A stretch of 64,000 bases of DNA from Marivirga tractuosa DSM 4126. Lineage in GTDB: Bacteria; Bacteroidota; Bacteroidia; Cytophagales; Cyclobacteriaceae. Where the stretch lies: contig NC_014759.1 of assembly GCF_000183425.1 (NCBI RefSeq), positions 2,449,001 through 2,513,000 on the forward strand, in the 5' to 3' direction. Shown here piece by piece: positions 1 to 64,000 of the stretch. The first letter of the stretch is position 1. Each line of letters opens with the position of its first letter. The translations under genes were made by a program, and so were the position numbers. The notes below the pieces were generated by a model, which saw only the letters and a list, made by a program, of their open reading frames with translations, was not told the DNA's origin and did no database searches.

Positions 1-491
1 CAAGCCCCCATATTCCAGGCATCCTTTACCGTTCCAAATAAGATCTGGTCATGCTTGTTGGGATAGGTTAGAAGCTCATTATGGTTGATTTTTACGATAT
101 AAGGAATTTTATGCGCATACTTTCGGGCGTTAAGCCCTAATACACCAAAGGTAGAGGCTACACCGTTACAACCTGCTTCCAAACCAAGCTGTACAATATT
201 CTCCGAGTCAAAGTAGTCCGGATTGGGGCCAAAAGCACTCCCAGCGGAATGTTCAATACCCTGATCTACCGGAAGAATTGACAAGTAGCCCGTGCCTGCC
301 AGGTTACCACTATTATACAATCTTGATAGTGAATTAAGCACCTGCGGATTTCTGTTTGTATTCAGAAAAACCTGATCCAGATAATCCGGTCCGGGTATGG
401 TAAGCTTTGTTTTGTCAAAGGTTTTGCAGCTGTGCCCTAACAGGTATTCAGCCTGATCTCCTAAATATTCATTTATCTTTTTCATATCCAT
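1..491 (-). CDS. fbaB: class I fructose-bisphosphate aldolase, DhnA/FbaB type (C-terminus outside window)
   Basis: The first 163 codons of a leftward gene are present; the rest lies beyond base 1. Translation gives the hallmark [10 protein letters not shown] segment near residue 76, followed by STFGVLG, a [14 protein letters not shown] segment and a [12 protein letters not shown] segment, all characteristic of the archaeal-type class I aldolase that cleaves fructose-1,6-bisphosphate through a lysine Schiff base. The catalytic lysine itself is outside the window. Two in-frame ATGs (491 and 485) are possible starts. It follows the MFS gene by about 18 bp, so it is probably the last visible member of the operon beginning at 11556. 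Family assignment is firm; the metabolic role in this island is inference. Confidence 0.9.
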
Positions 492-509
492 TCTATTTAC
501 AGTTGACAA

Positions 510-1745
510 TTATTGACGTTTTGTACTTGTAGATTTTAACCTCGGGACGACCAGAACGGTTACAAGTAGTAATACTGTTCCGATGATCGGGTATGGCCAG
601 GATTTGCCAAAGGTGTACAACCAAATACCCAAAATAGGCCCCAGTACCTGACCGATGCTATTAACAGATGTTTGTAGCGAAAGATTAGCTCCGGTATGAT
701 TTTTATCAATGAAAGAAATCATAGCGATAAGATTTGGCGTAACCATGGCTCCTCCTACCGCAAAAACGATGATCATAGCGTAGACAAACAAGTTGTGTGT
801 CCAGAAAGAAAAAGCGAACATGGCCAATGAGGCTATTGCAAAGCCGATAAATAGTTGTGTGTTTATAGACAATTTTTTCTCATCAAGACTGGCAAAGAGG
901 GGCTGTAGTGCCGCCATGATCAAACCACAAAGCATAAAGCCCAGGCCTATCTGTGAAGTAGTAAAAGTAAGGACATCCTTAGCGTATACGGAAAAGACCG
1001 TTTCAAATAAGGTAACTGCTAATTGAATAACCAATGACATCAGTAACAGTAATATAAAATCTAATCTGATGCTCAATCTTGATTGCTGTACTTCTTGTAG
1101 AATATCAAGGTTACGTCTTTCGGGATTTTTCAACCATCCGATGGTTAGAAACAAAATCAATACCCCTAATAATGCCACCGCAAGGAAAGGAACGCTGAAT
1201 TTATCTAGCAGTAAATGCCCGAAGCTGGTATTAAAATGCAGGTTGGTTTGAGCGAGATAACCACCGATCATCGGCCCGGCTATCACTCCCGTACTTACAG
1301 CCACCCCGGACCATGCCAAGACTTTCCTTCGCTGCATGCTGTTGGTAATGTCACTGAGGTAAGCATTACCAACGGGGATAACCGAAGATGAGAAGATCCC
1401 TCCAAGGATACGGGCCATGTACAGCATGGTTAAAGAAGTAGCCAGGCCGGTTAATGCCTGCATAACAACAAAACCTGTCAGCCCCATAATGATGAGTAGT
1501 TTACGACCGAAACGGTCAGATAACTTACCCCAAACTACCGCAAATAATAGTTGAAAAAATGGGTATATGCTGGTAAGGATACCAATGTGATAGTTGATAT
1601 CCTCATCCGCCACTACACCGGACTTTAAAGCAAGTCTTTCCGTATAGTAGGGTAAAACGGGCAGCAGTACGCCATACCCGCTCATAACCACAAAAATACT
1701 CAACAGGACAATTATTATCCTGCCAAGGATTTCTCTATTACCCAT
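510..1745 (-). CDS. MFS transporter, drug/efflux type
   Basis: A 411-residue, very hydrophobic protein with about 12 predicted membrane helices. The loop after helix 2 carries the MFS signature GKLSDRFGRK (about residues 74-83), and helix 5 has the AGPMIGGYL pattern typical of drug:H+ antiporters (DHA1/TetA-like). It should sit in the inner membrane; the substrate cannot be told from sequence. Its ATG overlaps the stop of the upstream copper ATPase gene by one base (TAATG), which implies translational coupling and a shared role in export. Confidence 0.85.
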   Translation of the reverse strand: MGNREILGRIIIVLLSIFVVMSGYGVLLPVLPYYTERLALKSGVVADEDINYHIGILTSIYPFFQLLFAVVWGKLSDRFGRKLLIIMGLTGFVVMQALTGLATSLTMLYMARILGGIFSSSVIPVGNAYLSDITNSMQRRKVLAWSGVAVSTGVIAGPMIGGYLAQTNLHFNTSFGHLLLDKFSVPFLAVALLGVLILFLTIGWLKNPERRNLDILQEVQQSRLSIRLDFILLLLMSLVIQLAVTLFETVFSVYAKDVLTFTTSQIGLGFMLCGLIMAALQPLFASLDEKKLSINTQLFIGFAIASLAMFAFSFWTHNLFVYAMIIVFAVGGAMVTPNLIAMISFIDKNHTGANLSLQTSVNSIGQVLGPILGIWLYTFGKSWPYPIIGTVLLLVTVLVVPRLKSTSTKRQ

Positions 1746-3832
1746 TACTTGCTACCAATTTTTTTCTTTAAAAGTTGGGCATTGATTGCCACTATAATGG
1801 TACTCAAACTCATAAATACCGCACCTACAGCAGGCCCTAATACAAAGCCGGATGTGTAAAGCACCCCTGCCGCAAGAGGAATGGCAACCGCGTTGTATCC
1901 CGTAGCCCATATCAGGTTTTGGATCATCTTATTGTAAGTAGCTTTTCCAAACAGGATCAGATTGGCAATGTCTTGCGGGTTGCTATTGACCAAAATAATG
2001 TCGGCTGTTTCGGCTGCCACATCGGTTCCTGAGCCCACGGCAATACCTACGTTGGCCTGTGCCAGTGCAGGCGCATCGTTCACCCCATCACCGGTCATAG
2101 CGACAAATTCATTCTTAGCTTGTAGGTCTTTTACGATTTCAACCTTCTGGTGTGGCAATACCTCTGAGTAGTATCCGTCCAGGCCTAGTTCTTCACTTAC
2201 TGCTTTGGCGACTGTTTCATTGTCACCGGTAGCCATCATCACTTTAATGTTATTGTTTTTGAACACTTTAATTGCCTGGGCACTTTCCGGCCTGATCTCA
2301 TCGGCCAGGGCGATGTACCCGGCCAGTTTATTATCCACCAGCACAAATACAACTGTCTCCGCAGCACTGCTGTAGGCACCATCAGGTAGGGAAATATTCT
2401 CATCTTTCAGATAACCCGGGCTCACTACTTTTACATCTTTTCCTTCCACTTTTGCTTCTACCCCTTTACCGGTAATGGCATTGAAGTTTTCCGGTTTGGG
2501 TACGGCTATGTCTTTCTCTTTTACTTTTTTGATAATACCAACGGCAATAGGATGTTCCGAACTTTGCTCCAAAGCACTGGAAAGCCGAAGTAGTTCGTCT
2601 GCCTCAAATTGCTGATCTACCGCTTCTACACGGGTAACGCCAAAATCGCCTTTGGTCAGGGTTCCGGTTTTATCAAAAACGAGGGCCGAGATCTTTCTTG
2701 ATTCCTCAAAAGCAGTCCTGTTTCTAATCAGCAGACCATTCTGTGCCGAAACCGCAGTGGATATGGCTACCACTAATGGTATGGCTAAGCCAAGCGCATG
2801 CGGACAAGCAATGACCATGACGGTAACCATTCTTTCCAGGGCATATACGAAAGGAAAGCCTAAAAACAACCAGGTAGCCAGCGTACCAAAACCAATGGCC
2901 AATGCAATATAGGTAAGCCACTTGGCGGCACGGTCTGACAAATTCTGCATTTTTGACTTAGACTTTTGCGCCTCTTGTACCAGCGTAATTACCTTATTGA
3001 GGTAGCTGTCTTTACCTGTATGCTCTACTTTTACTTTTAGTGAGCCATTGCCATTGAGTGACCCTCCGATTACTTTATTCTCAAGGCCTTTTTTTACCGG
3101 TTTGGATTCCCCGGTCAGCATAGACTCATTCAGGTAACTTTCCCCCTCTACGATAATGCCATCAGCCGGAACTTTTTCACCGGGTTTAATCAAAATAATA
3201 TCATCTTTTTGCAAGTCTTCCAGCTTCACATCTTCTACCGTGTCACCTTTGACCCGATGCGCTTCTGAGGGCATCATGCTTACCAATAACTGCAGGGCTT
3301 TTGAAGCTCCCAGTACGGATTTCATTTCCAGCCAGTGGCCGAGTAGCATGATATCAATCAGGGTGGCCAGTTCCCAAAAAAAGTCTTCTCCTTCAAGGCC
3401 GAACACTGTTGCGGAACTATAAAAATAGGCAACACTAATGGCCATGGATATTAAAGTCATCATGCCCGGGGCACCTTCCTTCAGCTCATCCTTCAATCCT
3501 TTCAGAAAAGGCCAGCCTCCGTAAAAATAAACGATGGTAGAAAGCCCGAACAGAATGTAAGCATTGCCCGGCAGCAGCCACTCATAACCGAAAAATCCCT
3601 GGATCATTGGCGAAAAAACAAGTATAGGGACAGTGAGTACCAGCGATATCCAGAATCGCTTTTTGAAGTCCTCTATCATCATTTTATGATGATCATGTCC
3701 CATTTCACCATGCCCGGGGTTGTGACCCGAATGACTACTATGCCCATGTCCTTCATGTCCGGAATGATTTTCATGCTTTTTACTTTCTTCGTGCTTATGG
3801 TGTTTGTGATTATGCTCTTTATGATTTTCCAT
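1745..3832 (-). CDS. copB: copper-translocating P-type ATPase, CopB type (P1B-3)
   Basis: A 695-residue heavy-metal P-type ATPase. Residues 1-50 form a His-rich tail with repeated HGH and NH motifs instead of a CxxC HMA domain. Visible motifs are TGES (240-243), the membrane ion site CPH (343-345), the phosphorylation site DKTGT (387-391), the SEHP loop near 425-428 and the hinge GDGVNDAP (581-588). CPH rather than CPC, plus the His-rich tail, marks the CopB subgroup that exports copper or silver from the cytoplasm. Coupled to the downstream MFS gene by a 1-bp overlap and 12 bp after ppk2. Cu(I) versus Cu(II) versus Ag(I) preference is not decidable here. Confidence 0.93.
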   Translation of the reverse strand: MENHKEHNHKHHKHEESKKHENHSGHEGHGHSSHSGHNPGHGEMGHDHHKMMIEDFKKRFWISLVLTVPILVFSPMIQGFFGYEWLLPGNAYILFGLSTIVYFYGGWPFLKGLKDELKEGAPGMMTLISMAISVAYFYSSATVFGLEGEDFFWELATLIDIMLLGHWLEMKSVLGASKALQLLVSMMPSEAHRVKGDTVEDVKLEDLQKDDIILIKPGEKVPADGIIVEGESYLNESMLTGESKPVKKGLENKVIGGSLNGNGSLKVKVEHTGKDSYLNKVITLVQEAQKSKSKMQNLSDRAAKWLTYIALAIGFGTLATWLFLGFPFVYALERMVTVMVIACPHALGLAIPLVVAISTAVSAQNGLLIRNRTAFEESRKISALVFDKTGTLTKGDFGVTRVEAVDQQFEADELLRLSSALEQSSEHPIAVGIIKKVKEKDIAVPKPENFNAITGKGVEAKVEGKDVKVVSPGYLKDENISLPDGAYSSAAETVVFVLVDNKLAGYIALADEIRPESAQAIKVFKNNNIKVMMATGDNETVAKAVSEELGLDGYYSEVLPHQKVEIVKDLQAKNEFVAMTGDGVNDAPALAQANVGIAVGSGTDVAAETADIILVNSNPQDIANLILFGKATYNKMIQNLIWATGYNAVAIPLAAGVLYTSGFVLGPAVGAVFMSLSTIIVAINAQLLKKKIGSK

Positions 3833-3844
3833 AACGTCTATATT

Positions 3845-4576
3845 TTATTTGTCGGGGTACTCTAAATTAAGTTTTTCAAGCTGTTCGGCTAAAATTTTGG
3901 CAGCTGTATAATTACGAAACCAGCGCTTGTCTGCAGGGATGATATGCCAGGGCAAGTGATCACAGGCATTAAGTACTGTATGGTATACTTTCCTAAAATC
4001 ATCCCATTGTTTGGGTATCAGTTCATCTTCCTTCGCGTACTTCCAGCGTTTGTGTGGTTTCGTTTTACGTTCTTCAATACGCTCTATCTGCTCATCAGCA
4101 GATATATGCAGGTAAAATTTTAATATCAATGTATTATTGGCCAGCAGGTGATGTTCCAGTTCGTTGATCAAATTGATACGGTGCTCCAATACTTCAACTG
4201 ACAGGCTTTTATTGACGGTAGGCACCAAAATGTCTTCATAGTATGAGCGATTAAAGACCTTGATCATTCCTTTTTCTGGAAAGTGGGGATAAACACGCCA
4301 TAAGAAATCATGCTTGACTTCATCTGCGGTAGGTTTCTTAAAAGATTTAACCTGCACTCCTTGCGGGTTCATACCGCTAAAGGCATGACGGATTGTACCG
4401 TCTTTACCTGAAGTATCAAGACCTTGTAAGACGATAAGCATGCTGTACCTGCCATCAGCGTAGAATTTATTCTGCAACTGAAAAAGCTCTTTTTGAAGTT
4501 TTTTCAGTGTTTTTTTAGTTTCCGCTTTATCAGCATGCTCAGGTGGAAGGGTGGATATGTGATCTAGCTCAATCAT
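3845..4576 (-). CDS. ppk2: polyphosphate kinase 2 family protein (PPK2)
   Basis: A 243-residue single-domain PPK2 enzyme that transfers phosphate between polyphosphate and nucleotides in the cytoplasm. The Walker A-like motif GLDTSGKDG lies at 52-60, followed by FSGMNPQGV and the second conserved block VFNRSYYEDILVP (about 107-119); a basic lid segment (EERKTKPHKRWK) follows. The NPQG and DFLWRVYPH wording resembles class III PPK2, which can use AMP as well as ADP, but class is inferred. The stop of the upstream small gene overlaps its ATG. With the neighbouring phosphorylase and PRPP synthetase it suggests nucleotide and phosphate management under stress. Confidence 0.9.
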   Translation of the reverse strand: MIELDHISTLPPEHADKAETKKTLKKLQKELFQLQNKFYADGRYSMLIVLQGLDTSGKDGTIRHAFSGMNPQGVQVKSFKKPTADEVKHDFLWRVYPHFPEKGMIKVFNRSYYEDILVPTVNKSLSVEVLEHRINLINELEHHLLANNTLILKFYLHISADEQIERIEERKTKPHKRWKYAKEDELIPKQWDDFRKVYHTVLNACDHLPWHIIPADKRWFRNYTAAKILAEQLEKLNLEYPDK

Positions 4577-4896
4577 CTATCGGTCATTTTAAGTCTTTGA
4601 ACCATTGCTTCATTTAGGCTACTACTGTATAACCCATAAGCATCAACCAATACACCCTTCATACCATTCTTACCGCTTATGGCAAACACAATGCTATTGT
4701 CATCAGGGTTACTCATGCCTTCGAACCGATAAAAAGCATCCACTTCAAAATCTTCCGGATGTAATTGTAGTTTGGAAGTGAGGCATTCCAAACATTCAGG
4801 CTTTAGATTGAAGTCTTCTGTATAACCTTCTTTTCTCAAGGCGTTAGTAGCTTCGCTCAGTGTGTCGTAAGATGTATTGCTATTTGCTTTGGTCAT
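4573..4896 (-). CDS. small conserved protein, often mislabelled 'PRPP synthetase' (copy 1)
   Basis: A 107-residue protein starting at MTKANSN; a longer start at 4959 would run into the permease gene and adds a non-conserved tail. The core has the pattern FNLKPxCxEC, LHPEDFEVD, YRFEGMSNPDD and GVLVDAYG. The family is common in Bacteroidota and is often named phosphoribosylpyrophosphate synthetase in databases, yet it has none of that enzyme's motifs; a real PRPP synthetase is encoded at 6909-7805. The CxEC pair and acidic residues could bind metal (inference). Homologues in this window are the gene at 25985-26287 and the C-terminal domain of the AraC protein at 23555-24418. Function unknown. 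Confidence 0.8.
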   Translation of the reverse strand: MTKANSNTSYDTLSEATNALRKEGYTEDFNLKPECLECLTSKLQLHPEDFEVDAFYRFEGMSNPDDNSIVFAISGKNGMKGVLVDAYGLYSSSLNEAMVQRLKMTDR

Positions 4897-4909
4897 GATT
4901 TTTAAATTT

Positions 4910-6214
4910 TTAGTCCTTCTCATTTGTTTCCCATTGTAAAAACCACCTTTCTCCAACAAATACTAAAAACATTAGTACGATGGAAACCACTATTACCAAA
5001 GGATCACTGGAGGCCTTTATCCAGAGAAATGCACTCAAAACAATCAGATCAAGTAGAATGGCGATCATGACAATTGCTACGTTGACATTTACTTCTTTTC
5101 TAAGATTTTTTAAAACGCCCCACTGGAGTATTATATCCATGGTTAAGTAAAAAATAGCTCCAAGGGAAGCAATACGAGACAGGTCGAAAAATGCCGTGAG
5201 CAAAATGGCAATTATTACAGTATAAACTAACAGGTGCTTTTGCAACCCACCGGGCATTCCAAAATGTTTATGTGGGATTAGATTTATTTCCGTAAGCATA
5301 GCGGTCATCCTAGAAACGGCAAATATACTGGCAATAACTCCTGAAATAGTAGCTACAATGGCTATACCCACAGTAAACCATAAACCATATTTACCAAATG
5401 CAGGTTTAGAAGCTTCTGCTAGTGAAAAATCTTTTGCAGCAATAATCTCTGGGATTGACAAATTAGCTGAAACTGCCAAAGCCACAAGTAAATACACCAG
5501 AGTGCAAATAAAGAGTGAAATCATAATGGCACGCCCCACGTTTTTATTAGGGTTCACGATTTCACCACCACTGTTTGTGATAGTAGTAAAGCCCTTAAAA
5601 GCCAGAATGGTGAACGCCAAAGCTCCTATGTAACTTGTTAACGTATAATCACCAGAAATGGAGGAAGGTAGGGCTTCACTAAATGAAAAACCTGCTGCCC
5701 ACAGGCCTCCAATAGCGAAGATGGCTAAGCCTCCTATTTTGATAACTGCCATCATCAGGGAAGACCGTCCAATCACCTTATTGCCAGAAATATTTACTAA
5801 AAAAGCAACTACTAATAATAAAACCCCCAAAATAGGTATCCAAATACTATTTTCTTGTACATCAAAAAGCTGTAAGGTATAGGATCCAAATGTGCGTGCC
5901 ACTAAGCTTTCACCAATCACCATTGAAAAAGCCATTAAAAGAGATCCTGCGGCAGTGATAGTACCTGGCCCATACGCTTTTTTCAGGTACATGGCAATGC
6001 CCCCGGCTGATGGATAAGTATTGGATAATTTTATGTAGGTATAAGCACTAAAGCCAGAGATAATGGCACCTACCAAAAAAGCCAGGGGAAACAAATCTCC
6101 TGAAAGATCCGCCACCTGACCAAGTAAGGCAAAAATACCTGCACCTATCATCACTCCAGTACCTAGAGCCACAGCTCCAGTTAGACTTAAGCTATTCTTT
6201 TTGTAATTTTCCAT
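4910..6214 (-). CDS. APC-superfamily amino acid permease (paralogue 1)
   Basis: A 434-residue integral membrane protein with about 12 helices. The first helix region GTGVMIGAGIFALLGQ is the substrate-backbone binding signature of the amino acid-polyamine-cation superfamily. It is closely similar along its whole length to the permease at 30374-31690, including shared segments such as FFDLSRIASLGAIFYL and PHKHFGMPGGLQ, so the two are recent paralogues. Substrate unknown; in a metal island it could move an amino acid chelator or a thiol precursor, but that is speculation. It lies 24 bp after a secreted-protein gene within the long operon starting at 11556. Confidence 0.88.
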   Translation of the reverse strand: MENYKKNSLSLTGAVALGTGVMIGAGIFALLGQVADLSGDLFPLAFLVGAIISGFSAYTYIKLSNTYPSAGGIAMYLKKAYGPGTITAAGSLLMAFSMVIGESLVARTFGSYTLQLFDVQENSIWIPILGVLLLVVAFLVNISGNKVIGRSSLMMAVIKIGGLAIFAIGGLWAAGFSFSEALPSSISGDYTLTSYIGALAFTILAFKGFTTITNSGGEIVNPNKNVGRAIMISLFICTLVYLLVALAVSANLSIPEIIAAKDFSLAEASKPAFGKYGLWFTVGIAIVATISGVIASIFAVSRMTAMLTEINLIPHKHFGMPGGLQKHLLVYTVIIAILLTAFFDLSRIASLGAIFYLTMDIILQWGVLKNLRKEVNVNVAIVMIAILLDLIVLSAFLWIKASSDPLVIVVSIVLMFLVFVGERWFLQWETNEKD

Positions 6215-6238
6215 ACTTTTCGTTCAACTATTTAGACA

Positions 6239-6916
6239 CTAATAGCTATCGTCATATTCCATCGTAAAATAAGTTCCATCGTCCTGTATGAATTTCTGAC
6301 GTTGCAATACAAAATTTTCAGTCAGATATTCTTCAACTGAATAGTTGATGGTTTTAATTTTCAATCCCATCATGTACGCTTCTATCACTGCTTTACTCCT
6401 GATAACCAAATTACCATTTTCTGTCCTCTTATCTCTATCTTTTATTGTAATTAGGCTCTTAGAACCGAAAAAACTTAATATTCCTGACTCTATGCTCATC
6501 TTCAAATGGATATCCCTCAATTCAGGACTACGTTGCAAATCATACAACTGTTTAAAATCTTTCGAAGTGACATCCACTGTTATCTTTGCATCACGAGGAT
6601 CGGCAAACGGAAATACATTCAATAGCACATCAAACTCATTGGGATTGCACTTATATGTGGTCGTGTACTTTTCCGTAAGCCGGCCGCTTTCGTCATAGAG
6701 CTCGGTTATTACCTTTATCCGATAAGTTTTACCCTGCTGCTCTAACTCACCCGTTAAAAATATCTGCTTGCCCTGCAGGTCTCCATTTTGATCATAGTTT
6801 TCACGTACTATTCTTTTTTGCGCTATTTGCTGAATGAACATTTCTTTCTCCTGACCATACAAAATTGCAGGGGCAAGTTGCAGACACGCTATTAAGGTGA
6901 GTAGCGCACTACGCAT
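6239..6916 (-). CDS. secreted protein of unknown function
   Basis: A 225-residue protein with an N-terminal signal peptide (hydrophobic stretch about 4-20, ending near YGQ). The mature part is beta-rich with alternating polar and hydrophobic residues and few cysteines; it reminds me of DUF3108/TapB-like periplasmic proteins, but I cannot assign it with confidence. Its start overlaps the end of the PRPP synthetase gene by 8 bp, so it is cotranscribed with nucleotide genes although the product is exported. Role unknown. Confidence 0.75.
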   Translation of the reverse strand: MRSALLTLIACLQLAPAILYGQEKEMFIQQIAQKRIVRENYDQNGDLQGKQIFLTGELEQQGKTYRIKVITELYDESGRLTEKYTTTYKCNPNEFDVLLNVFPFADPRDAKITVDVTSKDFKQLYDLQRSPELRDIHLKMSIESGILSFFGSKSLITIKDRDKRTENGNLVIRSKAVIEAYMMGLKIKTINYSVEEYLTENFVLQRQKFIQDDGTYFTMEYDDSY

Positions 6917-7805
6917 GATGCTTCATCAGTTGGTTAATCTCTTTTGCCAGAATATCTGAAAGGTCAATCTGATTACTTTCATGAGGGATGGTGTTGCACG
7001 TGACGACCTGTTGTACCCCTGCATTTTTTAGATCCGCATAGGCTGAGCCAGCAAATACGGCATGTACCCCAACACAAACCGGTGGGTGCATTCCGGCTTT
7101 TTTTAAATGGCCGACTGTCTCTATCATCGTTCTGGCGGTGGAAATTATATCATCCACCAGTACCGGGGTGTGGTCTTTGTATTTTGCTACATCGGGGACG
7201 GACACTTCCACATCCCTGTCACCGTGCCTCACCTTCTCTAACACCGTAAAAGGTGCTCCGGCTTCTTCTGCTACCTGAGAAACCCATTGCTCACTTTCAC
7301 CATCCGGGCCGATGAATACCGGCTTTTCAATATTATCGCTCACCCATTTTGAAATGTGTGATGCCGCATGGATCAGTTTATTAGGTACGGTGTAAATCTC
7401 ACTTAACGAACTTCTACGGTGAAGGTGTGGGTCAACGGTGGTCAACGTTTCTGCAAAGCCTGATATTAATTCAGCAAAATACGTAGAGGTAATACCTTCT
7501 CCCGGATTAAACTGCTTATCCTGACGCATGTAGGCCAGATAAGGCGCTACCAGGCACGTACAGGCAGCACCAAGTTCTTTGGCCGTCTTACTTAAAAAGT
7601 ACAGGGGCAGCAATTTGGCATCCGGCTCGTGTAATGTGCATACCATTACCACGCATTTATCTTTAACCTCAGAGTGAATCTGCACATAGCTTTCCCCATC
7701 GGGAAACTGCCGGATGGTTGCCTCTCCCTTTTCAGCCTTAAGGTGTCCTGCTATTTTTTTTGTAAGTTCTTCGTTGCCCGGTAAGGCAAAAACTATCATT
7801 TCCAT
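6909..7805 (-). CDS. prs: ribose-phosphate pyrophosphokinase
   Basis: A 298-residue PRPP synthetase making PRPP and AMP from ribose-5-phosphate and ATP. Visible motifs are FPDGESYV (about 34-41), RQDKQFNPGE (about 93-102), the DPHLHRR segment and the PRPP-binding loop VDDIISTART (about 208-217). It is shorter than classical bacterial enzymes (310-320 residues) and the RQDKQF..GEGITS wording looks closer to the archaeal, non-allosteric class; that subclass is an inference. The gene sits 3 bp after the phosphorylase gene, so PRPP formation and nucleoside/nucleotide phosphorolysis are coordinated. It may be a second, island-borne copy of an essential enzyme. Confidence 0.92.
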   Translation of the reverse strand: MEMIVFALPGNEELTKKIAGHLKAEKGEATIRQFPDGESYVQIHSEVKDKCVVMVCTLHEPDAKLLPLYFLSKTAKELGAACTCLVAPYLAYMRQDKQFNPGEGITSTYFAELISGFAETLTTVDPHLHRRSSLSEIYTVPNKLIHAASHISKWVSDNIEKPVFIGPDGESEQWVSQVAEEAGAPFTVLEKVRHGDRDVEVSVPDVAKYKDHTPVLVDDIISTARTMIETVGHLKKAGMHPPVCVGVHAVFAGSAYADLKNAGVQQVVTCNTIPHESNQIDLSDILAKEINQLMKHHA

Positions 7806-7808
7806 ATT

Positions 7809-9332
7809 TTAAGTCGCTTTGATTTTAATAATTTGTTTTTGTGCATCCAGGTAAGAAAGGGCGTATTCAAGCTCTCCTTGTGACTCAGCATGGATTTCAA
7901 ACAGAGTATCGTTCTCTTCCACATGAGTACCCAATGGTGTAAGCAGCAAAATGCCTGCTGTCATCGCACCTGGAGCACCGGCCAGCTTAGCCACTTTGGC
8001 CAGTCTGCGATTATCAATTTCTGAAACTACTCCACTTGCTGCGGATCTAATCCTATGCTTATGGGGCGCTACCTCAGGTTCCCTGAAAAAACCTTGTGCC
8101 TCGCAGATAGCAGTGAATTTTTTGTAGGCGGCTCCACTTTTCAAAACTCTCAAAGCTTCAAGAGTACCTGACCCTTCGGCTGCTTTTCCTCCCATTTCAA
8201 GTAACCTGCCTGCCAATATTATTGCTCTTTCTCGCAGGTCATCAGGTGCATTGTTTTCATTTCTCAAGACGGATAAAACATCCTTAGCTTCCAAGGCAGG
8301 CCCTATACCCCTCCCCACAGGTTGTGACCCATCGGTTAATACAATATCAATATTCAGCCCGATGGCTTTGCCTACCGCAACCATCTTTTCTGACAGATGC
8401 ACAGCAGCCTCCTGCGACCGCACCTTAGCCGTAGCTCCAACAGGAATATCAATCACCACATCGGTAGAACCTGCTGCCGCCTTTTTAGAAAGCACGGAAG
8501 CGATCATCTGCCCTTCGCTATCAATATCCAAAGCTTTTTCTACACGGATGAGTATATCATCTGCCGGACTTAGCTGTACTGATCCGCCCCAGGCAAGGCA
8601 ACCGCCTTCCTGTTCCACGACATTTTTCATTTGCCCGGTGGTGAGATTTACGTTGGTGACTACCTCCATGGTGTCAGCAGTACCGGCAGGAGAAGTAATG
8701 GCACGGGAAGAAGTTTTAGGGATGGTCAACCCAGCTGCGGCAACAATAGACACTACCAATGGAGTAGTTCTGTTACCAGGCAAGCCACCGATGCAGTGTT
8801 TATCATAAACTTTATCCTTGCCCCAGTCCAGTTTAAAACCCACGTTAATCATGGAACGGGTCAGGGCAATCACTTCGTCCTGATTTAATGAGTTTCCAGT
8901 GCTGGAAGCCAGAAAGGCGGATAGTTGGATATTGGATAGATTCCGATTGACAATATCTCCGATTATCCTGTCAAACTCGGCTTGGTTCAGTCGGTGTCCA
9001 TAAATTTTCTTACGGACATCACTCATGGAATCAAGCGCATCTAAATGGCTCAGCCTAAGTAAGTCACCTTCTTTAGTTTCCAAGGCTTCAATAGCGGCAT
9101 CAGAAAGGCCCAATTGGTCATGACTTAATTGTGACTCATCATCCCAAACGATAAGAGATGCTACAATGGTTTTTTCTCCTTTTGTAACTTTTATACGATT
9201 TAAAGCCTCAAACCCTTCCGATATACAAACCGGGCAGTCCTTACGCATAAATACCATATATTCATTGCGGGCATCTATGCCTAGTCTTACTAGTTTTAAT
9301 ACGTTATGTCGGGTATCCTTTGCTTCCATCAC
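7809..9332 (-). CDS. AMP phosphorylase / long thymidine phosphorylase family
   Basis: A 507-residue member of the nucleoside phosphorylase family II. It has an N-terminal extension of about 90 residues before the catalytic core, as in archaeal AMP phosphorylases and the long bacterial 'thymidine phosphorylase' group. Core motifs include KHCIGGLPGNRTTPLVVS (about 178-195) and KTSSRAITSPAGTADTMEV. Ordinary DeoA is about 440 residues. Archaeal homologues cleave AMP with phosphate to adenine and ribose-1,5-bisphosphate; which substrate is used here is not decidable. The gene overlaps the nuclease gene by 4 bp and precedes prs by 3 bp. Confidence 0.88.
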   Translation of the reverse strand: MMEAKDTRHNVLKLVRLGIDARNEYMVFMRKDCPVCISEGFEALNRIKVTKGEKTIVASLIVWDDESQLSHDQLGLSDAAIEALETKEGDLLRLSHLDALDSMSDVRKKIYGHRLNQAEFDRIIGDIVNRNLSNIQLSAFLASSTGNSLNQDEVIALTRSMINVGFKLDWGKDKVYDKHCIGGLPGNRTTPLVVSIVAAAGLTIPKTSSRAITSPAGTADTMEVVTNVNLTTGQMKNVVEQEGGCLAWGGSVQLSPADDILIRVEKALDIDSEGQMIASVLSKKAAAGSTDVVIDIPVGATAKVRSQEAAVHLSEKMVAVGKAIGLNIDIVLTDGSQPVGRGIGPALEAKDVLSVLRNENNAPDDLRERAIILAGRLLEMGGKAAEGSGTLEALRVLKSGAAYKKFTAICEAQGFFREPEVAPHKHRIRSAASGVVSEIDNRRLAKVAKLAGAPGAMTAGILLLTPLGTHVEENDTLFEIHAESQGELEYALSYLDAQKQIIKIKAT

Positions 9333-10699
9333 AATTCTACCTTTTGATTAAGTTGAGGGATCTCACTGTCCCATTGGTATACTTCTTTGATGTGCTGCTG
9401 AAGGGCACTGGCTTGCTCTGCTTCCCCATGAATAATAAACACCTTTTCGGGTTGTTTTTTAATTTCAGAGAGCCAATCAATCAAATCGTTTTGATCACCA
9501 TGGGCACTCAGTCCTTCAATGTGTTCCATCTGCATGTTGAATGGCAGCCATTTGCCATACACTTTAATTTCTGTTGCACCTTCAAGTAGTTTTCTTCCTC
9601 TTGTTCCTTCTGCCTGATAACCTACAAAAAGTAAGGTGTCGTTACTATTGCCTGATCTTGTTTCCATGTAGTTGAGTATTCGTCCGCCCGTCATCATACC
9701 GCTACCGGCAATGACGATCTTGGATTTATTGTCTTCCCGCAGTGCCAGGGTTGCCCGATAGTTGCTCACTACCTGAAAATGAGAACACATTTCATCACAT
9801 TCTTCCGGCTTTAGCTTGTGCCAGTCCCTGGAAGCATGAATTAGATGGAGTACATTAGCACCCATAGGACTATCCATGATCATGGGTATTTTCGGAATCT
9901 TTTTCTCTTTCAAAAGCCTCCAAAGCATTAGCATCATGAGCTGAGTGCGCTCTACGGCAAAACTGGGAATGAACAAGCTTCCTCCACGCTCTACCGTTTC
10001 GTTGACTATACGTTCCAGTTCCGGGACAATACTTTCTTCTTCAGGATGAATCCTTCCTCCATAGGTGGATTCAATAAGCAGGACATCCGCTTTTTCAGGT
10101 TTTTTTGGCGTATACAAAAGCAAATCTTTTTTTCTGCCTATATCACCTGAAAACACCAAGCGGCTATCATTGGTCTCTACTTCAATAAAAGTTGATCCGA
10201 TGATATGGCCATTGTATTGCCACCTTACTTTAAAGGCATCATCAATTACATGCCATTTACCTTCTGAAACAGGGTTGAAAAGCGGAAGGGTATTTTCAAC
10301 GTCTTTTAAGTCATAGAAAGCCTCTGCCGGACTGTGCTTACTATAACCCTCTTTATTTGCCCTGGCTGCCTCTTCTTCCTGTATTTTAGCGCTATCCTTT
10401 AAGATAATTTCTGCGATCTTAAGTGTTGGAGCACTGCCATATATTTTTCCATTAAACCCAAGCTTAACCAAACGAGCCAGGTAACCGGTATGATCAAGAT
10501 GTCCGTGAGTAAGCAGGACAGCATGGATAGATTTAGGATCATACTCAGGCTGTTCCCAATTGAGTAAACGTAATTCTTTTAATCCCTGAAACATACCGCA
10601 ATCCACCATCAGTTTTTTATTTCCGGATTCAAGTAAATATTTGGAGCCTGTAACCGTACCAGCGGCTCCTAAAAAGTTTATGGTCATTTTATCATTCAT
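9329..10699 (-). CDS. MBL-fold beta-CASP RNA exonuclease/endonuclease (CPSF-like)
   Basis: A 456-residue metallo-beta-lactamase protein. The di-zinc motif THGHLDHTG lies at about 64-72, further ligands appear in SGDIGRKKDL and SAHGD near the C-terminus, and the beta-CASP part shows STYGGR, AGSGMMTGGR and GYQAEGTRGR, all typical of the Ysh1/CPSF-73-like prokaryotic group that cuts RNA. Likely cytoplasmic and acting in RNA turnover. It lies between the ATP-cone gene (8 bp gap) and the phosphorylase gene (4 bp overlap); a supply of nucleotides from degraded RNA to the phosphorylase would be a natural link, but that is inference. Confidence 0.9.
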   Translation of the reverse strand: MNDKMTINFLGAAGTVTGSKYLLESGNKKLMVDCGMFQGLKELRLLNWEQPEYDPKSIHAVLLTHGHLDHTGYLARLVKLGFNGKIYGSAPTLKIAEIILKDSAKIQEEEAARANKEGYSKHSPAEAFYDLKDVENTLPLFNPVSEGKWHVIDDAFKVRWQYNGHIIGSTFIEVETNDSRLVFSGDIGRKKDLLLYTPKKPEKADVLLIESTYGGRIHPEEESIVPELERIVNETVERGGSLFIPSFAVERTQLMMLMLWRLLKEKKIPKIPMIMDSPMGANVLHLIHASRDWHKLKPEECDEMCSHFQVVSNYRATLALREDNKSKIVIAGSGMMTGGRILNYMETRSGNSNDTLLFVGYQAEGTRGRKLLEGATEIKVYGKWLPFNMQMEHIEGLSAHGDQNDLIDWLSEIKKQPEKVFIIHGEAEQASALQQHIKEVYQWDSEIPQLNQKVEL

Positions 10700-10707
10700 T
10701 TGTTGTG

Positions 10708-11556
10708 TTACGTACTACCTGAGCAAATTTCCTCTCCCTCTTTGATGATTCTTTTGACTCGTGTATGAGAAATGCCCATTTCTTCAAGTACTTCGGGTTT
10801 ATCGCATAGCTCCTTACAAAGCACGATCATCTTATCAATCAGCTTTTGCTTCTCAGCCTTTGTAAGGCTGGTAAGACATGTAACAGGGTGCAGACCAGAC
10901 ATATTTATCCGGTCGCTAATGCTTCCTTGCTGTGGATAATCCCAACCTATCAGTATTAGACCTGAACATTTGCCATATTGGATGGCATCTTCGGTAAACC
11001 GGGTATTGGTCACCACCCAGCCTTCATGAAATTTTGTCGCGTGTCCTTTGCGCTTTTCCCATTGCTTTTTCACATCCTCAAACCGGGATTTGATATAAAG
11101 TGGAATTTTCACATCACACTTATAACCTTGGCGGTTATGAAATTTGCACTCCACCATGAAGTGCTGATTATCTTTCTCAGCCTCCACATCTATTTCATGA
11201 GAGACGCAATGCCCCTGAATGATTACCCCGACTTTAGTACGGTACCCCTGATGTTTTAAAATTTCACCTACAAACTTTTCAAAGGGATATCCTGAAGGGC
11301 CCAGCTCCAGAATCGCCTGCTTGATCTTATACCTGCCTGCTACAGGTTTTGAGTGCTTCCGTAGCATGGAGAATGCTTGGCTGTAGATTTTCTTTGTGGA
11401 CATGCCCTCAACAAGCTGCGCTTCAATCTCACTCACAATCCGATCAATAACGGCAGAACCGGCCCCGGCCCTTTCAAGGGAGTGCCTAAGTTTTGTTGGT
11501 GAAAATGGTGCTTTTTCTCCGGAAGCCTTGGTTATTAAAACGGTCTTTTCTGGCAT
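10708..11556 (-). CDS. ATP-cone domain protein with C-terminal restriction-endonuclease-like domain
   Basis: A 282-residue protein. Residues 1-90 form an ATP-cone (ITKASGEKAPFSPTKLRHSL, then MSTKKIYSQAF), the nucleotide-sensing module known from ribonucleotide reductase and NrdR. Residues about 90-210 look like an Mrr/PD-(D/E)xK nuclease fold: FEKFVGEILKHQGY, HEIDVEAE and FMVECKFHNR supply the D and ExK-type catalytic residues. It is the first gene of the long operon; a promoter module lies 26-94 bp upstream of its ATG. Cytoplasmic, probably dATP/ATP-regulated nucleic-acid enzyme; target unknown. Confidence 0.82.
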   Translation of the reverse strand: MPEKTVLITKASGEKAPFSPTKLRHSLERAGAGSAVIDRIVSEIEAQLVEGMSTKKIYSQAFSMLRKHSKPVAGRYKIKQAILELGPSGYPFEKFVGEILKHQGYRTKVGVIIQGHCVSHEIDVEAEKDNQHFMVECKFHNRQGYKCDVKIPLYIKSRFEDVKKQWEKRKGHATKFHEGWVVTNTRFTEDAIQYGKCSGLILIGWDYPQQGSISDRINMSGLHPVTCLTSLTKAEKQKLIDKMIVLCKELCDKPEVLEEMGISHTRVKRIIKEGEEICSGST

Positions 11557-11581
11557 TCAGTCTACTTTAACAATCGAATGT

Positions 11582-11650
11582 TAAAGTTAGAATTTTACAC
11601 TCGGAGGTATTTATGATATCTCACTTTCGATGTACGAAATTATGCTATTC
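11582..11650 (-). promoter_or_regulatory. site A: shared operator plus -7 element upstream of the ATP-cone operon
   Basis: On the plus strand ATCT begins at 11618 and TGTAC at 11631, an offset of 13 bp. Reading leftward, a -7 hexamer-like element TAACTTTA (11589-11582) follows after 28 bp. The same arrangement occurs upstream of four other operons in the window (sites B, C, D and F). The TAnnTTTR element is the Bacteroidota -7 consensus; the upstream box is proposed as an activator site. Confidence 0.6.
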
Positions 11651-11683
11651 AAAGTCAGTCTCTGATCACTAGTTGAACACCTA

Positions 11684-11711
11684 AAATCAAGCCTCAAATA
11701 AGTCTTGATTT
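11684..11711 (-). terminator. possible weak terminator after the gene at 11713
   Basis: An 8-bp inverted repeat, AAATCAAG (11684-11691) and CTTGATTT (11704-11711), lies directly after the stop codon of the leftward gene. There is only a short T run, so termination efficiency is doubtful. Confidence 0.3.
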
Positions 11712-11712
11712 A

Positions 11713-12261
11713 TTAGTTCCACGTATAGTATCTAATAAGATCTTCCTGATAAATCCAGAAAAATTTACTTATATCAAAGTAGTTCAAAGGAGCCAGGTTG
11801 TGCTTTGATTTCATTTCTTTAACTACGGCACCATACTCTAAATAATCATCGGGAGAAAAACAACTTTGAGAAAAAGCTTCAGCAATTTTTAAAGAATGAC
11901 TGTTCCATAGTGGAAAGTAAGCAGGGCAATGAACTGCACAATATCTTGAGGCAAATTCTATGTTTTCATAATCGATAGAGTTGTTCCCGTTTTGAGCCAC
12001 GCTAACTGCAATTAATAGCTCACCTTGACCTAACGAACTATCAATTTGCAATTTTTTGATATTATTTTGGAAACCACACCTTATGAAATAATCAGCTTTA
12101 TCATGGTTGGCCACTGCCATCACCTTTTCTTTGATCACATCAATATCCTGATTGCCCGGTCGGAACCTGATGAAATTGATGAGTTTTTTATCAGTAAGAA
12201 AGTAGCCACGAATATCTTTAATATGGTTGATATGTTCCTCTATCATCTTATCCATCTTCAT
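11713..12261 (-). CDS. hypothetical protein, 182 aa
   Basis: A 182-residue, probably soluble protein that I do not recognise. It has no signal peptide or membrane helix, is rich in aromatic residues, and has scattered cysteines (RCGF, SRYCAVHCPAYF, QSCF). Its ATG overlaps the end of the upstream symporter gene by 14 bp; in-frame ATGs at 12255 and 12246 are also possible. It is the last gene of the operon that runs from the UspA gene leftward. Function unknown. Confidence 0.65.
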   Translation of the reverse strand: MKMDKMIEEHINHIKDIRGYFLTDKKLINFIRFRPGNQDIDVIKEKVMAVANHDKADYFIRCGFQNNIKKLQIDSSLGQGELLIAVSVAQNGNNSIDYENIEFASRYCAVHCPAYFPLWNSHSLKIAEAFSQSCFSPDDYLEYGAVVKEMKSKHNLAPLNYFDISKFFWIYQEDLIRYYTWN

Positions 12262-13615
12262 TATCAGCTATTGAGGTTTTATGAGTCATCTTGTTTTTGG
12301 TAATGCTACCATACCATTGATTGAAAACCACACAAGCAGTCAGGTCTCCCGTTACGTTTACTGCCGTTCGGAACATACCCAACAAGCGCTCCACCCCAAT
12401 AATAATGATGATACCTTCGGCAGGAATACCTGCACCACCAAGTACGGAAGCCAGAATAACTACACCTCCACCGGGAATGGCCGGAGTACCTATTGAAGCT
12501 GCAACAATGGTTACTATTACCACAATGATGTTCAACAAGCTCATCTCCAGCCCATACGCCTGGGCGATAAATAAAGTGGTTATGGTTTGATAAAGTGCTG
12601 TACCATCCATGTTGACGGTAGCGCCTATAGGGATAATAAAGTTGCTGATTGCGGGATCAACTTTCAGTTTTTCTTCTGCTGTTTGCAATGAGAGTGGCAT
12701 AACGGCTGCCGAACTGGTCGTAGAAAAAGCCAACAATTGTGCATCCCTGATTTTTCCTAGAAATTTTAGTGGATTCCTTCTGCCTGGCAAACTCACTATT
12801 AACAAATAGATACCTACAAGAATAAGTAATCCGGCTAGTACAACGGCCACATAATAACTCAGTCCGGCAAGAGAACTTAAGCCTACACTGGAAGTAAGTT
12901 GAGCCATAAGCCCAAAAACAGCAACAGGCACTAAAAGCATGGCCCACTTGACTACTGTCATACAAATTTCCTGTATTGCACTCAGCAGCAACCTCACAGG
13001 TCTTAACAAGTCTGAGGGTAGTGACAGCACTGCCACCCCAATGATAATGGTGAAAATAACAATACTCAACATTTCTCCGCTAACCATGGAAGCCAGGGGA
13101 TTTTCGGGGAGCAGATCGGTGATGATAGTTGGCACATCGTTTATCCCAAATGACAATTCTGCACCTTGAGTTCCTTTTGCCAAGGCCTCTTCATGTTCAG
13201 CTGCTGCCTGCTGGTGCAAATAGCGTCCCGGTTTGAAAAGTGTGGCCAGGACAGTTCCAATGCTAACAGAAATAATGGTTGTTGCCACAAAATATAAGAG
13301 TACTCCTCCTCCAAGCTTTTTGAGGTTGTCTTTGTCATTGCTGGCAATGCCTGTAATGATAGATGCCACAATCAATGGAATCATGATCATCTGCACCAGC
13401 TTAAGAAATAACATGCCGGGCAGGGCTAGCCAGTTGCCTAAAACATCTGCAGTAGCTTTGCTTACCCATCCATTTTGTGGGCTTAAAATAAGACCAAAAC
13501 CCACTCCTAAGAAAAGTGCAATGAGTACCTTTAACCAGAGCTTACCTGCTACCAGTTTTTGAAGATAGGTATTAAGTGATTTGAGAGATTTTATTTCTGT
13601 ATCAAACAAGCTCAT
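12248..13615 (-). CDS. dicarboxylate/amino acid:cation symporter (DAACS, GltP-like)
   Basis: A 455-residue transporter. The hallmark re-entrant hairpin and unwound helix segments are visible: FSTTSSAAVMPLSLQ (serine-rich HP1), IPIGATVNMDGTALYQ (NMDGT motif) and the HP2 segment GTPAIPGGGVVILASVL, followed by a helix 8 with GVERLLGMFRTAVNVTGD. These fix the glutamate/aspartate/C4-dicarboxylate symporter fold, coupled to Na+ or H+. Inner membrane. The stop of the GAPDH gene and this ATG overlap by one base (TAATG), so the two are coupled. Confidence 0.92.
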   Translation of the reverse strand: MSLFDTEIKSLKSLNTYLQKLVAGKLWLKVLIALFLGVGFGLILSPQNGWVSKATADVLGNWLALPGMLFLKLVQMIMIPLIVASIITGIASNDKDNLKKLGGGVLLYFVATTIISVSIGTVLATLFKPGRYLHQQAAAEHEEALAKGTQGAELSFGINDVPTIITDLLPENPLASMVSGEMLSIVIFTIIIGVAVLSLPSDLLRPVRLLLSAIQEICMTVVKWAMLLVPVAVFGLMAQLTSSVGLSSLAGLSYYVAVVLAGLLILVGIYLLIVSLPGRRNPLKFLGKIRDAQLLAFSTTSSAAVMPLSLQTAEEKLKVDPAISNFIIPIGATVNMDGTALYQTITTLFIAQAYGLEMSLLNIIVVIVTIVAASIGTPAIPGGGVVILASVLGGAGIPAEGIIIIIGVERLLGMFRTAVNVTGDLTACVVFNQWYGSITKNKMTHKTSIADNEDG

Positions 13616-14634
13616 TATATAATCCCTAAACTTTCATTCGTCTTTTTAATAGAGCTTACTGCGCTTTTCTCTATTCCCGTCAATGCCCTTATAGCATCAA
13701 TTGTTTCCGGTATAACAATAGCCTGGTTATCGACCACATACGCGTAATAGAGTTCATCTCCCTCGACTTTAAGCATATCTTGCCAAAGGGCTACTTCATA
13801 CATATCGCCCCAGGGTCGTCCCATATCCAGGTACTTTTCTTTGATCGTATTATTGGAAACCAGACCATCGCTGTAATTGATCAAGGTGATTCGCGTAGAT
13901 GTCTGAAATGCTTCTATCACCTCTTTTTTATCAGCTTTCCAGGTAAGGCGGACATTCCAATAATGCAGGTGGCTAAGGGTTTGAGGTACTTTCACAGCCA
14001 TGGTTACTATATCCAGTTCAGAGTCCACGCTCTGAGCGTCCGGCCCTTGGTGGCTGGGAATATCTTTCTCCGGAACGAGCGTATTCATGATGCCACCTAA
14101 ATGGCTTTCCCAGGGATCTGTAGCCCTGCGTAGCAGAGTACCACGAGCACTCTGCAGCAGCCCTGCTTTTTTAAGAGCGGTAAGTGTACGCAAAATGGAG
14201 GTAGTGTTGCAAGAGACTACTCGGGTACTGTCCCGGTTCAGGGCAGATGCATAGTTGTTTTCTGCGCTAAAAGAATGGCCGGTGGTTTCATGTTTTTCTC
14301 CACCTTGCAGGATAAATTTTATTCCCCGCTCTTTATAAATTTCTACATTTTGTGCAGCTATCTTCTTTGGTGTACAATCTACCACCAGGTGAGCAACCCC
14401 TAATAGGTCTGCCATATTACCAGCCAGGGAAATACCGGCCTTTTGCATACTATCTTGGGCATCTTCAGTAGCTGCATATACAGAGTACCCTTTCTTTACT
14501 GCAGTTTGTATCCGCCAGTCGCTGATCACATCACATACCCCGGCTAATTCCATATCGTCTTGTCGCGCGATTGCATCGGCTACTCTTTTGCCAATTACGC
14601 CATATCCTATAAGTGCTATTTTCTTTTTCATCAT
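13615..14634 (-). CDS. type II (archaeal-type) glyceraldehyde-3-phosphate dehydrogenase
   Basis: A 339-residue enzyme of the archaeal GAPDH family, not the common bacterial GapA. It starts with the Rossmann motif GYGVIGKRV (10-18); the active-site segment is SCNTTS with the catalytic cysteine at 142, and the RRATDPWESHLGGIMNTL stretch matches the type II phosphate-binding region. It interconverts glyceraldehyde-3-phosphate and 1,3-bisphosphoglycerate with NAD(P)+. Type II enzymes are uncommon in bacteria. Coupled to the symporter downstream and separated by 1 bp from the K+ channel gene. With the archaeal-type aldolase at base 1 it gives two archaeal-style triose steps in one island. Confidence 0.9.
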   Translation of the reverse strand: MMKKKIALIGYGVIGKRVADAIARQDDMELAGVCDVISDWRIQTAVKKGYSVYAATEDAQDSMQKAGISLAGNMADLLGVAHLVVDCTPKKIAAQNVEIYKERGIKFILQGGEKHETTGHSFSAENNYASALNRDSTRVVSCNTTSILRTLTALKKAGLLQSARGTLLRRATDPWESHLGGIMNTLVPEKDIPSHQGPDAQSVDSELDIVTMAVKVPQTLSHLHYWNVRLTWKADKKEVIEAFQTSTRITLINYSDGLVSNNTIKEKYLDMGRPWGDMYEVALWQDMLKVEGDELYYAYVVDNQAIVIPETIDAIRALTGIEKSAVSSIKKTNESLGII

Positions 14635-14635
14635 G

Positions 14636-15196
14636 TTATTGATTTCTAATTGTAGTATGAATGTTATTTATGTTGGACAGTCCGAATACGATCAGCACAA
14701 AGCTTTGACCGATCTCCATCATCACTAAAATTTTGGCAGGGGTAGTTATTGGCACAACATCTCCATAACCGATGGCAGCAAATGTTACCACACTGAAATA
14801 AAATGTCTCGAATAAATACTCGAAGTAATTGAAGCTTTCAAATAGTTTAAACCCCAGAAAAGAAGATCGATTGGCAGCGACCAAACAAGTGAAATCTGCC
14901 GCATAGGAGAAAATAATGAGCATGACGAGCAGTCCGAAAATCCAGAGAAGTTGCCCAAAAGAATGACAATGTTTAATGGACTTATTGACCTGCCTGAAGG
15001 TAAAAAAGGTAAAGTACCCAGTCTTGATAAAGGCCAGAAAAATAACAAGATAAGGCACCCAGCTTAGGGCATGATCTACAAACTGCATAAGATAGACATA
15101 CACAAGTGCTACAGTTGCGACCAAAACGAGTGCGGAGCGCATCTGTTTAATAAGTTGTTTTAAAAAATTACTTCTGGTTATTTTATAAGTCATCAT
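14636..15196 (-). CDS. potassium channel family protein with one pore domain
   Basis: A 186-residue membrane protein with helices at about 21-38, 46-66 and 83-105, a pore loop and a last helix at 155-173. The selectivity filter is visible as TFAAIGYGD (138-146). No RCK/TrkA-N or cyclic-nucleotide domain is attached. It should conduct K+ across the inner membrane as a tetramer. Placed between NhaA (6 bp upstream) and GAPDH, suggesting a role in membrane potential and pH homeostasis. The first of two ATGs was kept as start. Confidence 0.83.
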   Translation of the reverse strand: MMTYKITRSNFLKQLIKQMRSALVLVATVALVYVYLMQFVDHALSWVPYLVIFLAFIKTGYFTFFTFRQVNKSIKHCHSFGQLLWIFGLLVMLIIFSYAADFTCLVAANRSSFLGFKLFESFNYFEYLFETFYFSVVTFAAIGYGDVVPITTPAKILVMMEIGQSFVLIVFGLSNINNIHTTIRNQ

Positions 15197-15202
15197 GTAT
15201 CG

Positions 15203-16531
15203 TCAGTTAATTACCTTTTGTTTTTTGATAATAGCTACTTTCCGGGATTGTCGAAGAATACTTACACCTATCACTCCGGCAAGCACCGAAGCAAATAAAA
15301 TGGTTAGCTTGGCAATGAAGGTATACTCCTCATTCTGGAAGGCCAATTCCGTGATAAACAGTGACATGGTAAAGCCAATGCCTGCTATCATGGATACTCC
15401 GGAAATGTGTCTCCAGGAAACCCCTTGCTGCAACTCTGCCAGCCTAAACTTGACTAAAAGCCAACCGGCTCCTAAAATCCCGGTAAATTTCCCTACCAAA
15501 AGGCCAAACGTAATACCCATGCTTACCGGGTGACTCAAAATTTCAATTATATCCCCATGAATATGAATACCGGTATTGACCAGGGCAAATATTGGTAGTA
15601 TGAAAAACCCTACTATGGGCGCCAGGTGATGCTCTATCTTTTGCAAAGGAGTTTCCGCGTCATCTGATTTTTGTTTGATCTCTTCCAAAATCCCAAGTTG
15701 TTCTTCCGAGATGAAATTGCCCTTGATGGCCTTTGTTTCTAAAAATTTTAGATGAAGCTTTTGAAGGTTTTTCAGGTAATCCTCTTCCTTGATTTTGACC
15801 CTGCCGGGAATCGTAAAAGCAGTGAGAATACCTGCAATCGTAGGATGTACTCCTGAGAAGAAAAATGCGAGCCAAACACCTCCAATCCCGATAAGTGCAT
15901 AAAACCAGGCTTTACGAACTCCAATATAATTACCGCCAACCAATAGCAGTATGAACAGTACACCATGAAGTAAATCCACATAAGAAATACCGGAAGTATA
16001 GAAAATAGCGATGATGAGTACGGCACCAAGGTCATCAACTATGGCTAGTGCTACCAAAAAAACTTTGAGCCCTGCCGGTACTCGATCTCCCAATAATGAA
16101 AGCACTCCAATGGCAAAAGCAATGTCTGTAGCCATGGGGATACCCCAGCCGTGCTCTGTAGGGGTATTTAAATTGAAAATGAGGTAAATGAGTGCCGGAA
16201 CAACCATGCCGCCAATAGCTGCTCCGATAGGCAAAATAGCTTTTCTGAAAGAAGACAGTTTTCCTCCTATAATTTCCCTTTTCAACTCCAGGCCTACCTG
16301 TAGGAAGAAGATCGCCATTAAGCCATCATTCACCCAAAGTAGTAAAGTCTCGGAAAGGAAGAATGAACCAACACCTATTGATATTTCGGTGTGAATAAAA
16401 TCCTGATATGATTCTTGAAAGGGAGAATTGGCCCAGATCATGGCTGCCAGTACCGCTAGAAAAATCGCAATACCGGAAGCTGACTGGTTGTTTACCAGAT
16501 TATTTAAGGAGTTGTTTAGGCGGGTAATCAT
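15203..16531 (-). CDS. nhaA: Na+/H+ antiporter NhaA
   Basis: A 442-residue NhaA. The conserved aspartates are present: ATDIAFAIG with D136 and the adjacent pair in AIVDDLGAV at about 166-167, equivalent to the ion-binding pair of the E. coli protein. It is longer than E. coli NhaA (388) owing to a cytoplasmic insert around residues 255-310 rich in charged residues. It exchanges internal Na+ for external H+ in the inner membrane. Preceded by a 120-bp spacer with no clear gene, apart from a possible 14-codon peptide whose stop overlaps the nhaA start. Confidence 0.93.
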   Translation of the reverse strand: MITRLNNSLNNLVNNQSASGIAIFLAVLAAMIWANSPFQESYQDFIHTEISIGVGSFFLSETLLLWVNDGLMAIFFLQVGLELKREIIGGKLSSFRKAILPIGAAIGGMVVPALIYLIFNLNTPTEHGWGIPMATDIAFAIGVLSLLGDRVPAGLKVFLVALAIVDDLGAVLIIAIFYTSGISYVDLLHGVLFILLLVGGNYIGVRKAWFYALIGIGGVWLAFFFSGVHPTIAGILTAFTIPGRVKIKEEDYLKNLQKLHLKFLETKAIKGNFISEEQLGILEEIKQKSDDAETPLQKIEHHLAPIVGFFILPIFALVNTGIHIHGDIIEILSHPVSMGITFGLLVGKFTGILGAGWLLVKFRLAELQQGVSWRHISGVSMIAGIGFTMSLFITELAFQNEEYTFIAKLTILFASVLAGVIGVSILRQSRKVAIIKKQKVIN

Positions 16532-16653
16532 TCAGGTGCATCCTTTTCCAGGTCTTTTTGTAGTGTAAGCATTGGGCTTTTTTAATTATACCAGGACTGG
16601 TTTAACCTTTATTGGTCCTTGCGCCCCTACAGTATTCACAAATAAATCTTTCA

Positions 16654-18336
16654 TTACACCACATATTTATCCCACAGGCCATATTTTTCCTTTATTTTTC
16701 CTTTTGAAAAAGAAAGTGCCATTACCAAAAGTCCGGTTAAGCTTGTGCTCAACGTAAACGCTACATTGATATCTTCAATAAACCATGGCAATACGACCAG
16801 TACCAGGCCGAGCAATACATTTAAGTAGCGTAAACTTCTAATTACTTCAGCCATGGCCATTACCGCAAATACAATTGCAAGGGCTCCTCCCAAATGATTT
16901 AAATCGGCAAATGGAGTTTCTATCCCAATCCCGAAAACCGTGGGAGAGACCATCAACCAAATCCCTAAAACTGTTGATATCGTCAACATCCAAGGGAAGC
17001 TCATCCCCCAGATTGAAGATTTAAATACCTTCCAAGGACTGTCATTAAATTCTGCTATTTCGGGGGAACGCTGATCCGTTTCAGTGGACAGTGCTTCTCC
17101 ACCTTTCCAAAACACCTTCCATAAGGAATCCCCTTTTTGTTTTCTTTGAACCATATGTTGCCACATGGCAATCACTTCATCAATTTGTAATGGGATCATT
17201 GGAAGCATTACAATAGCTGAAAACAGGCATATCGAACACCATGCCCCTACTGAAAGCGGCTGTGAAACAATTAAAAAAATACTCACGAACCCAAGTGGGA
17301 TTACCAAAATCCCAAAAAGGGTAACCATCCACGGCATAGTACGCCAACGGGAGGTTCCACCCATATATCCCATCAGAAATTCTAAGGTATATGCAAGTGT
17401 TCCCAATGCAGCATCAGAAATTGGAAAAGAGTGAGACATATCGGAATCTAAAACGGTCATGGTGCCGTCACCAAAAAAAGGATCCCAGGCATAATCTATA
17501 TACCCTAATTGAAAAGCTCCCAGATACCGGGATGCCAGCCACCCGATAAATGCCAGGCCAATCATAATAGAGCGCTGTGGCCAGCTTGAAGGATTATAGC
17601 TCCAACCCGTAGGTACGTCACCGCCCATTTTCATAAACATGATCATATTGGGCATACCAGGAATGAGAATCGACAAGGCAATAATCAAGGCACCGACCAG
17701 GGTACCGTTATAATAGGCAACAGCCGTTGGAGCCCAGAAAATAAAGGGAGCCATACTGATCCATATCCCGATAAAACAAAGAATCCAAACGCTATAGGGA
17801 CGGTTAGGCTTGAGGGAACGCCATCCAAAAATTACCAGCAATATCCCACTGATAATATCGCTCCAGCGCATTGCGGCAATACGATCACTAAGGGAAAGCC
17901 ATACATCTCTTCCGCCACTGGGGTCGACCACATTCTTTCCATAATCAAAAGTGAGTGGTGAAGTAATCATCCAGAAACCAAGCAATACGATTGTCCAGTA
18001 AACCCAGAGCGTTTGCTTATGGTGGTCTTGGAGCATCGTAAGGCGGTCATCAGTAGACATTTTCATACCGCCCATGTCCATGTGTCCATGACCGCCATGC
18101 TCTTCCGTATGCATCATAGGACGTGTGATGCCTCTTGAGCCCATACCTTCCATTTTGTGGCCTGACATTTCGGTTTTTGCTTCGTCCTTTTTCACTAAGG
18201 TCATTCCGCATTTCGGGCACTTGCCTGGTTGATCAGTAACGACCTCAGGGTGCATAGAACAAGTGTATTGTATCTTTTTAGAAGATTTATCCCCATCATC
18301 CTGATGGGACATTGAGGAGTGGTCGTGGCTTTTCAT
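16654..18336 (-). CDS. fusion of heavy-metal-binding domain, SPW repeats and VKOR-like domain
   Basis: A 560-residue membrane protein. Residues about 23-48 form the small heavy-metal-binding domain (CSMHPEV...GKCPKCGM), followed by a His/Met-rich linker to about 100. SPW-type helix pairs follow (GFWMITSPLTF, ISMAPFIFW, and a second set near the C-terminus with IWLMVSPTVFG). In between lies a vitamin K epoxide reductase-like four-helix unit with the redox pair in VGAWCSICLFS. The architecture suggests an inner-membrane thiol oxidoreductase tuned to metal stress, for instance to protect disulfide formation; that is inference. It lies 38 bp after the SDR gene. Confidence 0.8.
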   Translation of the reverse strand: MKSHDHSSMSHQDDGDKSSKKIQYTCSMHPEVVTDQPGKCPKCGMTLVKKDEAKTEMSGHKMEGMGSRGITRPMMHTEEHGGHGHMDMGGMKMSTDDRLTMLQDHHKQTLWVYWTIVLLGFWMITSPLTFDYGKNVVDPSGGRDVWLSLSDRIAAMRWSDIISGILLVIFGWRSLKPNRPYSVWILCFIGIWISMAPFIFWAPTAVAYYNGTLVGALIIALSILIPGMPNMIMFMKMGGDVPTGWSYNPSSWPQRSIMIGLAFIGWLASRYLGAFQLGYIDYAWDPFFGDGTMTVLDSDMSHSFPISDAALGTLAYTLEFLMGYMGGTSRWRTMPWMVTLFGILVIPLGFVSIFLIVSQPLSVGAWCSICLFSAIVMLPMIPLQIDEVIAMWQHMVQRKQKGDSLWKVFWKGGEALSTETDQRSPEIAEFNDSPWKVFKSSIWGMSFPWMLTISTVLGIWLMVSPTVFGIGIETPFADLNHLGGALAIVFAVMAMAEVIRSLRYLNVLLGLVLVVLPWFIEDINVAFTLSTSLTGLLVMALSFSKGKIKEKYGLWDKYVV

Positions 18337-18374
18337 ACTATGACATAATTAAGTGTTTGGGAATCTATTTATAG

Positions 18375-19415
18375 CTACTTTTTCAGGTTATTCTCTTGAT
18401 AAAATTTCTTGGGATTAGCCTTTAAGTTTTCAATCATCTTGGGCAATGTCTCTCGTAAACCGTGTTTAGGCTTCCAACCCAGAATCATTTTAGCTCTGGA
18501 ACTGTCCATTTCAAAATGATCATTAGCCAGATCAATCATCCAGGGTTTAATAAAAGCTTTGCCAAACAGGTTCTGCATAAATGCCCCCATTTTGGCAAAC
18601 CACTTAGGAATTGAGATGATAGGCATTTTCTCACCATGGATTTCTGTACTGATGATGTCTTGCAACTCCTTGTACGATAAAGTTTCGTCATCTCCAATAT
18701 TAATAATCACTTCTTTCGGGAGCTCTTTTCTTTGGTCTACCGCCAAAGCCATTGCATCGATGACATCATCTCTGTGTACATAGGTGCTGCCATGGGCTGT
18801 ATTGGCCGGATAGAGTCGTGCTGAAATTTGTTTTTCGTAAATACGCTGAACCTGATTGGTGATAGGTATTGAACTACCATCTTCGCTGTATACGCCTGCT
18901 ATGCGCATCATCACAACAGGTATTTCGCCCCTTTGCTCTTGCATCACTTTTTCTGTAGTAACTTTTGATTTGGGATAATCCCATTTAGGTTCTAACGGTG
19001 ATTCTTCTGTGATAAGTACTCCTGGTGAGGATGGTTTATAGACCAGCATACTACTTGAGAAAATGAATTGCTCCACTTCAAAATCCTGTAGGAATTTCAA
19101 TAATCGTTCTGTGCCTTTGACGGTCACTTTATCGTATAGATCGGAGGGTTCCCCTAAAAAATCATAATAGGCGGCCAAGTGCACCACCGCAGCTATTTTG
19201 TTGCCGTAGGCGTAGCGGATTCTTTTGAATGCAAACTCCATTCGCTCATCGCTGGTGAGATCCACACATACGCATTCTGCTTCTACGGGCGGAAACGGAT
19301 AGCCATCTTTGTCGAATCCAACGACATGGTATTTTTCAGCCAGCTTATGAATTACAGAAGAGCCTATCATTCCACTACTTCCTGTTACAATGACAACATC
19401 AGTTTTATCTTTCAT
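18375..19415 (-). CDS. NAD(P)-dependent epimerase/dehydratase (extended SDR)
   Basis: A 346-residue extended short-chain dehydrogenase. The nucleotide motif GSSGMIGSS is at about 12-20, and the catalytic YPKSK (YxxxK) at about 147-151 follows an SSSMLVY strand. Substrate could be a nucleotide sugar, a lipid or a flavonoid-like compound; nothing in the sequence decides. Cytoplasmic. It lies within the operon between the DUF5676 gene (about 48 bp upstream) and the VKOR fusion. Confidence 0.85.
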   Translation of the reverse strand: MKDKTDVVIVTGSSGMIGSSVIHKLAEKYHVVGFDKDGYPFPPVEAECVCVDLTSDERMEFAFKRIRYAYGNKIAAVVHLAAYYDFLGEPSDLYDKVTVKGTERLLKFLQDFEVEQFIFSSSMLVYKPSSPGVLITEESPLEPKWDYPKSKVTTEKVMQEQRGEIPVVMMRIAGVYSEDGSSIPITNQVQRIYEKQISARLYPANTAHGSTYVHRDDVIDAMALAVDQRKELPKEVIINIGDDETLSYKELQDIISTEIHGEKMPIISIPKWFAKMGAFMQNLFGKAFIKPWMIDLANDHFEMDSSRAKMILGWKPKHGLRETLPKMIENLKANPKKFYQENNLKK

Positions 19416-19463
19416 TTTATAATTATATTTCTTGACTTTTCATGCACTATCAAACTAACTCAA

Positions 19464-19745
19464 TCATCGGTACTTTTTATTAAAAGATATATTGTAGACC
19501 GTAGCTATCAGTGCTCCAAATAACCAGCCCAGAATGAACATTTCTATCAGTCCGATGAGTGCTTCAGTCCAGGGCACGTCCATTCTAATCACAGCACTTG
19601 TATCCAGCCCGTGTAACAGGCTATTAAAAAACAAGATGGTACCCTCACGGCCTACTGTTGTCATTAAAATAATACAACCCAGGTAAAATATGGCTCCTGC
19701 TACTCCCCAGGCTAATGCGAATTTCTTAATGTTGATGTGTTGCAT
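19464..19745 (-). CDS. DUF5676-like small membrane protein
   Basis: A 93-residue protein starting at MQHINIKKFALAWG; longer starts upstream only add a non-conserved charged stretch. The pattern KKFALAWGVAGAIFYLGC, a central amphipathic stretch and a second helix ending in LFGALIATVYN are typical of the DUF5676 membrane family that recurs in metal islands. Two membrane helices. It overlaps the DUF2933 gene by 20 bp. Function unknown. Confidence 0.75.
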   Translation of the reverse strand: MQHINIKKFALAWGVAGAIFYLGCIILMTTVGREGTILFFNSLLHGLDTSAVIRMDVPWTEALIGLIEMFILGWLFGALIATVYNISFNKKYR

Positions 19746-19956
19746 GATCGTTTTCTTTTTTTGATTGTTTATCTTCATGACTTCCGTGCCCTCCATGTCC
19801 CCCATGACTGCCCATCATAAAGAGGTGAGCTACGAAAAATATGATGATGAATATAAAAAGTGAATTGGATCCGTTGAACCCAAAAACGGGTAGTAGGAAC
19901 AGTAACAGGAATATCCCCAGACACCCTATTAACATCCATAGCATGTGATTTTTCAT
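19726..19956 (-). CDS. DUF2933-like small membrane protein with His-rich tail
   Basis: A 76-residue protein with two close membrane helices (about 6-24 and 31-48) and a Gly/His-rich tail (SHGGHGGHGSHEDK) ending in HATHQH. Such DUF2933 proteins are regularly encoded near copper efflux genes; the tail could bind Cu or Zn. It lies 12 bp after the Met-rich lipoprotein gene and overlaps the DUF5676 gene. Confidence 0.8.
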   Translation of the reverse strand: MKNHMLWMLIGCLGIFLLLFLLPVFGFNGSNSLFIFIIIFFVAHLFMMGSHGGHGGHGSHEDKQSKKENDHATHQH

Positions 19957-19968
19957 AGTTTTTGTGTT

Positions 19969-20457
19969 TTAGTGATGGCCAGCATGTTTTTCTGCCCCAA
20001 TCTTTTCTTTGTTCTTCATCATTGTTTCCTTATCCATCATGCCTTCTTTGTGCATCATCTCCATCATCTGCCCCATCATATTGGGTTTATCTTTCATCAT
20101 GTCCATCATATGGGCACACATGGACGAATCCGAGTCAGCCATGTTCATCATGTTGCTCATCATATTATGCATCATATCAGGCTTATCTTTCATCATGGCC
20201 ATCATTTGATCATTGTCTGACATCATCATACCCATCATCTGCTCATTGCCTTTCATCATCATTTGGGTATGATCATCCTCCATCATTTTGGTCATCAATT
20301 GTTCAGCGTATTCATGATCGGAAATGATGGTATTAAAAATTTCATTTCGGGTGTCATCATTTTCTAACATTGTGCTTACATCCTTTTGTTGCTGACAGGC
20401 AGATAAAGCCGCTATCAATAAAGTGAGTGTTACCACTGTTTTGAAAGTATTTTTCAT
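19969..20457 (-). CDS. Met/Asp-rich lipoprotein, probable copper chelator (copy 1)
   Basis: A 162-residue protein with a lipoprotein signal peptide (lipobox LSAC, cysteine near 21). The mature part is dominated by methionine pairs and triplets (QMMGMMM, MMHNMM, MMDMMKDKPNMM) spaced by Asp, His and Lys, ending HAGHH. Such Met-rich segments bind Cu(I) in periplasmic CopA/CopC/CueO-type proteins. The companion at 33536-34126 shares the layout. Likely an envelope copper buffer. It lies 4 bp after the UspA gene. Confidence 0.8.
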   Translation of the reverse strand: MKNTFKTVVTLTLLIAALSACQQQKDVSTMLENDDTRNEIFNTIISDHEYAEQLMTKMMEDDHTQMMMKGNEQMMGMMMSDNDQMMAMMKDKPDMMHNMMSNMMNMADSDSSMCAHMMDMMKDKPNMMGQMMEMMHKEGMMDKETMMKNKEKIGAEKHAGHH

Positions 20458-20461
20458 ATCG

Positions 20462-21295
20462 TTATCGGTTAAGGTTAATGCTTAGTATAGGTATATCGGC
20501 ATGGTTAGCCAGGTTTTCAGTAATGCTCTTTCCTATCAGGTTAAAAAAGCCGGACCTGCCATGTGTAGTTAATGCAATAAGGTCAGCATTTACAGATTCG
20601 GAAAACTTAAGAATGCCGCGTTCTTCATTTAGCGAATTGTAGATGTTGGTGGTGCAGGTTCCTCCACGAGGACAGGTTTCATGAAAATCATGCATTTTCT
20701 CAAGGCTCCTGTCCGTCTCCTCAAATGAAAATGGCACATTGACATAAAGAAGGTGAATATTGGATTCGTTGAGATCAGCGAACTTCACCACCGTTTTGAA
20801 GGGTTCTTTGACATCTTCTTCAAAATTGGATGCAAAAACCACATTTTTAACGGGCCACTTAGACTTTTCTTTGATGATCAAGACAGGAACCGTAGCGTCT
20901 CTTAGTACCTTTTGGGCATTAGACCCGACAAACAATTCTTTTGCACCAGATGCGCCATGGGAACCCATGACCACAAAATCATGATGATGAAAGGGAATAT
21001 GTTTGAGGATTTCCTCTCTACCCACATCAAACACGAGAAACTGTTCAGCTTTCAAACCTTTGTTTTCCGCTTTCTTTACCAGCTTATTAAGCTCGCTCTT
21101 CGCATGCCCGATTTCCTTTAAAGTTTCGGGAAATCGCTGCTCCTTCTCCTTATTAAGTTTGACCCACTGCACTGGCGTGATCTGTAGGTGCAAAAAATGA
21201 ATCTCCGCACCTGATTTCTCGGCTATGGCAATGGCAATATCCGCAGCCCGGTTAGCTGTTTCTGAAAAGTCGGTTGGAACTAAAATATTTTTCAT
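20462..21295 (-). CDS. universal stress protein with two UspA domains
   Basis: A 277-residue tandem UspA protein. Start chosen at MKNILVPTDFSE because it opens the first Usp domain; a start 30 bp upstream adds an unrelated tail. The first domain carries the ATP-binding type motif GSHGASGAKELFVGSNAQKV, and the second ends in THGRSGFFNLIGKSITE. Cytoplasmic stress protein, probably ATP-binding. It heads the leftward operon that includes NhaA, the K+ channel and GAPDH. A TAAATTTA element lies upstream but the box of sites A-F is not evident. Confidence 0.9.
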   Translation of the reverse strand: MKNILVPTDFSETANRAADIAIAIAEKSGAEIHFLHLQITPVQWVKLNKEKEQRFPETLKEIGHAKSELNKLVKKAENKGLKAEQFLVFDVGREEILKHIPFHHHDFVVMGSHGASGAKELFVGSNAQKVLRDATVPVLIIKEKSKWPVKNVVFASNFEEDVKEPFKTVVKFADLNESNIHLLYVNVPFSFEETDRSLEKMHDFHETCPRGGTCTTNIYNSLNEERGILKFSESVNADLIALTTHGRSGFFNLIGKSITENLANHADIPILSINLNR

Positions 21296-21392
21296 GTGTA
21301 TGTAGTAAATTTTCAAAGGCCACATGGAATTCCCATAAATTTATTCACCCTTCCACTGGCATATTTAAGGATGCCTAAAGTTTATGCTCATT

Positions 21393-21737
21393 TCATAAGT
21401 CTCTGTTCTCCAAGTCGGGTTCTAATGTTTTTACTTTGACCATCTCACTAACCTCTGTGATATAAATAATACCGTCCCCGGAGTGTGCTGTTTTTCCATT
21501 TTGATGTATAATCTCTAGTGATTTCTTCACTTTCTTGTCGGGTAAAACAACTTCCAGTTTTGCTATTTTAGCATGTGAAAATGGATGCCTCAAAGACGGA
21601 AAATCCTTACGCTCATCGGTATAGTGACCGGTTCCCTCTCCTTCAAAGACCGTTAAGCAACAAACTCCTTCTTCACGCAGATGATTTACAATATCAGGTA
21701 ATCGATCCGGCCTGACGAAAGCCTTTATTTCTTTCAT
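21393..21737 (-). CDS. PII-family signal protein
   Basis: A 114-residue protein of the PII fold. It starts MKEIKAFVRPDRL, and the C-terminal signature is present as KTAHSGDGIIYITEV (about 78-92). The T-loop sequence is unusual: it lacks the tyrosine that is uridylylated in enteric GlnB and contains HYTDERKDF and SHAKIAKLEVV. A PII 'new group' associated with CusA-type metal efflux has been described, and the setting here suits it. It probably binds nucleotides and regulates a transporter; partner unknown. Its start overlaps the stop of the SHOCT gene by 4 bp. Confidence 0.85.
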   Translation of the reverse strand: MKEIKAFVRPDRLPDIVNHLREEGVCCLTVFEGEGTGHYTDERKDFPSLRHPFSHAKIAKLEVVLPDKKVKKSLEIIHQNGKTAHSGDGIIYITEVSEMVKVKTLEPDLENRDL

Positions 21738-21946
21738 TTTTGCAACGTCTTTTTTATGTCTTCATACTCTTCTTTGCTGATTTCTCCTTTGGCATACCTT
21801 TTTTTCAAAAGGTCTAACGGTGTTTCCTTTTTCGTTCTTTGTCCGGGTATATCCCATGGTGTGGCGAAAATCCAGATTATAAATATCACCCAGATCACCC
21901 ACCAGATGATGTGCATACCCCAATAGTGTCCTTCAAACCAATGCAT
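21734..21946 (-). CDS. SHOCT-domain small membrane protein (copy 1)
   Basis: A 70-residue protein with one N-terminal membrane helix (about 10-29, tryptophan-rich) and a C-terminal SHOCT motif, LLKKRYAKGEISKEEYEDIK. SHOCT proteins are small oligomerising membrane proteins common in metal and envelope-stress loci. It precedes the PII gene with a 4-bp overlap and lies downstream of promoter site B. A close relative is at 31694-31906. Confidence 0.85.
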   Translation of the reverse strand: MHWFEGHYWGMHIIWWVIWVIFIIWIFATPWDIPGQRTKKETPLDLLKKRYAKGEISKEEYEDIKKTLQK

Positions 21947-22003
21947 GATTTCTTATTTTATGATTTCAAATAATTTATCAACCTTTGCTTGTTGGTTGTT
22001 ATT

Positions 22004-22070
22004 CAAAATTACGAGAAAGTACCGCTATCTATTTTTGAAATCTTGTCTTTGATGTATGATATTTTGCTAT
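22004..22070 (-). promoter_or_regulatory. site B: shared operator plus -7 element upstream of SHOCT-PII
   Basis: ATCT begins at 22040 and TGTAT at 22053 (13-bp offset). Leftward, a perfect -7 element TAATTTTG (22011-22004) follows after 28 bp, and the SHOCT ATG is about 58 bp further. No good -33 TTTG is seen, as expected for an activator-dependent promoter. Same geometry as sites A, C, D and F. Confidence 0.65.
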
Positions 22071-22085
22071 CAAAACATCAATAGC

Positions 22086-22436
22086 TTAGTGGTTATCACC
22101 ACTTAGGATCATAACCGTACCCATACCTACTACCATCACTCCGACCATTACAGGAACCCACCATTTACCACGAAAAAGTCCGTGTCTGTCCCCTGAAGCC
22201 ATACTGAATTTTTCAGGGTTCTTCTTAAATACCTGGAGACATTCTTCACTGTCGAAGTAATACACGTCATCATTATATGAATACTGAAGTGCTGCGTTTA
22301 CGTCAACGTTATTCTCACAAACAGGATCAGCATGTTTCTTAGATGCCTGGTGATGACGACCCACCGAGCAGGAGGTATTTATGATCACTATAGGCCACAC
22401 CAAAGTATATAATATTGCTTTTCTTAAGGTTAACAT
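22086..22436 (-). CDS. YHS-domain lipoprotein (copy 1)
   Basis: A 116-residue protein. A signal peptide with a lipobox-like TSC (cysteine near 23) is followed by a YHS domain (ADPVCENNV ... YYFDSEECLQVFKKNPEKF, about 36-77) and a C-terminal membrane helix (about 92-111). YHS domains bind Cu or other soft metals. Probably envelope-anchored. It is the last gene of the YceI-DUF302-YHS operon, 3 bp after DUF302. A paralogue lies at 33114-33479. Confidence 0.82.
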   Translation of the reverse strand: MLTLRKAILYTLVWPIVIINTSCSVGRHHQASKKHADPVCENNVDVNAALQYSYNDDVYYFDSEECLQVFKKNPEKFSMASGDRHGLFRGKWWVPVMVGVMVVGMGTVMILSGDNH

Positions 22437-22439
22437 GAC

Positions 22440-22829
22440 CTATACATTTTGTAAGACATCGAGTAATTTCTGGCGAATATTCAAAGCCACTATTTCAAGG
22501 TCTTCATTGGCAATTGCCTGCATAGAGCTTATCGGGTCTACAACTGACACCTCGATATGACCATCCATAAGATCCTGCACAATCACATTACAGGGTAACA
22601 TGGTGCCTACTTTATCTTCGGCCTTTAATGCTTTAAATGCGTACTCGGGATTACATGCACCTAATATCTTGTAGGGATTAAAATCAATGTTAAGTTTGTG
22701 TTTCATAGTATCCTGAACATCGATCTCGGTTAATACTCCAAAACCCTCTTTGCCCAATTCTTTAACCACATGATCTACTACATCCTGAAAAGAACTGATT
22801 TTAACAAGTTTACTGTGATAATACTCCAT
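22440..22829 (-). CDS. DUF302 protein (copy 1)
   Basis: A 129-residue DUF302 protein. Visible core: SFQDVVDHVVKELGKEGFGVLTEIDV, then the YKILGACNPEYA segment and MLPCNVIVQ, each with a conserved cysteine. The family occurs beside copper and thiol genes; a role in binding small ligands or metal through the two cysteines is inferred. No signal peptide, so cytoplasmic. Related to the genes at 34432-34895 (broken) and 34905-35291. Confidence 0.85.
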   Translation of the reverse strand: MEYYHSKLVKISSFQDVVDHVVKELGKEGFGVLTEIDVQDTMKHKLNIDFNPYKILGACNPEYAFKALKAEDKVGTMLPCNVIVQDLMDGHIEVSVVDPISSMQAIANEDLEIVALNIRQKLLDVLQNV

Positions 22830-22845
22830 GAAAAATCTTAATAAA

Positions 22846-23421
22846 TTATAGTGTTTGATCTAATACCAACTGGTGAATATGTACTTTAATATTTTTGCTT
22901 TCCGAAAGCCTGTTTTGAAGAAATTCTGCACTAACCTCAAATGTTAACCCAAGAACACATTTGAGGTGTGACCCTCCTTCAATATGTTCCAGGGAACCTG
23001 TTCCACTTATTGGCAGGTCTGACGTTTTATAGTTAAGGGTTGCCCTAAACTCAAAAGTTTTAGGTGGATGCTTGCCTGTATCTATCTTATCTTCACCGCT
23101 TTTTGTGATGTTCAGCTGCCCTGCCAATATAATTTTAGCATCCTCCATAGAGGAAATTACAGCGTCCAGAGAATCTACACCGGAATACAAAGAATTGGCG
23201 GGAAGGGTCATTTTAAAATAAGCCTCTTTGTAATCCAGTTCTGCAAATAGTTTTTGAGAATGCAGGTTGATCACAGAGTCACCAACTGGGACGATTAATA
23301 ACACACGGCCATTAGTTGTATGGTATAAATCCTGAGCTTTTGCCATATTTACGCTAAAGAAAATCATACTCGTAATTGCCAATGTGTAAAGTATATTCCT
23401 AGTAAAAGAGTCATTTCCCAT
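22846..23421 (-). CDS. YceI-like secreted protein
   Basis: A 191-residue protein with a signal peptide (hydrophobic about 9-24, ending AKA) and a beta-rich body. The order SLDAVISSMEDAKIILAGQLNITKSG and the C-terminal LTFEVSAEFLQNRL fit the lipocalin-like YceI fold, though the match is not strong. Periplasmic; YceI proteins bind polyisoprenoid-type lipids. It heads the operon under promoter site C with DUF302 and YHS genes. Confidence 0.7.
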   Translation of the reverse strand: MGNDSFTRNILYTLAITSMIFFSVNMAKAQDLYHTTNGRVLLIVPVGDSVINLHSQKLFAELDYKEAYFKMTLPANSLYSGVDSLDAVISSMEDAKIILAGQLNITKSGEDKIDTGKHPPKTFEFRATLNYKTSDLPISGTGSLEHIEGGSHLKCVLGLTFEVSAEFLQNRLSESKNIKVHIHQLVLDQTL

Positions 23422-23480
23422 TTATGAACGAAATGTTAAAATTGGTTTGATCATAGCTTTCCTTTTTATTCAGTCTCTAT

Positions 23481-23550
23481 CAAAAATAAGTGGATTAATG
23501 CATGATCTTTTTTCGAAATCTTGTCTTTATTGTATGAGATTAAGGTTATC
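23481..23550 (-). promoter_or_regulatory. site C: shared operator plus -7 element upstream of YceI operon
   Basis: ATCTTGTCTTT starts at 23518 and is identical over 11 bp to site B; TGTAT begins at 23531 (offset 13). A -7 element TATTTTTG (23488-23481) follows leftward after 29 bp, and the YceI ATG is at 23421. Confidence 0.65.
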
Positions 23551-23554
23551 ATTT

Positions 23555-24418
23555 TCAACCCATTTTTTCACCAGACCCATCTCTCAACTTGTCAGAAAGT
23601 CTCCTGAATAGTGCCTTGTTTTGAAGGTTACTATTGTCAATGAGTAGTCCTTTCAAACCATCTTTTGTTTCGATCCCATAAATAACAGACTTACCTGCTG
23701 CATCTTCATTTTCATCAAACCGGTAGAACTCTGAAATATTCAATTCCTCAATTTGAAAGCTGGCACACAGATCCTTACATTCCAGGCAATCTTCCTTCCT
23801 GTTGAAATTATAGGTGTAGCCTTTTTCTCTTAAGTCGCCCAGTGCTTCAGATAAGTTCTTGTAGTACCGGTTCTCGTTTTTCATTACTTCTTTATAATCA
23901 GATACAGAAAGACCGGTAACACGCTTAAATTGACTGGATAGGTAATGGACGGAACTGTATCCGAGCTTAACAGCAATCTCACTTAAGTTCAGTTCATCAT
24001 ACTTTATCAGTTCTTTCACCCTGTCCACTCTTTTGTTTATGTAGTAGGTCTCTATCGTAAGCCCCTCAATTTTTGAAAAGAGCTTGCTTAGAAAATTGTA
24101 GTTTTTACCTATTTCGTGTGCCAGAAAATCAGACAACATGATCTCTTTGGTAGATTTTTCCAGCATTTCTATATAATGTTGAATTCCAAGCTTAATCTGT
24201 TCCATCAGGATTTCTTCTTTGTCTTCAAGAAGTTCAAAGCCATAAGTATCTAATCTGGACGCAATTTTATCTTTGGTCAGGGTCTCAGGCACTTGTATTG
24301 TAGCATGGCCAAGCTGAATTGTTGAAATAAATGCTCCGAGTTCCTCTAATTCATTTTTTACAACCAGAATGCATCTCGGACATACCATATTTTTAATGTT
24401 CAGATTTAATGTTTTCAT
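23555..24418 (-). CDS. three-domain regulator: HMA-like N-terminus, AraC HTH, C-terminal domain shared with small 'PRPP synthetase'-like proteins
   Basis: A 287-residue protein. Residues 1-65 resemble a heavy-metal-associated domain: the metal motif is NMVCPRC with cysteines 13 and 16. Residues about 96-178 are the AraC-type double helix-turn-helix (EIAVKLGYSSVHYLSSQFKR). Residues about 187-280 match the small proteins at 4573-4896 and 25985-26287 (LSEALGDLREKGYTYNFN, CLEC, YRFDE, GLKGLLID). A copper- or silver-sensing activator is the likely role, by the CxxC domain and context. Its upstream region has its own 15-bp palindrome. The smaller regulator at 37839-38408 has the first two domains only. 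The third domain's function is unknown. Confidence 0.88.
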   Translation of the reverse strand: MKTLNLNIKNMVCPRCILVVKNELEELGAFISTIQLGHATIQVPETLTKDKIASRLDTYGFELLEDKEEILMEQIKLGIQHYIEMLEKSTKEIMLSDFLAHEIGKNYNFLSKLFSKIEGLTIETYYINKRVDRVKELIKYDELNLSEIAVKLGYSSVHYLSSQFKRVTGLSVSDYKEVMKNENRYYKNLSEALGDLREKGYTYNFNRKEDCLECKDLCASFQIEELNISEFYRFDENEDAAGKSVIYGIETKDGLKGLLIDNSNLQNKALFRRLSDKLRDGSGEKMG

Positions 24419-24447
24419 CTGTTATAGGGGTTAAACTTCTTCTGATC

Positions 24448-24462
24448 CTGGATTAAATCCAG
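24448..24462. promoter_or_regulatory. 15-bp palindrome upstream of the three-domain AraC gene
   Basis: CTGGATTAAATCCAG is a perfect inverted repeat around a central A, 30 bp upstream of the ATG at 24418. The rest of 24419-24652 holds no gene that I can see. A possible autoregulatory operator. Confidence 0.35.
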
Positions 24463-24652
24463 TGAAGGAGTATGGGCCGGTTAAAATCTTTGCTTATTGC
24501 GAAATGAATTACTTCAACAATAATTTTTGGCCGGCAATAGATTGCTCTGCGCAGAAAAAGTGATTAAGAATTTTTGAAAAGAATAGAATAAGGCTGAAAA
24601 AGCATGGAAGCTAGAAAATGGCAAACTTCATGATTAGCCTAACAGATGAATG

Positions 24653-25120
24653 CTAATTGAGGAAGGATTGAATAAAAATACGAATATGGTTACCACTAAC
24701 GGGTGGTGGCAAATTGGTATATAAAAACGGGAGTAATTGTTTATTAAAGATCTCTGCTTCAACATCTAAATTATAAATACGATAAAGCATTTGAAAGGCT
24801 GGAGCCTCAACTGGTGTTTGCTTCAACTCATATTTGATTAATGAGGCATACAGGTTATTCACTACTTCGTCACAGCACTCCTCCTCGTCAGCATCATGGC
24901 TATGCTTATCATCGTGATGATGATCTTTAGGGGCATTGTGATGATCATCAAGGTCATATACTTTTATTGAATGATGAACCATCTCATTAGTACTAGTTGG
25001 GTAATTGCCCCAAGAAATCACTCCAAAATCACAAAAAGCATCACAAACAAATACACTAATAAAACCTGTGAGGAGCAAGGTTACTATGTATTGTTTTATG
25101 TTGTGCAATTTTATCATCAT
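24653..25120 (-). CDS. HYC_CC_PP-like secreted protein with His-rich segment
   Basis: A 155-residue protein with a signal-type hydrophobic segment (about 12-30, containing CDAFCDF). A His/Asp cluster (DDHHNAPKDHHHDDKHSHD) precedes EECCDE; the C-terminus has LPPPVSG and ends FIQSFLN. The vicinal CC, the PP and the terminal QSFL pattern match the HYC_CC_PP family member at 46996-47415, although the HYC motif itself is not evident. Probably an envelope metal binder. It lies 109 bp after the DUF2231 gene and may be cotranscribed from site D. Confidence 0.65.
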   Translation of the reverse strand: MMIKLHNIKQYIVTLLLTGFISVFVCDAFCDFGVISWGNYPTSTNEMVHHSIKVYDLDDHHNAPKDHHHDDKHSHDADEEECCDEVVNNLYASLIKYELKQTPVEAPAFQMLYRIYNLDVEAEIFNKQLLPFLYTNLPPPVSGNHIRIFIQSFLN

Positions 25121-25229
25121 ACCAATAGAAGTGATAACTACTGCATAAATGTCGGTAAAAATTAGGTATAAATCAAATGATAAATGTTAAGTAAAAACAT
25201 GATATAAGTCACTATATTGACAAAAAATT

Positions 25230-25889
25230 TCAATGAGCATGTCCTTCTTCAGATTCAAGGAATTTGCCTTGCGGTCCTACCGCTTCTATATGTACCAGTT
25301 GTGCCCCGTAATGACCGGTGCGCGACACCACATAGCCGGAAGCAATAAGTAACAAGGCAACCACTGCTACAGCCCAACGTTTCTGTCTAAAAATAAATTG
25401 ACTGACCGCCTGAGCCACAAAGCCGGCAATGCTCAAGTATATAGTCCAGTCGGCCCATAGATCATGCTGCGCAAGCACCTGTTTCGCATGCTCCGTTAAA
25501 TCATGTGTGTGTGGGTGGAACGTTCTCCCTGAAAGATAAGCACCCAACGCACCTACTAAAACCATTCCCGTGATGACCCAATCTACTTCTTTTTTTAGGA
25601 GAATCACGTTAACAATAGCTAAGACAGCTCCAATCAATAACAATACGATTGGGAAGTGAACCATAAGCGGATGCAGATTAGGGAAATCGTCCAGGTCTGC
25701 TGTGACTTTCTTAGTCTCATGCTCATCGTGTTCATGCTCCTGTTGTGCTTGTATATGAGAATAATCCACTTGGGGCTGCTCCAAATGTGTGGAATCTTCT
25801 TTTGTGCTTTTTTCATGTTTCTCCCCTTCATGAGCAGAGAGCACAATGCATGACAACATGAAGTATAATAGTAGTCCTAATTTTTTCAT
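25230..25889 (-). CDS. DUF2231-type membrane protein with His-rich N-terminus
   Basis: A 219-residue protein with a signal peptide, a His/Glu-rich segment (about 20-65) and four membrane helices. The sequence NLHPLMVHFPIVLLLIG is the DUF2231 hallmark, with two histidines facing the first helix; later helices contain GRTFHPHTHDLTEHA. Inner membrane. The family is linked with redox and metal loci; heme or metal binding by the conserved His is inferred. It heads a transcription unit under promoter site D. Confidence 0.8.
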   Translation of the reverse strand: MKKLGLLLYFMLSCIVLSAHEGEKHEKSTKEDSTHLEQPQVDYSHIQAQQEHEHDEHETKKVTADLDDFPNLHPLMVHFPIVLLLIGAVLAIVNVILLKKEVDWVITGMVLVGALGAYLSGRTFHPHTHDLTEHAKQVLAQHDLWADWTIYLSIAGFVAQAVSQFIFRQKRWAVAVVALLLIASGYVVSRTGHYGAQLVHIEAVGPQGKFLESEEGHAH

Positions 25890-25913
25890 AGCCCTTCAAT
25901 AATTAAGAAAATT

Positions 25914-25980
25914 TAAAGCTATGCCCTTTGCCTGGAAACTTCAGTACAAAATCTCAACTTAGATGTATAATATTCTTCAG
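25914..25980 (-). promoter_or_regulatory. site D: shared operator plus -7 element upstream of DUF2231
   Basis: ATCT begins at 25951 and TGTAT at 25964 (offset 13). Leftward, TAGCTTTA (25921-25914) lies 29 bp away as the -7 element, and the gene starts at 25889. Confidence 0.6.
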
Positions 25981-25984
25981 CAGA

Positions 25985-26287
25985 CTAGCGATTAACAACC
26001 AATTTATTGATCATTGCTTCACTCAACGCTTCGGAATAAACACCATAGGCATCTACTAATACGCCTTTAAGTCCATCGGTAGATTTAATGGCGTAAAGAA
26101 TGGAGTTATCATCCGGGTTGCTCATGCCTTCAAACCGATATACTTCTTTTACTTCAAACTGCTCAGGATGTAGCTCGAGCTTATCGGCCGGGCATTCAAT
26201 ACAATGCGGTTTGAGATTAAAATCGTTGGAATATCCTCTTTCTTTCAGGTCTTTTAATGCTTCAGATAGTGTTTCGTAGGTTTTCAT
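25985..26287 (-). CDS. small conserved protein, often mislabelled 'PRPP synthetase' (copy 2)
   Basis: A 100-residue protein; start taken at MKTYETLSEAL, which matches the start region of copy 1 (a start at 26329 adds a Lys-rich tail). Conserved pattern: FNLKPHCIECPADKLELHPEQF, YRFEGMSNPDD and GLKGVLVDAYGVYSEALSEAM, nearly the same as the product of 4573-4896. The CxEC pair and several acidic residues could bind metal. It follows a permease gene by 46 bp, just as copy 1 follows an amino acid permease. Function unknown. Confidence 0.8.
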   Translation of the reverse strand: MKTYETLSEALKDLKERGYSNDFNLKPHCIECPADKLELHPEQFEVKEVYRFEGMSNPDDNSILYAIKSTDGLKGVLVDAYGVYSEALSEAMINKLVVNR

Positions 26288-26333
26288 TTTTTTCTTTTTG
26301 AAATTCATCCCAGTTACCATGCCATTCAACGGA

Positions 26334-27461
26334 TTATAAAAGGAATATTACCAAGCCAATGCCCACAATCAGTACGAAAGTATATACAACGACTCTTTTG
26401 AAAGAAATACCGCCACCTCCGTGTTCATGATCATGGCCTCCATCGGTTTCCATCTTTTTTGTCCTGAAATTGAAGTATAGCATGAGTGCAGTAAATGCAG
26501 CAAACACGATGTTAAAATAGAAAGTGTAATCAATCTTGAATTGTGTCACTTCTTTTACTTTCCGGCTGCCTTCGGGTAATACGCCTAATAGATCAAAGCT
26601 ATAATTGAGGATCAATGCCGTAATGACAATGCTGACGTACATCACCCCTGCAATGTAAAGGGCTATGCGGGTACCATAATATTTTCTATTCATATTGACC
26701 AGCGGTGGCACCATTAAGTCAGAGTAAATAAAGCCCATCAATCCGGCAAACAGAATGCCGTTCTCGTTGAGCACAGTCGCCAGCGGTATGTTTCCCATGG
26801 ATCCAATGAATGTAGCTGCCGCTACAAATGGGGCTACCAGCGCGTTTTCCAGCCGGATCACAAAATCAGGTAATTCCCCCTGCATACCATTTAAAAAAAT
26901 TGCTTCCCAAAAAGACTGAGGGACTAATACAGAAACGAACCCCGCGATGGTAAAGCCAATAAGAATATCCTCCCAGGCCATTTTCCATTCCATCACAAAT
27001 TTCTTTCCCACTAAAAACCAGCCCTCTTTCGACTTAATCCTTTCCTTCCAATCAAAATCCTCCTCTTCGGCAGATTCATCCTCAACTTTCTCTCTGGCAG
27101 CTTTAATCCATTTTTTAGGGGACGTAAGCTTGATGATAAGTCCACTAATAGTTATCAAAATTAGTCCTCCTATTACTTCAGCTACTATAAACTGCCACCC
27201 TAAGAAAATGAATATAAGGATACCAAGCTCAATGACTAGATTGGTGGAAGCAAACATAAATGCGACCGTACTTATGAAATGTGCTCCTTTTTGAAAAAGA
27301 GACCTCGCTGCTGCTAAGGCAGCAAATGAGCAGGAAGAAGAAATGGAACCAAACAAAGTAGAGAGTGAAATACTTTTAACATTTCCTTTACCCATTTGCT
27401 GAGTCAATTTCTTCTTTGGAACAAAGGCCTGAATCATTGAGCTTATTATATATCCTAACAC
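26334..27461 (-). CDS. YraQ/ArsP-like permease, 5' end interrupted by an in-frame TAG
   Basis: From a GTG at 27461 the frame encodes 375 residues of a permease (DUF318/YraQ-type): FGSISSSCSFAALAAARSLFQKGA and MFASTNLVIELG are typical, with about eight helices and a cytoplasmic charged loop. A His-rich HDHEHGGGG stretch precedes the last helix. Upstream the same frame continues through GESSKTAIGFFWKSGWAFVLGY, which is the family's first helix, to a TAG at 27516-27518, preceded by an ATG-started MGIMNDILDL at 27548. The gene is therefore probably a full-length permease with one nonsense codon, or it re-initiates. Metal or metalloid export is plausible; the substrate is unknown. Confidence 0.7.
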   Translation of the reverse strand: MLGYIISSMIQAFVPKKKLTQQMGKGNVKSISLSTLFGSISSSCSFAALAAARSLFQKGAHFISTVAFMFASTNLVIELGILIFIFLGWQFIVAEVIGGLILITISGLIIKLTSPKKWIKAAREKVEDESAEEEDFDWKERIKSKEGWFLVGKKFVMEWKMAWEDILIGFTIAGFVSVLVPQSFWEAIFLNGMQGELPDFVIRLENALVAPFVAAATFIGSMGNIPLATVLNENGILFAGLMGFIYSDLMVPPLVNMNRKYYGTRIALYIAGVMYVSIVITALILNYSFDLLGVLPEGSRKVKEVTQFKIDYTFYFNIVFAAFTALMLYFNFRTKKMETDGGHDHEHGGGGISFKRVVVYTFVLIVGIGLVIFLL

Positions 27462-27515
27462 AAAAGCCCAGCCTGATTTCCAGAAAAACCCAATTGCAGT
27501 TTTTGAGGATTCTCC

Positions 27516-27548
27516 CTACAGATCTAATATATCATTCATAATTCCCAT
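27516..27548 (-). pseudogene. N-terminal fragment of the interrupted permease gene
   Basis: ATG at 27548 (or 27539) opens MGIMNDILDL and ends at TAG 27518-27516, in the same frame as the permease downstream. Tryptophan (TGG) or another codon probably stood at the TAG position. Confidence 0.5.
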
Positions 27549-27748
27549 GATTTGATTGTCTTTATTGAAATTTTATAAAATAGCTTTAGGCCACAATAAT
27601 TTCATTATTCAGGTAAACTTTTTGAATCAAACGAAGCACTTCAATCCCTTCCTTTTGGCCTTTTTTTCGAGCTATGATCTCGTATTTTTCATAACATTAA
27701 ATGGTTAAACGGATGATTATTCGAAATTAGCTTACAGGTAAAAATTTC
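27549..27748. other. spacer with a possible coding remnant
   Basis: About 200 bp without a clear gene. On the minus strand a 30-odd codon open stretch ending at 27586 reads EIIARKKGQKEGIEVLRLIQ and VYLNNEII, which looks coding-like but lacks a start and a recognisable relative. Confidence 0.25.
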
Positions 27749-28009
27749 TTATTTACCTTCATTTTTGTAATGCTTATAATTCTCAAATCCTTTGAAAACT
27801 TTAAAACACCCGACAGCAGATAGAGCTAAAGCAACGATATGGTAGATAAACATTTCAATTTTACCTAAATACATAAGTGTTTCAATTAATCCAGCTAAAA
27901 AAAACCACATCATGGCATAGCCAATTTGTCCTTTTACTTTATTTAATTTTGCTTGTTTTTCGTGCTTCATAATTAAAAGTCTAAAATAGTAGTATACTAC
28001 CCCATTCAT
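27749..28009 (-). CDS. small membrane protein, 86 aa
   Basis: An 86-residue protein with two predicted membrane helices (about 30-49 and 53-70) and charged ends. Its ATG at 28009 overlaps the upstream stop by 4 bp (ATGA), supporting coupling; an ATG at 27970 (MKHEKQAKL) would give a shorter, more typical N-terminus. I do not recognise the family. Last gene of the multicopper oxidase operon. Confidence 0.6.
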   Translation of the reverse strand: MNGVVYYYFRLLIMKHEKQAKLNKVKGQIGYAMMWFFLAGLIETLMYLGKIEMFIYHIVALALSAVGCFKVFKGFENYKHYKNEGK

Positions 28010-28524
28010 ATTTTTCTTCTGCTTATGAGAAATATGATCAACGGTAAAATAGAAAATTGTAGGACTGGTGAAAGGCCAACTTCTATGAGAGGAAGCATTG
28101 GCATCGTATCAGCATATGACCAATCTCCTCGCCATGTATGCCAAAACTCACCTAAAATAGCCCCTAGAAACCCTACAAGTACTAATAGTAAAGTTCTGGT
28201 AAATTTTAAACGTCTGATCCAATAAACGTTGTTGTATATAAGTCCGAATAAGAAGAGTAAAACCAGAACCATGAGCACATCCGCTATTGAGGCCAATGCA
28301 CAAAAAGAAACGTGTTCAAGATCGTATTGAAAATTTTCATACAAAAATCCGTGAGCTACCTCCCAGCCAAAATTTAGCACAAAAGCTACAACAGATGTTC
28401 TAGCTACGAAATACTGATAATTACGCTTATCTGCTGCCTTCCTGAAAAAATGGATATATAACATTATAATCAACGTTAACGTAATAATCGGCACAACAAA
28501 AATACCAAAGCTTAGATTATCCAT
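28006..28524 (-). CDS. polytopic membrane protein, 172 aa
   Basis: A 172-residue protein with about five membrane helices. Conserved-looking polar residues sit within or near helices: NFGWEVAHGF, GEFWHTWRGDWSY. Such buried Trp/His/Glu residues suggest ligand or metal binding, but no family is recognised. It starts 3 bp after the multicopper oxidase gene and overlaps the next gene by 4 bp, so it probably serves the same pathway. Confidence 0.65.
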   Translation of the reverse strand: MDNLSFGIFVVPIITLTLIIMLYIHFFRKAADKRNYQYFVARTSVVAFVLNFGWEVAHGFLYENFQYDLEHVSFCALASIADVLMVLVLLFLFGLIYNNVYWIRRLKFTRTLLLVLVGFLGAILGEFWHTWRGDWSYADTMPMLPLIEVGLSPVLQFSILPLIIFLISRRKI

Positions 28525-28527
28525 TAC

Positions 28528-30222
28528 TTACACTATTTTAAAATTTCGCATCATTCCCATGTCCTCATGCTCCAGATTGTGGCAGTGGTATACAAACAAG
28601 CCTTTAAAATCTTTGAACTGCATGATAACTTTGGCACTCATCCCCGGCATCAACAAAACGGTATCGTGCCAGCCTTCATCAACAAAACCATCTTTTACGG
28701 CATCCCATAATTGGGGATCTACATCAGTGACATTTCTTTCTAAAATATTGAACTGCACCTGGTGAATATGGATCGGGTGGGGCATCTGCATCATATTGCC
28801 CATCATTCCTCCCCCGCTCATCATACCATCGTCACCTCTCATCATGCCCCCATTATCCATCGTGCCGTGACCATCCATCATGCCGCCACCATCGTCATCA
28901 TTGTCCATCATACCTCCGCCATTGATCAGTTCCCAAACTTCAATGCTTCCAAGCTTGACGATTTCTTCATCAGCTACTTCAGTCGTTTCCCAGGTACGTC
29001 CGTTAATCGTCCATTCCATGTGGCCCATCGCGAAGGTAAATTGCCGCGGGGCGTTTAGATTTCCAGCAGTTGAGGGGTCAATGTAATCCGGCTGAGCTAA
29101 TTGCCGCGGTAAGGTATAATCATTACTCCCCGAAGCATTGGCAAGCACGGTAAACACAGGATATTCGCTACCTTGTGGCAGGACACTTTTAGCACCTTCC
29201 ATCATTCCTCCATTGCCCATCATTCCACCAGACATTAACTCAAGAGGGAAAGATGTGTTTTTCATGGTCAATTCAGTGCCTTCGGGTTTGTTGGTCAAGT
29301 CCAGCCAAACGTCCGCCCTTTTTGCCGGGCCGAGCATGAGATAGGATAATTCTTTGGGTGCATTTAACAAGCTTCCGTCCATGCCAAAAACAGTCACTGG
29401 ACTTCCATCTTCCCAGGCCAGTTTGTAGATCCTTGAGTTTGACCCGTTCAGTAACCTCAACCTGTATTTGCAACCTGCTTTCAGGTTTAACCTTTGTTCA
29501 GGTCTGCCATTAATCAGTATCCGGTTTCCTAAAAACCCAGTCATGCGGCCCATCTGGCCATTTTCAAGATAGACCAGTTGATTATTATCATCAAAAGTTC
29601 GGTCTTGGATCACGACCGGAAGATCAAACTCCCCTTGCGGTAAGTTGAGTTGCTGTTCTTCCTCATCGGTGACCAGTAGAAGGCCTGCCAGACCATTATA
29701 CACCTGTGGACCGGTGCGTCCATGTGGATGGGGATGAAACCAATAGGTGCCTGCCCGGTTCATTACTTCATATTCGTAGATGTATGTTTCTCCACTATCA
29801 ATTACATCTTGCGGGTGGCCATCGTACCGTTCCGGCACATGCATGCCATGCCAGTGGACAATACTCTCTTCCGGCAAGTCATTTTGAAAGCGAATACGGA
29901 CTTTCTGCCCTTTACGTACTTTGATAATCGGTCCCAGATAGCTCCCTTGCAAGGGTAGGAGTGCCTCTTTGTTGCCCTTAATTAATTTTCCTTCATACAC
30001 CCACACCTTTGTTTTTGAGCCTGGTAAAATAGATAAGTCGCGCTGAACCGCTTTCAGTTCCAAATCTATATCAGGCTGAAAATCCTTGCTGAGTTTAGGC
30101 TTTGCTGTAGTAGAAGATTGACTGTCACAGGAAGAAAAGAAAGGCCATATCATGGTTACCGCAGCCCCTGCTCCAGCCTTTGCCAAGAATTTTCTTCTGT
30201 TTATTCTGAAAGGTTCTTTCAT
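28528..30222 (-). CDS. multicopper oxidase, CueO/CopA-like, Tat-exported
   Basis: A 564-residue multicopper oxidase. The N-terminus has a twin-arginine motif (NRRKFLAKAG), then a hydrophobic stretch and a cysteine in FFSSC that may be lipidated. The four copper motifs are present: HWHGMHVPE, WFHPHPHGRTG, HPIHIHQVQF and HCHNLEHEDMGMM near the C-terminus. Two Met-rich stretches (about 325-345 and 435-485, with repeated GGGMM, DGMM) resemble the Cu(I)-binding lid of CueO. It oxidises Cu(I) in the periplasm. Operon: SHOCT, permease, 40-aa protein, this gene, two membrane proteins. Confidence 0.93.
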   Translation of the reverse strand: MKEPFRINRRKFLAKAGAGAAVTMIWPFFSSCDSQSSTTAKPKLSKDFQPDIDLELKAVQRDLSILPGSKTKVWVYEGKLIKGNKEALLPLQGSYLGPIIKVRKGQKVRIRFQNDLPEESIVHWHGMHVPERYDGHPQDVIDSGETYIYEYEVMNRAGTYWFHPHPHGRTGPQVYNGLAGLLLVTDEEEQQLNLPQGEFDLPVVIQDRTFDDNNQLVYLENGQMGRMTGFLGNRILINGRPEQRLNLKAGCKYRLRLLNGSNSRIYKLAWEDGSPVTVFGMDGSLLNAPKELSYLMLGPAKRADVWLDLTNKPEGTELTMKNTSFPLELMSGGMMGNGGMMEGAKSVLPQGSEYPVFTVLANASGSNDYTLPRQLAQPDYIDPSTAGNLNAPRQFTFAMGHMEWTINGRTWETTEVADEEIVKLGSIEVWELINGGGMMDNDDDGGGMMDGHGTMDNGGMMRGDDGMMSGGGMMGNMMQMPHPIHIHQVQFNILERNVTDVDPQLWDAVKDGFVDEGWHDTVLLMPGMSAKVIMQFKDFKGLFVYHCHNLEHEDMGMMRNFKIV

Positions 30223-30239
30223 ATCTCTTTAGGTTTAAA

Positions 30240-30362
30240 TTATTTGCGTATCTGCTTTACCAACCAGACAATCAAAAGCACCAGCACTACCAGCAACAGC
30301 CCCCAAAAGAGCCACATCCAGCCTCCACCGTGCATACCAAAATTTGTTCCCTGATCCATCAT
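30240..30362 (-). CDS. 40-aa membrane protein
   Basis: A short gene read directly from the sequence: start MMDQGTNFGMHGGGWMW, then one strongly hydrophobic helix (LFWGLLLVVLVLLIVWLV) and a basic end KQIRK, stop TAA at 30240. The Met/His/Gly N-terminus followed by one helix resembles the front half of SHOCT proteins found in copper loci, without the SHOCT tail. It lies 11 bp before the second amino acid permease stop and 18 bp before the oxidase ATG, so it is inside the operon. Confidence 0.65.
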   Translation of the reverse strand: MMDQGTNFGMHGGGWMWLFWGLLLVVLVLLIVWLVKQIRK

Positions 30363-30373
30363 GATTTTCTGTT

Positions 30374-31690
30374 TTAGTTATTACTTGATTCCACCTTAAA
30401 TTTCCTCATTTTCAAAAACCACTTTTCACCTGCGATAATCAGGGTTAGCAAAACTGCCGATACTATAATCAGTAGCATGTCACTCTGTGCTTTCATCCAA
30501 ATGAAGGCTGCCAAAACAACTACGTCAAGCACAATAGTAGCTAAAAGTATGGCTCCATTAGCCTTTATTTCTTTCCGTAAATGTTTAAAGACACCCCATT
30601 GTATAATAATATCCATAATAAGGTAAAAAATTGCTCCTAAAGATGCAATCCTGCTGAGATCAAAAAATATGGTTAGTGCAATGGCGATGACTATGGTATA
30701 AGTCAACATATGCTGTTGCAGGTTACCCGGCATACCAAAATGCTTATGAGGTATCAGCTTCATTTCGGTAAGCATCGTAGTCATTCTGGAAATAGCGAAC
30801 ACGTTGGCCAAAACACTGGATACGGTAGCAATGATGGCGATTCCAACAGTGAACCATAGGCCATATTTTCCGAAAGCCGGCCTGGCCGCTTCAGCCAGGG
30901 AGTAGTCTTTTGCCTCTATAATCTTGGGAACGGAAAGATTGACTGATACCGCAAATGCGACCAGCAAATAGACAATGGTACAGATAATCAGTGATATCCA
31001 TATCGCCCTTCCTACATTCTTGTGAGGCTCAACAATTTCTTCACCGCTATTGGTGATGGTGGTAAATCCTGCGTAAGCCAGGATAGCAAGCGCGAGGGCA
31101 CCTAAGTAACTCCCTACGGAATAGTCACCTGAGATTTCTGAAGGAATAGCTTCTCCAAATGAAAAACCAGCCGCCCAAAGTCCACCAATCGCAAAAATGG
31201 CTATACCGCCAACCTTGATGATTGCCATGAAGAAGGAAACTCTGTCGATGACCTTATTGCCAGCAAGATTGATCAAAAAAGTGATGACCAATAAAATCAC
31301 ACCCAGCAAGGGTATCCAAAAATCGTTCTGATTCCCATCAAATAACTGCATGGTATAAGACCCGAATGTACGTGCTACCAAGCTCTGGTTAATGACCATG
31401 GCGAAAGCCATCAATAGCGCAGCTACAGCCGTGGTAATACCTTTACCATAAGCCTTCTTTAAGTACATGGCTATACCCCCGGCTGAAGGATAAGCATTTG
31501 ACATCTTTATATAGGCATATGCACTAAACCCTGCTATGATTGCTCCGACCAGAAAAGCTATCGGAAACAATGAACCGGATAATTCAGCCACTTGTCCCAG
31601 CAAGGCAAAAATAGCTGCTCCAATCATCACCCCGGTACCTAAAGAGATAGCTCCTGTGAGTGATAGGCTGTTCTTCTTATATTTTCCCAC
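30374..31690 (-). CDS. APC-superfamily amino acid permease (paralogue 2)
   Basis: A 438-residue permease with about 12 helices, highly similar throughout to the product of 4910-6214 (same N-terminal KKNSLSLTGA and GTGVMIGA.IFALLGQ segments). The second glycine of the GAGIF motif is AAIF here. Substrate unknown. It lies 3 bp after a SHOCT gene, and upstream of the 40-aa and oxidase genes. Confidence 0.88.
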   Translation of the reverse strand: MGKYKKNSLSLTGAISLGTGVMIGAAIFALLGQVAELSGSLFPIAFLVGAIIAGFSAYAYIKMSNAYPSAGGIAMYLKKAYGKGITTAVAALLMAFAMVINQSLVARTFGSYTMQLFDGNQNDFWIPLLGVILLVITFLINLAGNKVIDRVSFFMAIIKVGGIAIFAIGGLWAAGFSFGEAIPSEISGDYSVGSYLGALALAILAYAGFTTITNSGEEIVEPHKNVGRAIWISLIICTIVYLLVAFAVSVNLSVPKIIEAKDYSLAEAARPAFGKYGLWFTVGIAIIATVSSVLANVFAISRMTTMLTEMKLIPHKHFGMPGNLQQHMLTYTIVIAIALTIFFDLSRIASLGAIFYLIMDIIIQWGVFKHLRKEIKANGAILLATIVLDVVVLAAFIWMKAQSDMLLIIVSAVLLTLIIAGEKWFLKMRKFKVESSNN

Positions 31691-31693
31691 TTT

Positions 31694-31906
31694 CTATTTG
31701 GTCTTTTTCAGTTCTGCTTTTTTTTCTTCAAACTCCGCTTTGTCAATTTCTCCTCTGGCATAGCGGTTTTTGAGTGTCTCCATTGCTGAATCATCATGGT
31801 GACTGTCAGCAGTTTCTCCGCTGTTCTTTTGGAAGATACCGCCCCTGCCCAACGCCACAATTAAAACTACAATGAGTATTACCCCAATAATCCATCCGTA
31901 CATCAT
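31694..31906 (-). CDS. SHOCT-domain small membrane protein (copy 2)
   Basis: A 70-residue protein: one N-terminal helix (WIIGVILIVVLIVALG), a linker with HHDD, and a SHOCT tail (LKNRYARGEIDKAEFEEKKAEL). It heads the operon of permease 2 and the oxidase. Upstream 31907-32035 has no clear shared box. Confidence 0.85.
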   Translation of the reverse strand: MMYGWIIGVILIVVLIVALGRGGIFQKNSGETADSHHDDSAMETLKNRYARGEIDKAEFEEKKAELKKTK

Positions 31907-32035
31907 AACCTTATATATTTATTTAGTGTAACAATTACAAATATTTTACATGCTCTATAGGTTCACTTGATAAAATAGATTGTACAAGCCTGTCAATGTT
32001 GAGCCTGAGCCTTACTTCTTTTTCGCTCATCATTT

Positions 32036-32722
32036 TTATACAGAGATTTCCTCTACTGGTAAACCTAATGTAATCCAGTCATGCATCCCTCCTCTATAAT
32101 ATAAAATTTTATCAGCTGGATAGCCTGCCTTCAAAAGGTTCTTTATAGCTGTTGAAGATTGAGGGCATTGCGGGCCATTACAAAAAAATATACTGGGATG
32201 ATTTTTATCTATTTCATCTATTCTTTTTACCACTTCATCGAAAGGAATATTCTTTGAACCAGCAATGCTTATTGCGTCATTTGTATCTGGTTTTCGCGCA
32301 TCAATAATAGGCAGATTCATTTTTTGGTGATAATGTACTTTCAATTCTTCAACTGTAAGGACACCATGTGCAACCTGCATTGGCTGGATACTTCCCCACG
32401 TAGTATCAACCTCTACTAAACCCGGCTCAGCTTTTACACGGTTGGGGATCATGTGGTTATTATCCCTTTTAGGGATTCTTATTTGCGATAGGTCCACATT
32501 TCTTGTTTTTAACTCTTCTATTTTTTCCATTCCTGGCATGCCTATAGATTCTACTTGCTCATCTACTATCAACAATGGGGAATGTTTTAATTGATATTTT
32601 TCAAGCAGTTCTGGATGCTCATCAAAGTAAATTACTTTGAATGGCAGCCGTGCATGCTTAAGCTCATTTTCAAGAATTGGCCGGTGTGGACACGTCTTGG
32701 TTGCAGCTATTGAAATTTCCAT
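32036..32722 (-). CDS. rhodanese-domain protein with glutaredoxin-like N-terminus
   Basis: A 228-residue protein. Residues 1-75 look thioredoxin/glutaredoxin-like (KTCPHRPILENELKHARLP ... HSPLLIVD), with a single cysteine rather than a CxxC pair. Residues about 115-225 form a rhodanese domain: LPIIDARKPDTND and the active-site loop CNGPQCPQSSTA with its catalytic cysteine, then YYRGGMHDWITLGLP. It should transfer sulfane sulfur; in this context it may help with thiol repair or copper-sulfur chemistry (inference). Monocistronic by spacing. Confidence 0.85.
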   Translation of the reverse strand: MEISIAATKTCPHRPILENELKHARLPFKVIYFDEHPELLEKYQLKHSPLLIVDEQVESIGMPGMEKIEELKTRNVDLSQIRIPKRDNNHMIPNRVKAEPGLVEVDTTWGSIQPMQVAHGVLTVEELKVHYHQKMNLPIIDARKPDTNDAISIAGSKNIPFDEVVKRIDEIDKNHPSIFFCNGPQCPQSSTAIKNLLKAGYPADKILYYRGGMHDWITLGLPVEEISV

Positions 32723-32853
32723 AAAAATCTTCTTAAATTAAAAAATCTATTTCTCTCTAGTATTACCTCCTCGCTACGGCAATTTATCTTCATTAACAAA
32801 TTCGATAACACTAATTGTTTCTTTTTTTTGACCACTCTTAATACTCTAATACA
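32723..32853. other. leader region of the rhodanese gene
   Basis: AT-rich spacer upstream of the rhodanese ATG. I see no shared operator and no terminator here. Together with the decayed gene at 32880-33093 it makes up the 390-bp gap between the rhodanese and YHS genes. Confidence 0.3.
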
Positions 32854-32879
32854 ATGTCACACTATACCGGAAATGAGGA

Positions 32880-33093
32880 TTGTCGGGAAAAACACTTGAC
32901 TTGTATATTTTTGAGTTCAGTATCATTTCTCCAGTTAAGTCGTTATTTCCTAAATCTCAACCATGTTGATTTCGTTCTCAGCATAGCTATCTTTCGATGT
33001 TGTCCAGTGCCACTCTTTATTACCTGCCTTACCAAGTATATCGGAATTCCCAAGACTAATAAGCCAGATGAGCAATACAGTCCATCCAAACAT
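32880..33093 (-). pseudogene. decayed SHOCT-type gene
   Basis: ATG at 33093 starts MFGWTVLLIWLI; a shift of frame then gives LGIPIYLVRQVIKSGTGQ, and further shifts give pieces such as RFRK, EITT and LEK that echo the SHOCT pattern RYxxGEITxEE. No single frame is open throughout. The two intact SHOCT genes in the window show the expected length. Recognition depends on piecing frames together, so it is tentative. Confidence 0.35.
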
Positions 33094-33113
33094 CGTAGTA
33101 TTTCATGTTTGTT

Positions 33114-33479
33114 TTAATGATTTAATCCAAGAATCATAGCCAGAGTCATCCCAACCACCATTATACCCCCTGTCGCAGGAAGCCACCAACCCATATGTGA
33201 AGCATTTACATTCCAGTTTCCACGTGAATCCTTGATAAATTTATTTGGATTTTTCTTAAACACCGAAAGACACTCTTCTGTATCAAAATAGTAGATAGTC
33301 CCTTGGTAAGAATAAGAAATAGCCGTATGCTCGTTAACAACTATTCCGCACGTTGGGTCCATGTGTTGACCTGCTGCAAGAGCTATATGTTGACTGCTGC
33401 TACAAGAGACCTGAGTAAGCAATAATGACATCAAAGCCAAATATACTGCCATCCTATTGGATTGTTTGAAGTATTTCAT
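33114..33479 (-). CDS. YHS-domain lipoprotein (copy 2)
   Basis: A 121-residue protein, start taken at MKYFKQSNRM, directly before the signal peptide (lipobox VSC, cysteine near 26). YHS domain: MDPTCGIVV ... YYFDTEECLSVFKKNPNKF; then a C-terminal helix (WLPATGGIMVVGMTLAMIL). Same layout as 22086-22436. Probably an envelope-anchored copper carrier or buffer. It lies 56 bp after the Met-rich gene. Confidence 0.82.
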   Translation of the reverse strand: MKYFKQSNRMAVYLALMSLLLTQVSCSSSQHIALAAGQHMDPTCGIVVNEHTAISYSYQGTIYYFDTEECLSVFKKNPNKFIKDSRGNWNVNASHMGWWLPATGGIMVVGMTLAMILGLNH

Positions 33480-33535
33480 AGTGTTACTTTTTAATAATGA
33501 ATACAAAGATTGTTATACTGTGTACTATTGTATTT

Positions 33536-34126
33536 TTAATGATGATCTTGAGCACTATCTTTCATTTTATCCATCATTTCATTCCCCTTCATCATTGAAC
33601 TTTTGTCCATCATGCCTTTGTCATGCATTTTTTGCATCATCTTCTTCATCATTTCGGGATTATCCATCATTTTCTCCATCATTTGGTCGTGGTGTTTTTC
33701 CATCAACTGTTGCATCATCATGTCTTTCATGGATTTATCTCCCATCATTTTCTCCATCATTTGTTTTCTACCCTCTTTGTCACCCATCATGTTTTCCATC
33801 ATCATCTGCTTTTTTTCTTTATTGGCCATCATCTGTTGCATCATCATCTGGCCTTCCTCCCTATTTCCCATCATATCTTTCATCATCATCTTTCTGTGCT
33901 CCTGGTTTTGCATCATTTGCTGATGCATGGCCTTCATCGCTTCAGGGTTACTGGAGAGTTGTTGCATGAATTTGTTCATCATCTCACTATCATTCATAAT
34001 AGTAGTGAATACCTCTTGCTGCTTATTCTCTTTTTTCATCATTTTTTCCACGTTTTGCGCATGCATAATGGTACTTAGTGAAAAGAAGAATAGAGTAGTA
34101 GCAGTTGTTAAGATTTTAGTATACAT
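33536..34126 (-). CDS. Met-rich secreted protein, probable copper chelator (copy 2)
   Basis: A 196-residue protein with a signal peptide ending near MHAQ. The mature chain is almost entirely Met clusters with Lys, Asp, Glu and His (RKMMMKDMMGNREEGQMMM, MMENMMGDKEGRKQMMEKMM), in rough 11-17 residue repeats containing MMGDK or MMGNR, ending DHH. Predicted helical, with Met faces suited to Cu(I). Shares its C-terminal HxxGMMDK-type ending with 19969-20457. Overlapping antisense frames are an artefact of ATG/CAT repeats. Confidence 0.82.
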   Translation of the reverse strand: MYTKILTTATTLFFFSLSTIMHAQNVEKMMKKENKQQEVFTTIMNDSEMMNKFMQQLSSNPEAMKAMHQQMMQNQEHRKMMMKDMMGNREEGQMMMQQMMANKEKKQMMMENMMGDKEGRKQMMEKMMGDKSMKDMMMQQLMEKHHDQMMEKMMDNPEMMKKMMQKMHDKGMMDKSSMMKGNEMMDKMKDSAQDHH

Positions 34127-34195
34127 GATTTTATTGTTTAGTTAAAAAATAGATTTATTTTCAATTTGGAATATGTTGTACCATACAGGGTACTA

Positions 34196-34435
34196 TCATC
34201 GTTCCATTTCATCGTTCATGTCCATCGAAGTGGTATCGCTCATTATGTGTTCGTCAGACTGCCCATCCTCATGCATGTGATCATTATCACCTTCCATCAT
34301 TTCGGTCTGGTTATCCTCCATAACATCGCCATGATCCTGGTTTCCATTTCCCCCGGGATTATTGCACGCAGTGGCAAAAACACCAACCAGCATGACCATT
34401 AGGACATTTAAAATTTGATCTTTTGTCTTTTTCAT
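34196..34435 (-). CDS. short Asp/Met/His-rich lipoprotein
   Basis: A 79-residue lipoprotein (lipobox ATAC, cysteine near 24). The mature part is acidic with Met and His (EMMEGDNDHMHEDGQSDEH). Likely a small periplasmic metal sponge. Its ATG overlaps the stop of the broken DUF302 gene (ATGA). Confidence 0.75.
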   Translation of the reverse strand: MKKTKDQILNVLMVMLVGVFATACNNPGGNGNQDHGDVMEDNQTEMMEGDNDHMHEDGQSDEHIMSDTTSMDMNDEMER

Positions 34436-34895
34436 AATTTATTGTTTTGATGTTCAACTTCATTTAATGCTTTTTGCAATTGGTCCTTAGCCCTCTTTCC
34501 GAGTGATTTTAGTTTTCCATTATCAGCTATCTCCAATGCGGCCAACGGGTCGGTTACAGCTACTTCCAGCACGCCCTCTTCTCCGGTTTCCTGAATGATG
34601 ATATTGCAGGGAAGCATGATACCCACTTTGTTTTCTACGGACAGTGCATCTATTGCTAATGCAGCATTGCACATGCCCAAGAGTGTATATCGCCTGATGT
34701 CTTCATCTAGTTTTTTTTAATATGATTCTGTAAGTCAAAGTGCATGACTACTTCAAAACCATTATTTTCAAAAGCCTTTTTGGAATAATCGATAGCTTCC
34801 TGGAAGGTCATGGAACCGAACCTCTTGCTGATGCAATAGCTGGTCTCCATGCTTTCCTTATAATTTTCCTTAGCTATTTTATTTTTATCGCTCAT
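34432..34895 (-). pseudogene. DUF302 gene split by a 1-nt deletion in an A8 run (copy 2)
   Basis: From ATG 34895 the frame reads ...FDLQNHIKKN and stops at TAG 34707. Adding one A to the run of eight (T8 on the plus strand, 34711-34718) restores the frame: IKKKLDEDIRRYTLLGMCNAALAIDAL, continuing to 34432. This matches the LKKKLDEDFRPYKILGACN region of the intact neighbour. The product would be about 154 residues, with a longer N-terminus than the neighbour. It could be a real frameshift, a sequencing error, or a site for polymerase slippage. Confidence 0.7.
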
Positions 34896-34904
34896 GACAG
34901 GAAG

Positions 34905-35291
34905 TTATAGACCTTCAATAACTGATTCCAATTTGGATTGAATTTCTTCGGCTATTACGGCTAGGTCTTTGTTATCTACTGCCTGCATGGAGGCCAGCGG
35001 ATCTACTGCCGCAACCTCAACGCCATCATCAACTTGCTGTACAATTACATTGCAGGGCAGCATCGCGCCAATCTTATCTTCGGCTAATAATGCTTTATGA
35101 GCAAAAGGCGGATTGCAGGCACCCAGAATCTTGTAAGGCCGAAAATCTTCATCCAGCTTTTTCTTCAGGGTTTCTTTTACATCGATCTCGGTAAGGATAC
35201 CGAACCCTTCTTCCTTCAGAGCATCCGTTACTTTTTGAATCGCTTCTTCAAAGCTTACGCCTTTTAATGTTTTTTCGTGGTAGTATTTCAT
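34905..35291 (-). CDS. DUF302 protein (copy 3)
   Basis: A 128-residue DUF302 protein: SFEEAIQKVTDALKEEGFGVLTEIDV, LGACNPPFAHKALLAEDKIG and MLPCNVIVQ. No signal peptide. It precedes the broken paralogue by 9 bp, so a tandem duplication is likely. Close to the product of 22440-22829. Confidence 0.85.
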   Translation of the reverse strand: MKYYHEKTLKGVSFEEAIQKVTDALKEEGFGILTEIDVKETLKKKLDEDFRPYKILGACNPPFAHKALLAEDKIGAMLPCNVIVQQVDDGVEVAAVDPLASMQAVDNKDLAVIAEEIQSKLESVIEGL

Positions 35292-35383
35292 GTTTTTAGC
35301 TTTTGTTCTTTCTATCTATATAATGAAATTTTGAGTGAAAGTCTGTAACATTTATTACATAACTATCTTACCTAAACTCATAA

Positions 35384-37684
35384 TTAAAAACGGATGGACA
35401 AGCCTCCACCTGCACCAAAGCGGTTATCGTAGCTGCCCATTAGTGAGAAATTTCTAGACAGAAAATATTCTACTCCTGCAGACCAAGTGGTTTCTCCTTT
35501 ATAGTCAATTGGTTCGTTAGTTCCTTCATCCGTCAAAGTATTTACCCAGCCGAAATCGGCCTGATACTCGTAGTTTCCAAAAATGGCGGTTCGCGGGAAG
35601 ATCATGATCTCCCGACTTATCCTGATTTCAGGCCGTAATTTATTATCTACCCTTACATCAAGATTGAACATATAGGGAGTGAAAAATCGAATACCTGCTA
35701 TAGCGGTTGCTGAAATTTCATCCAGGCTGTTCTCCGTTTCATTCTCCAGGTTAACTCCGGCAAATACTCGAAAGTAGTCGTATAAATACCGCTCATATGT
35801 AAATTCGGCTTCCATATTCTCATTGTAACCCACTTCGGTATTCAGGTTGAATTGATTTCTTATATTGGAGGATACAAGGTTCAGTTCAGTCATGTGCGAA
35901 GCGACATCAACCATCCCCCAGTTATAAAAGCGGTTGCCTTCTTTAAATAAGTTTTTGGCTGGATATTTTGCCATACGTGGATCACGTTCTGTATCATAGC
36001 TCACTGCTCTGGCCATACCACCAATCATGTGATAAAGCACATGACAATGCAAAAACCAATCACTATCTTCAATAGCGTCAAATTCTATTACCGTCTTTTG
36101 CATTGGCGGCACATTTACCGTGTGTTTTAAGGGAGAATATTCACCATGCTTGTTGATGACCCTAAAAAAATGACCATGAAAGTGCATAGGGTGGTGCATC
36201 ATCGTTAAGTTATTGAAAGTGATTCGCACTTTTTCCCCTTTGGAAATCTTTATCATGTCAGCCTCGGATAGCGGGACACCGTTCATGCTCCAGATATACC
36301 GCCACATGTTACCTGTCAGGTTGAGCAAAACGTCCCTTACGGGTTTATCCTCATCTATAACGGTACTGGAAGGGGCTTTTAAGTAATCATAATTATACTC
36401 GGAGAACATGTCCATTCCCCGTATTTGATTTTTTGATGAAGCTTTCTTCATGTTCTTGTCATTTTCGAGTTCCATTTGAGAATGATCCATCTCTTCCATT
36501 CGAGAATCTACTTTATCACTCTTCATATCTTGGTTCATCTCCATATTCATTTCATCATCCATCTGCATTCCCCAATTTTTCATTAATTCATGAGGCTCCT
36601 CTTCAGCAGGATTAAATTTCATAGCGGGAGCGCCCATACGCATGTCCATCTGTGCCATTTGTTTCATCATTCCAATTTTGTCTGGTCTTTCAACCTCAGG
36701 TGCCACAATGACCTCACCCTTTCCTAAGAAAGCTGAAGTATATCCCGATCCATCTTGGGCAGTAGCTCTAAATTCAATTTTACCTTTTTCTGGAATGGTG
36801 ACTATAAAATCATATGTTTCAGCAATCCCGATAAATGTTTTATTATGTTTAACCGGTACCACATTCAATCCATCTGCAGCTACCAAAAGCGGGGCTTTAC
36901 CTCCAAAAGTCATCCAGTATTGGGAAGAAGCCGAACCATTGATGATGCGCAATCTTACCTTCTCACCCGGTTCAAATTGAGGATACTCTTGTGCTTGTTC
37001 TCCATTGGTCAGGAATGCTGGATAATAAATATCTGCTATATCAGCACTTTCCATTCGTTGTCTCCAAAAATTTAACTGCGCACCAAAGGCTCCCCGTGCT
37101 ATGACCCGATTGAGTGGTGTTGCAGTTCCTTTTTTAATGTTGTACCACTCATTTCCACGCTTGAGGTTTCTCAGGACATTCATTGGCTTTTGATTGGTCC
37201 AGTCAGAAAGCACCATGACAAGTTCTTTATCATATTCTAAAGTTTCACCTTCTTTAGGGTCAATGACAATGGAACCGTACACTCCGCTTTGTTCTTGCAG
37301 CATGGTGTGTGAGTGATACCAGTAAGTACCAGACTGTATCAAGGGAAACTCATACTTTTGTGTTTCTCCAGGGTGTATAGGCGGTGTCGTTAAATAAGGA
37401 ACTCCGTCATAAAAATTAGGGAGCAATAAACCATGCCAGTGAACAGAGGTTTCTTCCTCCATTTCATTTTTCACGTATATTATGGCATAGTCCCCCTCCT
37501 TAAACCTCATGGTAGGTCCTGGAATGTCTCCATTCACAGTCATGCCCACAACTTCTTTACCAGCTTTATTAACTGTTTCCTGTCTTATGGTAAGGTTGTA
37601 GACAGTGGTGTCTATTTGCGCTGACGCAGTAAAACCAGTTAGAATAAATAAAATAATTATAGTTAAGCTATTTTTTATTTGCAT
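35384..37684 (-). CDS. multicopper oxidase fused to a CopB-like outer-membrane beta-barrel
   Basis: A 766-residue protein with a Sec signal peptide. Residues about 25-590 are a CopA/PcoA-type oxidase with all copper motifs: HWHGLLLPNF, YWYHSHTMLQ, HHPMHFHGHFF and HCHVLYHMIGG. A Met/Asp-rich insertion (about 345-425) resembles the copper-binding repeats of PcoA. Residues about 600-766 are beta-strand-rich with alternating aromatic residues (NWGMVDVASH, FAGVNLENETENS, FGNYEYQADFGW) and end in IRF, as in the CopB/PcoB outer-membrane protein that is normally a separate gene. Oxidation of Cu(I) and outer-membrane sequestration would thus be joined. Confidence 0.85.
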   Translation of the reverse strand: MQIKNSLTIIILFILTGFTASAQIDTTVYNLTIRQETVNKAGKEVVGMTVNGDIPGPTMRFKEGDYAIIYVKNEMEEETSVHWHGLLLPNFYDGVPYLTTPPIHPGETQKYEFPLIQSGTYWYHSHTMLQEQSGVYGSIVIDPKEGETLEYDKELVMVLSDWTNQKPMNVLRNLKRGNEWYNIKKGTATPLNRVIARGAFGAQLNFWRQRMESADIADIYYPAFLTNGEQAQEYPQFEPGEKVRLRIINGSASSQYWMTFGGKAPLLVAADGLNVVPVKHNKTFIGIAETYDFIVTIPEKGKIEFRATAQDGSGYTSAFLGKGEVIVAPEVERPDKIGMMKQMAQMDMRMGAPAMKFNPAEEEPHELMKNWGMQMDDEMNMEMNQDMKSDKVDSRMEEMDHSQMELENDKNMKKASSKNQIRGMDMFSEYNYDYLKAPSSTVIDEDKPVRDVLLNLTGNMWRYIWSMNGVPLSEADMIKISKGEKVRITFNNLTMMHHPMHFHGHFFRVINKHGEYSPLKHTVNVPPMQKTVIEFDAIEDSDWFLHCHVLYHMIGGMARAVSYDTERDPRMAKYPAKNLFKEGNRFYNWGMVDVASHMTELNLVSSNIRNQFNLNTEVGYNENMEAEFTYERYLYDYFRVFAGVNLENETENSLDEISATAIAGIRFFTPYMFNLDVRVDNKLRPEIRISREIMIFPRTAIFGNYEYQADFGWVNTLTDEGTNEPIDYKGETTWSAGVEYFLSRNFSLMGSYDNRFGAGGGLSIRF

Positions 37685-37721
37685 AAGTCTAGTTTTCTAT
37701 GTTGCTATTTAGTTGTTGCTC

Positions 37722-37810
37722 CAAGATTACGTGAATTTTTAACGTTTGAAAGCTTGATATGGGCAATCTAAAGATAGATTTTATGTATAATATTGTGTTT
37801 AATATGTATA
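37722..37810 (-). promoter_or_regulatory. site E: partial copy of the shared operator upstream of the CopA-CopB fusion gene
   Basis: Two TGTAT boxes (37784 and 37804) lie upstream of the oxidase gene, with a -7-like TAATCTTG at 37729-37722. The ATCT half is not conserved and the spacing to the -7 element is about 13 bp longer than in sites A-D and F, so membership is uncertain. Confidence 0.35.
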
Positions 37811-37838
37811 AACTTCATACCCAATTGCAAAATCTAAA

Positions 37839-38408
37839 CTAGAGGCCATCAAGAAAAGTCCTATCTGTCCCCGATTTCTTTTTATAATCTGATATTGAAA
37901 AGCCAGTGACGTTCTTGAATTGGTTAGATAAATAGTGGACACTGCTATATCCCAAATTCACGGCTATTTCAGAGACGTTGAGCTCATTATAATCCAATAG
38001 TTCCTTGACCTTCTCCACACGTAAATTGATGTAATATTTTTCCAATGTATCACCTGTTTGCTTTGAAAATACCTTACTTAAATAATTATAGTTCCTCCCG
38101 ATTTGGAGGGAAATATATTCGGACAGTTTTTTAGCCCCTTTACCTTTTGAATGTACATGCTTTAGGTAATCCAATATAACTATCTTAATCTGCTCTGTCA
38201 ATATGCCTTCCGGGTCATGAATAAGCTCAAAACCAAACTTTTTCATTTGCAAATCAATCTGCTCAAGAGTGAGGGTAGCTGGTATTATTACATCGGCATA
38301 TCCCAACTTAACATCCCTTACCTTGGCACCTAAGGTTTTCAACTCATTTTCAACGACCATAATGCACCTTGGGCACACCATGTTTTTTATGTGGAGCTTA
38401 GTTTTCAT
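37839..38408 (-). CDS. AraC-family regulator with HMA-like N-terminus
   Basis: A 189-residue protein. N-terminal metal-like domain with KNMVCPRCIMVV (cysteines 12 and 15), residues 1-62; AraC HTH at about 95-178 (EIAVNLGYSSVHYLSNQFKN). Strongly similar to the first 180 residues of the regulator at 23555-24418 but lacking its third domain. Likely a copper/silver-responsive activator acting on the shared boxes. It overlaps the end of the TRASH-like gene by 11 bp. Confidence 0.88.
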   Translation of the reverse strand: MKTKLHIKNMVCPRCIMVVENELKTLGAKVRDVKLGYADVIIPATLTLEQIDLQMKKFGFELIHDPEGILTEQIKIVILDYLKHVHSKGKGAKKLSEYISLQIGRNYNYLSKVFSKQTGDTLEKYYINLRVEKVKELLDYNELNVSEIAVNLGYSSVHYLSNQFKNVTGFSISDYKKKSGTDRTFLDGL

Positions 38409-38838
38409 CCTTTTTCAAGTAAGCCTCCATATTATTTTTAGAAATGAAGTAAAGAACTTCCTTGCCTTGACCTGGCTTCAGCGTAATAAATGCCACTGCT
38501 TTATCTACTTTTTCTCCTGAATAGGGATCTGTAGTGTACCGAACGTTACCGGTATTTTCGAGAATCTTGCTTACACACATCTGGCAGCATCCATAGTAAG
38601 TTTTGCCATCCGCTTCAACTGGAATTTGCTCTATCCCCATGAATGCGTCATTGACCATACATACCAGTTCATTAGGGATTTGTTCCTCTTCGCTAATATC
38701 GACCGGTATTTGACTAAAGTTAAATGAAAACGACCGAAAGAGGGCAGCAATAATTATCGCACCAAATATTGACAGGATTAATATCGATTGCCTATCCATT
38801 TTGGTTTTTATCCTGTTCGATTCTCTTTTCTTATTCAT
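38398..38838 (-). CDS. membrane-anchored TRASH-like metal-binding protein
   Basis: A 146-residue protein with one N-terminal helix (about 18-35) and an outward domain containing CMVNDAFMG and, 23 residues later, YYGCCQMC, a C-x(23)-C-x3-C arrangement close to the TRASH motif of metal trafficking and sensing proteins. The C-terminus is LYFISKNNMEAYL. An ATG at 38799 (MDRQSIL) is an alternative start. Coupled to the AraC-HMA gene by overlap, so it may deliver or report metal to the regulator (inference). Confidence 0.65.
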   Translation of the reverse strand: MNKKRESNRIKTKMDRQSILILSIFGAIIIAALFRSFSFNFSQIPVDISEEEQIPNELVCMVNDAFMGIEQIPVEADGKTYYGCCQMCVSKILENTGNVRYTTDPYSGEKVDKAVAFITLKPGQGKEVLYFISKNNMEAYLKKDEN

Positions 38839-38928
38839 GCCTCAACATTTCAGTTCTGTGATAAGGGTACCAGCCAGATTTCACCACCAACCTCTAACTG
38901 GGACCACTTGGTCAGGAACTATTACTTC

Positions 38929-39351
38929 CTAATGTGTGCTAGTTTCATGATCATCCATTAGATCATCCATTGATTGGTGATCGTCATCATGGTGCCCATC
39001 TCCCTGATCGTGGCCATTCATCGCATTGGAGCCCATGTGCATGCCGTCTGCATCATGATGATGGTCGTCATGGTCGTTGGAGTGAGAATAATCCTCATGA
39101 TGTTCTTCAAACAACCCCTCATAATGGTGAAAAACTGAATCATGGAAGTGAATTCCATCAAAATCACCTTGTTGAATAGATCCTTTTAATTCCAAATTTG
39201 CATCACTTGCCCTTGTATAAGCTTCTCTGAAACCTTCGAGTGCCACGATGTCATCTTCGGACAGCTTGTTTTGCATGTCATCATCATTGCAGGAATAAAG
39301 GCTAATCGATAGTCCCATTACTGCTGTTAATATGATCTTAGTAGTTTTCAT
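38929..39351 (-). CDS. His/Asp-rich lipoprotein
   Basis: A 140-residue lipoprotein; start at MKTTKIILT, immediately before the signal (lipobox LYSC, cysteine near 21). The first part is helical; the second half is dense in His and Asp (SNDHDDHHHDADGMHMG, GDGHHDDDHQ). Likely binds Cu, Zn or Co in the envelope. Last gene of the cus operon, 11 bp after the DUF3347 gene. Confidence 0.75.
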   Translation of the reverse strand: MKTTKIILTAVMGLSISLYSCNDDDMQNKLSEDDIVALEGFREAYTRASDANLELKGSIQQGDFDGIHFHDSVFHHYEGLFEEHHEDYSHSNDHDDHHHDADGMHMGSNAMNGHDQGDGHHDDDHQSMDDLMDDHETSTH

Positions 39352-39362
39352 AATATTGTATT

Positions 39363-39893
39363 TTAATTGATTGTTTCTTTTACACTTCCGCACTTCAGCA
39401 TTTTGTCACCGAAGTAGGGGTTTTTGATTTCCTTTTCGCTTGATAGCCAGTAAGCACCAGTATTTTCATTTGCCATCGGGCAATATTCCAAGTATATTTC
39501 ACCCATAGAAAGTTCACCACCTTTCACTAAAGTGGACATTTCATTACTCAATGAAGCAAAAGCTTTGCGCTGGCCATCTAAAGTAGCAGCTGAAACCACA
39601 TTTGCCGCCTCCGCCTTAGCTTCCTGCCCGGAATCTACCGAGACTAAAGATGCTTCTAGTTTGGTTGCAGCCTTTCTTACCTCATTCATCTGTGAGGCAA
39701 CCAGGGCTTCTTTCAGATGGATATAATGACCGTAAGCAATGCCCAAATCTTTGTCCTTGAACATAGGTTCCATTTTTTGACCCATTCCCTTTTGGTCATC
39801 ATGATTGCCATGATCGTGCTGTGCAAATGCTCCATAGCTTACTAAGGCCATTGCCATTACTACGATTGTTTTTTTACTCATTACGTTTTTCAT
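39363..39893 (-). CDS. DUF3347 secreted protein
   Basis: A 176-residue protein; start at MKNVMSKKTIVV, whose signal peptide ends GAFAQ. A His-rich segment HDHGNHDD follows, then the DUF3347 region: a helical part (YGHYIHLKEALVASQMNEV) and the conserved end YCPMANENTGAYWLS, NPYFGDKMLKCG. The same domain is fused to the C-terminus of the CusB homologue at 40038-41828. The Cys/Met pair may bind Cu. Periplasmic copper carrier for the RND pump is a reasonable guess. Confidence 0.82.
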   Translation of the reverse strand: MKNVMSKKTIVVMAMALVSYGAFAQHDHGNHDDQKGMGQKMEPMFKDKDLGIAYGHYIHLKEALVASQMNEVRKAATKLEASLVSVDSGQEAKAEAANVVSAATLDGQRKAFASLSNEMSTLVKGGELSMGEIYLEYCPMANENTGAYWLSSEKEIKNPYFGDKMLKCGSVKETIN

Positions 39894-39919
39894 TTCATTA
39901 ACTTTTAAAGGTTTAACAT

Positions 39920-40036
39920 TTAAACAGGGGCTATCCCAGTCATCAGAAGGACTACTGTACCCCAGACGATTCGTCCAGCCCATATTCTTAATTTTGAAGG
40001 GGCTTTTTCATTCCCTCTTTTACAGCATTCTTTCAT
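39920..40036 (-). CDS. 38-aa membrane protein in the cus operon
   Basis: A short gene read directly from the sequence: MKECCKRGNEKAPSKLRIW, then a hydrophobic stretch IVWGTVVLLMTGIAPV and stop TAA at 39920. It fills the gap between cusB (stop at 40038) and the DUF3347 gene. A vicinal CC at positions 4-5 followed by one helix fits a tiny metal-linked membrane peptide. Function unknown. Confidence 0.6.
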   Translation of the reverse strand: MKECCKRGNEKAPSKLRIWAGRIVWGTVVLLMTGIAPV

Positions 40037-40037
40037 T

Positions 40038-41828
40038 TTATTTGATATTTTCCTGTACCTCTCCGCAAGTGAGCATAGATTCTCCGAAGTAGGGATTGCG
40101 GATTTCCTCTTCGGTACTCAACCAATTTGCTCCCTTATTATCATCTGCCATAGGGCAAAACTGAACGTACAGTGTCTGATCCATGGGTTTAAAGGCTTTG
40201 GTCATGGCAATCATTCCTTCAGATACCTGCTGAAATGTAGTGCGTAGTTCGGCTATCGTTTTAAGGTGCTGAACATGTTGCAGTGCATTTTTCAGGTCGC
40301 TGCTATGACTCATCCAAGCATTGTGTGACTCACCGGTAAAAGCAGCCATATTCACCTTATCCAGTGTTGTTTTGAGATCAGAAGCGGCTTTTTGAGCCTG
40401 ATCAAATTCATCAGCCGTTAAGGCATCCTTAAATTTGAGGTATTCAGTATAAAGGGGCCGCAATGCTTCTTTCGCCTTCTGACTAATTGACACTGGCTTA
40501 GTCTCTTTTTTATTGACCTGGCCTGACGAAGCTGGCGTATCCATACCCCCGTGGTTATGCCCTGTCATTGCCGGGCCTCCTTCCGGATTCATCATGCTTG
40601 GCTTACCAGCCAACTGTGCTGCCGCATCAATGCTGAAGGTGCCATTGACTGCTATCTCTTCACCTTCTTCAAGGCCACTCTCCACAATAAAGCTGTCACC
40701 TAAACCCGGCCCAAGCGTCACATCACGCATCATGAAACTTACTCCACTACTAGTGGTATTTTTTACATAAACTACCGAACGCTTGCCTGTCCACATAACA
40801 GCAGTTTTGGGAACCACTATGTTATTTGACTTTTTCGGCAATGTAGCTTCTACCGTACCGGATGCAAACATTTCAGGTTTTAGCTGATTGTCTTTGTTGG
40901 GCACTTCTACCCTTGCTTTTGCTACTCTTGTCTTAGGATCAATAACAGGATCCAGGAAGGTTATCTTACCTTCAAATGTCTCTCCCGGTAGAGAGGCCAC
41001 TGTAAAGTTTACCTTATCACCTTTTTTGATCCAGGGCATATCCGATTCATAAACATCAAACAATACCCATACCTTTGAAAGGTCTGCAATCTCATAAATA
41101 GCCTCTCCCTTTCGGATGTAATCACCCAGATTTACCATTTTCTCAGTTACATAGCCCGAAACATCAGCTTGAACAGCAAATTCCTCTTTCGGTGTCCCCA
41201 CTTTGAGAATTTGCTCTACCTGACTGTCGGAAAGTTTCCAATTTTTGAGCTTTTCTTTGGCGGAATTAAACAATTGCGGCTGTGTATCTTTAATTTTTTG
41301 TGCTTCAAATAATTCCTCCTGTGCAGTAACCAAATCTGGAGAGTATATATAAGCAATGGCCTGCCCTTTCCTTACGAACTCACCTGTGAAATTGACCATC
41401 AGCTTTTCTATCCTGCCCGGTATATGGGAAGACTGAGAAAAAACCAGTCGCTCATCTTCCTGTACCTTTCCGTTCAGTCTAACCGACTTAACCGGATCCA
41501 TGGTTCCTACAGCGGCAGTTCTAATATCAGCCAGTTGCATGGCCGTTGGAGACATACTAACAGCCATCGGGTCTAGCTCCTCACCATCATCATTATCCAA
41601 TGGGATCAAATCCATACCACAAATAGGGCAGTCTCCGGGTTCACCCTGACGGATCTGAGGATGCATGGAGCAGGTCCACACGGTCTCTCCGGCTATTTCT
41701 GTAGTGTGCTGGTGCTCATCATCCATTTTACTTTCGGATGATGAACCACCAAAAATCAACCAACCCAGCAATAAACCTATTGCCAGCGTTGACAGTGCTA
41801 TGATTATTATTTTTTTATTTGTGTTCAT
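40038..41828 (-). CDS. cusB: CusB-type RND periplasmic adaptor with metal-binding N-domain and DUF3347 C-domain
   Basis: A 596-residue membrane fusion protein. After an N-terminal anchor (about 5-25), a heavy-metal domain (CSMHPQIRQGEPGDCPICGM, about 53-72) precedes the adaptor barrel-sandwich and hairpin (GRIEKLMVNFTGEFVRKGQ, WVLFDVYESDMPWIKKGD). Residues about 455-590 are a DUF3347 domain ending FCPMADDNKGANWL and MLTCGEVQ. It links the inner-membrane CusA to the outer-membrane CusC and may collect Cu(I) or Ag(I). It lies 1 bp after cusC. Confidence 0.92.
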   Translation of the reverse strand: MNTNKKIIIIALSTLAIGLLLGWLIFGGSSSESKMDDEHQHTTEIAGETVWTCSMHPQIRQGEPGDCPICGMDLIPLDNDDGEELDPMAVSMSPTAMQLADIRTAAVGTMDPVKSVRLNGKVQEDERLVFSQSSHIPGRIEKLMVNFTGEFVRKGQAIAYIYSPDLVTAQEELFEAQKIKDTQPQLFNSAKEKLKNWKLSDSQVEQILKVGTPKEEFAVQADVSGYVTEKMVNLGDYIRKGEAIYEIADLSKVWVLFDVYESDMPWIKKGDKVNFTVASLPGETFEGKITFLDPVIDPKTRVAKARVEVPNKDNQLKPEMFASGTVEATLPKKSNNIVVPKTAVMWTGKRSVVYVKNTTSSGVSFMMRDVTLGPGLGDSFIVESGLEEGEEIAVNGTFSIDAAAQLAGKPSMMNPEGGPAMTGHNHGGMDTPASSGQVNKKETKPVSISQKAKEALRPLYTEYLKFKDALTADEFDQAQKAASDLKTTLDKVNMAAFTGESHNAWMSHSSDLKNALQHVQHLKTIAELRTTFQQVSEGMIAMTKAFKPMDQTLYVQFCPMADDNKGANWLSTEEEIRNPYFGESMLTCGEVQENIK

Positions 41829-41829
41829 C

Positions 41830-43062
41830 TTAATATGTTTTTGCAGTTAAGTAATTGAGTTTGGCCAGGGCAATTTGGTACTGCGTTGCGGCCGTTGCCT
41901 TCATCTTTTCATATTTTAAGAGCTGCTGTTGCATACGCAGTACCTCTTCAAATTCATTTCCTGAATTACTGTAAGCCGTAAATAATAGATTTAAAGCCTG
42001 ATTGGATTCCTGAATTTGTTGATCGTATAGCTCAATCAATTCTTGCTGTTGTTGAATTTCAAACCAGGCCATTTCGTAGTTTGACGTTAGGGTATTGGCA
42101 AAGTCCTTTTTTTGGAGTGAATAGCTTTCCTGCATGAGCTGTGCTTCTTTAACAGCGGCTTTATATTTACTCCTGAAAATGGGAATGCTGACAGAAACCA
42201 TAGGCATTAGAATGTCCTGACCATTGTCGGGAAGTTCCACTTCAGGTCTGTTTCCCACAATAGCATAATCCAATCCTACACCAAATTTTGGAAGCCCTTG
42301 TTTGTAAGCGACCTCCTCACTTGCCTCACTGGAGGCTATTTTTAAGTCCAGTTCTTCCAGTACAGGGTTGTTCGTAAGCAAAGAGTCCTTTCTGAAATTA
42401 TCAGGCAAGGCTTGAGCAACGAGTGAATCCTCTACGGTTACCAATGCGTCCTCCTCTCTGTTGAGTAGTTTATTAAACCGGGTCAGCAGAGGAGCTTCCT
42501 TATCGTTCAGAATGGAAAGGTTTGTAGTGGCGTCTTTCAACATAATATCCACACGCAAGAAGTCAACCATCGTACCCACTCCATTTTCAAACTTTTTGTT
42601 GGTAATGGTTTTATAAGACTCCAGTATTTCAATATTCTCCCGCTCAATCTCTTTCCATTGATTAAGTTCATAAAGCGGATAATAGGCCGCTGCCACTTGG
42701 TAATACAACCTATTCCGAGCGTCTAAGAAGGCTTGATATTTTGCTTCCGCCATTAAAGCTGCGGCATTTCCCTGTGCCCGTAGCGTCCCAAACCAGGGGA
42801 ACATCTGCGTTAGGGAAAACCTTGCCTTTTGTGGTCCTACCCTCGTTTCCACCGGTGAAATGAAATAACCAAAAGAGAAATTAGGGTCCGGTAAAGTATT
42901 TACCTGCTCCACCTTCTGTATGGCCGCTTCAAATTCCCGATATTTCGCCTGTAATCCCGGATTGTTTTCCGCTGCTATTTTAAAATAGTCATCCAGGACC
43001 TGCGCCTGACTTACGCTGGTTCCGAGAAAAACAAGTATTACAATATTTACAATAATCTTCAT
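41830..43062 (-). CDS. cusC: TolC-family outer-membrane efflux protein (CusC-like)
   Basis: A 410-residue TolC-fold protein with signal peptide (ending SQA) and long coiled-coil helices rich in Gln/Glu (QQQELIELYDQQIQESNQALN). PDPNFSFGYF and GNEFEEVLRMQQQLLKYE are typical segments. No lipobox, so not lipidated. It forms the outer-membrane channel of the RND pump. Start overlaps the cusA stop by 4 bp. Confidence 0.9.
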   Translation of the reverse strand: MKIIVNIVILVFLGTSVSQAQVLDDYFKIAAENNPGLQAKYREFEAAIQKVEQVNTLPDPNFSFGYFISPVETRVGPQKARFSLTQMFPWFGTLRAQGNAAALMAEAKYQAFLDARNRLYYQVAAAYYPLYELNQWKEIERENIEILESYKTITNKKFENGVGTMVDFLRVDIMLKDATTNLSILNDKEAPLLTRFNKLLNREEDALVTVEDSLVAQALPDNFRKDSLLTNNPVLEELDLKIASSEASEEVAYKQGLPKFGVGLDYAIVGNRPEVELPDNGQDILMPMVSVSIPIFRSKYKAAVKEAQLMQESYSLQKKDFANTLTSNYEMAWFEIQQQQELIELYDQQIQESNQALNLLFTAYSNSGNEFEEVLRMQQQLLKYEKMKATAATQYQIALAKLNYLTAKTY

Positions 43063-46000
43063 GGTTGTGTCTTTTTAAATTTTCTTTCTTCCCTCATAGC
43101 GTATAAAACCGGCACGATGAAGAAGGTGACAGCTGCGAAGAACATACCTCCGAATGCTGGAATAGCCATTGGGATCATGATGTCTGCTCCGCGACCCGTT
43201 GAGGTAAGTATAGGCAGCAAGGCAATGATGGTGGTGGCGGAGGTCATCACGGCAGGTTTTATTCTTCGTTGACCAGCTTCCACTGTTGCCGCTCTTATTC
43301 CTTTCAGACTGTCTGTTTTATTACGATTAAAACTTTGATCTAAATAAGTAGCCATTAATACCCCATCATCAGTGGCTATACCAAACAAGGCAATAAACCC
43401 GACCCAAACAGCCACGCTCAAATTGATAGTATGTATTTGGAACAAGTCTCGGAAATTCGTACCGAAAAGGGAGAAGTCCGCAAACCAGGTCTGGCCATAC
43501 AACCATAGCATGATAAAGCCTCCACTAAATGCCATGGCAATACCAGTAAACACCATTAATGAAGTCGCTACAGACTTGAATTGGAAGTAAAGGATGAGGA
43601 AGACGATACCCAATACCAACGGAACAATGATTGAAAGCCTCTTTTCAGCCCTTACCTGATTTTCATAGCTTCCTGAGAACTTGTAGCTGACCCCGGCAGG
43701 AACGACTAAATCACCTGTATCTATTCTTTCCTGAATAGCTGCCTGGGCATCATTCACCACTCCAACTTCCGAGTATCCGTCCCTTTTGTCAAATAGTACA
43801 TAACCCACCAAAAAGGTTTCCTCACTTTTGATCGCCTGTGGTCCCCTCACATACTCAAAGTCCACCACCTGGCTGATCGGTATTTGTGCTCCTGTAGGTG
43901 TAGGCAAAAGGATCTTACCCAATGCTTCAGGATCGTCCCTGAGTTCGCGTGGATAACGTACCCTCACTGGAAAACGCTCCCTTCCTTCCACAGTTGAAGT
44001 AATTTTCATTCCTCCAATGGCTGTTTCAATGGTCTGCTGTACATCTTCCACATTAAGCCCATAGCGTGAAATCTCATCCCTGTTGATGTTAAGATGAAGA
44101 TAGGGCTTACCTACAATTCTGTCGGCAAACACGGCTTCCGCTTTTACCGAAGGAACATTTTTAAGCACTTCCTCCAGTTGCAGCCCAAAGTCTTCTATCG
44201 TTTTCAGATCCGGACCATATACTTTGATACCCATGGGGGCTCGCATACCTGTTTGTAGCATCACCAAGCGGGTTTCAATAGGCTGCAGCTTAGGTGCTGA
44301 AGTTACTCCCGGTATTTTGGTGACCTTAACAATTTCATTCCAGATATCATCTGGAGATTCAATTTGCGGCCGCCAGTTGCGGAAATAATTCCCGTTATCA
44401 TCAGGGATGAGTTCCTCCAAAACAACACCTCGGTTAATGGCTTCTTCATTAGAAAGGCTATCACCGCTATTGAGTATGAAGCGATCTTCCTTATCAACTT
44501 TGAACCTTATTCGGTGCCCTTTTTCACTGAGCATGTACTCCGGTTTATAGTTGATGACATTTTCGTACATGGAAATAGGTGCCGGATCAAGGGCAGATTC
44601 TACCCGTCCTAATTTGCCTACCGTTAATTCTACTTCCGGGATGTTGGTCAGGAGCATATCCAACTGACCAACTACTTTACGGTTGAACTCAATACCGGAA
44701 TGTGGCATGGAGGTGGGCATGAGCAAGAAACTTCCTTCGTCCAGAGAAGGCATAAATTCTTTTCCTACACCCGGGAAAGTATGGGTCAAGCCTGACCAAA
44801 CTGTAGTTGTCCGGACATCCCAGCCGAGATTGTCCAATGCTTTAGGAATAAACCCGAAAATGGTATTAAAACCCAACCAAACATTAGCGCCAAGCAAAAT
44901 CAAGAAAGTAGGTATCAATAAAAAAGTTATTTTATTATCCAGGCACCATTTTAATATAGATTTGTAGTAATATTCTAAAAGCGTGAACGACCCCAGGATA
45001 AATCCTACCAATAAGGTCACAAAAACAAAGTTGAGTAACAGAGACTTTGAGGCTCCTAGCGGTAGCCAGTATTTAGCTAAAAGCCAGGTTACGCCAATTA
45101 GTACAATGATCAGCTCGGCATAATTGAAGAGAAATAATACAGGCCTGGAAAAGCGTTCCTTTTTAGCGTCAAAGATATTCTTTACAATTGCGATTGCACC
45201 AAACAGTACCAGCAGTACACCACCCCATATCTGAGCGGTAAAGAGCCCTATAATTCCAAATAATACTAATGCATAACCACCATATTTCTTAAGAAACCTA
45301 TTATTGATTTTGAACCCAAAGAACCAATGTGCCAAGGTAGGCATGATCAATAGACTCACCAACAGCGCAGCTACCAAAGCGAAGGTCTTTGTGAATGCCA
45401 AAGGCCCAAATAACTTTCCTTCGGCAGCTTGCATGGTAAAGACCGGAATGAAGCTGACAATTGTGGTAGAAACAGCGGTGAGAATAGCGGTACCCACTTC
45501 TGAAGCTCCATTATAAATGGTATCTATCAGTTTTTGACCGGGAGGAGCTTCATCTATATGTTTAATAATGTTTTCAGAAAGTATAACTCCCAAATCCACC
45601 ATCGTACCAATGGCAATGGCAATACCTGAAAGTGCAACTATGTTGGCATCAACACCAAAATAGCGCATGGCTATAAATACCATCAATACCGCAATCGGCA
45701 GGATACTTGAAATGAGAAATGAAGCCCTGAGATTATACACCATCACGATCACTACCAAAATGGTAATGAGCACTTGAAGCGAAATGGCTTCTTCCAGGGT
45801 TCCCAATGTTTCATAAATAAGCTCGGAGCGGTCATAAAACGGAACGATAGTCAACTGGCTTTCCCTTCCATCTGCCAACGTTTTTTTAGGCAGTCCCGGG
45901 GCTATTTCTTTGATCTTATCCTTGACGTTGTTAATGACCTGCAAGGGATTGGCACCATAGCGGGCCACCACTACGCCACCTACCACTTCAGCACCATCTT

Positions 46001-46898
46001 TATCCAGCAGGCCTCTACGGGTGGATGGCCCCAGGGTAACTACACCTATGTCTTTAATACGGATGGGAACATTTTCCTGAACGGCAACTACGGCCTTTTC
46101 AATGTCTTCTACTTTTTTGATGTAACCCAAACCACGCACCAGGTATTCTGCCTTGTTTATTTCAATGGTTTTAGCCCCCACGTCTTTGTTTGATTTCTGT
46201 ACCGCCTGCATTACTCTATGCAATGGGATATCATAGGCTTTTAGAGCATCAGGGTTAACATCAATCTGATATTCCTGTACAAAGCCACCAATAGAAGCCA
46301 CTTCCGAAACGCCTTCTGTTGCGTTTAATCCATATTTGACGTAGAAGTCTTGTACGGTACGGATTTCGTGGAGATCCCATCCTCCGGTAGGGTTTCCATC
46401 CTTATCTCTGCCCTCAATGGTATACCAATACACCTGGCCCAGTGCAGTGGCATCAGGCCCGAGTGCAGGCTGGACCCCTTCCGGTAATAAGCCGGAAGGC
46501 AAGGAACTTAGTTTCTCAAGGATACGGGAACGTGACCAGTAAAACTCTACATCTTCACTGAAAATAATGAAGATACTGGAAAAGCCAAATATAGAAGAAC
46601 TCCGTATAGATTTTACGCCCGGAATACCTAATAAATAGGTAGTCAGCGGATAGGAAATTTGGTCTTCTATGTCTTGTGGTGATCGGCCCTGCCACTGGGT
46701 AAAGACAATCTGTTGGTTTTCTCCTATATCCGGAATAGCATCTACCGGAACGGGATCAGAAGGTAATGCGCCTATCTGCCAACCGAAAGGGGCGGTCACA
46801 ATGCCCCAGGCAATGAAGCCAATTAAGATGAGAACGGTAACTAATTTATTCTCAAGAAAGTATTTAATAATTTTATTTAGCATATTCTTAATATTCAA
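43059..46898 (-). CDS. cusA: CusA-type heavy-metal RND efflux pump
   Basis: A 1279-residue HME-RND pump. Characteristic pieces are DAIPDIGENQQIVFTQWQGR, the helix 4 region GIAIAIGTMVDLGVIL and the helix 10-11 region with the GIATDDGVLMATYLDQ charged relay, plus GLARs of the TSATTIIALLPIL type. It is about 230 residues longer than E. coli CusA; much of the excess is an insertion after helix 6 (about 535-660) with three to four extra helices, plus a periplasmic insert near 790-850. Proton-driven export of Cu(I)/Ag(I), or of other divalent ions. ATG at 46883 is an alternative start. Confidence 0.93.
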   Translation of the reverse strand: MNIKNMLNKIIKYFLENKLVTVLILIGFIAWGIVTAPFGWQIGALPSDPVPVDAIPDIGENQQIVFTQWQGRSPQDIEDQISYPLTTYLLGIPGVKSIRSSSIFGFSSIFIIFSEDVEFYWSRSRILEKLSSLPSGLLPEGVQPALGPDATALGQVYWYTIEGRDKDGNPTGGWDLHEIRTVQDFYVKYGLNATEGVSEVASIGGFVQEYQIDVNPDALKAYDIPLHRVMQAVQKSNKDVGAKTIEINKAEYLVRGLGYIKKVEDIEKAVVAVQENVPIRIKDIGVVTLGPSTRRGLLDKDGAEVVGGVVVARYGANPLQVINNVKDKIKEIAPGLPKKTLADGRESQLTIVPFYDRSELIYETLGTLEEAISLQVLITILVVIVMVYNLRASFLISSILPIAVLMVFIAMRYFGVDANIVALSGIAIAIGTMVDLGVILSENIIKHIDEAPPGQKLIDTIYNGASEVGTAILTAVSTTIVSFIPVFTMQAAEGKLFGPLAFTKTFALVAALLVSLLIMPTLAHWFFGFKINNRFLKKYGGYALVLFGIIGLFTAQIWGGVLLVLFGAIAIVKNIFDAKKERFSRPVLFLFNYAELIIVLIGVTWLLAKYWLPLGASKSLLLNFVFVTLLVGFILGSFTLLEYYYKSILKWCLDNKITFLLIPTFLILLGANVWLGFNTIFGFIPKALDNLGWDVRTTTVWSGLTHTFPGVGKEFMPSLDEGSFLLMPTSMPHSGIEFNRKVVGQLDMLLTNIPEVELTVGKLGRVESALDPAPISMYENVINYKPEYMLSEKGHRIRFKVDKEDRFILNSGDSLSNEEAINRGVVLEELIPDDNGNYFRNWRPQIESPDDIWNEIVKVTKIPGVTSAPKLQPIETRLVMLQTGMRAPMGIKVYGPDLKTIEDFGLQLEEVLKNVPSVKAEAVFADRIVGKPYLHLNINRDEISRYGLNVEDVQQTIETAIGGMKITSTVEGRERFPVRVRYPRELRDDPEALGKILLPTPTGAQIPISQVVDFEYVRGPQAIKSEETFLVGYVLFDKRDGYSEVGVVNDAQAAIQERIDTGDLVVPAGVSYKFSGSYENQVRAEKRLSIIVPLVLGIVFLILYFQFKSVATSLMVFTGIAMAFSGGFIMLWLYGQTWFADFSLFGTNFRDLFQIHTINLSVAVWVGFIALFGIATDDGVLMATYLDQSFNRNKTDSLKGIRAATVEAGQRRIKPAVMTSATTIIALLPILTSTGRGADIMIPMAIPAFGGMFFAAVTFFIVPVLYAMREERKFKKTQP

Positions 46899-46995
46899 AT
46901 TTGAACGGATTTACAAGGCATATTAATCAGGCATATCAATAATGCCTAAGGGCTTAACGAACTAAGCCTTGACTGCAATCAAGTGAATGGAATGC

Positions 46996-47415
46996 TTAAA
47001 TAAGGAACGACTGAACGAGCACAGGTATATCACGTTCAATCAGCGGGGGAGCATAATTTGTAAACTCTGCTTTATGCTTCGTAGAAAGAAATGACCTGCC
47101 TGTAAAAGTAACGACAAAAGTAGAGATGAATTCTAAGTTCAAAGAACTACCAAATACTTGATGCTGAAATTCATCTGCCATCTCAAGAGATTGATACTCA
47201 TTTTCACAGCAAGGTTTTTTCTTGATTTGCTTTTCTTCGGAAGAACCGTTTTCACAAATCTTATCCATATCGGACATTCCACAATTTAATTCGGCATGAC
47301 CGAGAACAAATTGCGATTCCACGGCCGATCCTCCACAATAGTGAGTAGCTACTGCCAGACCGGAATTACCGATAAGCAAGATAAATAGTAGCGTTATGGA
47401 GATTGTTTTTTTCAA
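46996..47415 (-). CDS. HYC_CC_PP family secreted protein
   Basis: A 139-residue protein with signal peptide (ending AVA). The three signature patterns are present: THYCGG (about 25-30), KKPCCENEY and NYAPPLIERDIPVLVQSFLI at the end. Such proteins stand before CusA-type operons in Bacteroidota. The cysteines may bind metal. It heads the cus operon; promoter site F lies upstream. A related protein is at 24653-25120. Confidence 0.85.
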   Translation of the reverse strand: MKKTISITLLFILLIGNSGLAVATHYCGGSAVESQFVLGHAELNCGMSDMDKICENGSSEEKQIKKKPCCENEYQSLEMADEFQHQVFGSSLNLEFISTFVVTFTGRSFLSTKHKAEFTNYAPPLIERDIPVLVQSFLI

Positions 47416-47452
47416 AAAGTTGATTTTCGTCCTGTTAATAGTTTCTGAAACG

Positions 47453-47520
47453 TAAAATTAAGAATAAATGATTCCAGATTCTGTTTAATATCATGTTTTA
47501 AATGTATGAAATTTCGCTCC
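47453..47520 (-). promoter_or_regulatory. site F: shared operator plus -7 element upstream of the cus operon
   Basis: ATCA begins at 47490 and TGTAT at 47503 (offset 13). Leftward, TAATTTTA (47460-47453) is the -7 element at 29 bp, and the HYC_CC_PP gene starts at 47415. Same geometry as sites A-D. Confidence 0.6.
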
Positions 47521-47607
47521 GACATACCTTCCTCTCAAAGGTAATACCGCTATTTAAGCAATTCATTCAACTGACACTTTTACTATAATTTTTGCAATTA
47601 ACCACCT

Positions 47608-47796
47608 TTAATCGGTCTTTCCGTTACCTGATGACTTGCGTGAATTATTCTCAAACCTTTCATTATACCATTGATCTAGTAGATCGGCTTTCTCATCAGA
47701 AAGAGATTTCAAGGCTTTTTCATACTCCTTCGTTAAAAGTGTTTTATCAAAACTCACTTTTTTAAGAATATCTTTACAGTATTCAAGCTTGTCCAT
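47608..47796 (-). CDS. small conserved protein, 62 aa
   Basis: A 62-residue soluble, charged and helical protein (MDKLEYCKDILKKVSFDK..., LSDEKADLLDQWYNERF). Similar short proteins are widespread in Bacteroidota, but I know no function. It lies 58 bp after the porin gene and may be its cotranscribed partner or independent. Confidence 0.6.
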   Translation of the reverse strand: MDKLEYCKDILKKVSFDKTLLTKEYEKALKSLSDEKADLLDQWYNERFENNSRKSSGNGKTD

Positions 47797-47854
47797 TTTG
47801 TAAATCAGTATTCAGAAAAGTGCCGGAAATAGTATCCGGCACATCTTCCCCTGT

Positions 47855-49126
47855 TTAAAAGCTAATTACTGCCTCAATGTTGATACCATCAAATTCGCCC
47901 CCATTATATTTGGTGCCTGTCCAGCCTTCACCTTCATACTTTTGATTTACATATTCCAGTTTGGCCATTACGTTTTTGGTCATATACCAGCCACCTCCTA
48001 TATTCAGCCGATTTATTTCTTGCGTTAAAGCACTTTCTACCATTTCTCCGGAAACAGTGTTGTATCGTCCTCCCAGATAAAACTGTTCCGTACTTCCAAA
48101 ACGATAAAGAAGTTCTCCTGCTAACTGTGTAAAAGCTCCTCCGCCTTGATCGTCACTGTTTGAGGCTACCTCGTATATGCCAAAAAATTCCAAACCTTTA
48201 TATTTGATAAACGGGTTGATCTGAATAGCAGTTAATTCTCTGAATCTTGGGTTAAATCGTCCTTCAAAAGGCCCTCCATCACCATCTAAGGTCTCCATTA
48301 CGTTATAATATCTGCTCCCTGCACGGTCTCCACCATAGATCCAGGTTCCTGTAGTGGTTCCTTTGTTAATATACCAGGAGCTTGTCAAACGCAATCTGAA
48401 ATCATCACTCAACTGGTTATCATAACCCAGTTTTCCGAAAAAGGAAGCTTTGTTGTCAGAGTTGTCATTGACTACTACATTTTGATTCAATTTACCATTT
48501 GTTATTCCAATGACTCCCAAAAAACCATTTTTCATAATAGTAAGCTCACCGAAAGCCTCGGTAGAAAAAGCATCCATGATATAATTGCCTACAAATGGGT
48601 TAAAAATGGCCCGTGCATTATCACTTCTTCTGAAGTGGGCATCTCCATAATTGAACTCGTCCAAGCCAATGGTTATACGGGCTACATCCATAAAACCTTG
48701 TAGAAAACCCGGTTTTATAAAGTCTAATTTGTCAATTTGAAGATAACCTCCTTTTACCCATGCCTCCTGGTGATTTTTGGATGATAAATAAGTTCTCAAA
48801 TGCATTCTCAATCCATCATATAGCTGGACATCAATGTTAAGATTGGCTGTAGGGAGGTTGAAATTTGTACCCAAATCTACCAGACTATCCAATGAGTTGG
48901 TTTGGTTTATACTTTGGAACTGCATGGCAAAATCACCTCCGATTCGTACTCTCACTCTATCAAACTCCACGGTGTCTTGCTTGGAAGGTTCAAATACATT
49001 AAGCCCGGCTTTATTATTAGGCCGGAAATGCTGTAGGGCAGGCTGCTGCGCATATGCTACACCTGTTGTAAGAAGCACCATTGAAAGTATGGTGGTTCTA
49101 TACCAATTGTTGCTCGTTTTCATCAT
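47855..49126 (-). CDS. outer-membrane porin-like protein
   Basis: A 423-residue protein with signal peptide (ending AYAQ). The body shows alternating hydrophobic/aromatic beta strands (LNIDVQLYDGLRMHLRTYLSS, GGWYMTKNVMAKLEYVNQKY) and the final residues VISF, as in outer-membrane barrels. It resembles phosphate-selective porin O/P-like proteins, but I cannot fix a substrate. It is downstream of the frameshifted secreted-protein gene. Confidence 0.75.
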   Translation of the reverse strand: MMKTSNNWYRTTILSMVLLTTGVAYAQQPALQHFRPNNKAGLNVFEPSKQDTVEFDRVRVRIGGDFAMQFQSINQTNSLDSLVDLGTNFNLPTANLNIDVQLYDGLRMHLRTYLSSKNHQEAWVKGGYLQIDKLDFIKPGFLQGFMDVARITIGLDEFNYGDAHFRRSDNARAIFNPFVGNYIMDAFSTEAFGELTIMKNGFLGVIGITNGKLNQNVVVNDNSDNKASFFGKLGYDNQLSDDFRLRLTSSWYINKGTTTGTWIYGGDRAGSRYYNVMETLDGDGGPFEGRFNPRFRELTAIQINPFIKYKGLEFFGIYEVASNSDDQGGGAFTQLAGELLYRFGSTEQFYLGGRYNTVSGEMVESALTQEINRLNIGGGWYMTKNVMAKLEYVNQKYEGEGWTGTKYNGGEFDGINIEAVISF

Positions 49127-49136
49127 TATCTGAATT

Positions 49137-49465
49137 TTAATTTATTAACTTAAATGTTATTTTAAAGGAAATTTCTAGTTCATCATCGGCTTTGATTGTT
49201 CCAAATACAGCTTTTGGAGAATCAATTTTATATTGCGTGAAAGTAATGGGAAATCCCTTACTAACGGAATCGCCCATTCCGAAACCTTGTACTTAATTTG
49301 AAGTGGTATCATGCAGGTGCTGGTTACTGCAAGAGTGATTTCACCTTCTCCCTTAAATCCCTGATTTGGGGCAAGTACAAGGGTTTGTTGTGCTATTGAC
49401 TGCCTGCCCGACATCAACCAAACAACCAGGACAAGAATCCAAATGTATTTTCTAGTGCGTCTCAT
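49137..49465 (-). pseudogene. secreted beta-rich protein gene with a 1-nt frameshift
   Basis: From ATG 49465 there is a signal peptide (ending IAQ) and TLVLAPNQGFKGEGEITLAV, TSTCMIPLQIK. Near 49290-49294 the reading shifts: the other frame carries VQGFGMGDSVSKGFPITF, IDSPKAVFGTIKADDELEIS and ends FKLIN at TAA 49137. One inserted G restores a single protein of about 109 residues. The family is unknown; a loose YceI resemblance exists. Partial boxes like site A-F lie upstream. Confidence 0.6.
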
Positions 49466-49840
49466 TAGTTATTTTAGTTTCGTAATCATATCCTATAGGT
49501 ATATATGAGAAAAAATGCATGATTATTATCTTTTTAGAAATCCCCTTCAAATGTATTTAGATATGCTTGAGTAAGCTGTATAGTATTGTGTCTATTATGT
49601 ATGAATTCTTGTTTTGACAGGGCTGAATGAAAAATATTGATTTGCCCTGCCTGCTAAGGTGACTCCGGACGAATGCCAATATCAGGAATGGAAGGTGTGA
49701 AAGAAGAAGGGCAGGTACAATGGTATAAATTGTATTTGCGGAATTACTGATTAGTATTTAATCTCAGAAGCTAAAAAGGAAATTGCAATTAAGAACATAT
49801 AGTTGATTTCAGATTTTACGTTTTGATTTCAACACCTTTT
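49466..49840. other. 375-bp spacer with degenerate copies of the shared box
   Basis: No gene is apparent. Two or three TGTAT boxes (49552, 49577, 49598) with ATCC/ATTG-like partners occur upstream of the frameshifted gene at 49465, but no -7 element stands at the expected distance. The site may have decayed along with the gene. Confidence 0.35.
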
Positions 49841-51184
49841 TTAAACCATAGATCCGATATCAGATGCCATAGACGGATAGGAATAGACCATGTCCCTGAT
49901 GTCCGAGACCTTAAGCTTTGCCTTAATTGTCATAGCAAAAAGGTTGATCATTTCTTCAGCATGAGGGCCAATGATGTGGGCTCCTAAAATGTACCCTTCT
50001 TTATCGGAAATGATTTTATAAGCATAAGTTGATTCATTGATCCGTTTGGCATTGTACCAACTTGATGCTGAGCTGGCTTTTACCTGATATTCTAAACCTG
50101 CCTTCTTTGCCTGTGCTTCCGTCATGCCAACTGCGGCAAGTGTGGGCAAGGTAAAGACTGAACTGGGCATTTCCGTGTAGTCAGGCTTTTTGGAGTTACC
50201 CCGTATAATATTGGTTGCCACTGCATGGCCTTCCATAACTGCAACAGGTGTGAGATTGAGACCTTTGCTATCAGCCGCATCACCTGCTGCATATACCCGT
50301 TCATTGGTTAAACTTTGTAGGTATTCATTTACGTCAATCCCTTTCTTGCCGTAGGAAATGTTTGCCTTTTCCAGGTTCATGCCATCCAACTCCGGTACTC
50401 TACCTGCTGCATTCACCACCAAATTCGTTTGAATAGTTTTTTCACCCCCTTTTGATTCTGCCTTTACGGTATAGCCACTATCCTTTTTTTCAACTGCAAC
50501 CACATCCCACTCAAGGTGAAGTTCAATCCCCAATTCCTCAGTAGCTTTGACCAAGTGCTTCACGATATCAGACTCAAAGCTTTCTAAAGGCATTTTGCCT
50601 CGGTGGAATATGGTCACTTTACTTCCGGCCCTGACAGCCAGGTGGGCAAACTCCATCGCTATATATCCGCCTCCAATAAAGGTGATGTGCTCAGGGAGTT
50701 TTCCCAGATTTAGAAAATCTGTGCTGTCAATTGGTAAATTACCCCCTGGAATATCAAGAACAACAGGTCGGGCACCTGTAGCTATCACTATTTTATCAGC
50801 TTCCAGTAGGTCGTCTCCGATGCGCACCGTGTTTTCAGATTCAAAGCTGGCTGTTCCATGATACATTTCTACACCTGACTTTTCATAGCCTTTCTCCACA
50901 TTTTTAGGCATTTTGGAAACTAACTCATTTTTGTAAGCCATCAAATCCTGCCAATTGATGGAGATATGTCCTTGAATACCGATTCCCTTCATTTTATTGG
51001 CCCGGTCTATAATTTCAGCAGCTCCGACTAATATTTTCTTAGGATCACAACCGCGTAGTGCGCACGTTCCACCATACGGTCTGGAATCTGTAACGGCAGT
51101 CTTTAGTCCTTTTTTAGCACATTTATTGGCAATGGTCATTCCTCCCATGCCTGATCCGATTACAATTACATCGTATTTTTTCAT
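49841..51184 (-). CDS. FAD-dependent disulfide oxidoreductase, MerA/lipoamide-dehydrogenase-like
   Basis: A 447-residue flavoprotein; start at MKKYDVIVIGSGMGG, where ATG overlaps the stop of the upstream gene (TGATG). The FAD motif GSGMGG (about 9-14) is followed by the redox pair in GGTCALRGCDPKK, a second dinucleotide motif GGGYIAMEFA and the second FAD motif VYAAGDAAD. Unlike true mercuric reductase it has neither an N-terminal HMA domain nor the C-terminal vicinal cysteines (it ends IGSMV). Context is mer-like, so it may reduce a metal-thiol or disulfide carrier; Hg(II) reduction is unproven. Confidence 0.85.
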   Translation of the reverse strand: MKKYDVIVIGSGMGGMTIANKCAKKGLKTAVTDSRPYGGTCALRGCDPKKILVGAAEIIDRANKMKGIGIQGHISINWQDLMAYKNELVSKMPKNVEKGYEKSGVEMYHGTASFESENTVRIGDDLLEADKIVIATGARPVVLDIPGGNLPIDSTDFLNLGKLPEHITFIGGGYIAMEFAHLAVRAGSKVTIFHRGKMPLESFESDIVKHLVKATEELGIELHLEWDVVAVEKKDSGYTVKAESKGGEKTIQTNLVVNAAGRVPELDGMNLEKANISYGKKGIDVNEYLQSLTNERVYAAGDAADSKGLNLTPVAVMEGHAVATNIIRGNSKKPDYTEMPSSVFTLPTLAAVGMTEAQAKKAGLEYQVKASSASSWYNAKRINESTYAYKIISDKEGYILGAHIIGPHAEEMINLFAMTIKAKLKVSDIRDMVYSYPSMASDIGSMV

Positions 51185-51402
51185 CAGCAGCAATTGTTTT
51201 TACCACCTTCCTGAATGGGAGGACAGGCATTTGTTCCATAGCTGCAATACACGCAGCAATCACCTTGTTTTGGCTTTAATACTTCTTGGCAGTTTTCACA
51301 TTCGTAAAAGTATTGGCATGCATCCGTAGGCATGATTTCTTCTTTTTGATGTCCACAGTTTGGACAGGTAATGGTGGATTGTAATACGATCTCTTTTTCC
51401 AT
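51184..51402 (-). CDS. GDCCVxC-motif protein
   Basis: A 72-residue protein with two CxxC pairs (TCPNCGHQKEE, YECENCQEVL) and the signature GDCCVYCSYGTNACPPIQ, ending NNCC. This family is found beside mer genes; some members elsewhere have selenocysteine, but here all positions are cysteine. Probably a cytoplasmic metal carrier passing metal from the membrane transporter to the reductase. It overlaps the reductase start by 1 bp and follows the HMA gene by 2 bp. Confidence 0.85.
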   Translation of the reverse strand: MEKEIVLQSTITCPNCGHQKEEIMPTDACQYFYECENCQEVLKPKQGDCCVYCSYGTNACPPIQEGGKNNCC

Positions 51403-51404
51403 TA

Positions 51405-51737
51405 TTAATCGATTTTAGGTTTTAGTACTTCTGCTTTATAGGTTGTTTTTTCTTCAATTGCTGCAATAAGCTGTTCAGGTTGGGTTTGTTTGGGGTCATA
51501 ATCCACTACAGCTATATCTCCGGGATATTGCACTGAGTTGTCAATCACCCCTTTTGTTTCTTTCAAAACCTTGTAGAGATGACTGGCACAACCGGCACAG
51601 GTGAGCCCGGTGACTTTGAGCTTAACTGTCTCACTTTTCTGAATAGTTTTGACTGTTTTTTGAGGATCAGCAGATTGTGCCATTCCATGTCCTGCAAGCA
51701 AGAAGATGAATGCTAGGCTGAAAATTATGGGTTTCAT
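51405..51737 (-). CDS. periplasmic HMA protein (MerP-like)
   Basis: A 110-residue protein with signal peptide (ending GMA) and one HMA domain (KLKVTGLTCAGCASHLYKVL), with the metal-binding pair in GLTCAGC. It would hand metal to the membrane transporter encoded 7 bp upstream. Hg(II) or Cu(I) both fit the motif. Confidence 0.85.
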   Translation of the reverse strand: MKPIIFSLAFIFLLAGHGMAQSADPQKTVKTIQKSETVKLKVTGLTCAGCASHLYKVLKETKGVIDNSVQYPGDIAVVDYDPKQTQPEQLIAAIEEKTTYKAEVLKPKID

Positions 51738-51744
51738 TTTTCTA

Positions 51745-52395
51745 TTAATTTAAGGTTACTTCTTTTATAATTTTCTTGCCAGTGACTTTATAGCCAGTGG
51801 CTTCCTCCACCGCAGTTGCCAATTGCTCAACAGATACTTTTGATTGATCAAACTTTACCAATGCAATACCGTTTTCGTAGGAAGAAGAAGCTTCGAGAAC
51901 GCCTTCGCTATTATTAAGTGCTGCATTCACGCTATGCTCACAACCGGTGCAGGTCATGCCTTTGATACTAAGCTCAGCATTCAGAATATCATTTTCACTT
52001 ACCACGATAACATTGGATGTATTGCTATTGTCAGAGAAAAAGATGCCGGAATAAGTCGGAAAAGCAAGCATCAATACAGCAAAGACGGTAACGATTCCAA
52101 GAAACTTCTTAGACTGCCAAAAAGTGGGCTGTTCATCGTCCTCGCAAGCGCATTCAATTTCTTCCTGTGTCCTTGGCTTTAATTTCTGGTACCAGGCAAA
52201 CCCTAACACCAAAACTGTAAGACCTATTAAATAAGGCCTGAATGGCTCCATCCATGAAAAGGACGATGCAATGCCTCCTATGCCTGCGAGTGTCGCAAAA
52301 ACAGGGGTGACACAGCATAGTGAAGAAGTGAATGCCACTAACAATCCGGCTCCAATGTTTTTTGATGAGGTATTTGATTGGTTTGAACTACTCAT
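51745..52395 (-). CDS. MerT-type transporter fused to a C-terminal HMA domain
   Basis: A 216-residue protein with three membrane helices. The first helix carries the vicinal pair in SSLCCVTPVFATLAG as in MerT, and a second charged CACEDDEQP loop lies after helix 2. Residues about 140-210 are an HMA domain with KGMTCTGCEHSV. Such MerTP fusions import Hg(II) for reduction in Bacteroidota. Start overlaps the ArsR stop (ATGA). Confidence 0.9.
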   Translation of the reverse strand: MSSSNQSNTSSKNIGAGLLVAFTSSLCCVTPVFATLAGIGGIASSFSWMEPFRPYLIGLTVLVLGFAWYQKLKPRTQEEIECACEDDEQPTFWQSKKFLGIVTVFAVLMLAFPTYSGIFFSDNSNTSNVIVVSENDILNAELSIKGMTCTGCEHSVNAALNNSEGVLEASSSYENGIALVKFDQSKVSVEQLATAVEEATGYKVTGKKIIKEVTLN

Positions 52396-52766
52396 GATAT
52401 TGGTTCTTTCTTATTGTCAATAAACAAGCTCTCTAATACATGTCTTATGATCTGGATACTACCTTCTACCAAAAAGTAGAACACGGTTTGCCCCACCTTC
52501 TCACTTGTTACAAGCCCACCTTCTCTCAATTTCTTCAAATGTTGGGAAATGGCAGGTACGGTCATTTCCAAAATGTCGCTCAGGTCACAGGGACAAAGTC
52601 TGGTTTCTTTGTTAAGCAGGTACAGAATTTTTAATCGGACTTCATTGCCCGACAGTCTCAATGCCTTAGCTGCCGTAGTTATTGATGGTGCGACTCTGTT
52701 AATTTCTTCTTTGCACTGTTTGATCTGTTCAACATCTGCAAAAACTCTGATACACGATTTACTCAT
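52392..52766 (-). CDS. ArsR/SmtB-family metal-responsive repressor
   Basis: A 124-residue winged-helix regulator. The DNA-binding part reads LSDILEMTVPAISQHLKKLREGGLV; just before it is RLCPCDLSD, the CxC (ELCVC-like) metal site of ArsR/CadC-type sensors. Another cysteine pair is near the N-terminus (SKSCIRV, KQCKEE). It heads the mer-like operon and likely represses it until metal binds; two matching operators lie upstream. In most mer systems the regulator is MerR, so ArsR control is a variation. Confidence 0.9.
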   Translation of the reverse strand: MSKSCIRVFADVEQIKQCKEEINRVAPSITTAAKALRLSGNEVRLKILYLLNKETRLCPCDLSDILEMTVPAISQHLKKLREGGLVTSEKVGQTVFYFLVEGSIQIIRHVLESLFIDNKKEPIS

Positions 52767-52777
52767 ACTTCTAGTTA

Positions 52778-52835
52778 TTTAAGCAACTACTTAAACAACG
52801 AAGATAAGAAATAAAAGTTTAAGCAATTGCTTAAA
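52778..52835 (-). promoter_or_regulatory. promoter with two 18-bp ArsR operators
   Basis: A perfect palindrome TTTAAGCAATTGCTTAAA (52818-52835) and a near copy TTTAAGCAACTACTTAAA (52778-52795) have centres 40 bp apart and lie 12 and 52 bp upstream of the repressor ATG. A -7-like element TATCTTCG (52806-52799) sits between them, so bound repressor would flank and cover the promoter. The form fits ArsR/SmtB dyads. Confidence 0.7.
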
Positions 52836-52860
52836 TAAAGTGAATTTCAAAAAAATAACT

Positions 52861-53052
52861 TTAATGCAACTTCGTATGCCAGTTCAATGCCTTTTGAGAG
52901 TGTAAGCCTCTGCCACATTGCAAACATTTGAAATGTCTATCTTGCCCGTTTACAGTGTGGCTTTTAGGTTTGTAAACGGGTTTTCTTCTAGCTGATAGCA
53001 GATTTTCTGCCACTTTTCCAACAAATAGCTCGGCATAGTTATAGCAGGTCAC
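52861..53052 (-). CDS. small ORF with a classical C2H2 zinc-finger signature
   Basis: A GTG-started frame of 63 residues; it is open upstream to about 53095. The end reads FKCLQCGRGLHSQKALNWH then TKLH, that is C-x2-C-x12-H-x3-H with a leucine at the core position. A hydrophobic stretch (FLSGVLAVTCYNY) lies at or before the start. Eukaryotic-style C2H2 fingers are rare in bacteria outside Ros/MucR. It lies at the island's right edge beside decayed DNA, so it may be a remnant. No family known to me. Confidence 0.45.
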   Translation of the reverse strand: MTCYNYAELFVGKVAENLLSARRKPVYKPKSHTVNGQDRHFKCLQCGRGLHSQKALNWHTKLH

Positions 53053-53131
53053 CGCCAGTACTCCGGATAAAAATACTTTGGTGAAAGCAGTGATTAATTA
53101 TGGTTCGAGGAATGAAAAAGGATTGTTGTAG

Positions 53132-53224
53132 GAGCAGCTGATTACGGATTCCTATTTTGAGCGTTACCTGCTTCATTTACTACTGCCGGATTTTTTTGAA
53201 ACCATTGCGATCATTGATGGGATG
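53132..53224 (+). mobile_element. possible remnant of a transposase N-terminus
   Basis: A plus-strand stretch reads ITDSYFERYLLHLLLPDFFE, TIAIIDG, which resembles the N-terminal region of ISAon1-family transposases (LLPxxxxxYFE). It lacks a start and the rest of the gene. Tentative. Confidence 0.25.
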
Positions 53225-53227
53225 AAA

Positions 53228-53569
53228 CTAGGGGTGGGGTTTGGGTATCCGGTGATAGGGGCTTCTCGTCAGCCAACGAGCCACTGTGTTGATTCTGCTA
53301 AATGCTGTTCCTTGGTAATTGAGCCACTCTTTTTCTGTGCCATTCCTTTGAATCCTGCCGTAAGTCTTCTCCCAGACCAGTTTGAGGATTTATCGTTCTT
53401 CCGGCTCTGAAAACACTAAATCTAGATAAAGCACTTTTCGGGTATACTCCCAGAACTGCAGGATGAGTGAAAGTAAGAAAATACGCCCCGCCTCTAGCTT
53501 TTGTTTCTGTTTTTCGGCATTATAATGTCTAACTTGCCTTTTTAAGGTAGCTTTAGCATTTCTTAGAAT
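53228..53569 (-). pseudogene. decayed ORF with one in-frame stop, unknown family
   Basis: On the minus strand a frame of 113 sense codons is open from 53569 to TAG 53228 except for one TAA at 53390-53392. It reads KATLKRQVRHYNAEKQKQKL, EAGRIFLLSLILQFWEY, LDLVFSEPEER, stop, ILKLVWEKTYGRIQRNGTEK, INTVARWLTRSPYHR. No ATG is in frame, so the 5' end is missing. Composition looks protein-like. I do not recognise it. Confidence 0.4.
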
Positions 53570-53765
53570 TTAATGCTTCAAAAGCACCTCAAAAAAATTG
53601 GGTTTAAATAGTAATTGGAAAGGATTTTAAATCGTGATTTTATTTAGGGATAAATATTTCGCAAGTATTTATTAGCTTTGAAATGTTAATGTTTGAAAAA
53701 ATCTTATTATAAGTCTAAATTAGTAACTAATACCTTTGATTCATTTCCTATAGTTAAGATTTTTT

Positions 53766-53837
53766 GTTCAAACTTTTTTAAACAAAGTCTAAAAATTATG
53801 TTCAAACCTTTTTAAACAAGTGTTCAAACTTTATTGT
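53766..53837. repeat. three GTTCAAAC-type repeats upstream of radA
   Basis: Two 20-bp units, GTTCAAACYTTTTTAAACAA-like, lie at 53766-53785 and 53800-53819 (differing at one position), and a partial third begins at 53822. Each unit is itself an imperfect inverted repeat. Could be operators of the radA promoter. Confidence 0.55.
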
Positions 53838-53853
53838 TGAGCCCTATAACTTT

Positions 53854-53879
53854 AAGGAGCTTATTCAGCTCCTTTTTTT
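53854..53879 (+). terminator. rho-independent terminator upstream of radA
   Basis: Stem AAGGAGCT / AGCTCCTT with a 5-base loop, followed by a run of T. It acts rightward, but no intact rightward gene lies upstream; it probably belonged to a gene displaced at the island junction, or is an attenuator of radA. Confidence 0.7.
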
Positions 53880-53916
53880 ATTTCTTTTTGAATCTATTAT
53901 TTTAATTTCATAACAA

Positions 53917-55281
53917 TTGGCTAAAGTAAAATCAGCATATTTCTGTCAGGAATGCGGACACGAATCACCTAAATGGGCTGGGAAATGCCCTTCTTGCGGA
54001 CAATGGAATACCTTCGTGGAAGAGGTAATCACCAAAGAGCAATCCTCAAGTGGCTATCAATCATCTAGCAAAAGAGCCAATAAACCAGTAGCGATACAAG
54101 AAGTAGAAAGTACTAGTGAAGCCAGAATCAAAGTAGCTGATCGCGAACTAAGTCGTGTTTTAGGTGGAGGAATTGTACCTGGTTCATTGGTTTTAATTGG
54201 CGGGGAACCCGGTATTGGAAAATCTACTTTGATGCTTCAGATTGCCCTTCAACTTTCTAATCTTAAGGTTTTATATGTAAGCGGTGAGGAAAGTGCTCAG
54301 CAGATTAAAATGAGAGCTGATAGAATGGAACATGATTCCAAAAACTGCTTTATTCTGACCGAAACCCATACTGCTGATATTTTCAGGGAAGTGGAAGCTT
54401 TAGGGCCTGATTTGCTGGTGATTGATTCTATTCAAACTTTACATTCCCCAAAAATTGAATCTGCTGCAGGTAGTGTTGGTCAGGTGAAAGAATGTACCGC
54501 TGAATTAATGCGATTTGCTAAGGAAAATAAAATCCCCGTATTTTTGATTGGACATATTACAAAAGATGGAGCAATTGCTGGACCTAAAGTTCTGGAGCAT
54601 ATGGTAGATGCTGTATTGCAATTTGAAGGGGATCGGCATCTTACTTATCGTATTTTGCGGACCACCAAAAACAGATTTGGTTCTACCAATGAATTGGGAA
54701 TTTATGAAATGATGCAAAACGGTTTGCGTCAAGTTAGTAATCCATCCGAAATACTAATTTCCCAGAAAGATAAGAACAGCAGCGGAACTGCAATTGGTGC
54801 TACTTTGGAAGGTAATCGCCCTCTTCTAATTGAAATTCAAGCATTGGTAAGCCCTGCTACATACGGTACTCCCCAACGATCTGCAACAGGTTATGACAAC
54901 AAAAGATTGAACATGTTGCTGGCAGTTTTGGAAAAAAGAGGAGGCTTTCGATTAGGCATTCAAGATGTGTTCCTAAATATTGCAGGAGGAGTTCGAGTCG
55001 AAGATCCCGCTATTGACCTGGCAGTTTGCGTAGCCATTATTTCTTCCTTAGAGGAAATCCCTTTGTCTTCCAAAACTTGCGTTGCCGCAGAAGTTGGATT
55101 AAGTGGAGAAATTCGTGCTGTAAACCGTATTGAAAACAGAATAGCGGAAGCAGAAAAATTAGGCTTTACAGAAATATTGGTTTCCAAATTTAGCATGAAA
55201 GGAGTAGACACTTCTCGCTACAGTATAGAAATCAAAACTTTTAGTCAGCTTAGTGAGGTAGTGAGCTATTTATTTGGGTGA
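53917..55281 (+). CDS. radA: DNA repair protein RadA
   Basis: A 454-residue RadA. Zinc finger with cysteines 10, 13, 24 and 27 (CQECGHE ... CPSC), Walker A GGEPGIGKST (about 88-97), the RadA signature KNRFGSTNELGI and a Lon-like C-terminal domain. It promotes branch migration in recombination. The start is TTG at 53917: a TAA stands two codons upstream, and the zinc finger begins too soon afterwards for any later start. First clear backbone gene after the island. Confidence 0.95.
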   Translation: MAKVKSAYFCQECGHESPKWAGKCPSCGQWNTFVEEVITKEQSSSGYQSSSKRANKPVAIQEVESTSEARIKVADRELSRVLGGGIVPGSLVLIGGEPGIGKSTLMLQIALQLSNLKVLYVSGEESAQQIKMRADRMEHDSKNCFILTETHTADIFREVEALGPDLLVIDSIQTLHSPKIESAAGSVGQVKECTAELMRFAKENKIPVFLIGHITKDGAIAGPKVLEHMVDAVLQFEGDRHLTYRILRTTKNRFGSTNELGIYEMMQNGLRQVSNPSEILISQKDKNSSGTAIGATLEGNRPLLIEIQALVSPATYGTPQRSATGYDNKRLNMLLAVLEKRGGFRLGIQDVFLNIAGGVRVEDPAIDLAVCVAIISSLEEIPLSSKTCVAAEVGLSGEIRAVNRIENRIAEAEKLGFTEILVSKFSMKGVDTSRYSIEIKTFSQLSEVVSYLFG

Positions 55282-55518
55282 AAATTGAATTCTAAGGTCT
55301 TCTGATTAAAGATATAACTCCTATCAGTAAATACTTTTACAAAATAGATTTGAAATGCTAAATAATCCGGTTCACTGAAAATTTAATATGAAATTAATGG
55401 CCTTTGACCGATACTATGGGCAATTACAATAGCGGTGGTTCCATTTGTCGGATGGAGCCTTCAACCGTCCCGAGGGCTTAGCAGGTTTTTTGATTATTTT
55501 TACTTCTTAAAAAGAAAG
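55282..55518. other. spacer after radA
   Basis: No gene, repeat or terminator that I can support is seen between the radA stop and the small leftward gene. Confidence 0.4.
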
Positions 55519-55674
55519 TCATCCCCCGCAACCCATGAACTTTTTAAAATCCATCCCTTCTGGAATAATTCCGTTTCTCTCCTCTTCTTCTTTTTTAGGC
55601 TTTTCTTGCTCCTTTTTTTTAGGAGTTATATTTTCAGACTTCTCCTTTCTTTTAAATTGAGTTTCCTTATCCAT
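55519..55674 (-). CDS. 51-aa Lys/Glu-rich protein ending DFKKFMGCGG
   Basis: A short gene read directly from the sequence, 51 codons from ATG 55674 to TGA 55519. The first 34 residues are almost all Lys, Glu, Gln and Arg; the end is GIIPEGMDFKKFMGCGG. Very short Bacteroidota proteins with a C-terminal DFKxxLGCG-type motif are familiar to me as recurrent unknowns. The GCGG end is suggestive of a modified or metal-binding tail, but nothing is proven. Confidence 0.6.
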   Translation of the reverse strand: MDKETQFKRKEKSENITPKKKEQEKPKKEEEERNGIIPEGMDFKKFMGCGG

Positions 55675-55809
55675 ACATTAAAATACGGGAATCAAATCTA
55701 TTAGTTCTTAAAAAAAGCTGTCTTTGCTAAATATCATAAACATCGATAAAACTAATTGCTTTGTGAATTTCCTGCCTTTTCGTATCTTTTGGTTTTAATA
55801 CTAAATTTT

Positions 55810-56262
55810 ATGCTCAAAAAAAGAATTTTTGTAGGTCTTGCCATCAGCTTAGCTCAGATTTTATTGTTTTATGGGGTTTATCAATCGCTTTTTCTATTTG
55901 AATCCTTCTTTAGTGAAGAAGCAAAAAGAACAGTTTTTGAGAACCTATTTCTAGATTGGTTTTTTAATGATTACGTTTTGGTATTTGCTTTACTTATTGT
56001 TTTGCAAAATACTTTGATCATCATCACATGGCGTAAAAGATGGACTTTTATTCTTCGCATCATCACTAGTATTCTGCATGCCCTATTCTGGATCCAAAAC
56101 ATGGATGCGCTTTACAGTGAGTCTTTAATTTTAGGAGGAACGGGTATTTTACTTATTTGGCTTGGCCCTGCTTTTGAGACAATTTTAATTTCTGCACTTG
56201 GTATTAAACATCCTTATAGAGAAAGAGAATTTTACGAAGATTTAGATCAAAAGGAGAAATAG
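55810..56262 (+). CDS. membrane protein, 150 aa
   Basis: A 150-residue protein with about four membrane helices; start at MLKKRIFVGLAIS (an earlier ATG at 55756 adds an unlikely tail). No motif recognised beyond YREREFYEDLDQKEK at the end. It converges with the ABC exporter gene 4 bp away, so transcripts meet there. Confidence 0.65.
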   Translation: MLKKRIFVGLAISLAQILLFYGVYQSLFLFESFFSEEAKRTVFENLFLDWFFNDYVLVFALLIVLQNTLIIITWRKRWTFILRIITSILHALFWIQNMDALYSESLILGGTGILLIWLGPAFETILISALGIKHPYREREFYEDLDQKEK

Positions 56263-56266
56263 CTTA

Positions 56267-58039
56267 CTAGGACATTTCTTTATATTGCATATTATGTAAT
56301 TGATGATAAAATCCACCTTTTTCAAGAAGCTCTTGGTGTGTACCTGTTTCTTTGATTTCACCTTTGTCCAAAACAATTATTTTGTCGGCTTCCTGTATGG
56401 TAGATAATCGATGAGCTATCACTATACTGGTCCTTCCTTTCATCATTTTCTCTATCGCATTTTGAATCATTTCCTCTGTTTCCGTATCCACAGAAGATGT
56501 GGCTTCATCCAAAACAATAATTTTAGGATTGTAAACCATTGCTCGAACGAAGGAGATTAGTTGCCTTTGCCCAACTGATAATGTTGCTCCTCTTTCCATC
56601 ACATTATAGTCATAGCCACCAGGTAACCTTTCAATGAATTTTCTTGCCCCCACTAGTTCAGCTGCCGCTTTCACTTCCTTTAGGCTTATATCCGGGTTTC
56701 CTAAAGTGATGTTGTAGAGTATAGTATCCGAAAAGAGAAAAACATCTTGCAAAACCACTCCTATATTTTGGCGTAGTGCATATAAATCATAATCCTTCAA
56801 ATCTTTCCCGTCCAATGTGATTTCTCCTTTTTGGATATCATAAAATCTGCTTAGCAAATTAATGATTGATGATTTTCCGGCCCCTGTTGCACCTACTAAA
56901 GCAACAGATTGACCTTCTTTTACATCAAATGAAATATTTTTCAATACTACATCTTCTTCATTATAGGCAAATTCCACATTCTTAAATGAAATGTCTCCTT
57001 TAACCTTTTCAGGTGCATAATCTCCGCTATTAGGGATGTTCTCTTTGTTATCCAATAAGTTTAAAATTCTGGACGAACTCACAATCCCCATTTGCAAAGT
57101 GTTAAATCGATCGGCAATCAAGCGGATAGGTCTGAAAAACATTTGAATATAGAGAATGAAAGCAATCAACATACCTAAAGTAATGCCGGTTTCTACTTCA
57201 TTAACTACGCCTTTGGCACCATACCAAACCAATAATCCTATTCCGGTTGCTTGAATTACTTCCGCTACAGGGAAATAAATGGAATAATATAAAACAGAGC
57301 GAATATTGGCTTTTTTATGTTCCATATTGATCTTTTTAAATTCCTCATATTCCCTTTTCTCAGCGGTGAAAATCTGAACAATAGACATGCCCGTTACATG
57401 TTCCTGCACGAAGGAATTTAAATTTGAAACTGCATTTCTTACTTGATTAAAGGCAACTTTCACTTTTTCTTTAAAAATATAAGTGCTTAAGAATAGTAAT
57501 GGCAAAGTGGCCAGAGAAACCAATGTAAGTTTCCAGCTCATGGCAAACATCATCCCCAGTATAAAAAGGATTTGAAGAATATCTCCAATCATGGCGGCAA
57601 GCCCTTGACTAAACACATCGGAAAGCGTTTCCACATCGGATACATTTCGGGTAACTAATCTTCCGATCGGTGTTTTATCGAAAAATTTCAAACGTAAGTT
57701 CAGAAGGTGGCGGTAAAGTTTAATCCGGATATCACGAATGATATATTGACCCAACCAACCAGATAAATAAGTGTGGCCGTATTGTACTATGGCTTGCATA
57801 ACTAGTAGACCGACCAAAATCAAAGTCATGTTTATCAGCCCCTGAAAATCTCCCTGTGCAATGGGGTTATCTATAGCTTTTTGAATAACAAACGGCCTGG
57901 CTGGAGCTAATACTGCCAAAGCTAAGGTTAGAAACACTAAAAAGTAGAAGCGACCTTGATAGGGCTTAACAAATTTGTACAAGCGCCTCAGGACACTAGT
58001 ATCAATTATATTTCCACTTTTTATATCGTCTTTCTTCAC
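56267..58039 (-). CDS. ABC exporter, MsbA-like half-transporter
   Basis: A 590-residue fused permease-ATPase. Six helices span about 20-320; the nucleotide domain has Walker A GATGAGKSS, Q-loop VVLQDVFLFSD, signature LSVGQRQ and Walker B IIVLDEATSSVD, with switch histidine in IAHRLST. Homodimer or heterodimer exporting lipids, drugs or peptides; substrate unknown. It lies 9 bp after truA. Confidence 0.92.
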   Translation of the reverse strand: MKKDDIKSGNIIDTSVLRRLYKFVKPYQGRFYFLVFLTLALAVLAPARPFVIQKAIDNPIAQGDFQGLINMTLILVGLLVMQAIVQYGHTYLSGWLGQYIIRDIRIKLYRHLLNLRLKFFDKTPIGRLVTRNVSDVETLSDVFSQGLAAMIGDILQILFILGMMFAMSWKLTLVSLATLPLLFLSTYIFKEKVKVAFNQVRNAVSNLNSFVQEHVTGMSIVQIFTAEKREYEEFKKINMEHKKANIRSVLYYSIYFPVAEVIQATGIGLLVWYGAKGVVNEVETGITLGMLIAFILYIQMFFRPIRLIADRFNTLQMGIVSSSRILNLLDNKENIPNSGDYAPEKVKGDISFKNVEFAYNEEDVVLKNISFDVKEGQSVALVGATGAGKSSIINLLSRFYDIQKGEITLDGKDLKDYDLYALRQNIGVVLQDVFLFSDTILYNITLGNPDISLKEVKAAAELVGARKFIERLPGGYDYNVMERGATLSVGQRQLISFVRAMVYNPKIIVLDEATSSVDTETEEMIQNAIEKMMKGRTSIVIAHRLSTIQEADKIIVLDKGEIKETGTHQELLEKGGFYHQLHNMQYKEMS

Positions 58040-58048
58040 TACCTTGTT

Positions 58049-58792
58049 TTATAAATAAATATCCTTAGGATATTGAACTTCGGTTAAATATAAGCCATGA
58101 GCCGGAACTGCTCTCCCCGCTGATTTTCTGTTTTTAGCTTTTATGATCTCCTCAAAATTCTCTATGCTTATTTTATGTTGGCCCACATCCAATAATGTAC
58201 CGACAATAGCTCGTACCATTCCTCGCAAAAACCGATTTGCTTTGATGTGGAAAACCAAAGAATCTACCTCTTGTTTCCAAATGGCTTCGAATATACTGCA
58301 GTTGAACGTAAAAACGTCTGTTTTCACTTTGCTAAAGCTTTCAAAATCTTGATAGTTTAACAATTTTTCTGCTGCCAAATTCATTTTTTCAATTGCCAGC
58401 TCTTGAGTAAAAAAATAAGCTTGATCAATAGCAAATGGATTTTTTTCAGTCACAATATGATATTGATAAGCTCTGCTTTCAGCATCAAAACGAGCATGGG
58501 CTTCCTCTTTCACAAGCTTCGCATGCTTTAAAGCTACGTCCTTAGGAAGCATTTTGTTGGCTTTAAATACCAATTGCAGTGGATCCAACTCTCCAGAATA
58601 ATCAAAATGGAATACTTGAGCGGTAGCATGCACGCCACTATCCGTTCTTCCACTACCTACAATCTCTGATTTTTGGTTTAGTATGGTCGAGAAAACTTCT
58701 TCAATTTTCTGCTGAACACCAATGGCATTGGGCTGCTTTTGCCAACCATGATATTGTGTGCCTTTATATGCTATGGTGAAAAAATATCTCAT
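58049..58792 (-). CDS. truA: tRNA pseudouridine synthase A
   Basis: A 247-residue TruA that makes pseudouridine at positions 38-40 of tRNA. The catalytic aspartate lies in GSGRTDSGVHATAQVFHFD (about residue 53), with the early YKGTQYHGWQKQP motif and RFLRGMVRAIVGTL near the C-terminus. Cotranscribed with the ABC exporter. Confidence 0.95.
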   Translation of the reverse strand: MRYFFTIAYKGTQYHGWQKQPNAIGVQQKIEEVFSTILNQKSEIVGSGRTDSGVHATAQVFHFDYSGELDPLQLVFKANKMLPKDVALKHAKLVKEEAHARFDAESRAYQYHIVTEKNPFAIDQAYFFTQELAIEKMNLAAEKLLNYQDFESFSKVKTDVFTFNCSIFEAIWKQEVDSLVFHIKANRFLRGMVRAIVGTLLDVGQHKISIENFEEIIKAKNRKSAGRAVPAHGLYLTEVQYPKDIYL

Positions 58793-58877
58793 AAAAAATG
58801 AAAAGCAAATTTAAGGGATTTTATAGGAGTGAGATAATAATATTGATTCTATCTGTTTAAAATTATCGAACCATGTA

Positions 58878-58920
58878 TAAAAAAAGTCTTTGGTTAACGC
58901 TGTGCTAAACCAAAGACTTT
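58878..58920 (-). terminator. strong terminator after the lipoprotein gene
   Basis: A 13-bp perfect stem, AAAGTCTTTGGTT (58883-58895) with AACCAAAGACTTT (58908-58920), 12-base loop. Reading leftward it is followed by a T run (A run 58879-58885 on plus). It lies 30 bp after the stop of the leftward lipoprotein gene. Confidence 0.85.
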
Positions 58921-58950
58921 AAACTCAACCTACAAATATGGTGTTAGTTT

Positions 58951-59625
58951 TTACAAGACTTTAACATAAGCCTTGATGTAACCATAAGGGTTTTCTTCAT
59001 TGTATTGAATCTCATAATCCCCAGCTAAAATCATCATTCTTTTAAATTCTGAATTTTTCGATTTTTCCCGGAATTGCTCAACCAACTTATCAGATAAAGG
59101 ACTGTCTTCTGCAAAGCTTATGGTATTTACAATGGCTTTTGCTAGGCTTTCTTTATCATCAGATTGTACCTCTTCATCTTCCTTCAGCTGTTTTAAAACT
59201 TCCTTATAACTTGGAGCATCCCTCTTATCAAGAGCAATATTGACAATTCCAATATCACCTGAATTGATTTCAACAGGATCTCCGTTTCCTCCACCTCCTG
59301 AGGTACTTCCAGTCACTATTATTGTTCTACAAAAGCCATTTGGAAATCTACATGGTACAATAGTTTCAGAAACTGGGTCGCAAGGGATGCTATTTCCAAA
59401 TTCATCTTCACAAGGTCCAACGGGATAAATCCTAACCAGACCTCTAATGGCTGGCAGATCTATGTCAATGTCAATCCAGCCATAGTAAGCATATTGAGCT
59501 CGTTGACTTTCAGTTTCAGGTTCATTACCATCTGGTTTAGTCGGTAATTTCAATTCCTCTTCTTGGCAACTAATCATTAAACCAATAGTGATTAGCGCAA
59601 TCAGCGTTAGTGTTAAATTTTTCAT
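58951..59625 (-). CDS. lipoprotein of unknown function, 224 aa
   Basis: A 224-residue protein with a lipobox (ISC, cysteine near 20). It has an acidic N-terminal part, a cysteine-bearing segment (GPCEDEFGNSIPCD, CRFPNGFCR), a Gly-rich linker (GSTSGGGGNGD) and an acidic helical C-terminal half. No family recognised. Monocistronic, ended by the terminator at 58878-58920. Confidence 0.7.
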   Translation of the reverse strand: MKNLTLTLIALITIGLMISCQEEELKLPTKPDGNEPETESQRAQYAYYGWIDIDIDLPAIRGLVRIYPVGPCEDEFGNSIPCDPVSETIVPCRFPNGFCRTIIVTGSTSGGGGNGDPVEINSGDIGIVNIALDKRDAPSYKEVLKQLKEDEEVQSDDKESLAKAIVNTISFAEDSPLSDKLVEQFREKSKNSEFKRMMILAGDYEIQYNEENPYGYIKAYVKVL

Positions 59626-59939
59626 GATTTTAAAATTTATAGTTTAAATAAAACCAAGCTTCGTTGCCTGATTCACTAACAGATCAAGCATTTTTAAAAT
59701 TGTTACCTGTTTTTTTATTTTTTTTAGAATGTGGCTTTAAAGGTGCTTAAGTGGGCATATTTCATAACTTAAAAATGTCTAATCGAGATATTTACTTACT
59801 CTATTTATTAAAAATAACTAAGATTGTAGCATCAAAATATTAGGCTTACTCATTACAATCCTGAATTAATCGTATCGTTCTAATGCCCGAAAGCATGAAA
59901 TTTCTTATTTTCGCCTCTGTTATAAAAACAAAATTATTT
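59626..59939. other. divergent promoter region
   Basis: About 310 AT-rich bases between the leftward lipoprotein gene and the rightward DUF2723 gene. No further gene or clear operator is seen. Confidence 0.4.
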
Positions 59940-62894
59940 ATGATGTCATATCAAAAGATTAACAACATCAGTGGCTGGATCATTTTCTTGATCGCTTCTG
60001 CCGTTTATATCTTCACTTTAGAGCCAGTAGCCAGCTTTTGGGACTGTGCAGAGTTTATTGCAAGTGCCTACAAATTGCAAGTTCCACACCCAGCAGGAGC
60101 TCCCTTCTTCTTACTTGTTGGCAGGATGTTCTCCATGTTTGCCAGCAGTGATGTAGAGTCGGTAGGCTTTGCGGTAAACCTTGTTTCGGCTTTGAGTAGC
60201 GGGTTTACCATTCTTTTTATGTTTTGGTCTATCAACTTGCTTTCTCATAAAATCATGAAGGTTAAAGTTGGAGAAGCAAATACGGCTCAAACTATAAAAA
60301 TTATTGCAGCAGGAGCTATTGGTAGTTTGGCCTTTACTTTTTCGGACTCATTTTGGTGGTCAGCAGTAGAGGCAGAGGTATATGCCATGTCTTCTTTCTT
60401 AATTGCCTTAGTATTTTGGGCAATGTTGAAATGGGATTTGATTGAAGATGAATCTGCAGAAAACCGATGGTTAATTTTGATTGCTTATATCATTGGTATT
60501 TCAATTGGAGTTCACTTATTAAACATAGTGGCGCTTCCTGCGCTAGGATTGATTTACTATTTCAAAAAATATAAAAATGTAACCTTCAAAGGAATTTTCT
60601 TTGCGCTATTAATCAGTAGTGCAATCCTTATCGTCATATGGCAATTTATCATTTTAGGTGTTCCTAACTTGATTGGTAAATTTGAAATCTTCTTTATTAA
60701 TTCTATTGGTTTACCTTTTGGTTCAGGTGCTTTAATATTTGGATTATTAATTATTGGTGGACTTACCTATGGAATTTATTATGCGGTTAAAAATGAAAAA
60801 ATAACACTTCACACATTCCTTTTAGCCTTTACATTTATTCTGATTGGGTATTCTTCTTACTTTATCGTTTTAATTAGATCCAATTACAATCCTCCGATCG
60901 ATCAAAATAATCCTGAAAATGTAATGACCTTATTATCTTATTTAAATAGGGATCAATATGGATCAAGACCTTTAATTCATGGCCAGTATTTTGATGCTGA
61001 AGTTGTTTCACAAGACAAGGGAGAGGCTGTTTACAGCAAAGGTGAAGAAGAATATGAAGTTACAGATTATAAAATCACAACTCAGCACGATCCTAAAAGA
61101 ACCACTATTTTTCCTAGGATGTATAGTGGCGCTCCCGGTCATCCGGAAGAATATAGAAGGTGGACAGGTTTGCGTCAAAATGAAAAGCCAAACTTTGCAG
61201 ACAATATCAAATTCCTATTTCGCTACCAGTTGGGTCACATGTATTTCCGTTACTTGATGTGGAATTTTGCAGGAAGGGAAAGTGATATTGAAGGTGCTGG
61301 CTGGAAAACCATGTTTCAAGACACCAGTGAAATGCCTGAAATAATGAAAGAGAATAAGGCGAGAAATAATTTTTATATGCTTCCCTTCATTTTAGGTTTA
61401 ATTGGCATATTCTTCCAATATAGAAAGGACGTGAAAGGCTTTAGTGTGGTGGGCTTATTCTTTTTCTTAACAGGAATAGCCTTAATTCTCTACTTAAATT
61501 CACCAGCAACCGAGCCTCGTGAAAGAGATTATATTTATGCCGGTTCTTATTATGCTTTTGCTATGTGGATAGGTTTTGGTGTATTGGCAGTGGCCTCCTT
61601 AATAGAAAGAGCCCTCAAAAAACCAAAAGTTGCAGGTGTTGTAGCCGGAGTGATTTGTTTGATTGTGCCTGGTATTATGGCATCTGAAGGTTGGGATGAT
61701 CACGATCGTTCTGATCGATATTTCTCAGTTGATGCAGCTCGAAATTACTTAGCATCATGTGAGCCAAATGCAATCCTATTTACTGGTGGAGATAATGATA
61801 CATTCCCGCTCTGGTTTGTGCAGGAAGTAGAAGGCTTTAGAACTGATGTTAGAGTAATCGTTTTAAGTTACTTTAATACAGATTGGTACATCAATCAAAT
61901 GCGTCAGAACGCTTATGATTCTAAACCATTGCCATTAACTTTAAGTGAAGAACAAGTAGCGCAGGGTGGTAAAAATGATTATTTACCTTATATGGGCAAC
62001 ACAGGTATATCGGGCGCAATTCCTATTGATCGATATTTAAGTTTAATCAGAAATAATAATAAGAGCCTAGAGGTACCGACTTCAGTGGGTAGCTACAACA
62101 TGCTTCCTTCTAAAGAATTAAGCTTGAAAGTCGATACTGAGCATGTCAAAAGTTTGGGTATTGTTCCTGAAGATAAAAAAGATATGCTAGTAGATAGAAT
62201 GGTTTGGAATGTGAAAGGTAATGGATTGGAAAAGAAAGACCTGATGATATTGGACATCATGAATGAAAATAATTGGGAGCGACCAATTTATTTCAACACT
62301 ACCTCACTGAATGGTATCAAAATGGATTTAAGAAAGTATGTAATCCAAGAAGGATTGACATACCGTTTGTTACCAATTGAAAGGAATGATGTTCAATCTG
62401 AATTTGTCAATACAGAAGTGATGTATGAGAATTTGATGAATGACTTCCATTTCACTAATACAGCTGATCCAGATGTTTATTATAATGAAAATTATAGAAA
62501 TTTCTTCTTAAATCATCGCTCTGTTTATACTGCACTGGCCAAATCATTGGTGGCAGAAGGTGATGAAAAGCGAGCGCTTGAAGTGATTGATTTCATTATC
62601 AAAAAAGTACCAAATGAAGTTGTACCGTATGATATGACGGCATTAGATTATGTTCAAGTTTACCTAGCAACTGGAAATGAAGAAAGAGCTAATGAAATCA
62701 TCAATATTTTATGGGAGCAAAACTATGAGCAATTCCAGTATCTTGTGAATAATGAATTGATGTATATGGGCAGAGAAAGACAGATTAGCTTTGCAATTTT
62801 AAGTCAGATTGTCCAAATCATGCGACAATATGGAATGAATGAACAAGCGGTAGAATACCAAGATCAACTTAGAGTACTTTATGAGAGGATGTGA
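59940..62894 (+). CDS. DUF2723 protein, probable O-mannosyltransferase (GT117-type)
   Basis: A 984-residue membrane protein; start at MMSYQKINNISG, as the upstream ATG at 59883 adds a non-conserved tail. The N-terminus has the family motif LEPVASFWDCAEFIASAYKL, then PHPAGAPFFLLVGR; about a dozen helices are followed by a soluble C-terminal half with TGGDNDTFPLWFVQE and a TPR-like helical end. Bacteroidota members are thought to attach the first mannose of O-glycans to exported proteins. Backbone gene. Confidence 0.88.
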   Translation: MMSYQKINNISGWIIFLIASAVYIFTLEPVASFWDCAEFIASAYKLQVPHPAGAPFFLLVGRMFSMFASSDVESVGFAVNLVSALSSGFTILFMFWSINLLSHKIMKVKVGEANTAQTIKIIAAGAIGSLAFTFSDSFWWSAVEAEVYAMSSFLIALVFWAMLKWDLIEDESAENRWLILIAYIIGISIGVHLLNIVALPALGLIYYFKKYKNVTFKGIFFALLISSAILIVIWQFIILGVPNLIGKFEIFFINSIGLPFGSGALIFGLLIIGGLTYGIYYAVKNEKITLHTFLLAFTFILIGYSSYFIVLIRSNYNPPIDQNNPENVMTLLSYLNRDQYGSRPLIHGQYFDAEVVSQDKGEAVYSKGEEEYEVTDYKITTQHDPKRTTIFPRMYSGAPGHPEEYRRWTGLRQNEKPNFADNIKFLFRYQLGHMYFRYLMWNFAGRESDIEGAGWKTMFQDTSEMPEIMKENKARNNFYMLPFILGLIGIFFQYRKDVKGFSVVGLFFFLTGIALILYLNSPATEPRERDYIYAGSYYAFAMWIGFGVLAVASLIERALKKPKVAGVVAGVICLIVPGIMASEGWDDHDRSDRYFSVDAARNYLASCEPNAILFTGGDNDTFPLWFVQEVEGFRTDVRVIVLSYFNTDWYINQMRQNAYDSKPLPLTLSEEQVAQGGKNDYLPYMGNTGISGAIPIDRYLSLIRNNNKSLEVPTSVGSYNMLPSKELSLKVDTEHVKSLGIVPEDKKDMLVDRMVWNVKGNGLEKKDLMILDIMNENNWERPIYFNTTSLNGIKMDLRKYVIQEGLTYRLLPIERNDVQSEFVNTEVMYENLMNDFHFTNTADPDVYYNENYRNFFLNHRSVYTALAKSLVAEGDEKRALEVIDFIIKKVPNEVVPYDMTALDYVQVYLATGNEERANEIINILWEQNYEQFQYLVNNELMYMGRERQISFAILSQIVQIMRQYGMNEQAVEYQDQLRVLYERM

Positions 62895-62906
62895 TATTCA
62901 ATAGGT

Positions 62907-62941
62907 AAAAAAAACCATTCTAAAATTGGAGTGGTTTTTTT
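62907..62941. terminator. bidirectional terminator
   Basis: Stem AAAAAAACCATTC / GAGTGGTTTTTTT (with G-U pairs) and an 8-base loop, flanked by A and T runs. It lies 13 bp after the DUF2723 stop and about 120 bp after the leftward gene at its other side. Confidence 0.75.
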
Positions 62942-63059
62942 ACTTATCTTTTAAAAAGAACACTTTAATTACGCTCAATATTTAGTTGCATATTTAAGGG
63001 TTCTCCCTTATGATTTAAAAGCTGTTTTTGATACAGTGCTTTTTGATAAAGAAACTTTT

Positions 63060-64000
63060 CTAATACCCCTCTTTTTTTCCCATCAGTTCAAAATTCATTT
63101 TAAGATTTTTTGGTATTAATTTTCCATTACTCAAAAGATGATACTGTTGATATATCTCTAGCTTATCAATAGATTTAAGTTTACGTTTTGTTGCTATTCT
63201 AAAAAGCGACTTGAATACAAGTTTTTTTGCTTGTAAACTTTCACTTTTTGCAAGGTCAAAATGTAATTCTAAAGCTAAATTAGTTTTGATATCGTAGCAT
63301 AAGTATCCCAACTTTTCACTTTTTTCCATTATGTAAAGGGTATCTACCCTAGAACTGCCTCTATAATTAGAAAAATCCAAGTGGATTTTTTCATCATTCA
63401 GTAAGTTTTCAAAAAGCAAATGATTAAAATAAATGGAATTGTACAAATCAGTTAGGTTACCATATGAAAAGGATAAACTTCCCATAGTATTAGTTAACTC
63501 AACGTCATAACTATTAAGTTTAATTTGGCTATCTCTTACATTTACTATATCATCTTCTCTTGTATACTCAATTAAACGTAACTGCTCCCATGCTTTTTGG
63601 TCATTTAATGAGGCTTCATAAATTTCATAATAATTTTTGTTTTTTTGTTCAGATAGAGCTTGGCTAGTTTCTTTTTTTATTTTGATAAATATTTCTATTG
63701 GGGTTAATGAGTAGACTTCAATGCTTTCAAGCTCCTTTTTTCTCGAATGCAAAGTAATACTGTTAAAGACTTCCAGATTTTTGTATGGAATTTTTAGCGT
63801 TTCAAAGCTTACATGACTAATAATCAGCGTATCTTTTTTATCAAGCTTTTGCAGTTGTAATTCAAATTGTCCAGAATCACTACTGTAAGTTCCAACCTTG
63901 GATTGTTGAAAATAAACATGGGCATAAGGTATTGCTCGATTTTCATGGTCTTTGATTATCCCCTCTGTAATTTGGGCTTGGATATAATTAGGAAGGAAGC
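63060..64000 (-). CDS. carboxypeptidase-regulatory-like domain protein (N-terminus outside window)
   Basis: The frame is open from the window's end to TAG 63060, 313 codons without the start. The N-terminal part seen reads AQITEGIIKDHENRAIPYAH, VYFQQSKVGTYSSDSGQFEL and VSFETLKIPYKNLEV, the pattern of the CarboxypepD_reg-like beta-sandwich (IxGxVxD ... AxVxxxxxxxGTxSDxxGxF). The rest is a soluble region of unknown fold. In Bacteroidota such proteins are periplasmic or surface-associated. Apparent starts inside are TTG codons and not used. Confidence 0.75.
   Translation of the reverse strand, partial: FLPNYIQAQITEGIIKDHENRAIPYAHVYFQQSKVGTYSSDSGQFELQLQKLDKKDTLIISHVSFETLKIPYKNLEVFNSITLHSRKKELESIEVYSLTPIEIFIKIKKETSQALSEQKNKNYYEIYEASLNDQKAWEQLRLIEYTREDDIVNVRDSQIKLNSYDVELTNTMGSLSFSYGNLTDLYNSIYFNHLLFENLLNDEKIHLDFSNYRGSSRVDTLYIMEKSEKLGYLCYDIKTNLALELHFDLAKSESLQAKKLVFKSLFRIATKRKLKSIDKLEIYQQYHLLSNGKLIPKNLKMNFELMGKKEGY

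Follow-up and report, generated by a model that had tools for sequence, protein, structure and literature searches.

Five operons in a metal island of Marivirga tractuosa share a tandem half-site promoter architecture and a candidate HMA-AraC regulator

Among described activators, the closest parallel to the promoters here reported is E. coli AraC at araI1-araI2, an instance of class II AraC/XylS activation in which direct half-sites stand 21 bp apart and the proximal one lies at the -35 region. For copper, the proteobacterial CueR is a MerR-type protein whose palindrome lies between -35 and -10, and CusRS is a two-component system. Housekeeping promoters of Bacteroides and Flavobacterium are described, in the accessible text of PMC7366714, as carrying TAnnTTTG at -7, with TTTG near -33 in B. 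fragilis and a -33 element not found in F. johnsoniae. According to the main text of PMC11213822, the copper genes of Bizionia argentinensis include CopA, an RND pump and a multicopper oxidase, its MerR and CopY-like proteins are without known copper sites, and its regulator candidates are two ArsR-family proteins and CusR-like ones; AraC has 0 occurrences in that main text. An HMA-AraC copper regulator in Bacteroidota is likewise unnamed in the titles and abstract beginnings of the literature matches listed, and in the accessible text of PMC11213822, PMC10710014 and PMC10434189.

The window analysed is a stretch of 64,000 nucleotides from Marivirga tractuosa DSM 4126 (NC_014759.1, positions 2,449,001 to 2,513,000). 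The initial annotation had placed in it five plus-strand matches to ATCW-N9-TGTAY (at 11618, 22040, 23518, 25951 and 47490), with 13 bp from first to second box. Positions, spacing and the -7 sequences quoted for all five sites were reproduced, as was the 11-bp identity of sites B and C (common stretch ATCTTGTCTTT), and each match lies upstream of a minus-strand gene. The short motif is only part of the signal, the full box being 36 bp long, and the features are as follows:

11629..11640, minus strand: site A, distal half-site ATTTCGTACATC
11608..11619, minus strand: site A, proximal half-site ATATCATAAATA, 21 bp from the distal one
11582-11589, minus strand: site A, -7 element TAACTTTA
22030..22062, minus strand: site B, tandem half-sites ATATCATACATC / ATTTCAAAAATA
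22004-22011, minus strand: site B, -7 element TAATTTTG
23508..23540, minus strand: site C, tandem half-sites ATCTCATACAAT / ATTTCGAAAAAA, 14 bp past the AraC1 stop codon
23481-23488, minus strand: site C, -7 element TATTTTTG
25941..25973, minus strand: site D, tandem half-sites ATATTATACATC / ATTTTGTACTGA
25914-25921, minus strand: site D, -7 element TAGCTTTA
47480..47512, minus strand: site F, tandem half-sites ATTTCATACATT / ATATTAAACAGA
47453-47460, minus strand: site F, -7 element TAATTTTA
43059..46898, minus strand: CusA/CzcA-family RND pump, downstream of site F

Read with transcription, each of the five sites consists of two direct repeats, 21 bp apart, of a half-site with the approximate consensus ATWTCRTAMAT. 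At this period 37 of the 60 half-site letters match across the five sites, every other period from 5 to 33 giving at most 27. A palindrome of the CRP/FNR-like kind was considered and discarded (best inverted symmetry 0.42, against 0.54 for the direct arrangement at period 21). The end of the proximal half-site is followed after 18-19 bp by TAnnTTTR in 5/5 window sites (A-D and F), the element ending in G in two of them, in agreement with the -7 element of the Bacteroidota primary sigma factor; of 29 distinct sites, 25 carry it at offset 52-54. TTTG at -33 is absent from most sites, as inspected by eye. Direct repeats spaced by about two helical turns, as in AraC/XylS operators, were found in the five sites, the 21-bp period being supported by cross-validation on 50 other loci and by held-out loci, and the predicted geometry is that of a class II AraC promoter, with the proximal half-site about where a -33 element would sit.

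Site A is followed by an ATP-cone/Mrr gene and then by beta-CASP, AMP/thymidine phosphorylase-like, PRPP synthetase and PPK2 genes; site B by a gene labelled SHOCT in the initial annotation and by PII-domain and Usp-like genes; site D by a DUF2231-like gene under the Pfam cut-off; and site F by HYC_CC_PP and then CusA/CusC/CusB-type genes. The gene after site C, earlier labelled YceI, is without a Pfam match, and a YHS gene lies further downstream. None of the genes behind A-D is an established copper or metal gene. A MerA/glutathione-reductase-like gene and an ArsR gene belong to the same island.

Regarding specificity, ATCW-N9-TGTAY occurs 8 times in the window where 2.64 occurrences are expected, a count attained by 1 of 100 shuffles; three of the eight lie inside ORFs elsewhere. 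Genome-wide it has 149 matches, against 99 for the reversed pattern. The short consensus is thus unspecific and does not stand as the regulatory unit, which is instead the 21-bp tandem repeat. A 36-bp profile of all five sites, run on the M. tractuosa genome with 150 of 3689 first-look candidates scored, returned the five at E<=3.4e-5 and the next place at E=0.08, upstream of a third HMA-AraC gene (araC3) and copA. This profile was trained on the same five sites, so that leave-one-out matrices are the fair test: each held-out site scored 22-39 bits, beating all window positions but those of the other four, and in one simulated third-order Markov genome (4.5 Mb) the scores stayed below all five held-out values throughout. 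A second scan of the same genome gave six sites at E<=1.3e-6 (next 0.08), five in the metal island and one at araC3-copA. The initial annotation would have taken confinement to promoters of metal genes as support; the strong matches are all located in the window's island and the adjoining araC3-copA operon, but the genes behind A-D do not belong to the known metal genes.

Candidate regulators and related domains were located in the same region:

23555..24418, minus strand: AraC1, an HMA-AraC protein with a fused CxEC domain and the putative regulator of sites A-D and F
37839..38408, minus strand: AraC2, an HMA-AraC protein without fused domain
25985..26329, minus strand: stand-alone homolog of the AraC1 C-terminal domain (CIEC)
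4573..4959, minus strand: second stand-alone copy of the CxEC domain (CLEC), downstream of site A on the same strand

AraC1 is laid out as a predicted HMA fold (CPRC at 13-16), an AraC HTH and a C-terminal CxEC domain of about 100 aa; relatives of the stand-alone CIEC protein are named phosphoribosylpyrophosphate synthetase in public records. Pfam HTH_18 matches (E=2e-13 for AraC1, 3.3e-14 for AraC2) assign an AraC-type HTH to both proteins, and the AraC1 model matches the AraC DNA-binding domain 2k9s in fold (Foldseek E=1.3e-4). Pfam HMA gave no match at E<=1 in AraC1 residues 1-76, where a weak TusA hit appeared (E=0.015). The AF2 model, with block pLDDT >=90 over residues 1-80, displays the beta-alpha-beta-beta-alpha-beta fold, in which CxxC follows the first strand, a predicted model being weaker than a solved structure. 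Its Foldseek matches among HMA proteins include MerP 1osd (E=0.012) and Atx1 5vdf (E=0.020), with probability 1.00 and all such matches at E >=0.012.

Considering the sequence and model comparisons together, we regard it as likely, with a probability of roughly 0.75, that AraC1 has these sites as its DNA targets and that this protein is a cytoplasmic metal sensor, most likely of Cu(I), combining HMA-fold, AraC DNA-binding and small CxEC domains. Copper would be bound through CPRC, and two protomers would sit on the tandem half-sites, which at 21 bp lie two helical turns apart on one helix face. The proximal protomer would contact RNA polymerase, substituting for the -33 element, so as to turn on the cus efflux genes behind F, the stress and periplasmic genes behind B, C and D, and the nucleotide/phosphate operon behind A; the adjoining araC3-copA operon would probably also be fed, through an AraC1-type upstream box.

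A system of this kind resembles E. coli AraC in its AraC-type HTH, its 21-bp direct half-sites and the position of the proximal one at the upstream promoter element, but has a predicted HMA-fold domain where AraC has the arabinose-binding domain, and differs further in a Bacteroidota -7 in place of the sigma-70 -10, in serving several operons and in its half-site sequence. Copper-type targets (CopA, Cus pump, multicopper oxidase) are shared with the CueR/CusRS regulons, whereas the HMA-AraC protein and the tandem direct repeat are not. Relative to the Bacteroides/Flavobacterium housekeeping promoters, the -7 is common and an apparent activator half-site takes the -33 position. Bizionia argentinensis, as far as the main text of PMC11213822 describes it, offers comparable Bacteroidota copper genes, with ArsR-family and CusR-like regulator candidates. 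HMA-AraC metalloregulators, of which no description was found among the literature matches listed, hereby gain a predicted DNA code, target genes and transcription starts; cytoplasmic copper sensing in Bacteroidota becomes a testable question through this code, which could serve to scan other members of the phylum, and metal stress would be tied to the site A operon, whose members include AMP/thymidine phosphorylase-like, PRPP synthetase and PPK2 genes.

The initial annotation had named both AraC proteins of the island as binders. M. sericea keeps all five sites without an AraC2 ortholog, and AraC1 is therefore the likely binder rather than both. There, site B is an isolated 38-bp footprint (97%) amid divergent flanks and retains a TAnnTTTG at unchanged distance; site C persists though its downstream flank has diverged and its -7 is lost; and sites A, D and F are nearly unchanged together with their flanks. 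Among 59 genomes, own included, strong sites occur only in the three with AraC1 at 93-100% (G000, G001 and G003). The window-trained profile found matches in 11/12 AraC1-fusion loci, L136 being the one with no site found, against 0/26 other loci, and in 10 of the 12 the AraC1 match is followed by a box at 15-43 bp. With profile R2, to whose training sites at least four of the six genomes concerned contributed, sites were found at E<=1e-5 in 6/6 genomes with AraC1 at 53-100% and in 1/384 others, the scores of these genome searches covering only part of the first-look candidates. In G393 (AraC1 at ~53%), a genome untraced to training loci, TAnnTTTR stands at 52-55 in four of five candidate sites. 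The AraC1 homolog of genome G026 is of fused length but distant (37%, E=4e-50, short of the co-occurrence cut-off), and this genome gave no R2 match; an R1 match there (L095, 8640) lies inside an ORF and was left unused, and matches in G237 and G328 were set aside as showing no -7 at the standard offset.

Boxes upstream of homologous operons also appear in Cyclobacterium, Fulvivirga, Roseivirga and Algoriphagus, many sites not being independent, since descent and transfer connect the islands. This distribution suggests that regulator and predicted sites move together between genera. Cyclobacterium lianum (G365) has a 100% identical CusA, yet its cus promoter is without a clear site and carries only a weak family-type pair (9.1) lacking a standard -7, so that membership of the cus operon in the predicted regulon is not constant. 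Nonetheless, the proposal that the cus and nucleotide/phosphate operons form one HMA-AraC regulon is favoured by the confined strong sites, their recurrence before homologous operons and the co-occurrence with AraC1.

A degenerate form of the predicted architecture belongs to part of the wider HMA-AraC family. A looser code (21-bp tandem plus TTTG at +55/56) was found behind 19/50 other HMA-AraC genes, the tandem alone behind 26/50, and the looser code behind 7 of 29 held-out genes (own-genome L220 excluded); the readable genes that follow family boxes are CopA-like ATPases in 10 of 24 cases. Scanning 53 loci for tandem plus -7 yielded a mean of 7.18, against 2.76-4.93 for 16 decoy spacings. 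In cross-validation the difference was 6.5 for period 21, 3.56 for period 19, perhaps through half-site self-similarity, and at most 1.16 for the others. Noncoding DNA of 20 islands held, at the loosest threshold, 6 pairs at period 21 and 0-3 at other periods. When 27 loci of relatives were scanned for tandems over their whole length, site E being one base off register, no clear peak emerged at 21 and the mean was higher at period 24. A box upstream of HMA-AraC genes was rejected as a general rule (0/51 scoring >=8 at period 21). L147 (insufficient DNA beyond the gene) and L160 (truncated at its contig end, possibly a fusion, and one of the 26 other loci above) were left out of the 51- and 50-locus counts, and L146, a near copy of L145, also out of the latter; the 53-, 51- and 50-locus scans all include L024, a distant fusion (37%). 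It is tempting, if somewhat short of an even chance, to see in HMA-AraC proteins a main family of cytoplasmic copper sensors of Bacteroidota, with a phylum-wide 21-bp tandem/-7 code usually just behind the regulator gene, paralog-specific half-sites, and the CxEC domain of AraC1 as a second input linking copper stress to AMP/PRPP/polyphosphate metabolism.

Regarding the metal, the HMA-AraC proteins might instead sense silver, mercury, zinc or general thiol stress and the operons make up a mixed stress regulon, a reading that we consider unlikely: the CusA family is jointly CusA/CzcA, the island includes the MerA-like and ArsR genes, A-D precede no known copper genes, and MerP is the top HMA fold match. 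Against it, the fold matches include Cu(I) chaperones, the frequency of CopA-like genes behind family boxes points to copper, and the M. tractuosa araC3 target is accepted as a copper ATPase by model TIGR01511 (CopA).

AraC2 and AraC3 are paralogs with putative boxes directly behind their genes. The box upstream of araC3 is of AraC1 type and has no standard -7, while copA has its own AraC3-type box; the box behind AraC3 (ATTTTGTAAAAC / ATCCTATAGTAC) differs from the AraC1 type. With AraC3 beside AraC1 in G000, G003 and G365, the same regulon could be bound at A-D and F by AraC3, or by AraC2 and AraC3, AraC1 merely travelling with the island. We judge this improbable, as AraC3 already has its different box, boxes directly follow AraC1 in most fusion loci, and G008 keeps AraC3 (94%) and CopA (99%) without a close AraC1, a strong AraC1-type box or the upstream araC3 box, though the upstream DNA is rearranged there. 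A repression operator released by metal, which could also act through a proximal half-site overlapping the -33 position, is the least probable reading, since a -7 distance fixed across divergent promoters with unconserved intervening sequence fits activator-polymerase contact and TTTG at -33 is mostly missing.

Two further boxes had been listed as weaker copies:

49575..49607, minus strand: weak 21-bp pair AATTCATACATA / ATACTATACAGC, upstream of 49175-49465
37782..37814, minus strand: site E, tandem half-sites AGTTTATACATA / ATATTATACATA, 24 bp past the AraC2 stop

The former, the box near 49552, remains a weak pair (E=0.22, 301 kb searched). Site E fares better, scoring highest in the window outside the five (18.9 bits, the next position having 11.0), though chance can match it, one of five Markov windows reaching 19.7 bits and one position of the simulated genome equalling it; no -7 element stands at the standard distance. 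It repeats TTATACATA exactly at the 21-bp spacing upstream of a multicopper-oxidase-like gene (35384-37684) and, lying behind AraC2, may be that protein's own site or a shared one.

The initial annotation, which had described five short ATCW-N9-TGTAY matches followed by TAnnTTTR, is borne out for the matches, the spacing and the -7 elements alike; taken as a signal by itself, the short consensus turned out not to be specific. When sites A, B, C, D and F are aligned, the conserved unit spans ~36 bp in the direction of transcription (majority consensus nAATnTCATACATCnAAGACAAGATTTCAAAAAnAn) and is a direct repeat, with 37 of 60 letters agreeing between 12-mers placed 21 bp apart and at most 27 at all other periods from 5 to 33. 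The -7 element begins 18 or 19 bp past the end of the proximal half-site in all five, and TAnnTTTR is found at offset 52-54 in 25 of 29 distinct sites, many of them orthologous, and elsewhere in two. In Marivirga sericea, site B survives as an isolated 38-bp match (97%) with diverged flanks and TAAATTTG at the -7 place, and site C keeps the box, with the downstream flank diverged and the -7 lost; at A, D and F the flanks are retained too, hence these are uninformative as footprints.

The genes to which the boxes relate are the following:
23555-24418 (window), AraC1, an HMA-AraC with a CxEC domain
37839-38408 (window), AraC2, without the fused domain
L077:14257-14829, araC3, preceded by a box of AraC1 type, with another kind of box between araC3 and copA
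G000:C2:122603-123154 (own genome), fourth HMA-AraC gene, with the variant box TTTATGTAAATC / TTTATGTAATAC behind it
1745-3832 (window), second copper-type P-ATPase, behind site A

In leave-one-out scoring, with the matrix made from the other four, held-out sites reached 22-39 bits and the rest of the window, those four excepted, stayed below. With the full matrix, the best window score outside the five was that of site E, a weaker copy behind AraC2 (18.9), followed by 11.0; five Markov windows gave top scores of 7.9 to 19.7. One simulated 4.5-Mb genome held no position at any held-out score or at that of the araC3 box, and one equal to site E. The genome scan that the initial annotation had proposed, run with a profile of A-D and F, found no equally good match elsewhere among the 150 of 3689 candidates scored, the five having E≤3.4e-5 and the next place 0.08. 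This next-best place, outside the training set, lies ~50 bp upstream of araC3, a third HMA-AraC gene; the gene after araC3 encodes a P-ATPase of copper type that scores above the TIGR01511 cut-off. A 65-column profile, trained on 25 sites from several genera with the araC3 box among them, placed six sites of the own genome at E≤1.3e-6, with everything else at ≥0.08 (150 of 5805 candidates scored).

Judged from sequence comparison, AraC1 is probably the regulator acting at A-D and F, with a chance of about three in four. In a set of 59 genomes that includes the window's own, three carry AraC1 at 93-100% (G000, G001 and G003), and it is these three that have strong sites. The window-trained profile gave 26 matches at E≤5 over 38 HMA-AraC loci, all within 11 of the 12 fused-length loci; none of the 26 loci without a fused-length AraC matched, one of them (L160) ending at a contig edge. 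Over 390 genomes of the order, sites at E≤1e-5 are present in 6/6 with AraC1 at 53-100% (E≤1e-55) versus 1/384 others, 13 candidates being scored per genome and the profile's training sites coming from at least four of the six AraC1 genomes. The lone exception, G116, has its site directly behind an HMA-AraC gene, with the -7 at offset 55. G393, with AraC1 at ~53% and not traced to a training locus, shows five candidate sites, four of them with TAnnTTTR at offset 52-55 and followed by a small HYC_CC_PP-like gene plus cusA, a YceI-like, a cytochrome-like and a Usp-like gene (cusA and Usp named by tblastn, the other three by eye). Where two AraC proteins had originally been put forward as binders, AraC1 is upheld by its co-occurrence with the strong sites; A-F can do without AraC2, since M. 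sericea lacks an ortholog of it.

Boxes in relatives precede homologs of the SHOCT/PII/Usp genes (B), the site C gene, DUF2231 (D), the ATP-cone operon (A) and araC3-copA, as well as the multicopper-oxidase-like gene that lies behind site E in the window. The box of the cus operon is less constant than those of the other targets: site F is retained in M. sericea and G393 has its own cus site, that of G016 is weak (E=0.0038 with the profile of the 390-genome scan, -7 at offset 53) and adjoins another HMA-AraC, and the cus promoter of Cyclobacterium lianum (G365) shows no clear AraC1 box, with a weak family-type pair lacking a standard -7 (L217 ~14480-14800). CusA and CusC of this species are 100% identical to those of the window; its HYC_CC_PP gene differs (36%). 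Confidence in AraC1 as regulator is lowered by C. lianum and by G026, one of the 384, which carries a distant fused-length AraC1 homolog (37%) but no site at E≤1e-5.

AraC1 comprises 287 residues, with a predicted HMA fold (no Pfam HMA match was found) bearing CPRC at 13-16, then the AraC HTH. Its C-terminal domain (~100 aa) is homologous to two small stand-alone CxEC proteins of the island (25985-26329 and 4573-4959), neither of which has a significant Pfam match; relatives of this domain carry the record name phosphoribosylpyrophosphate synthetase.

AraC itself binds direct half-sites 21 bp apart at araI1-I2, the proximal one at -35. From the directly seen tandem half-sites, spacing, -7 element, co-occurrence and neighbouring genes, a scheme can be drawn in which the CPRC of AraC1 would bind metal, copper would be the metal sensed, and activation would proceed via polymerase contact at the -33 position. 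In the excerpted text of PMC7366714, B. fragilis promoters have a -7 TAnnTTTG and a TTTG near -33, and a -33 element was not found for F. johnsoniae promoters.

A related rule is displayed by other HMA-AraC genes. Behind the stops of 51 such genes from other genomes, half-site pairs at period 21 score ≥8 in eight loci, and in at most two at other periods; upstream of those genes no period-21 pair reaches 8. Two-fold cross-validation over 50 loci gave an excess over shuffles of 6.5 at period 21, 3.56 at 19 and ≤1.16 elsewhere. The matrix trained on all 50 exceeds 8 in 26, and TTTG, outside training, stands at offset 55 or 56 in 19 of these. The following genes (BLAST; 24 of 26 readable) are ten CopA-like ATPases, three weakly permease-like, two HYC_CC_PP, one multicopper oxidase, one HMA-AraC and seven unmatched, four of the latter with CxxC near the start (by eye). 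On 29 new loci, the top scorers from a search with araC3 that matched 141 of 296 phylum genomes at E≤1e-22, the frozen matrix exceeded 8 in seven at period 21 and in 0-3 at other periods, with TTTG at offset 56 in all seven. The period-21 box is absent behind the gene in 24/50 and 22/29 loci, and the rule is thus valid for part of the family. As the fourth gene's variant box suggests, HMA-AraC paralogs may have distinct half-sites. That HMA-AraC proteins are a main family of cytoplasmic copper sensors in Bacteroidota, with a phylum-wide promoter code and the CxEC domain of AraC1 as a second input, is a tentative proposal, somewhat short of an even chance.

Between araC3 and copA the box reads ATTTTGTAAAAC / ATCCTATAGTAC, then TAATTTTG. 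In G008, with araC3 at 94%, CopA at 99% and no close AraC1, the box before copA is present and the one upstream of araC3 is missing, the upstream region being rearranged. Judging from this single case, AraC1 may have come to act above araC3 in a cascade.

Neither a copper regulator of HMA-AraC type nor the promoter code described here is named for Bacteroidota among the listed literature titles and abstract openings, or in passages of PMC11213822, PMC10434189 and PMC10710014, the last naming a CusR. The AraC family, HMA fold and -7 element are of known kinds; the combination and the regulon appear new.

The window (G000:C2:2449001-2513000) belongs to a genome of 4,516,490 bases in two contigs, the larger of 4,511,574. 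GC is 0.41-0.43 from the window start to ~53000 and 0.354 at the right end; a genome-wide 35.5% is given for M. tractuosa DSM 4126 in the excerpt of PMC3111994. Since GC differs and AraC1 is closer to that of C. lianum (96%) than to that of the same-genus M. sericea (93%), the island probably moved between genera. It is also carried, with AraC1 at 87%, by a contig assigned to the alphaproteobacterial genus Thalassovita (L132, PBYL01000013.1), probably through mis-binning.

The products of the genes behind site A (510-11556) include a PRPP synthetase, PPK2, an AMP/thymidine-phosphorylase-like enzyme, an ATP-cone/Mrr protein and a beta-CASP protein; for the last, the top NCBIfam model is type VII Cas14, below cut-off. 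At 49841-52766, a MerA/glutathione-reductase-like gene, an ArsR regulator and two CxxC-motif proteins (by eye) perhaps form a separate metal operon. Small proteins at 19969-20457 and 33536-34126 contain a very high share of methionine pairs (by eye), and are possible periplasmic copper buffers.
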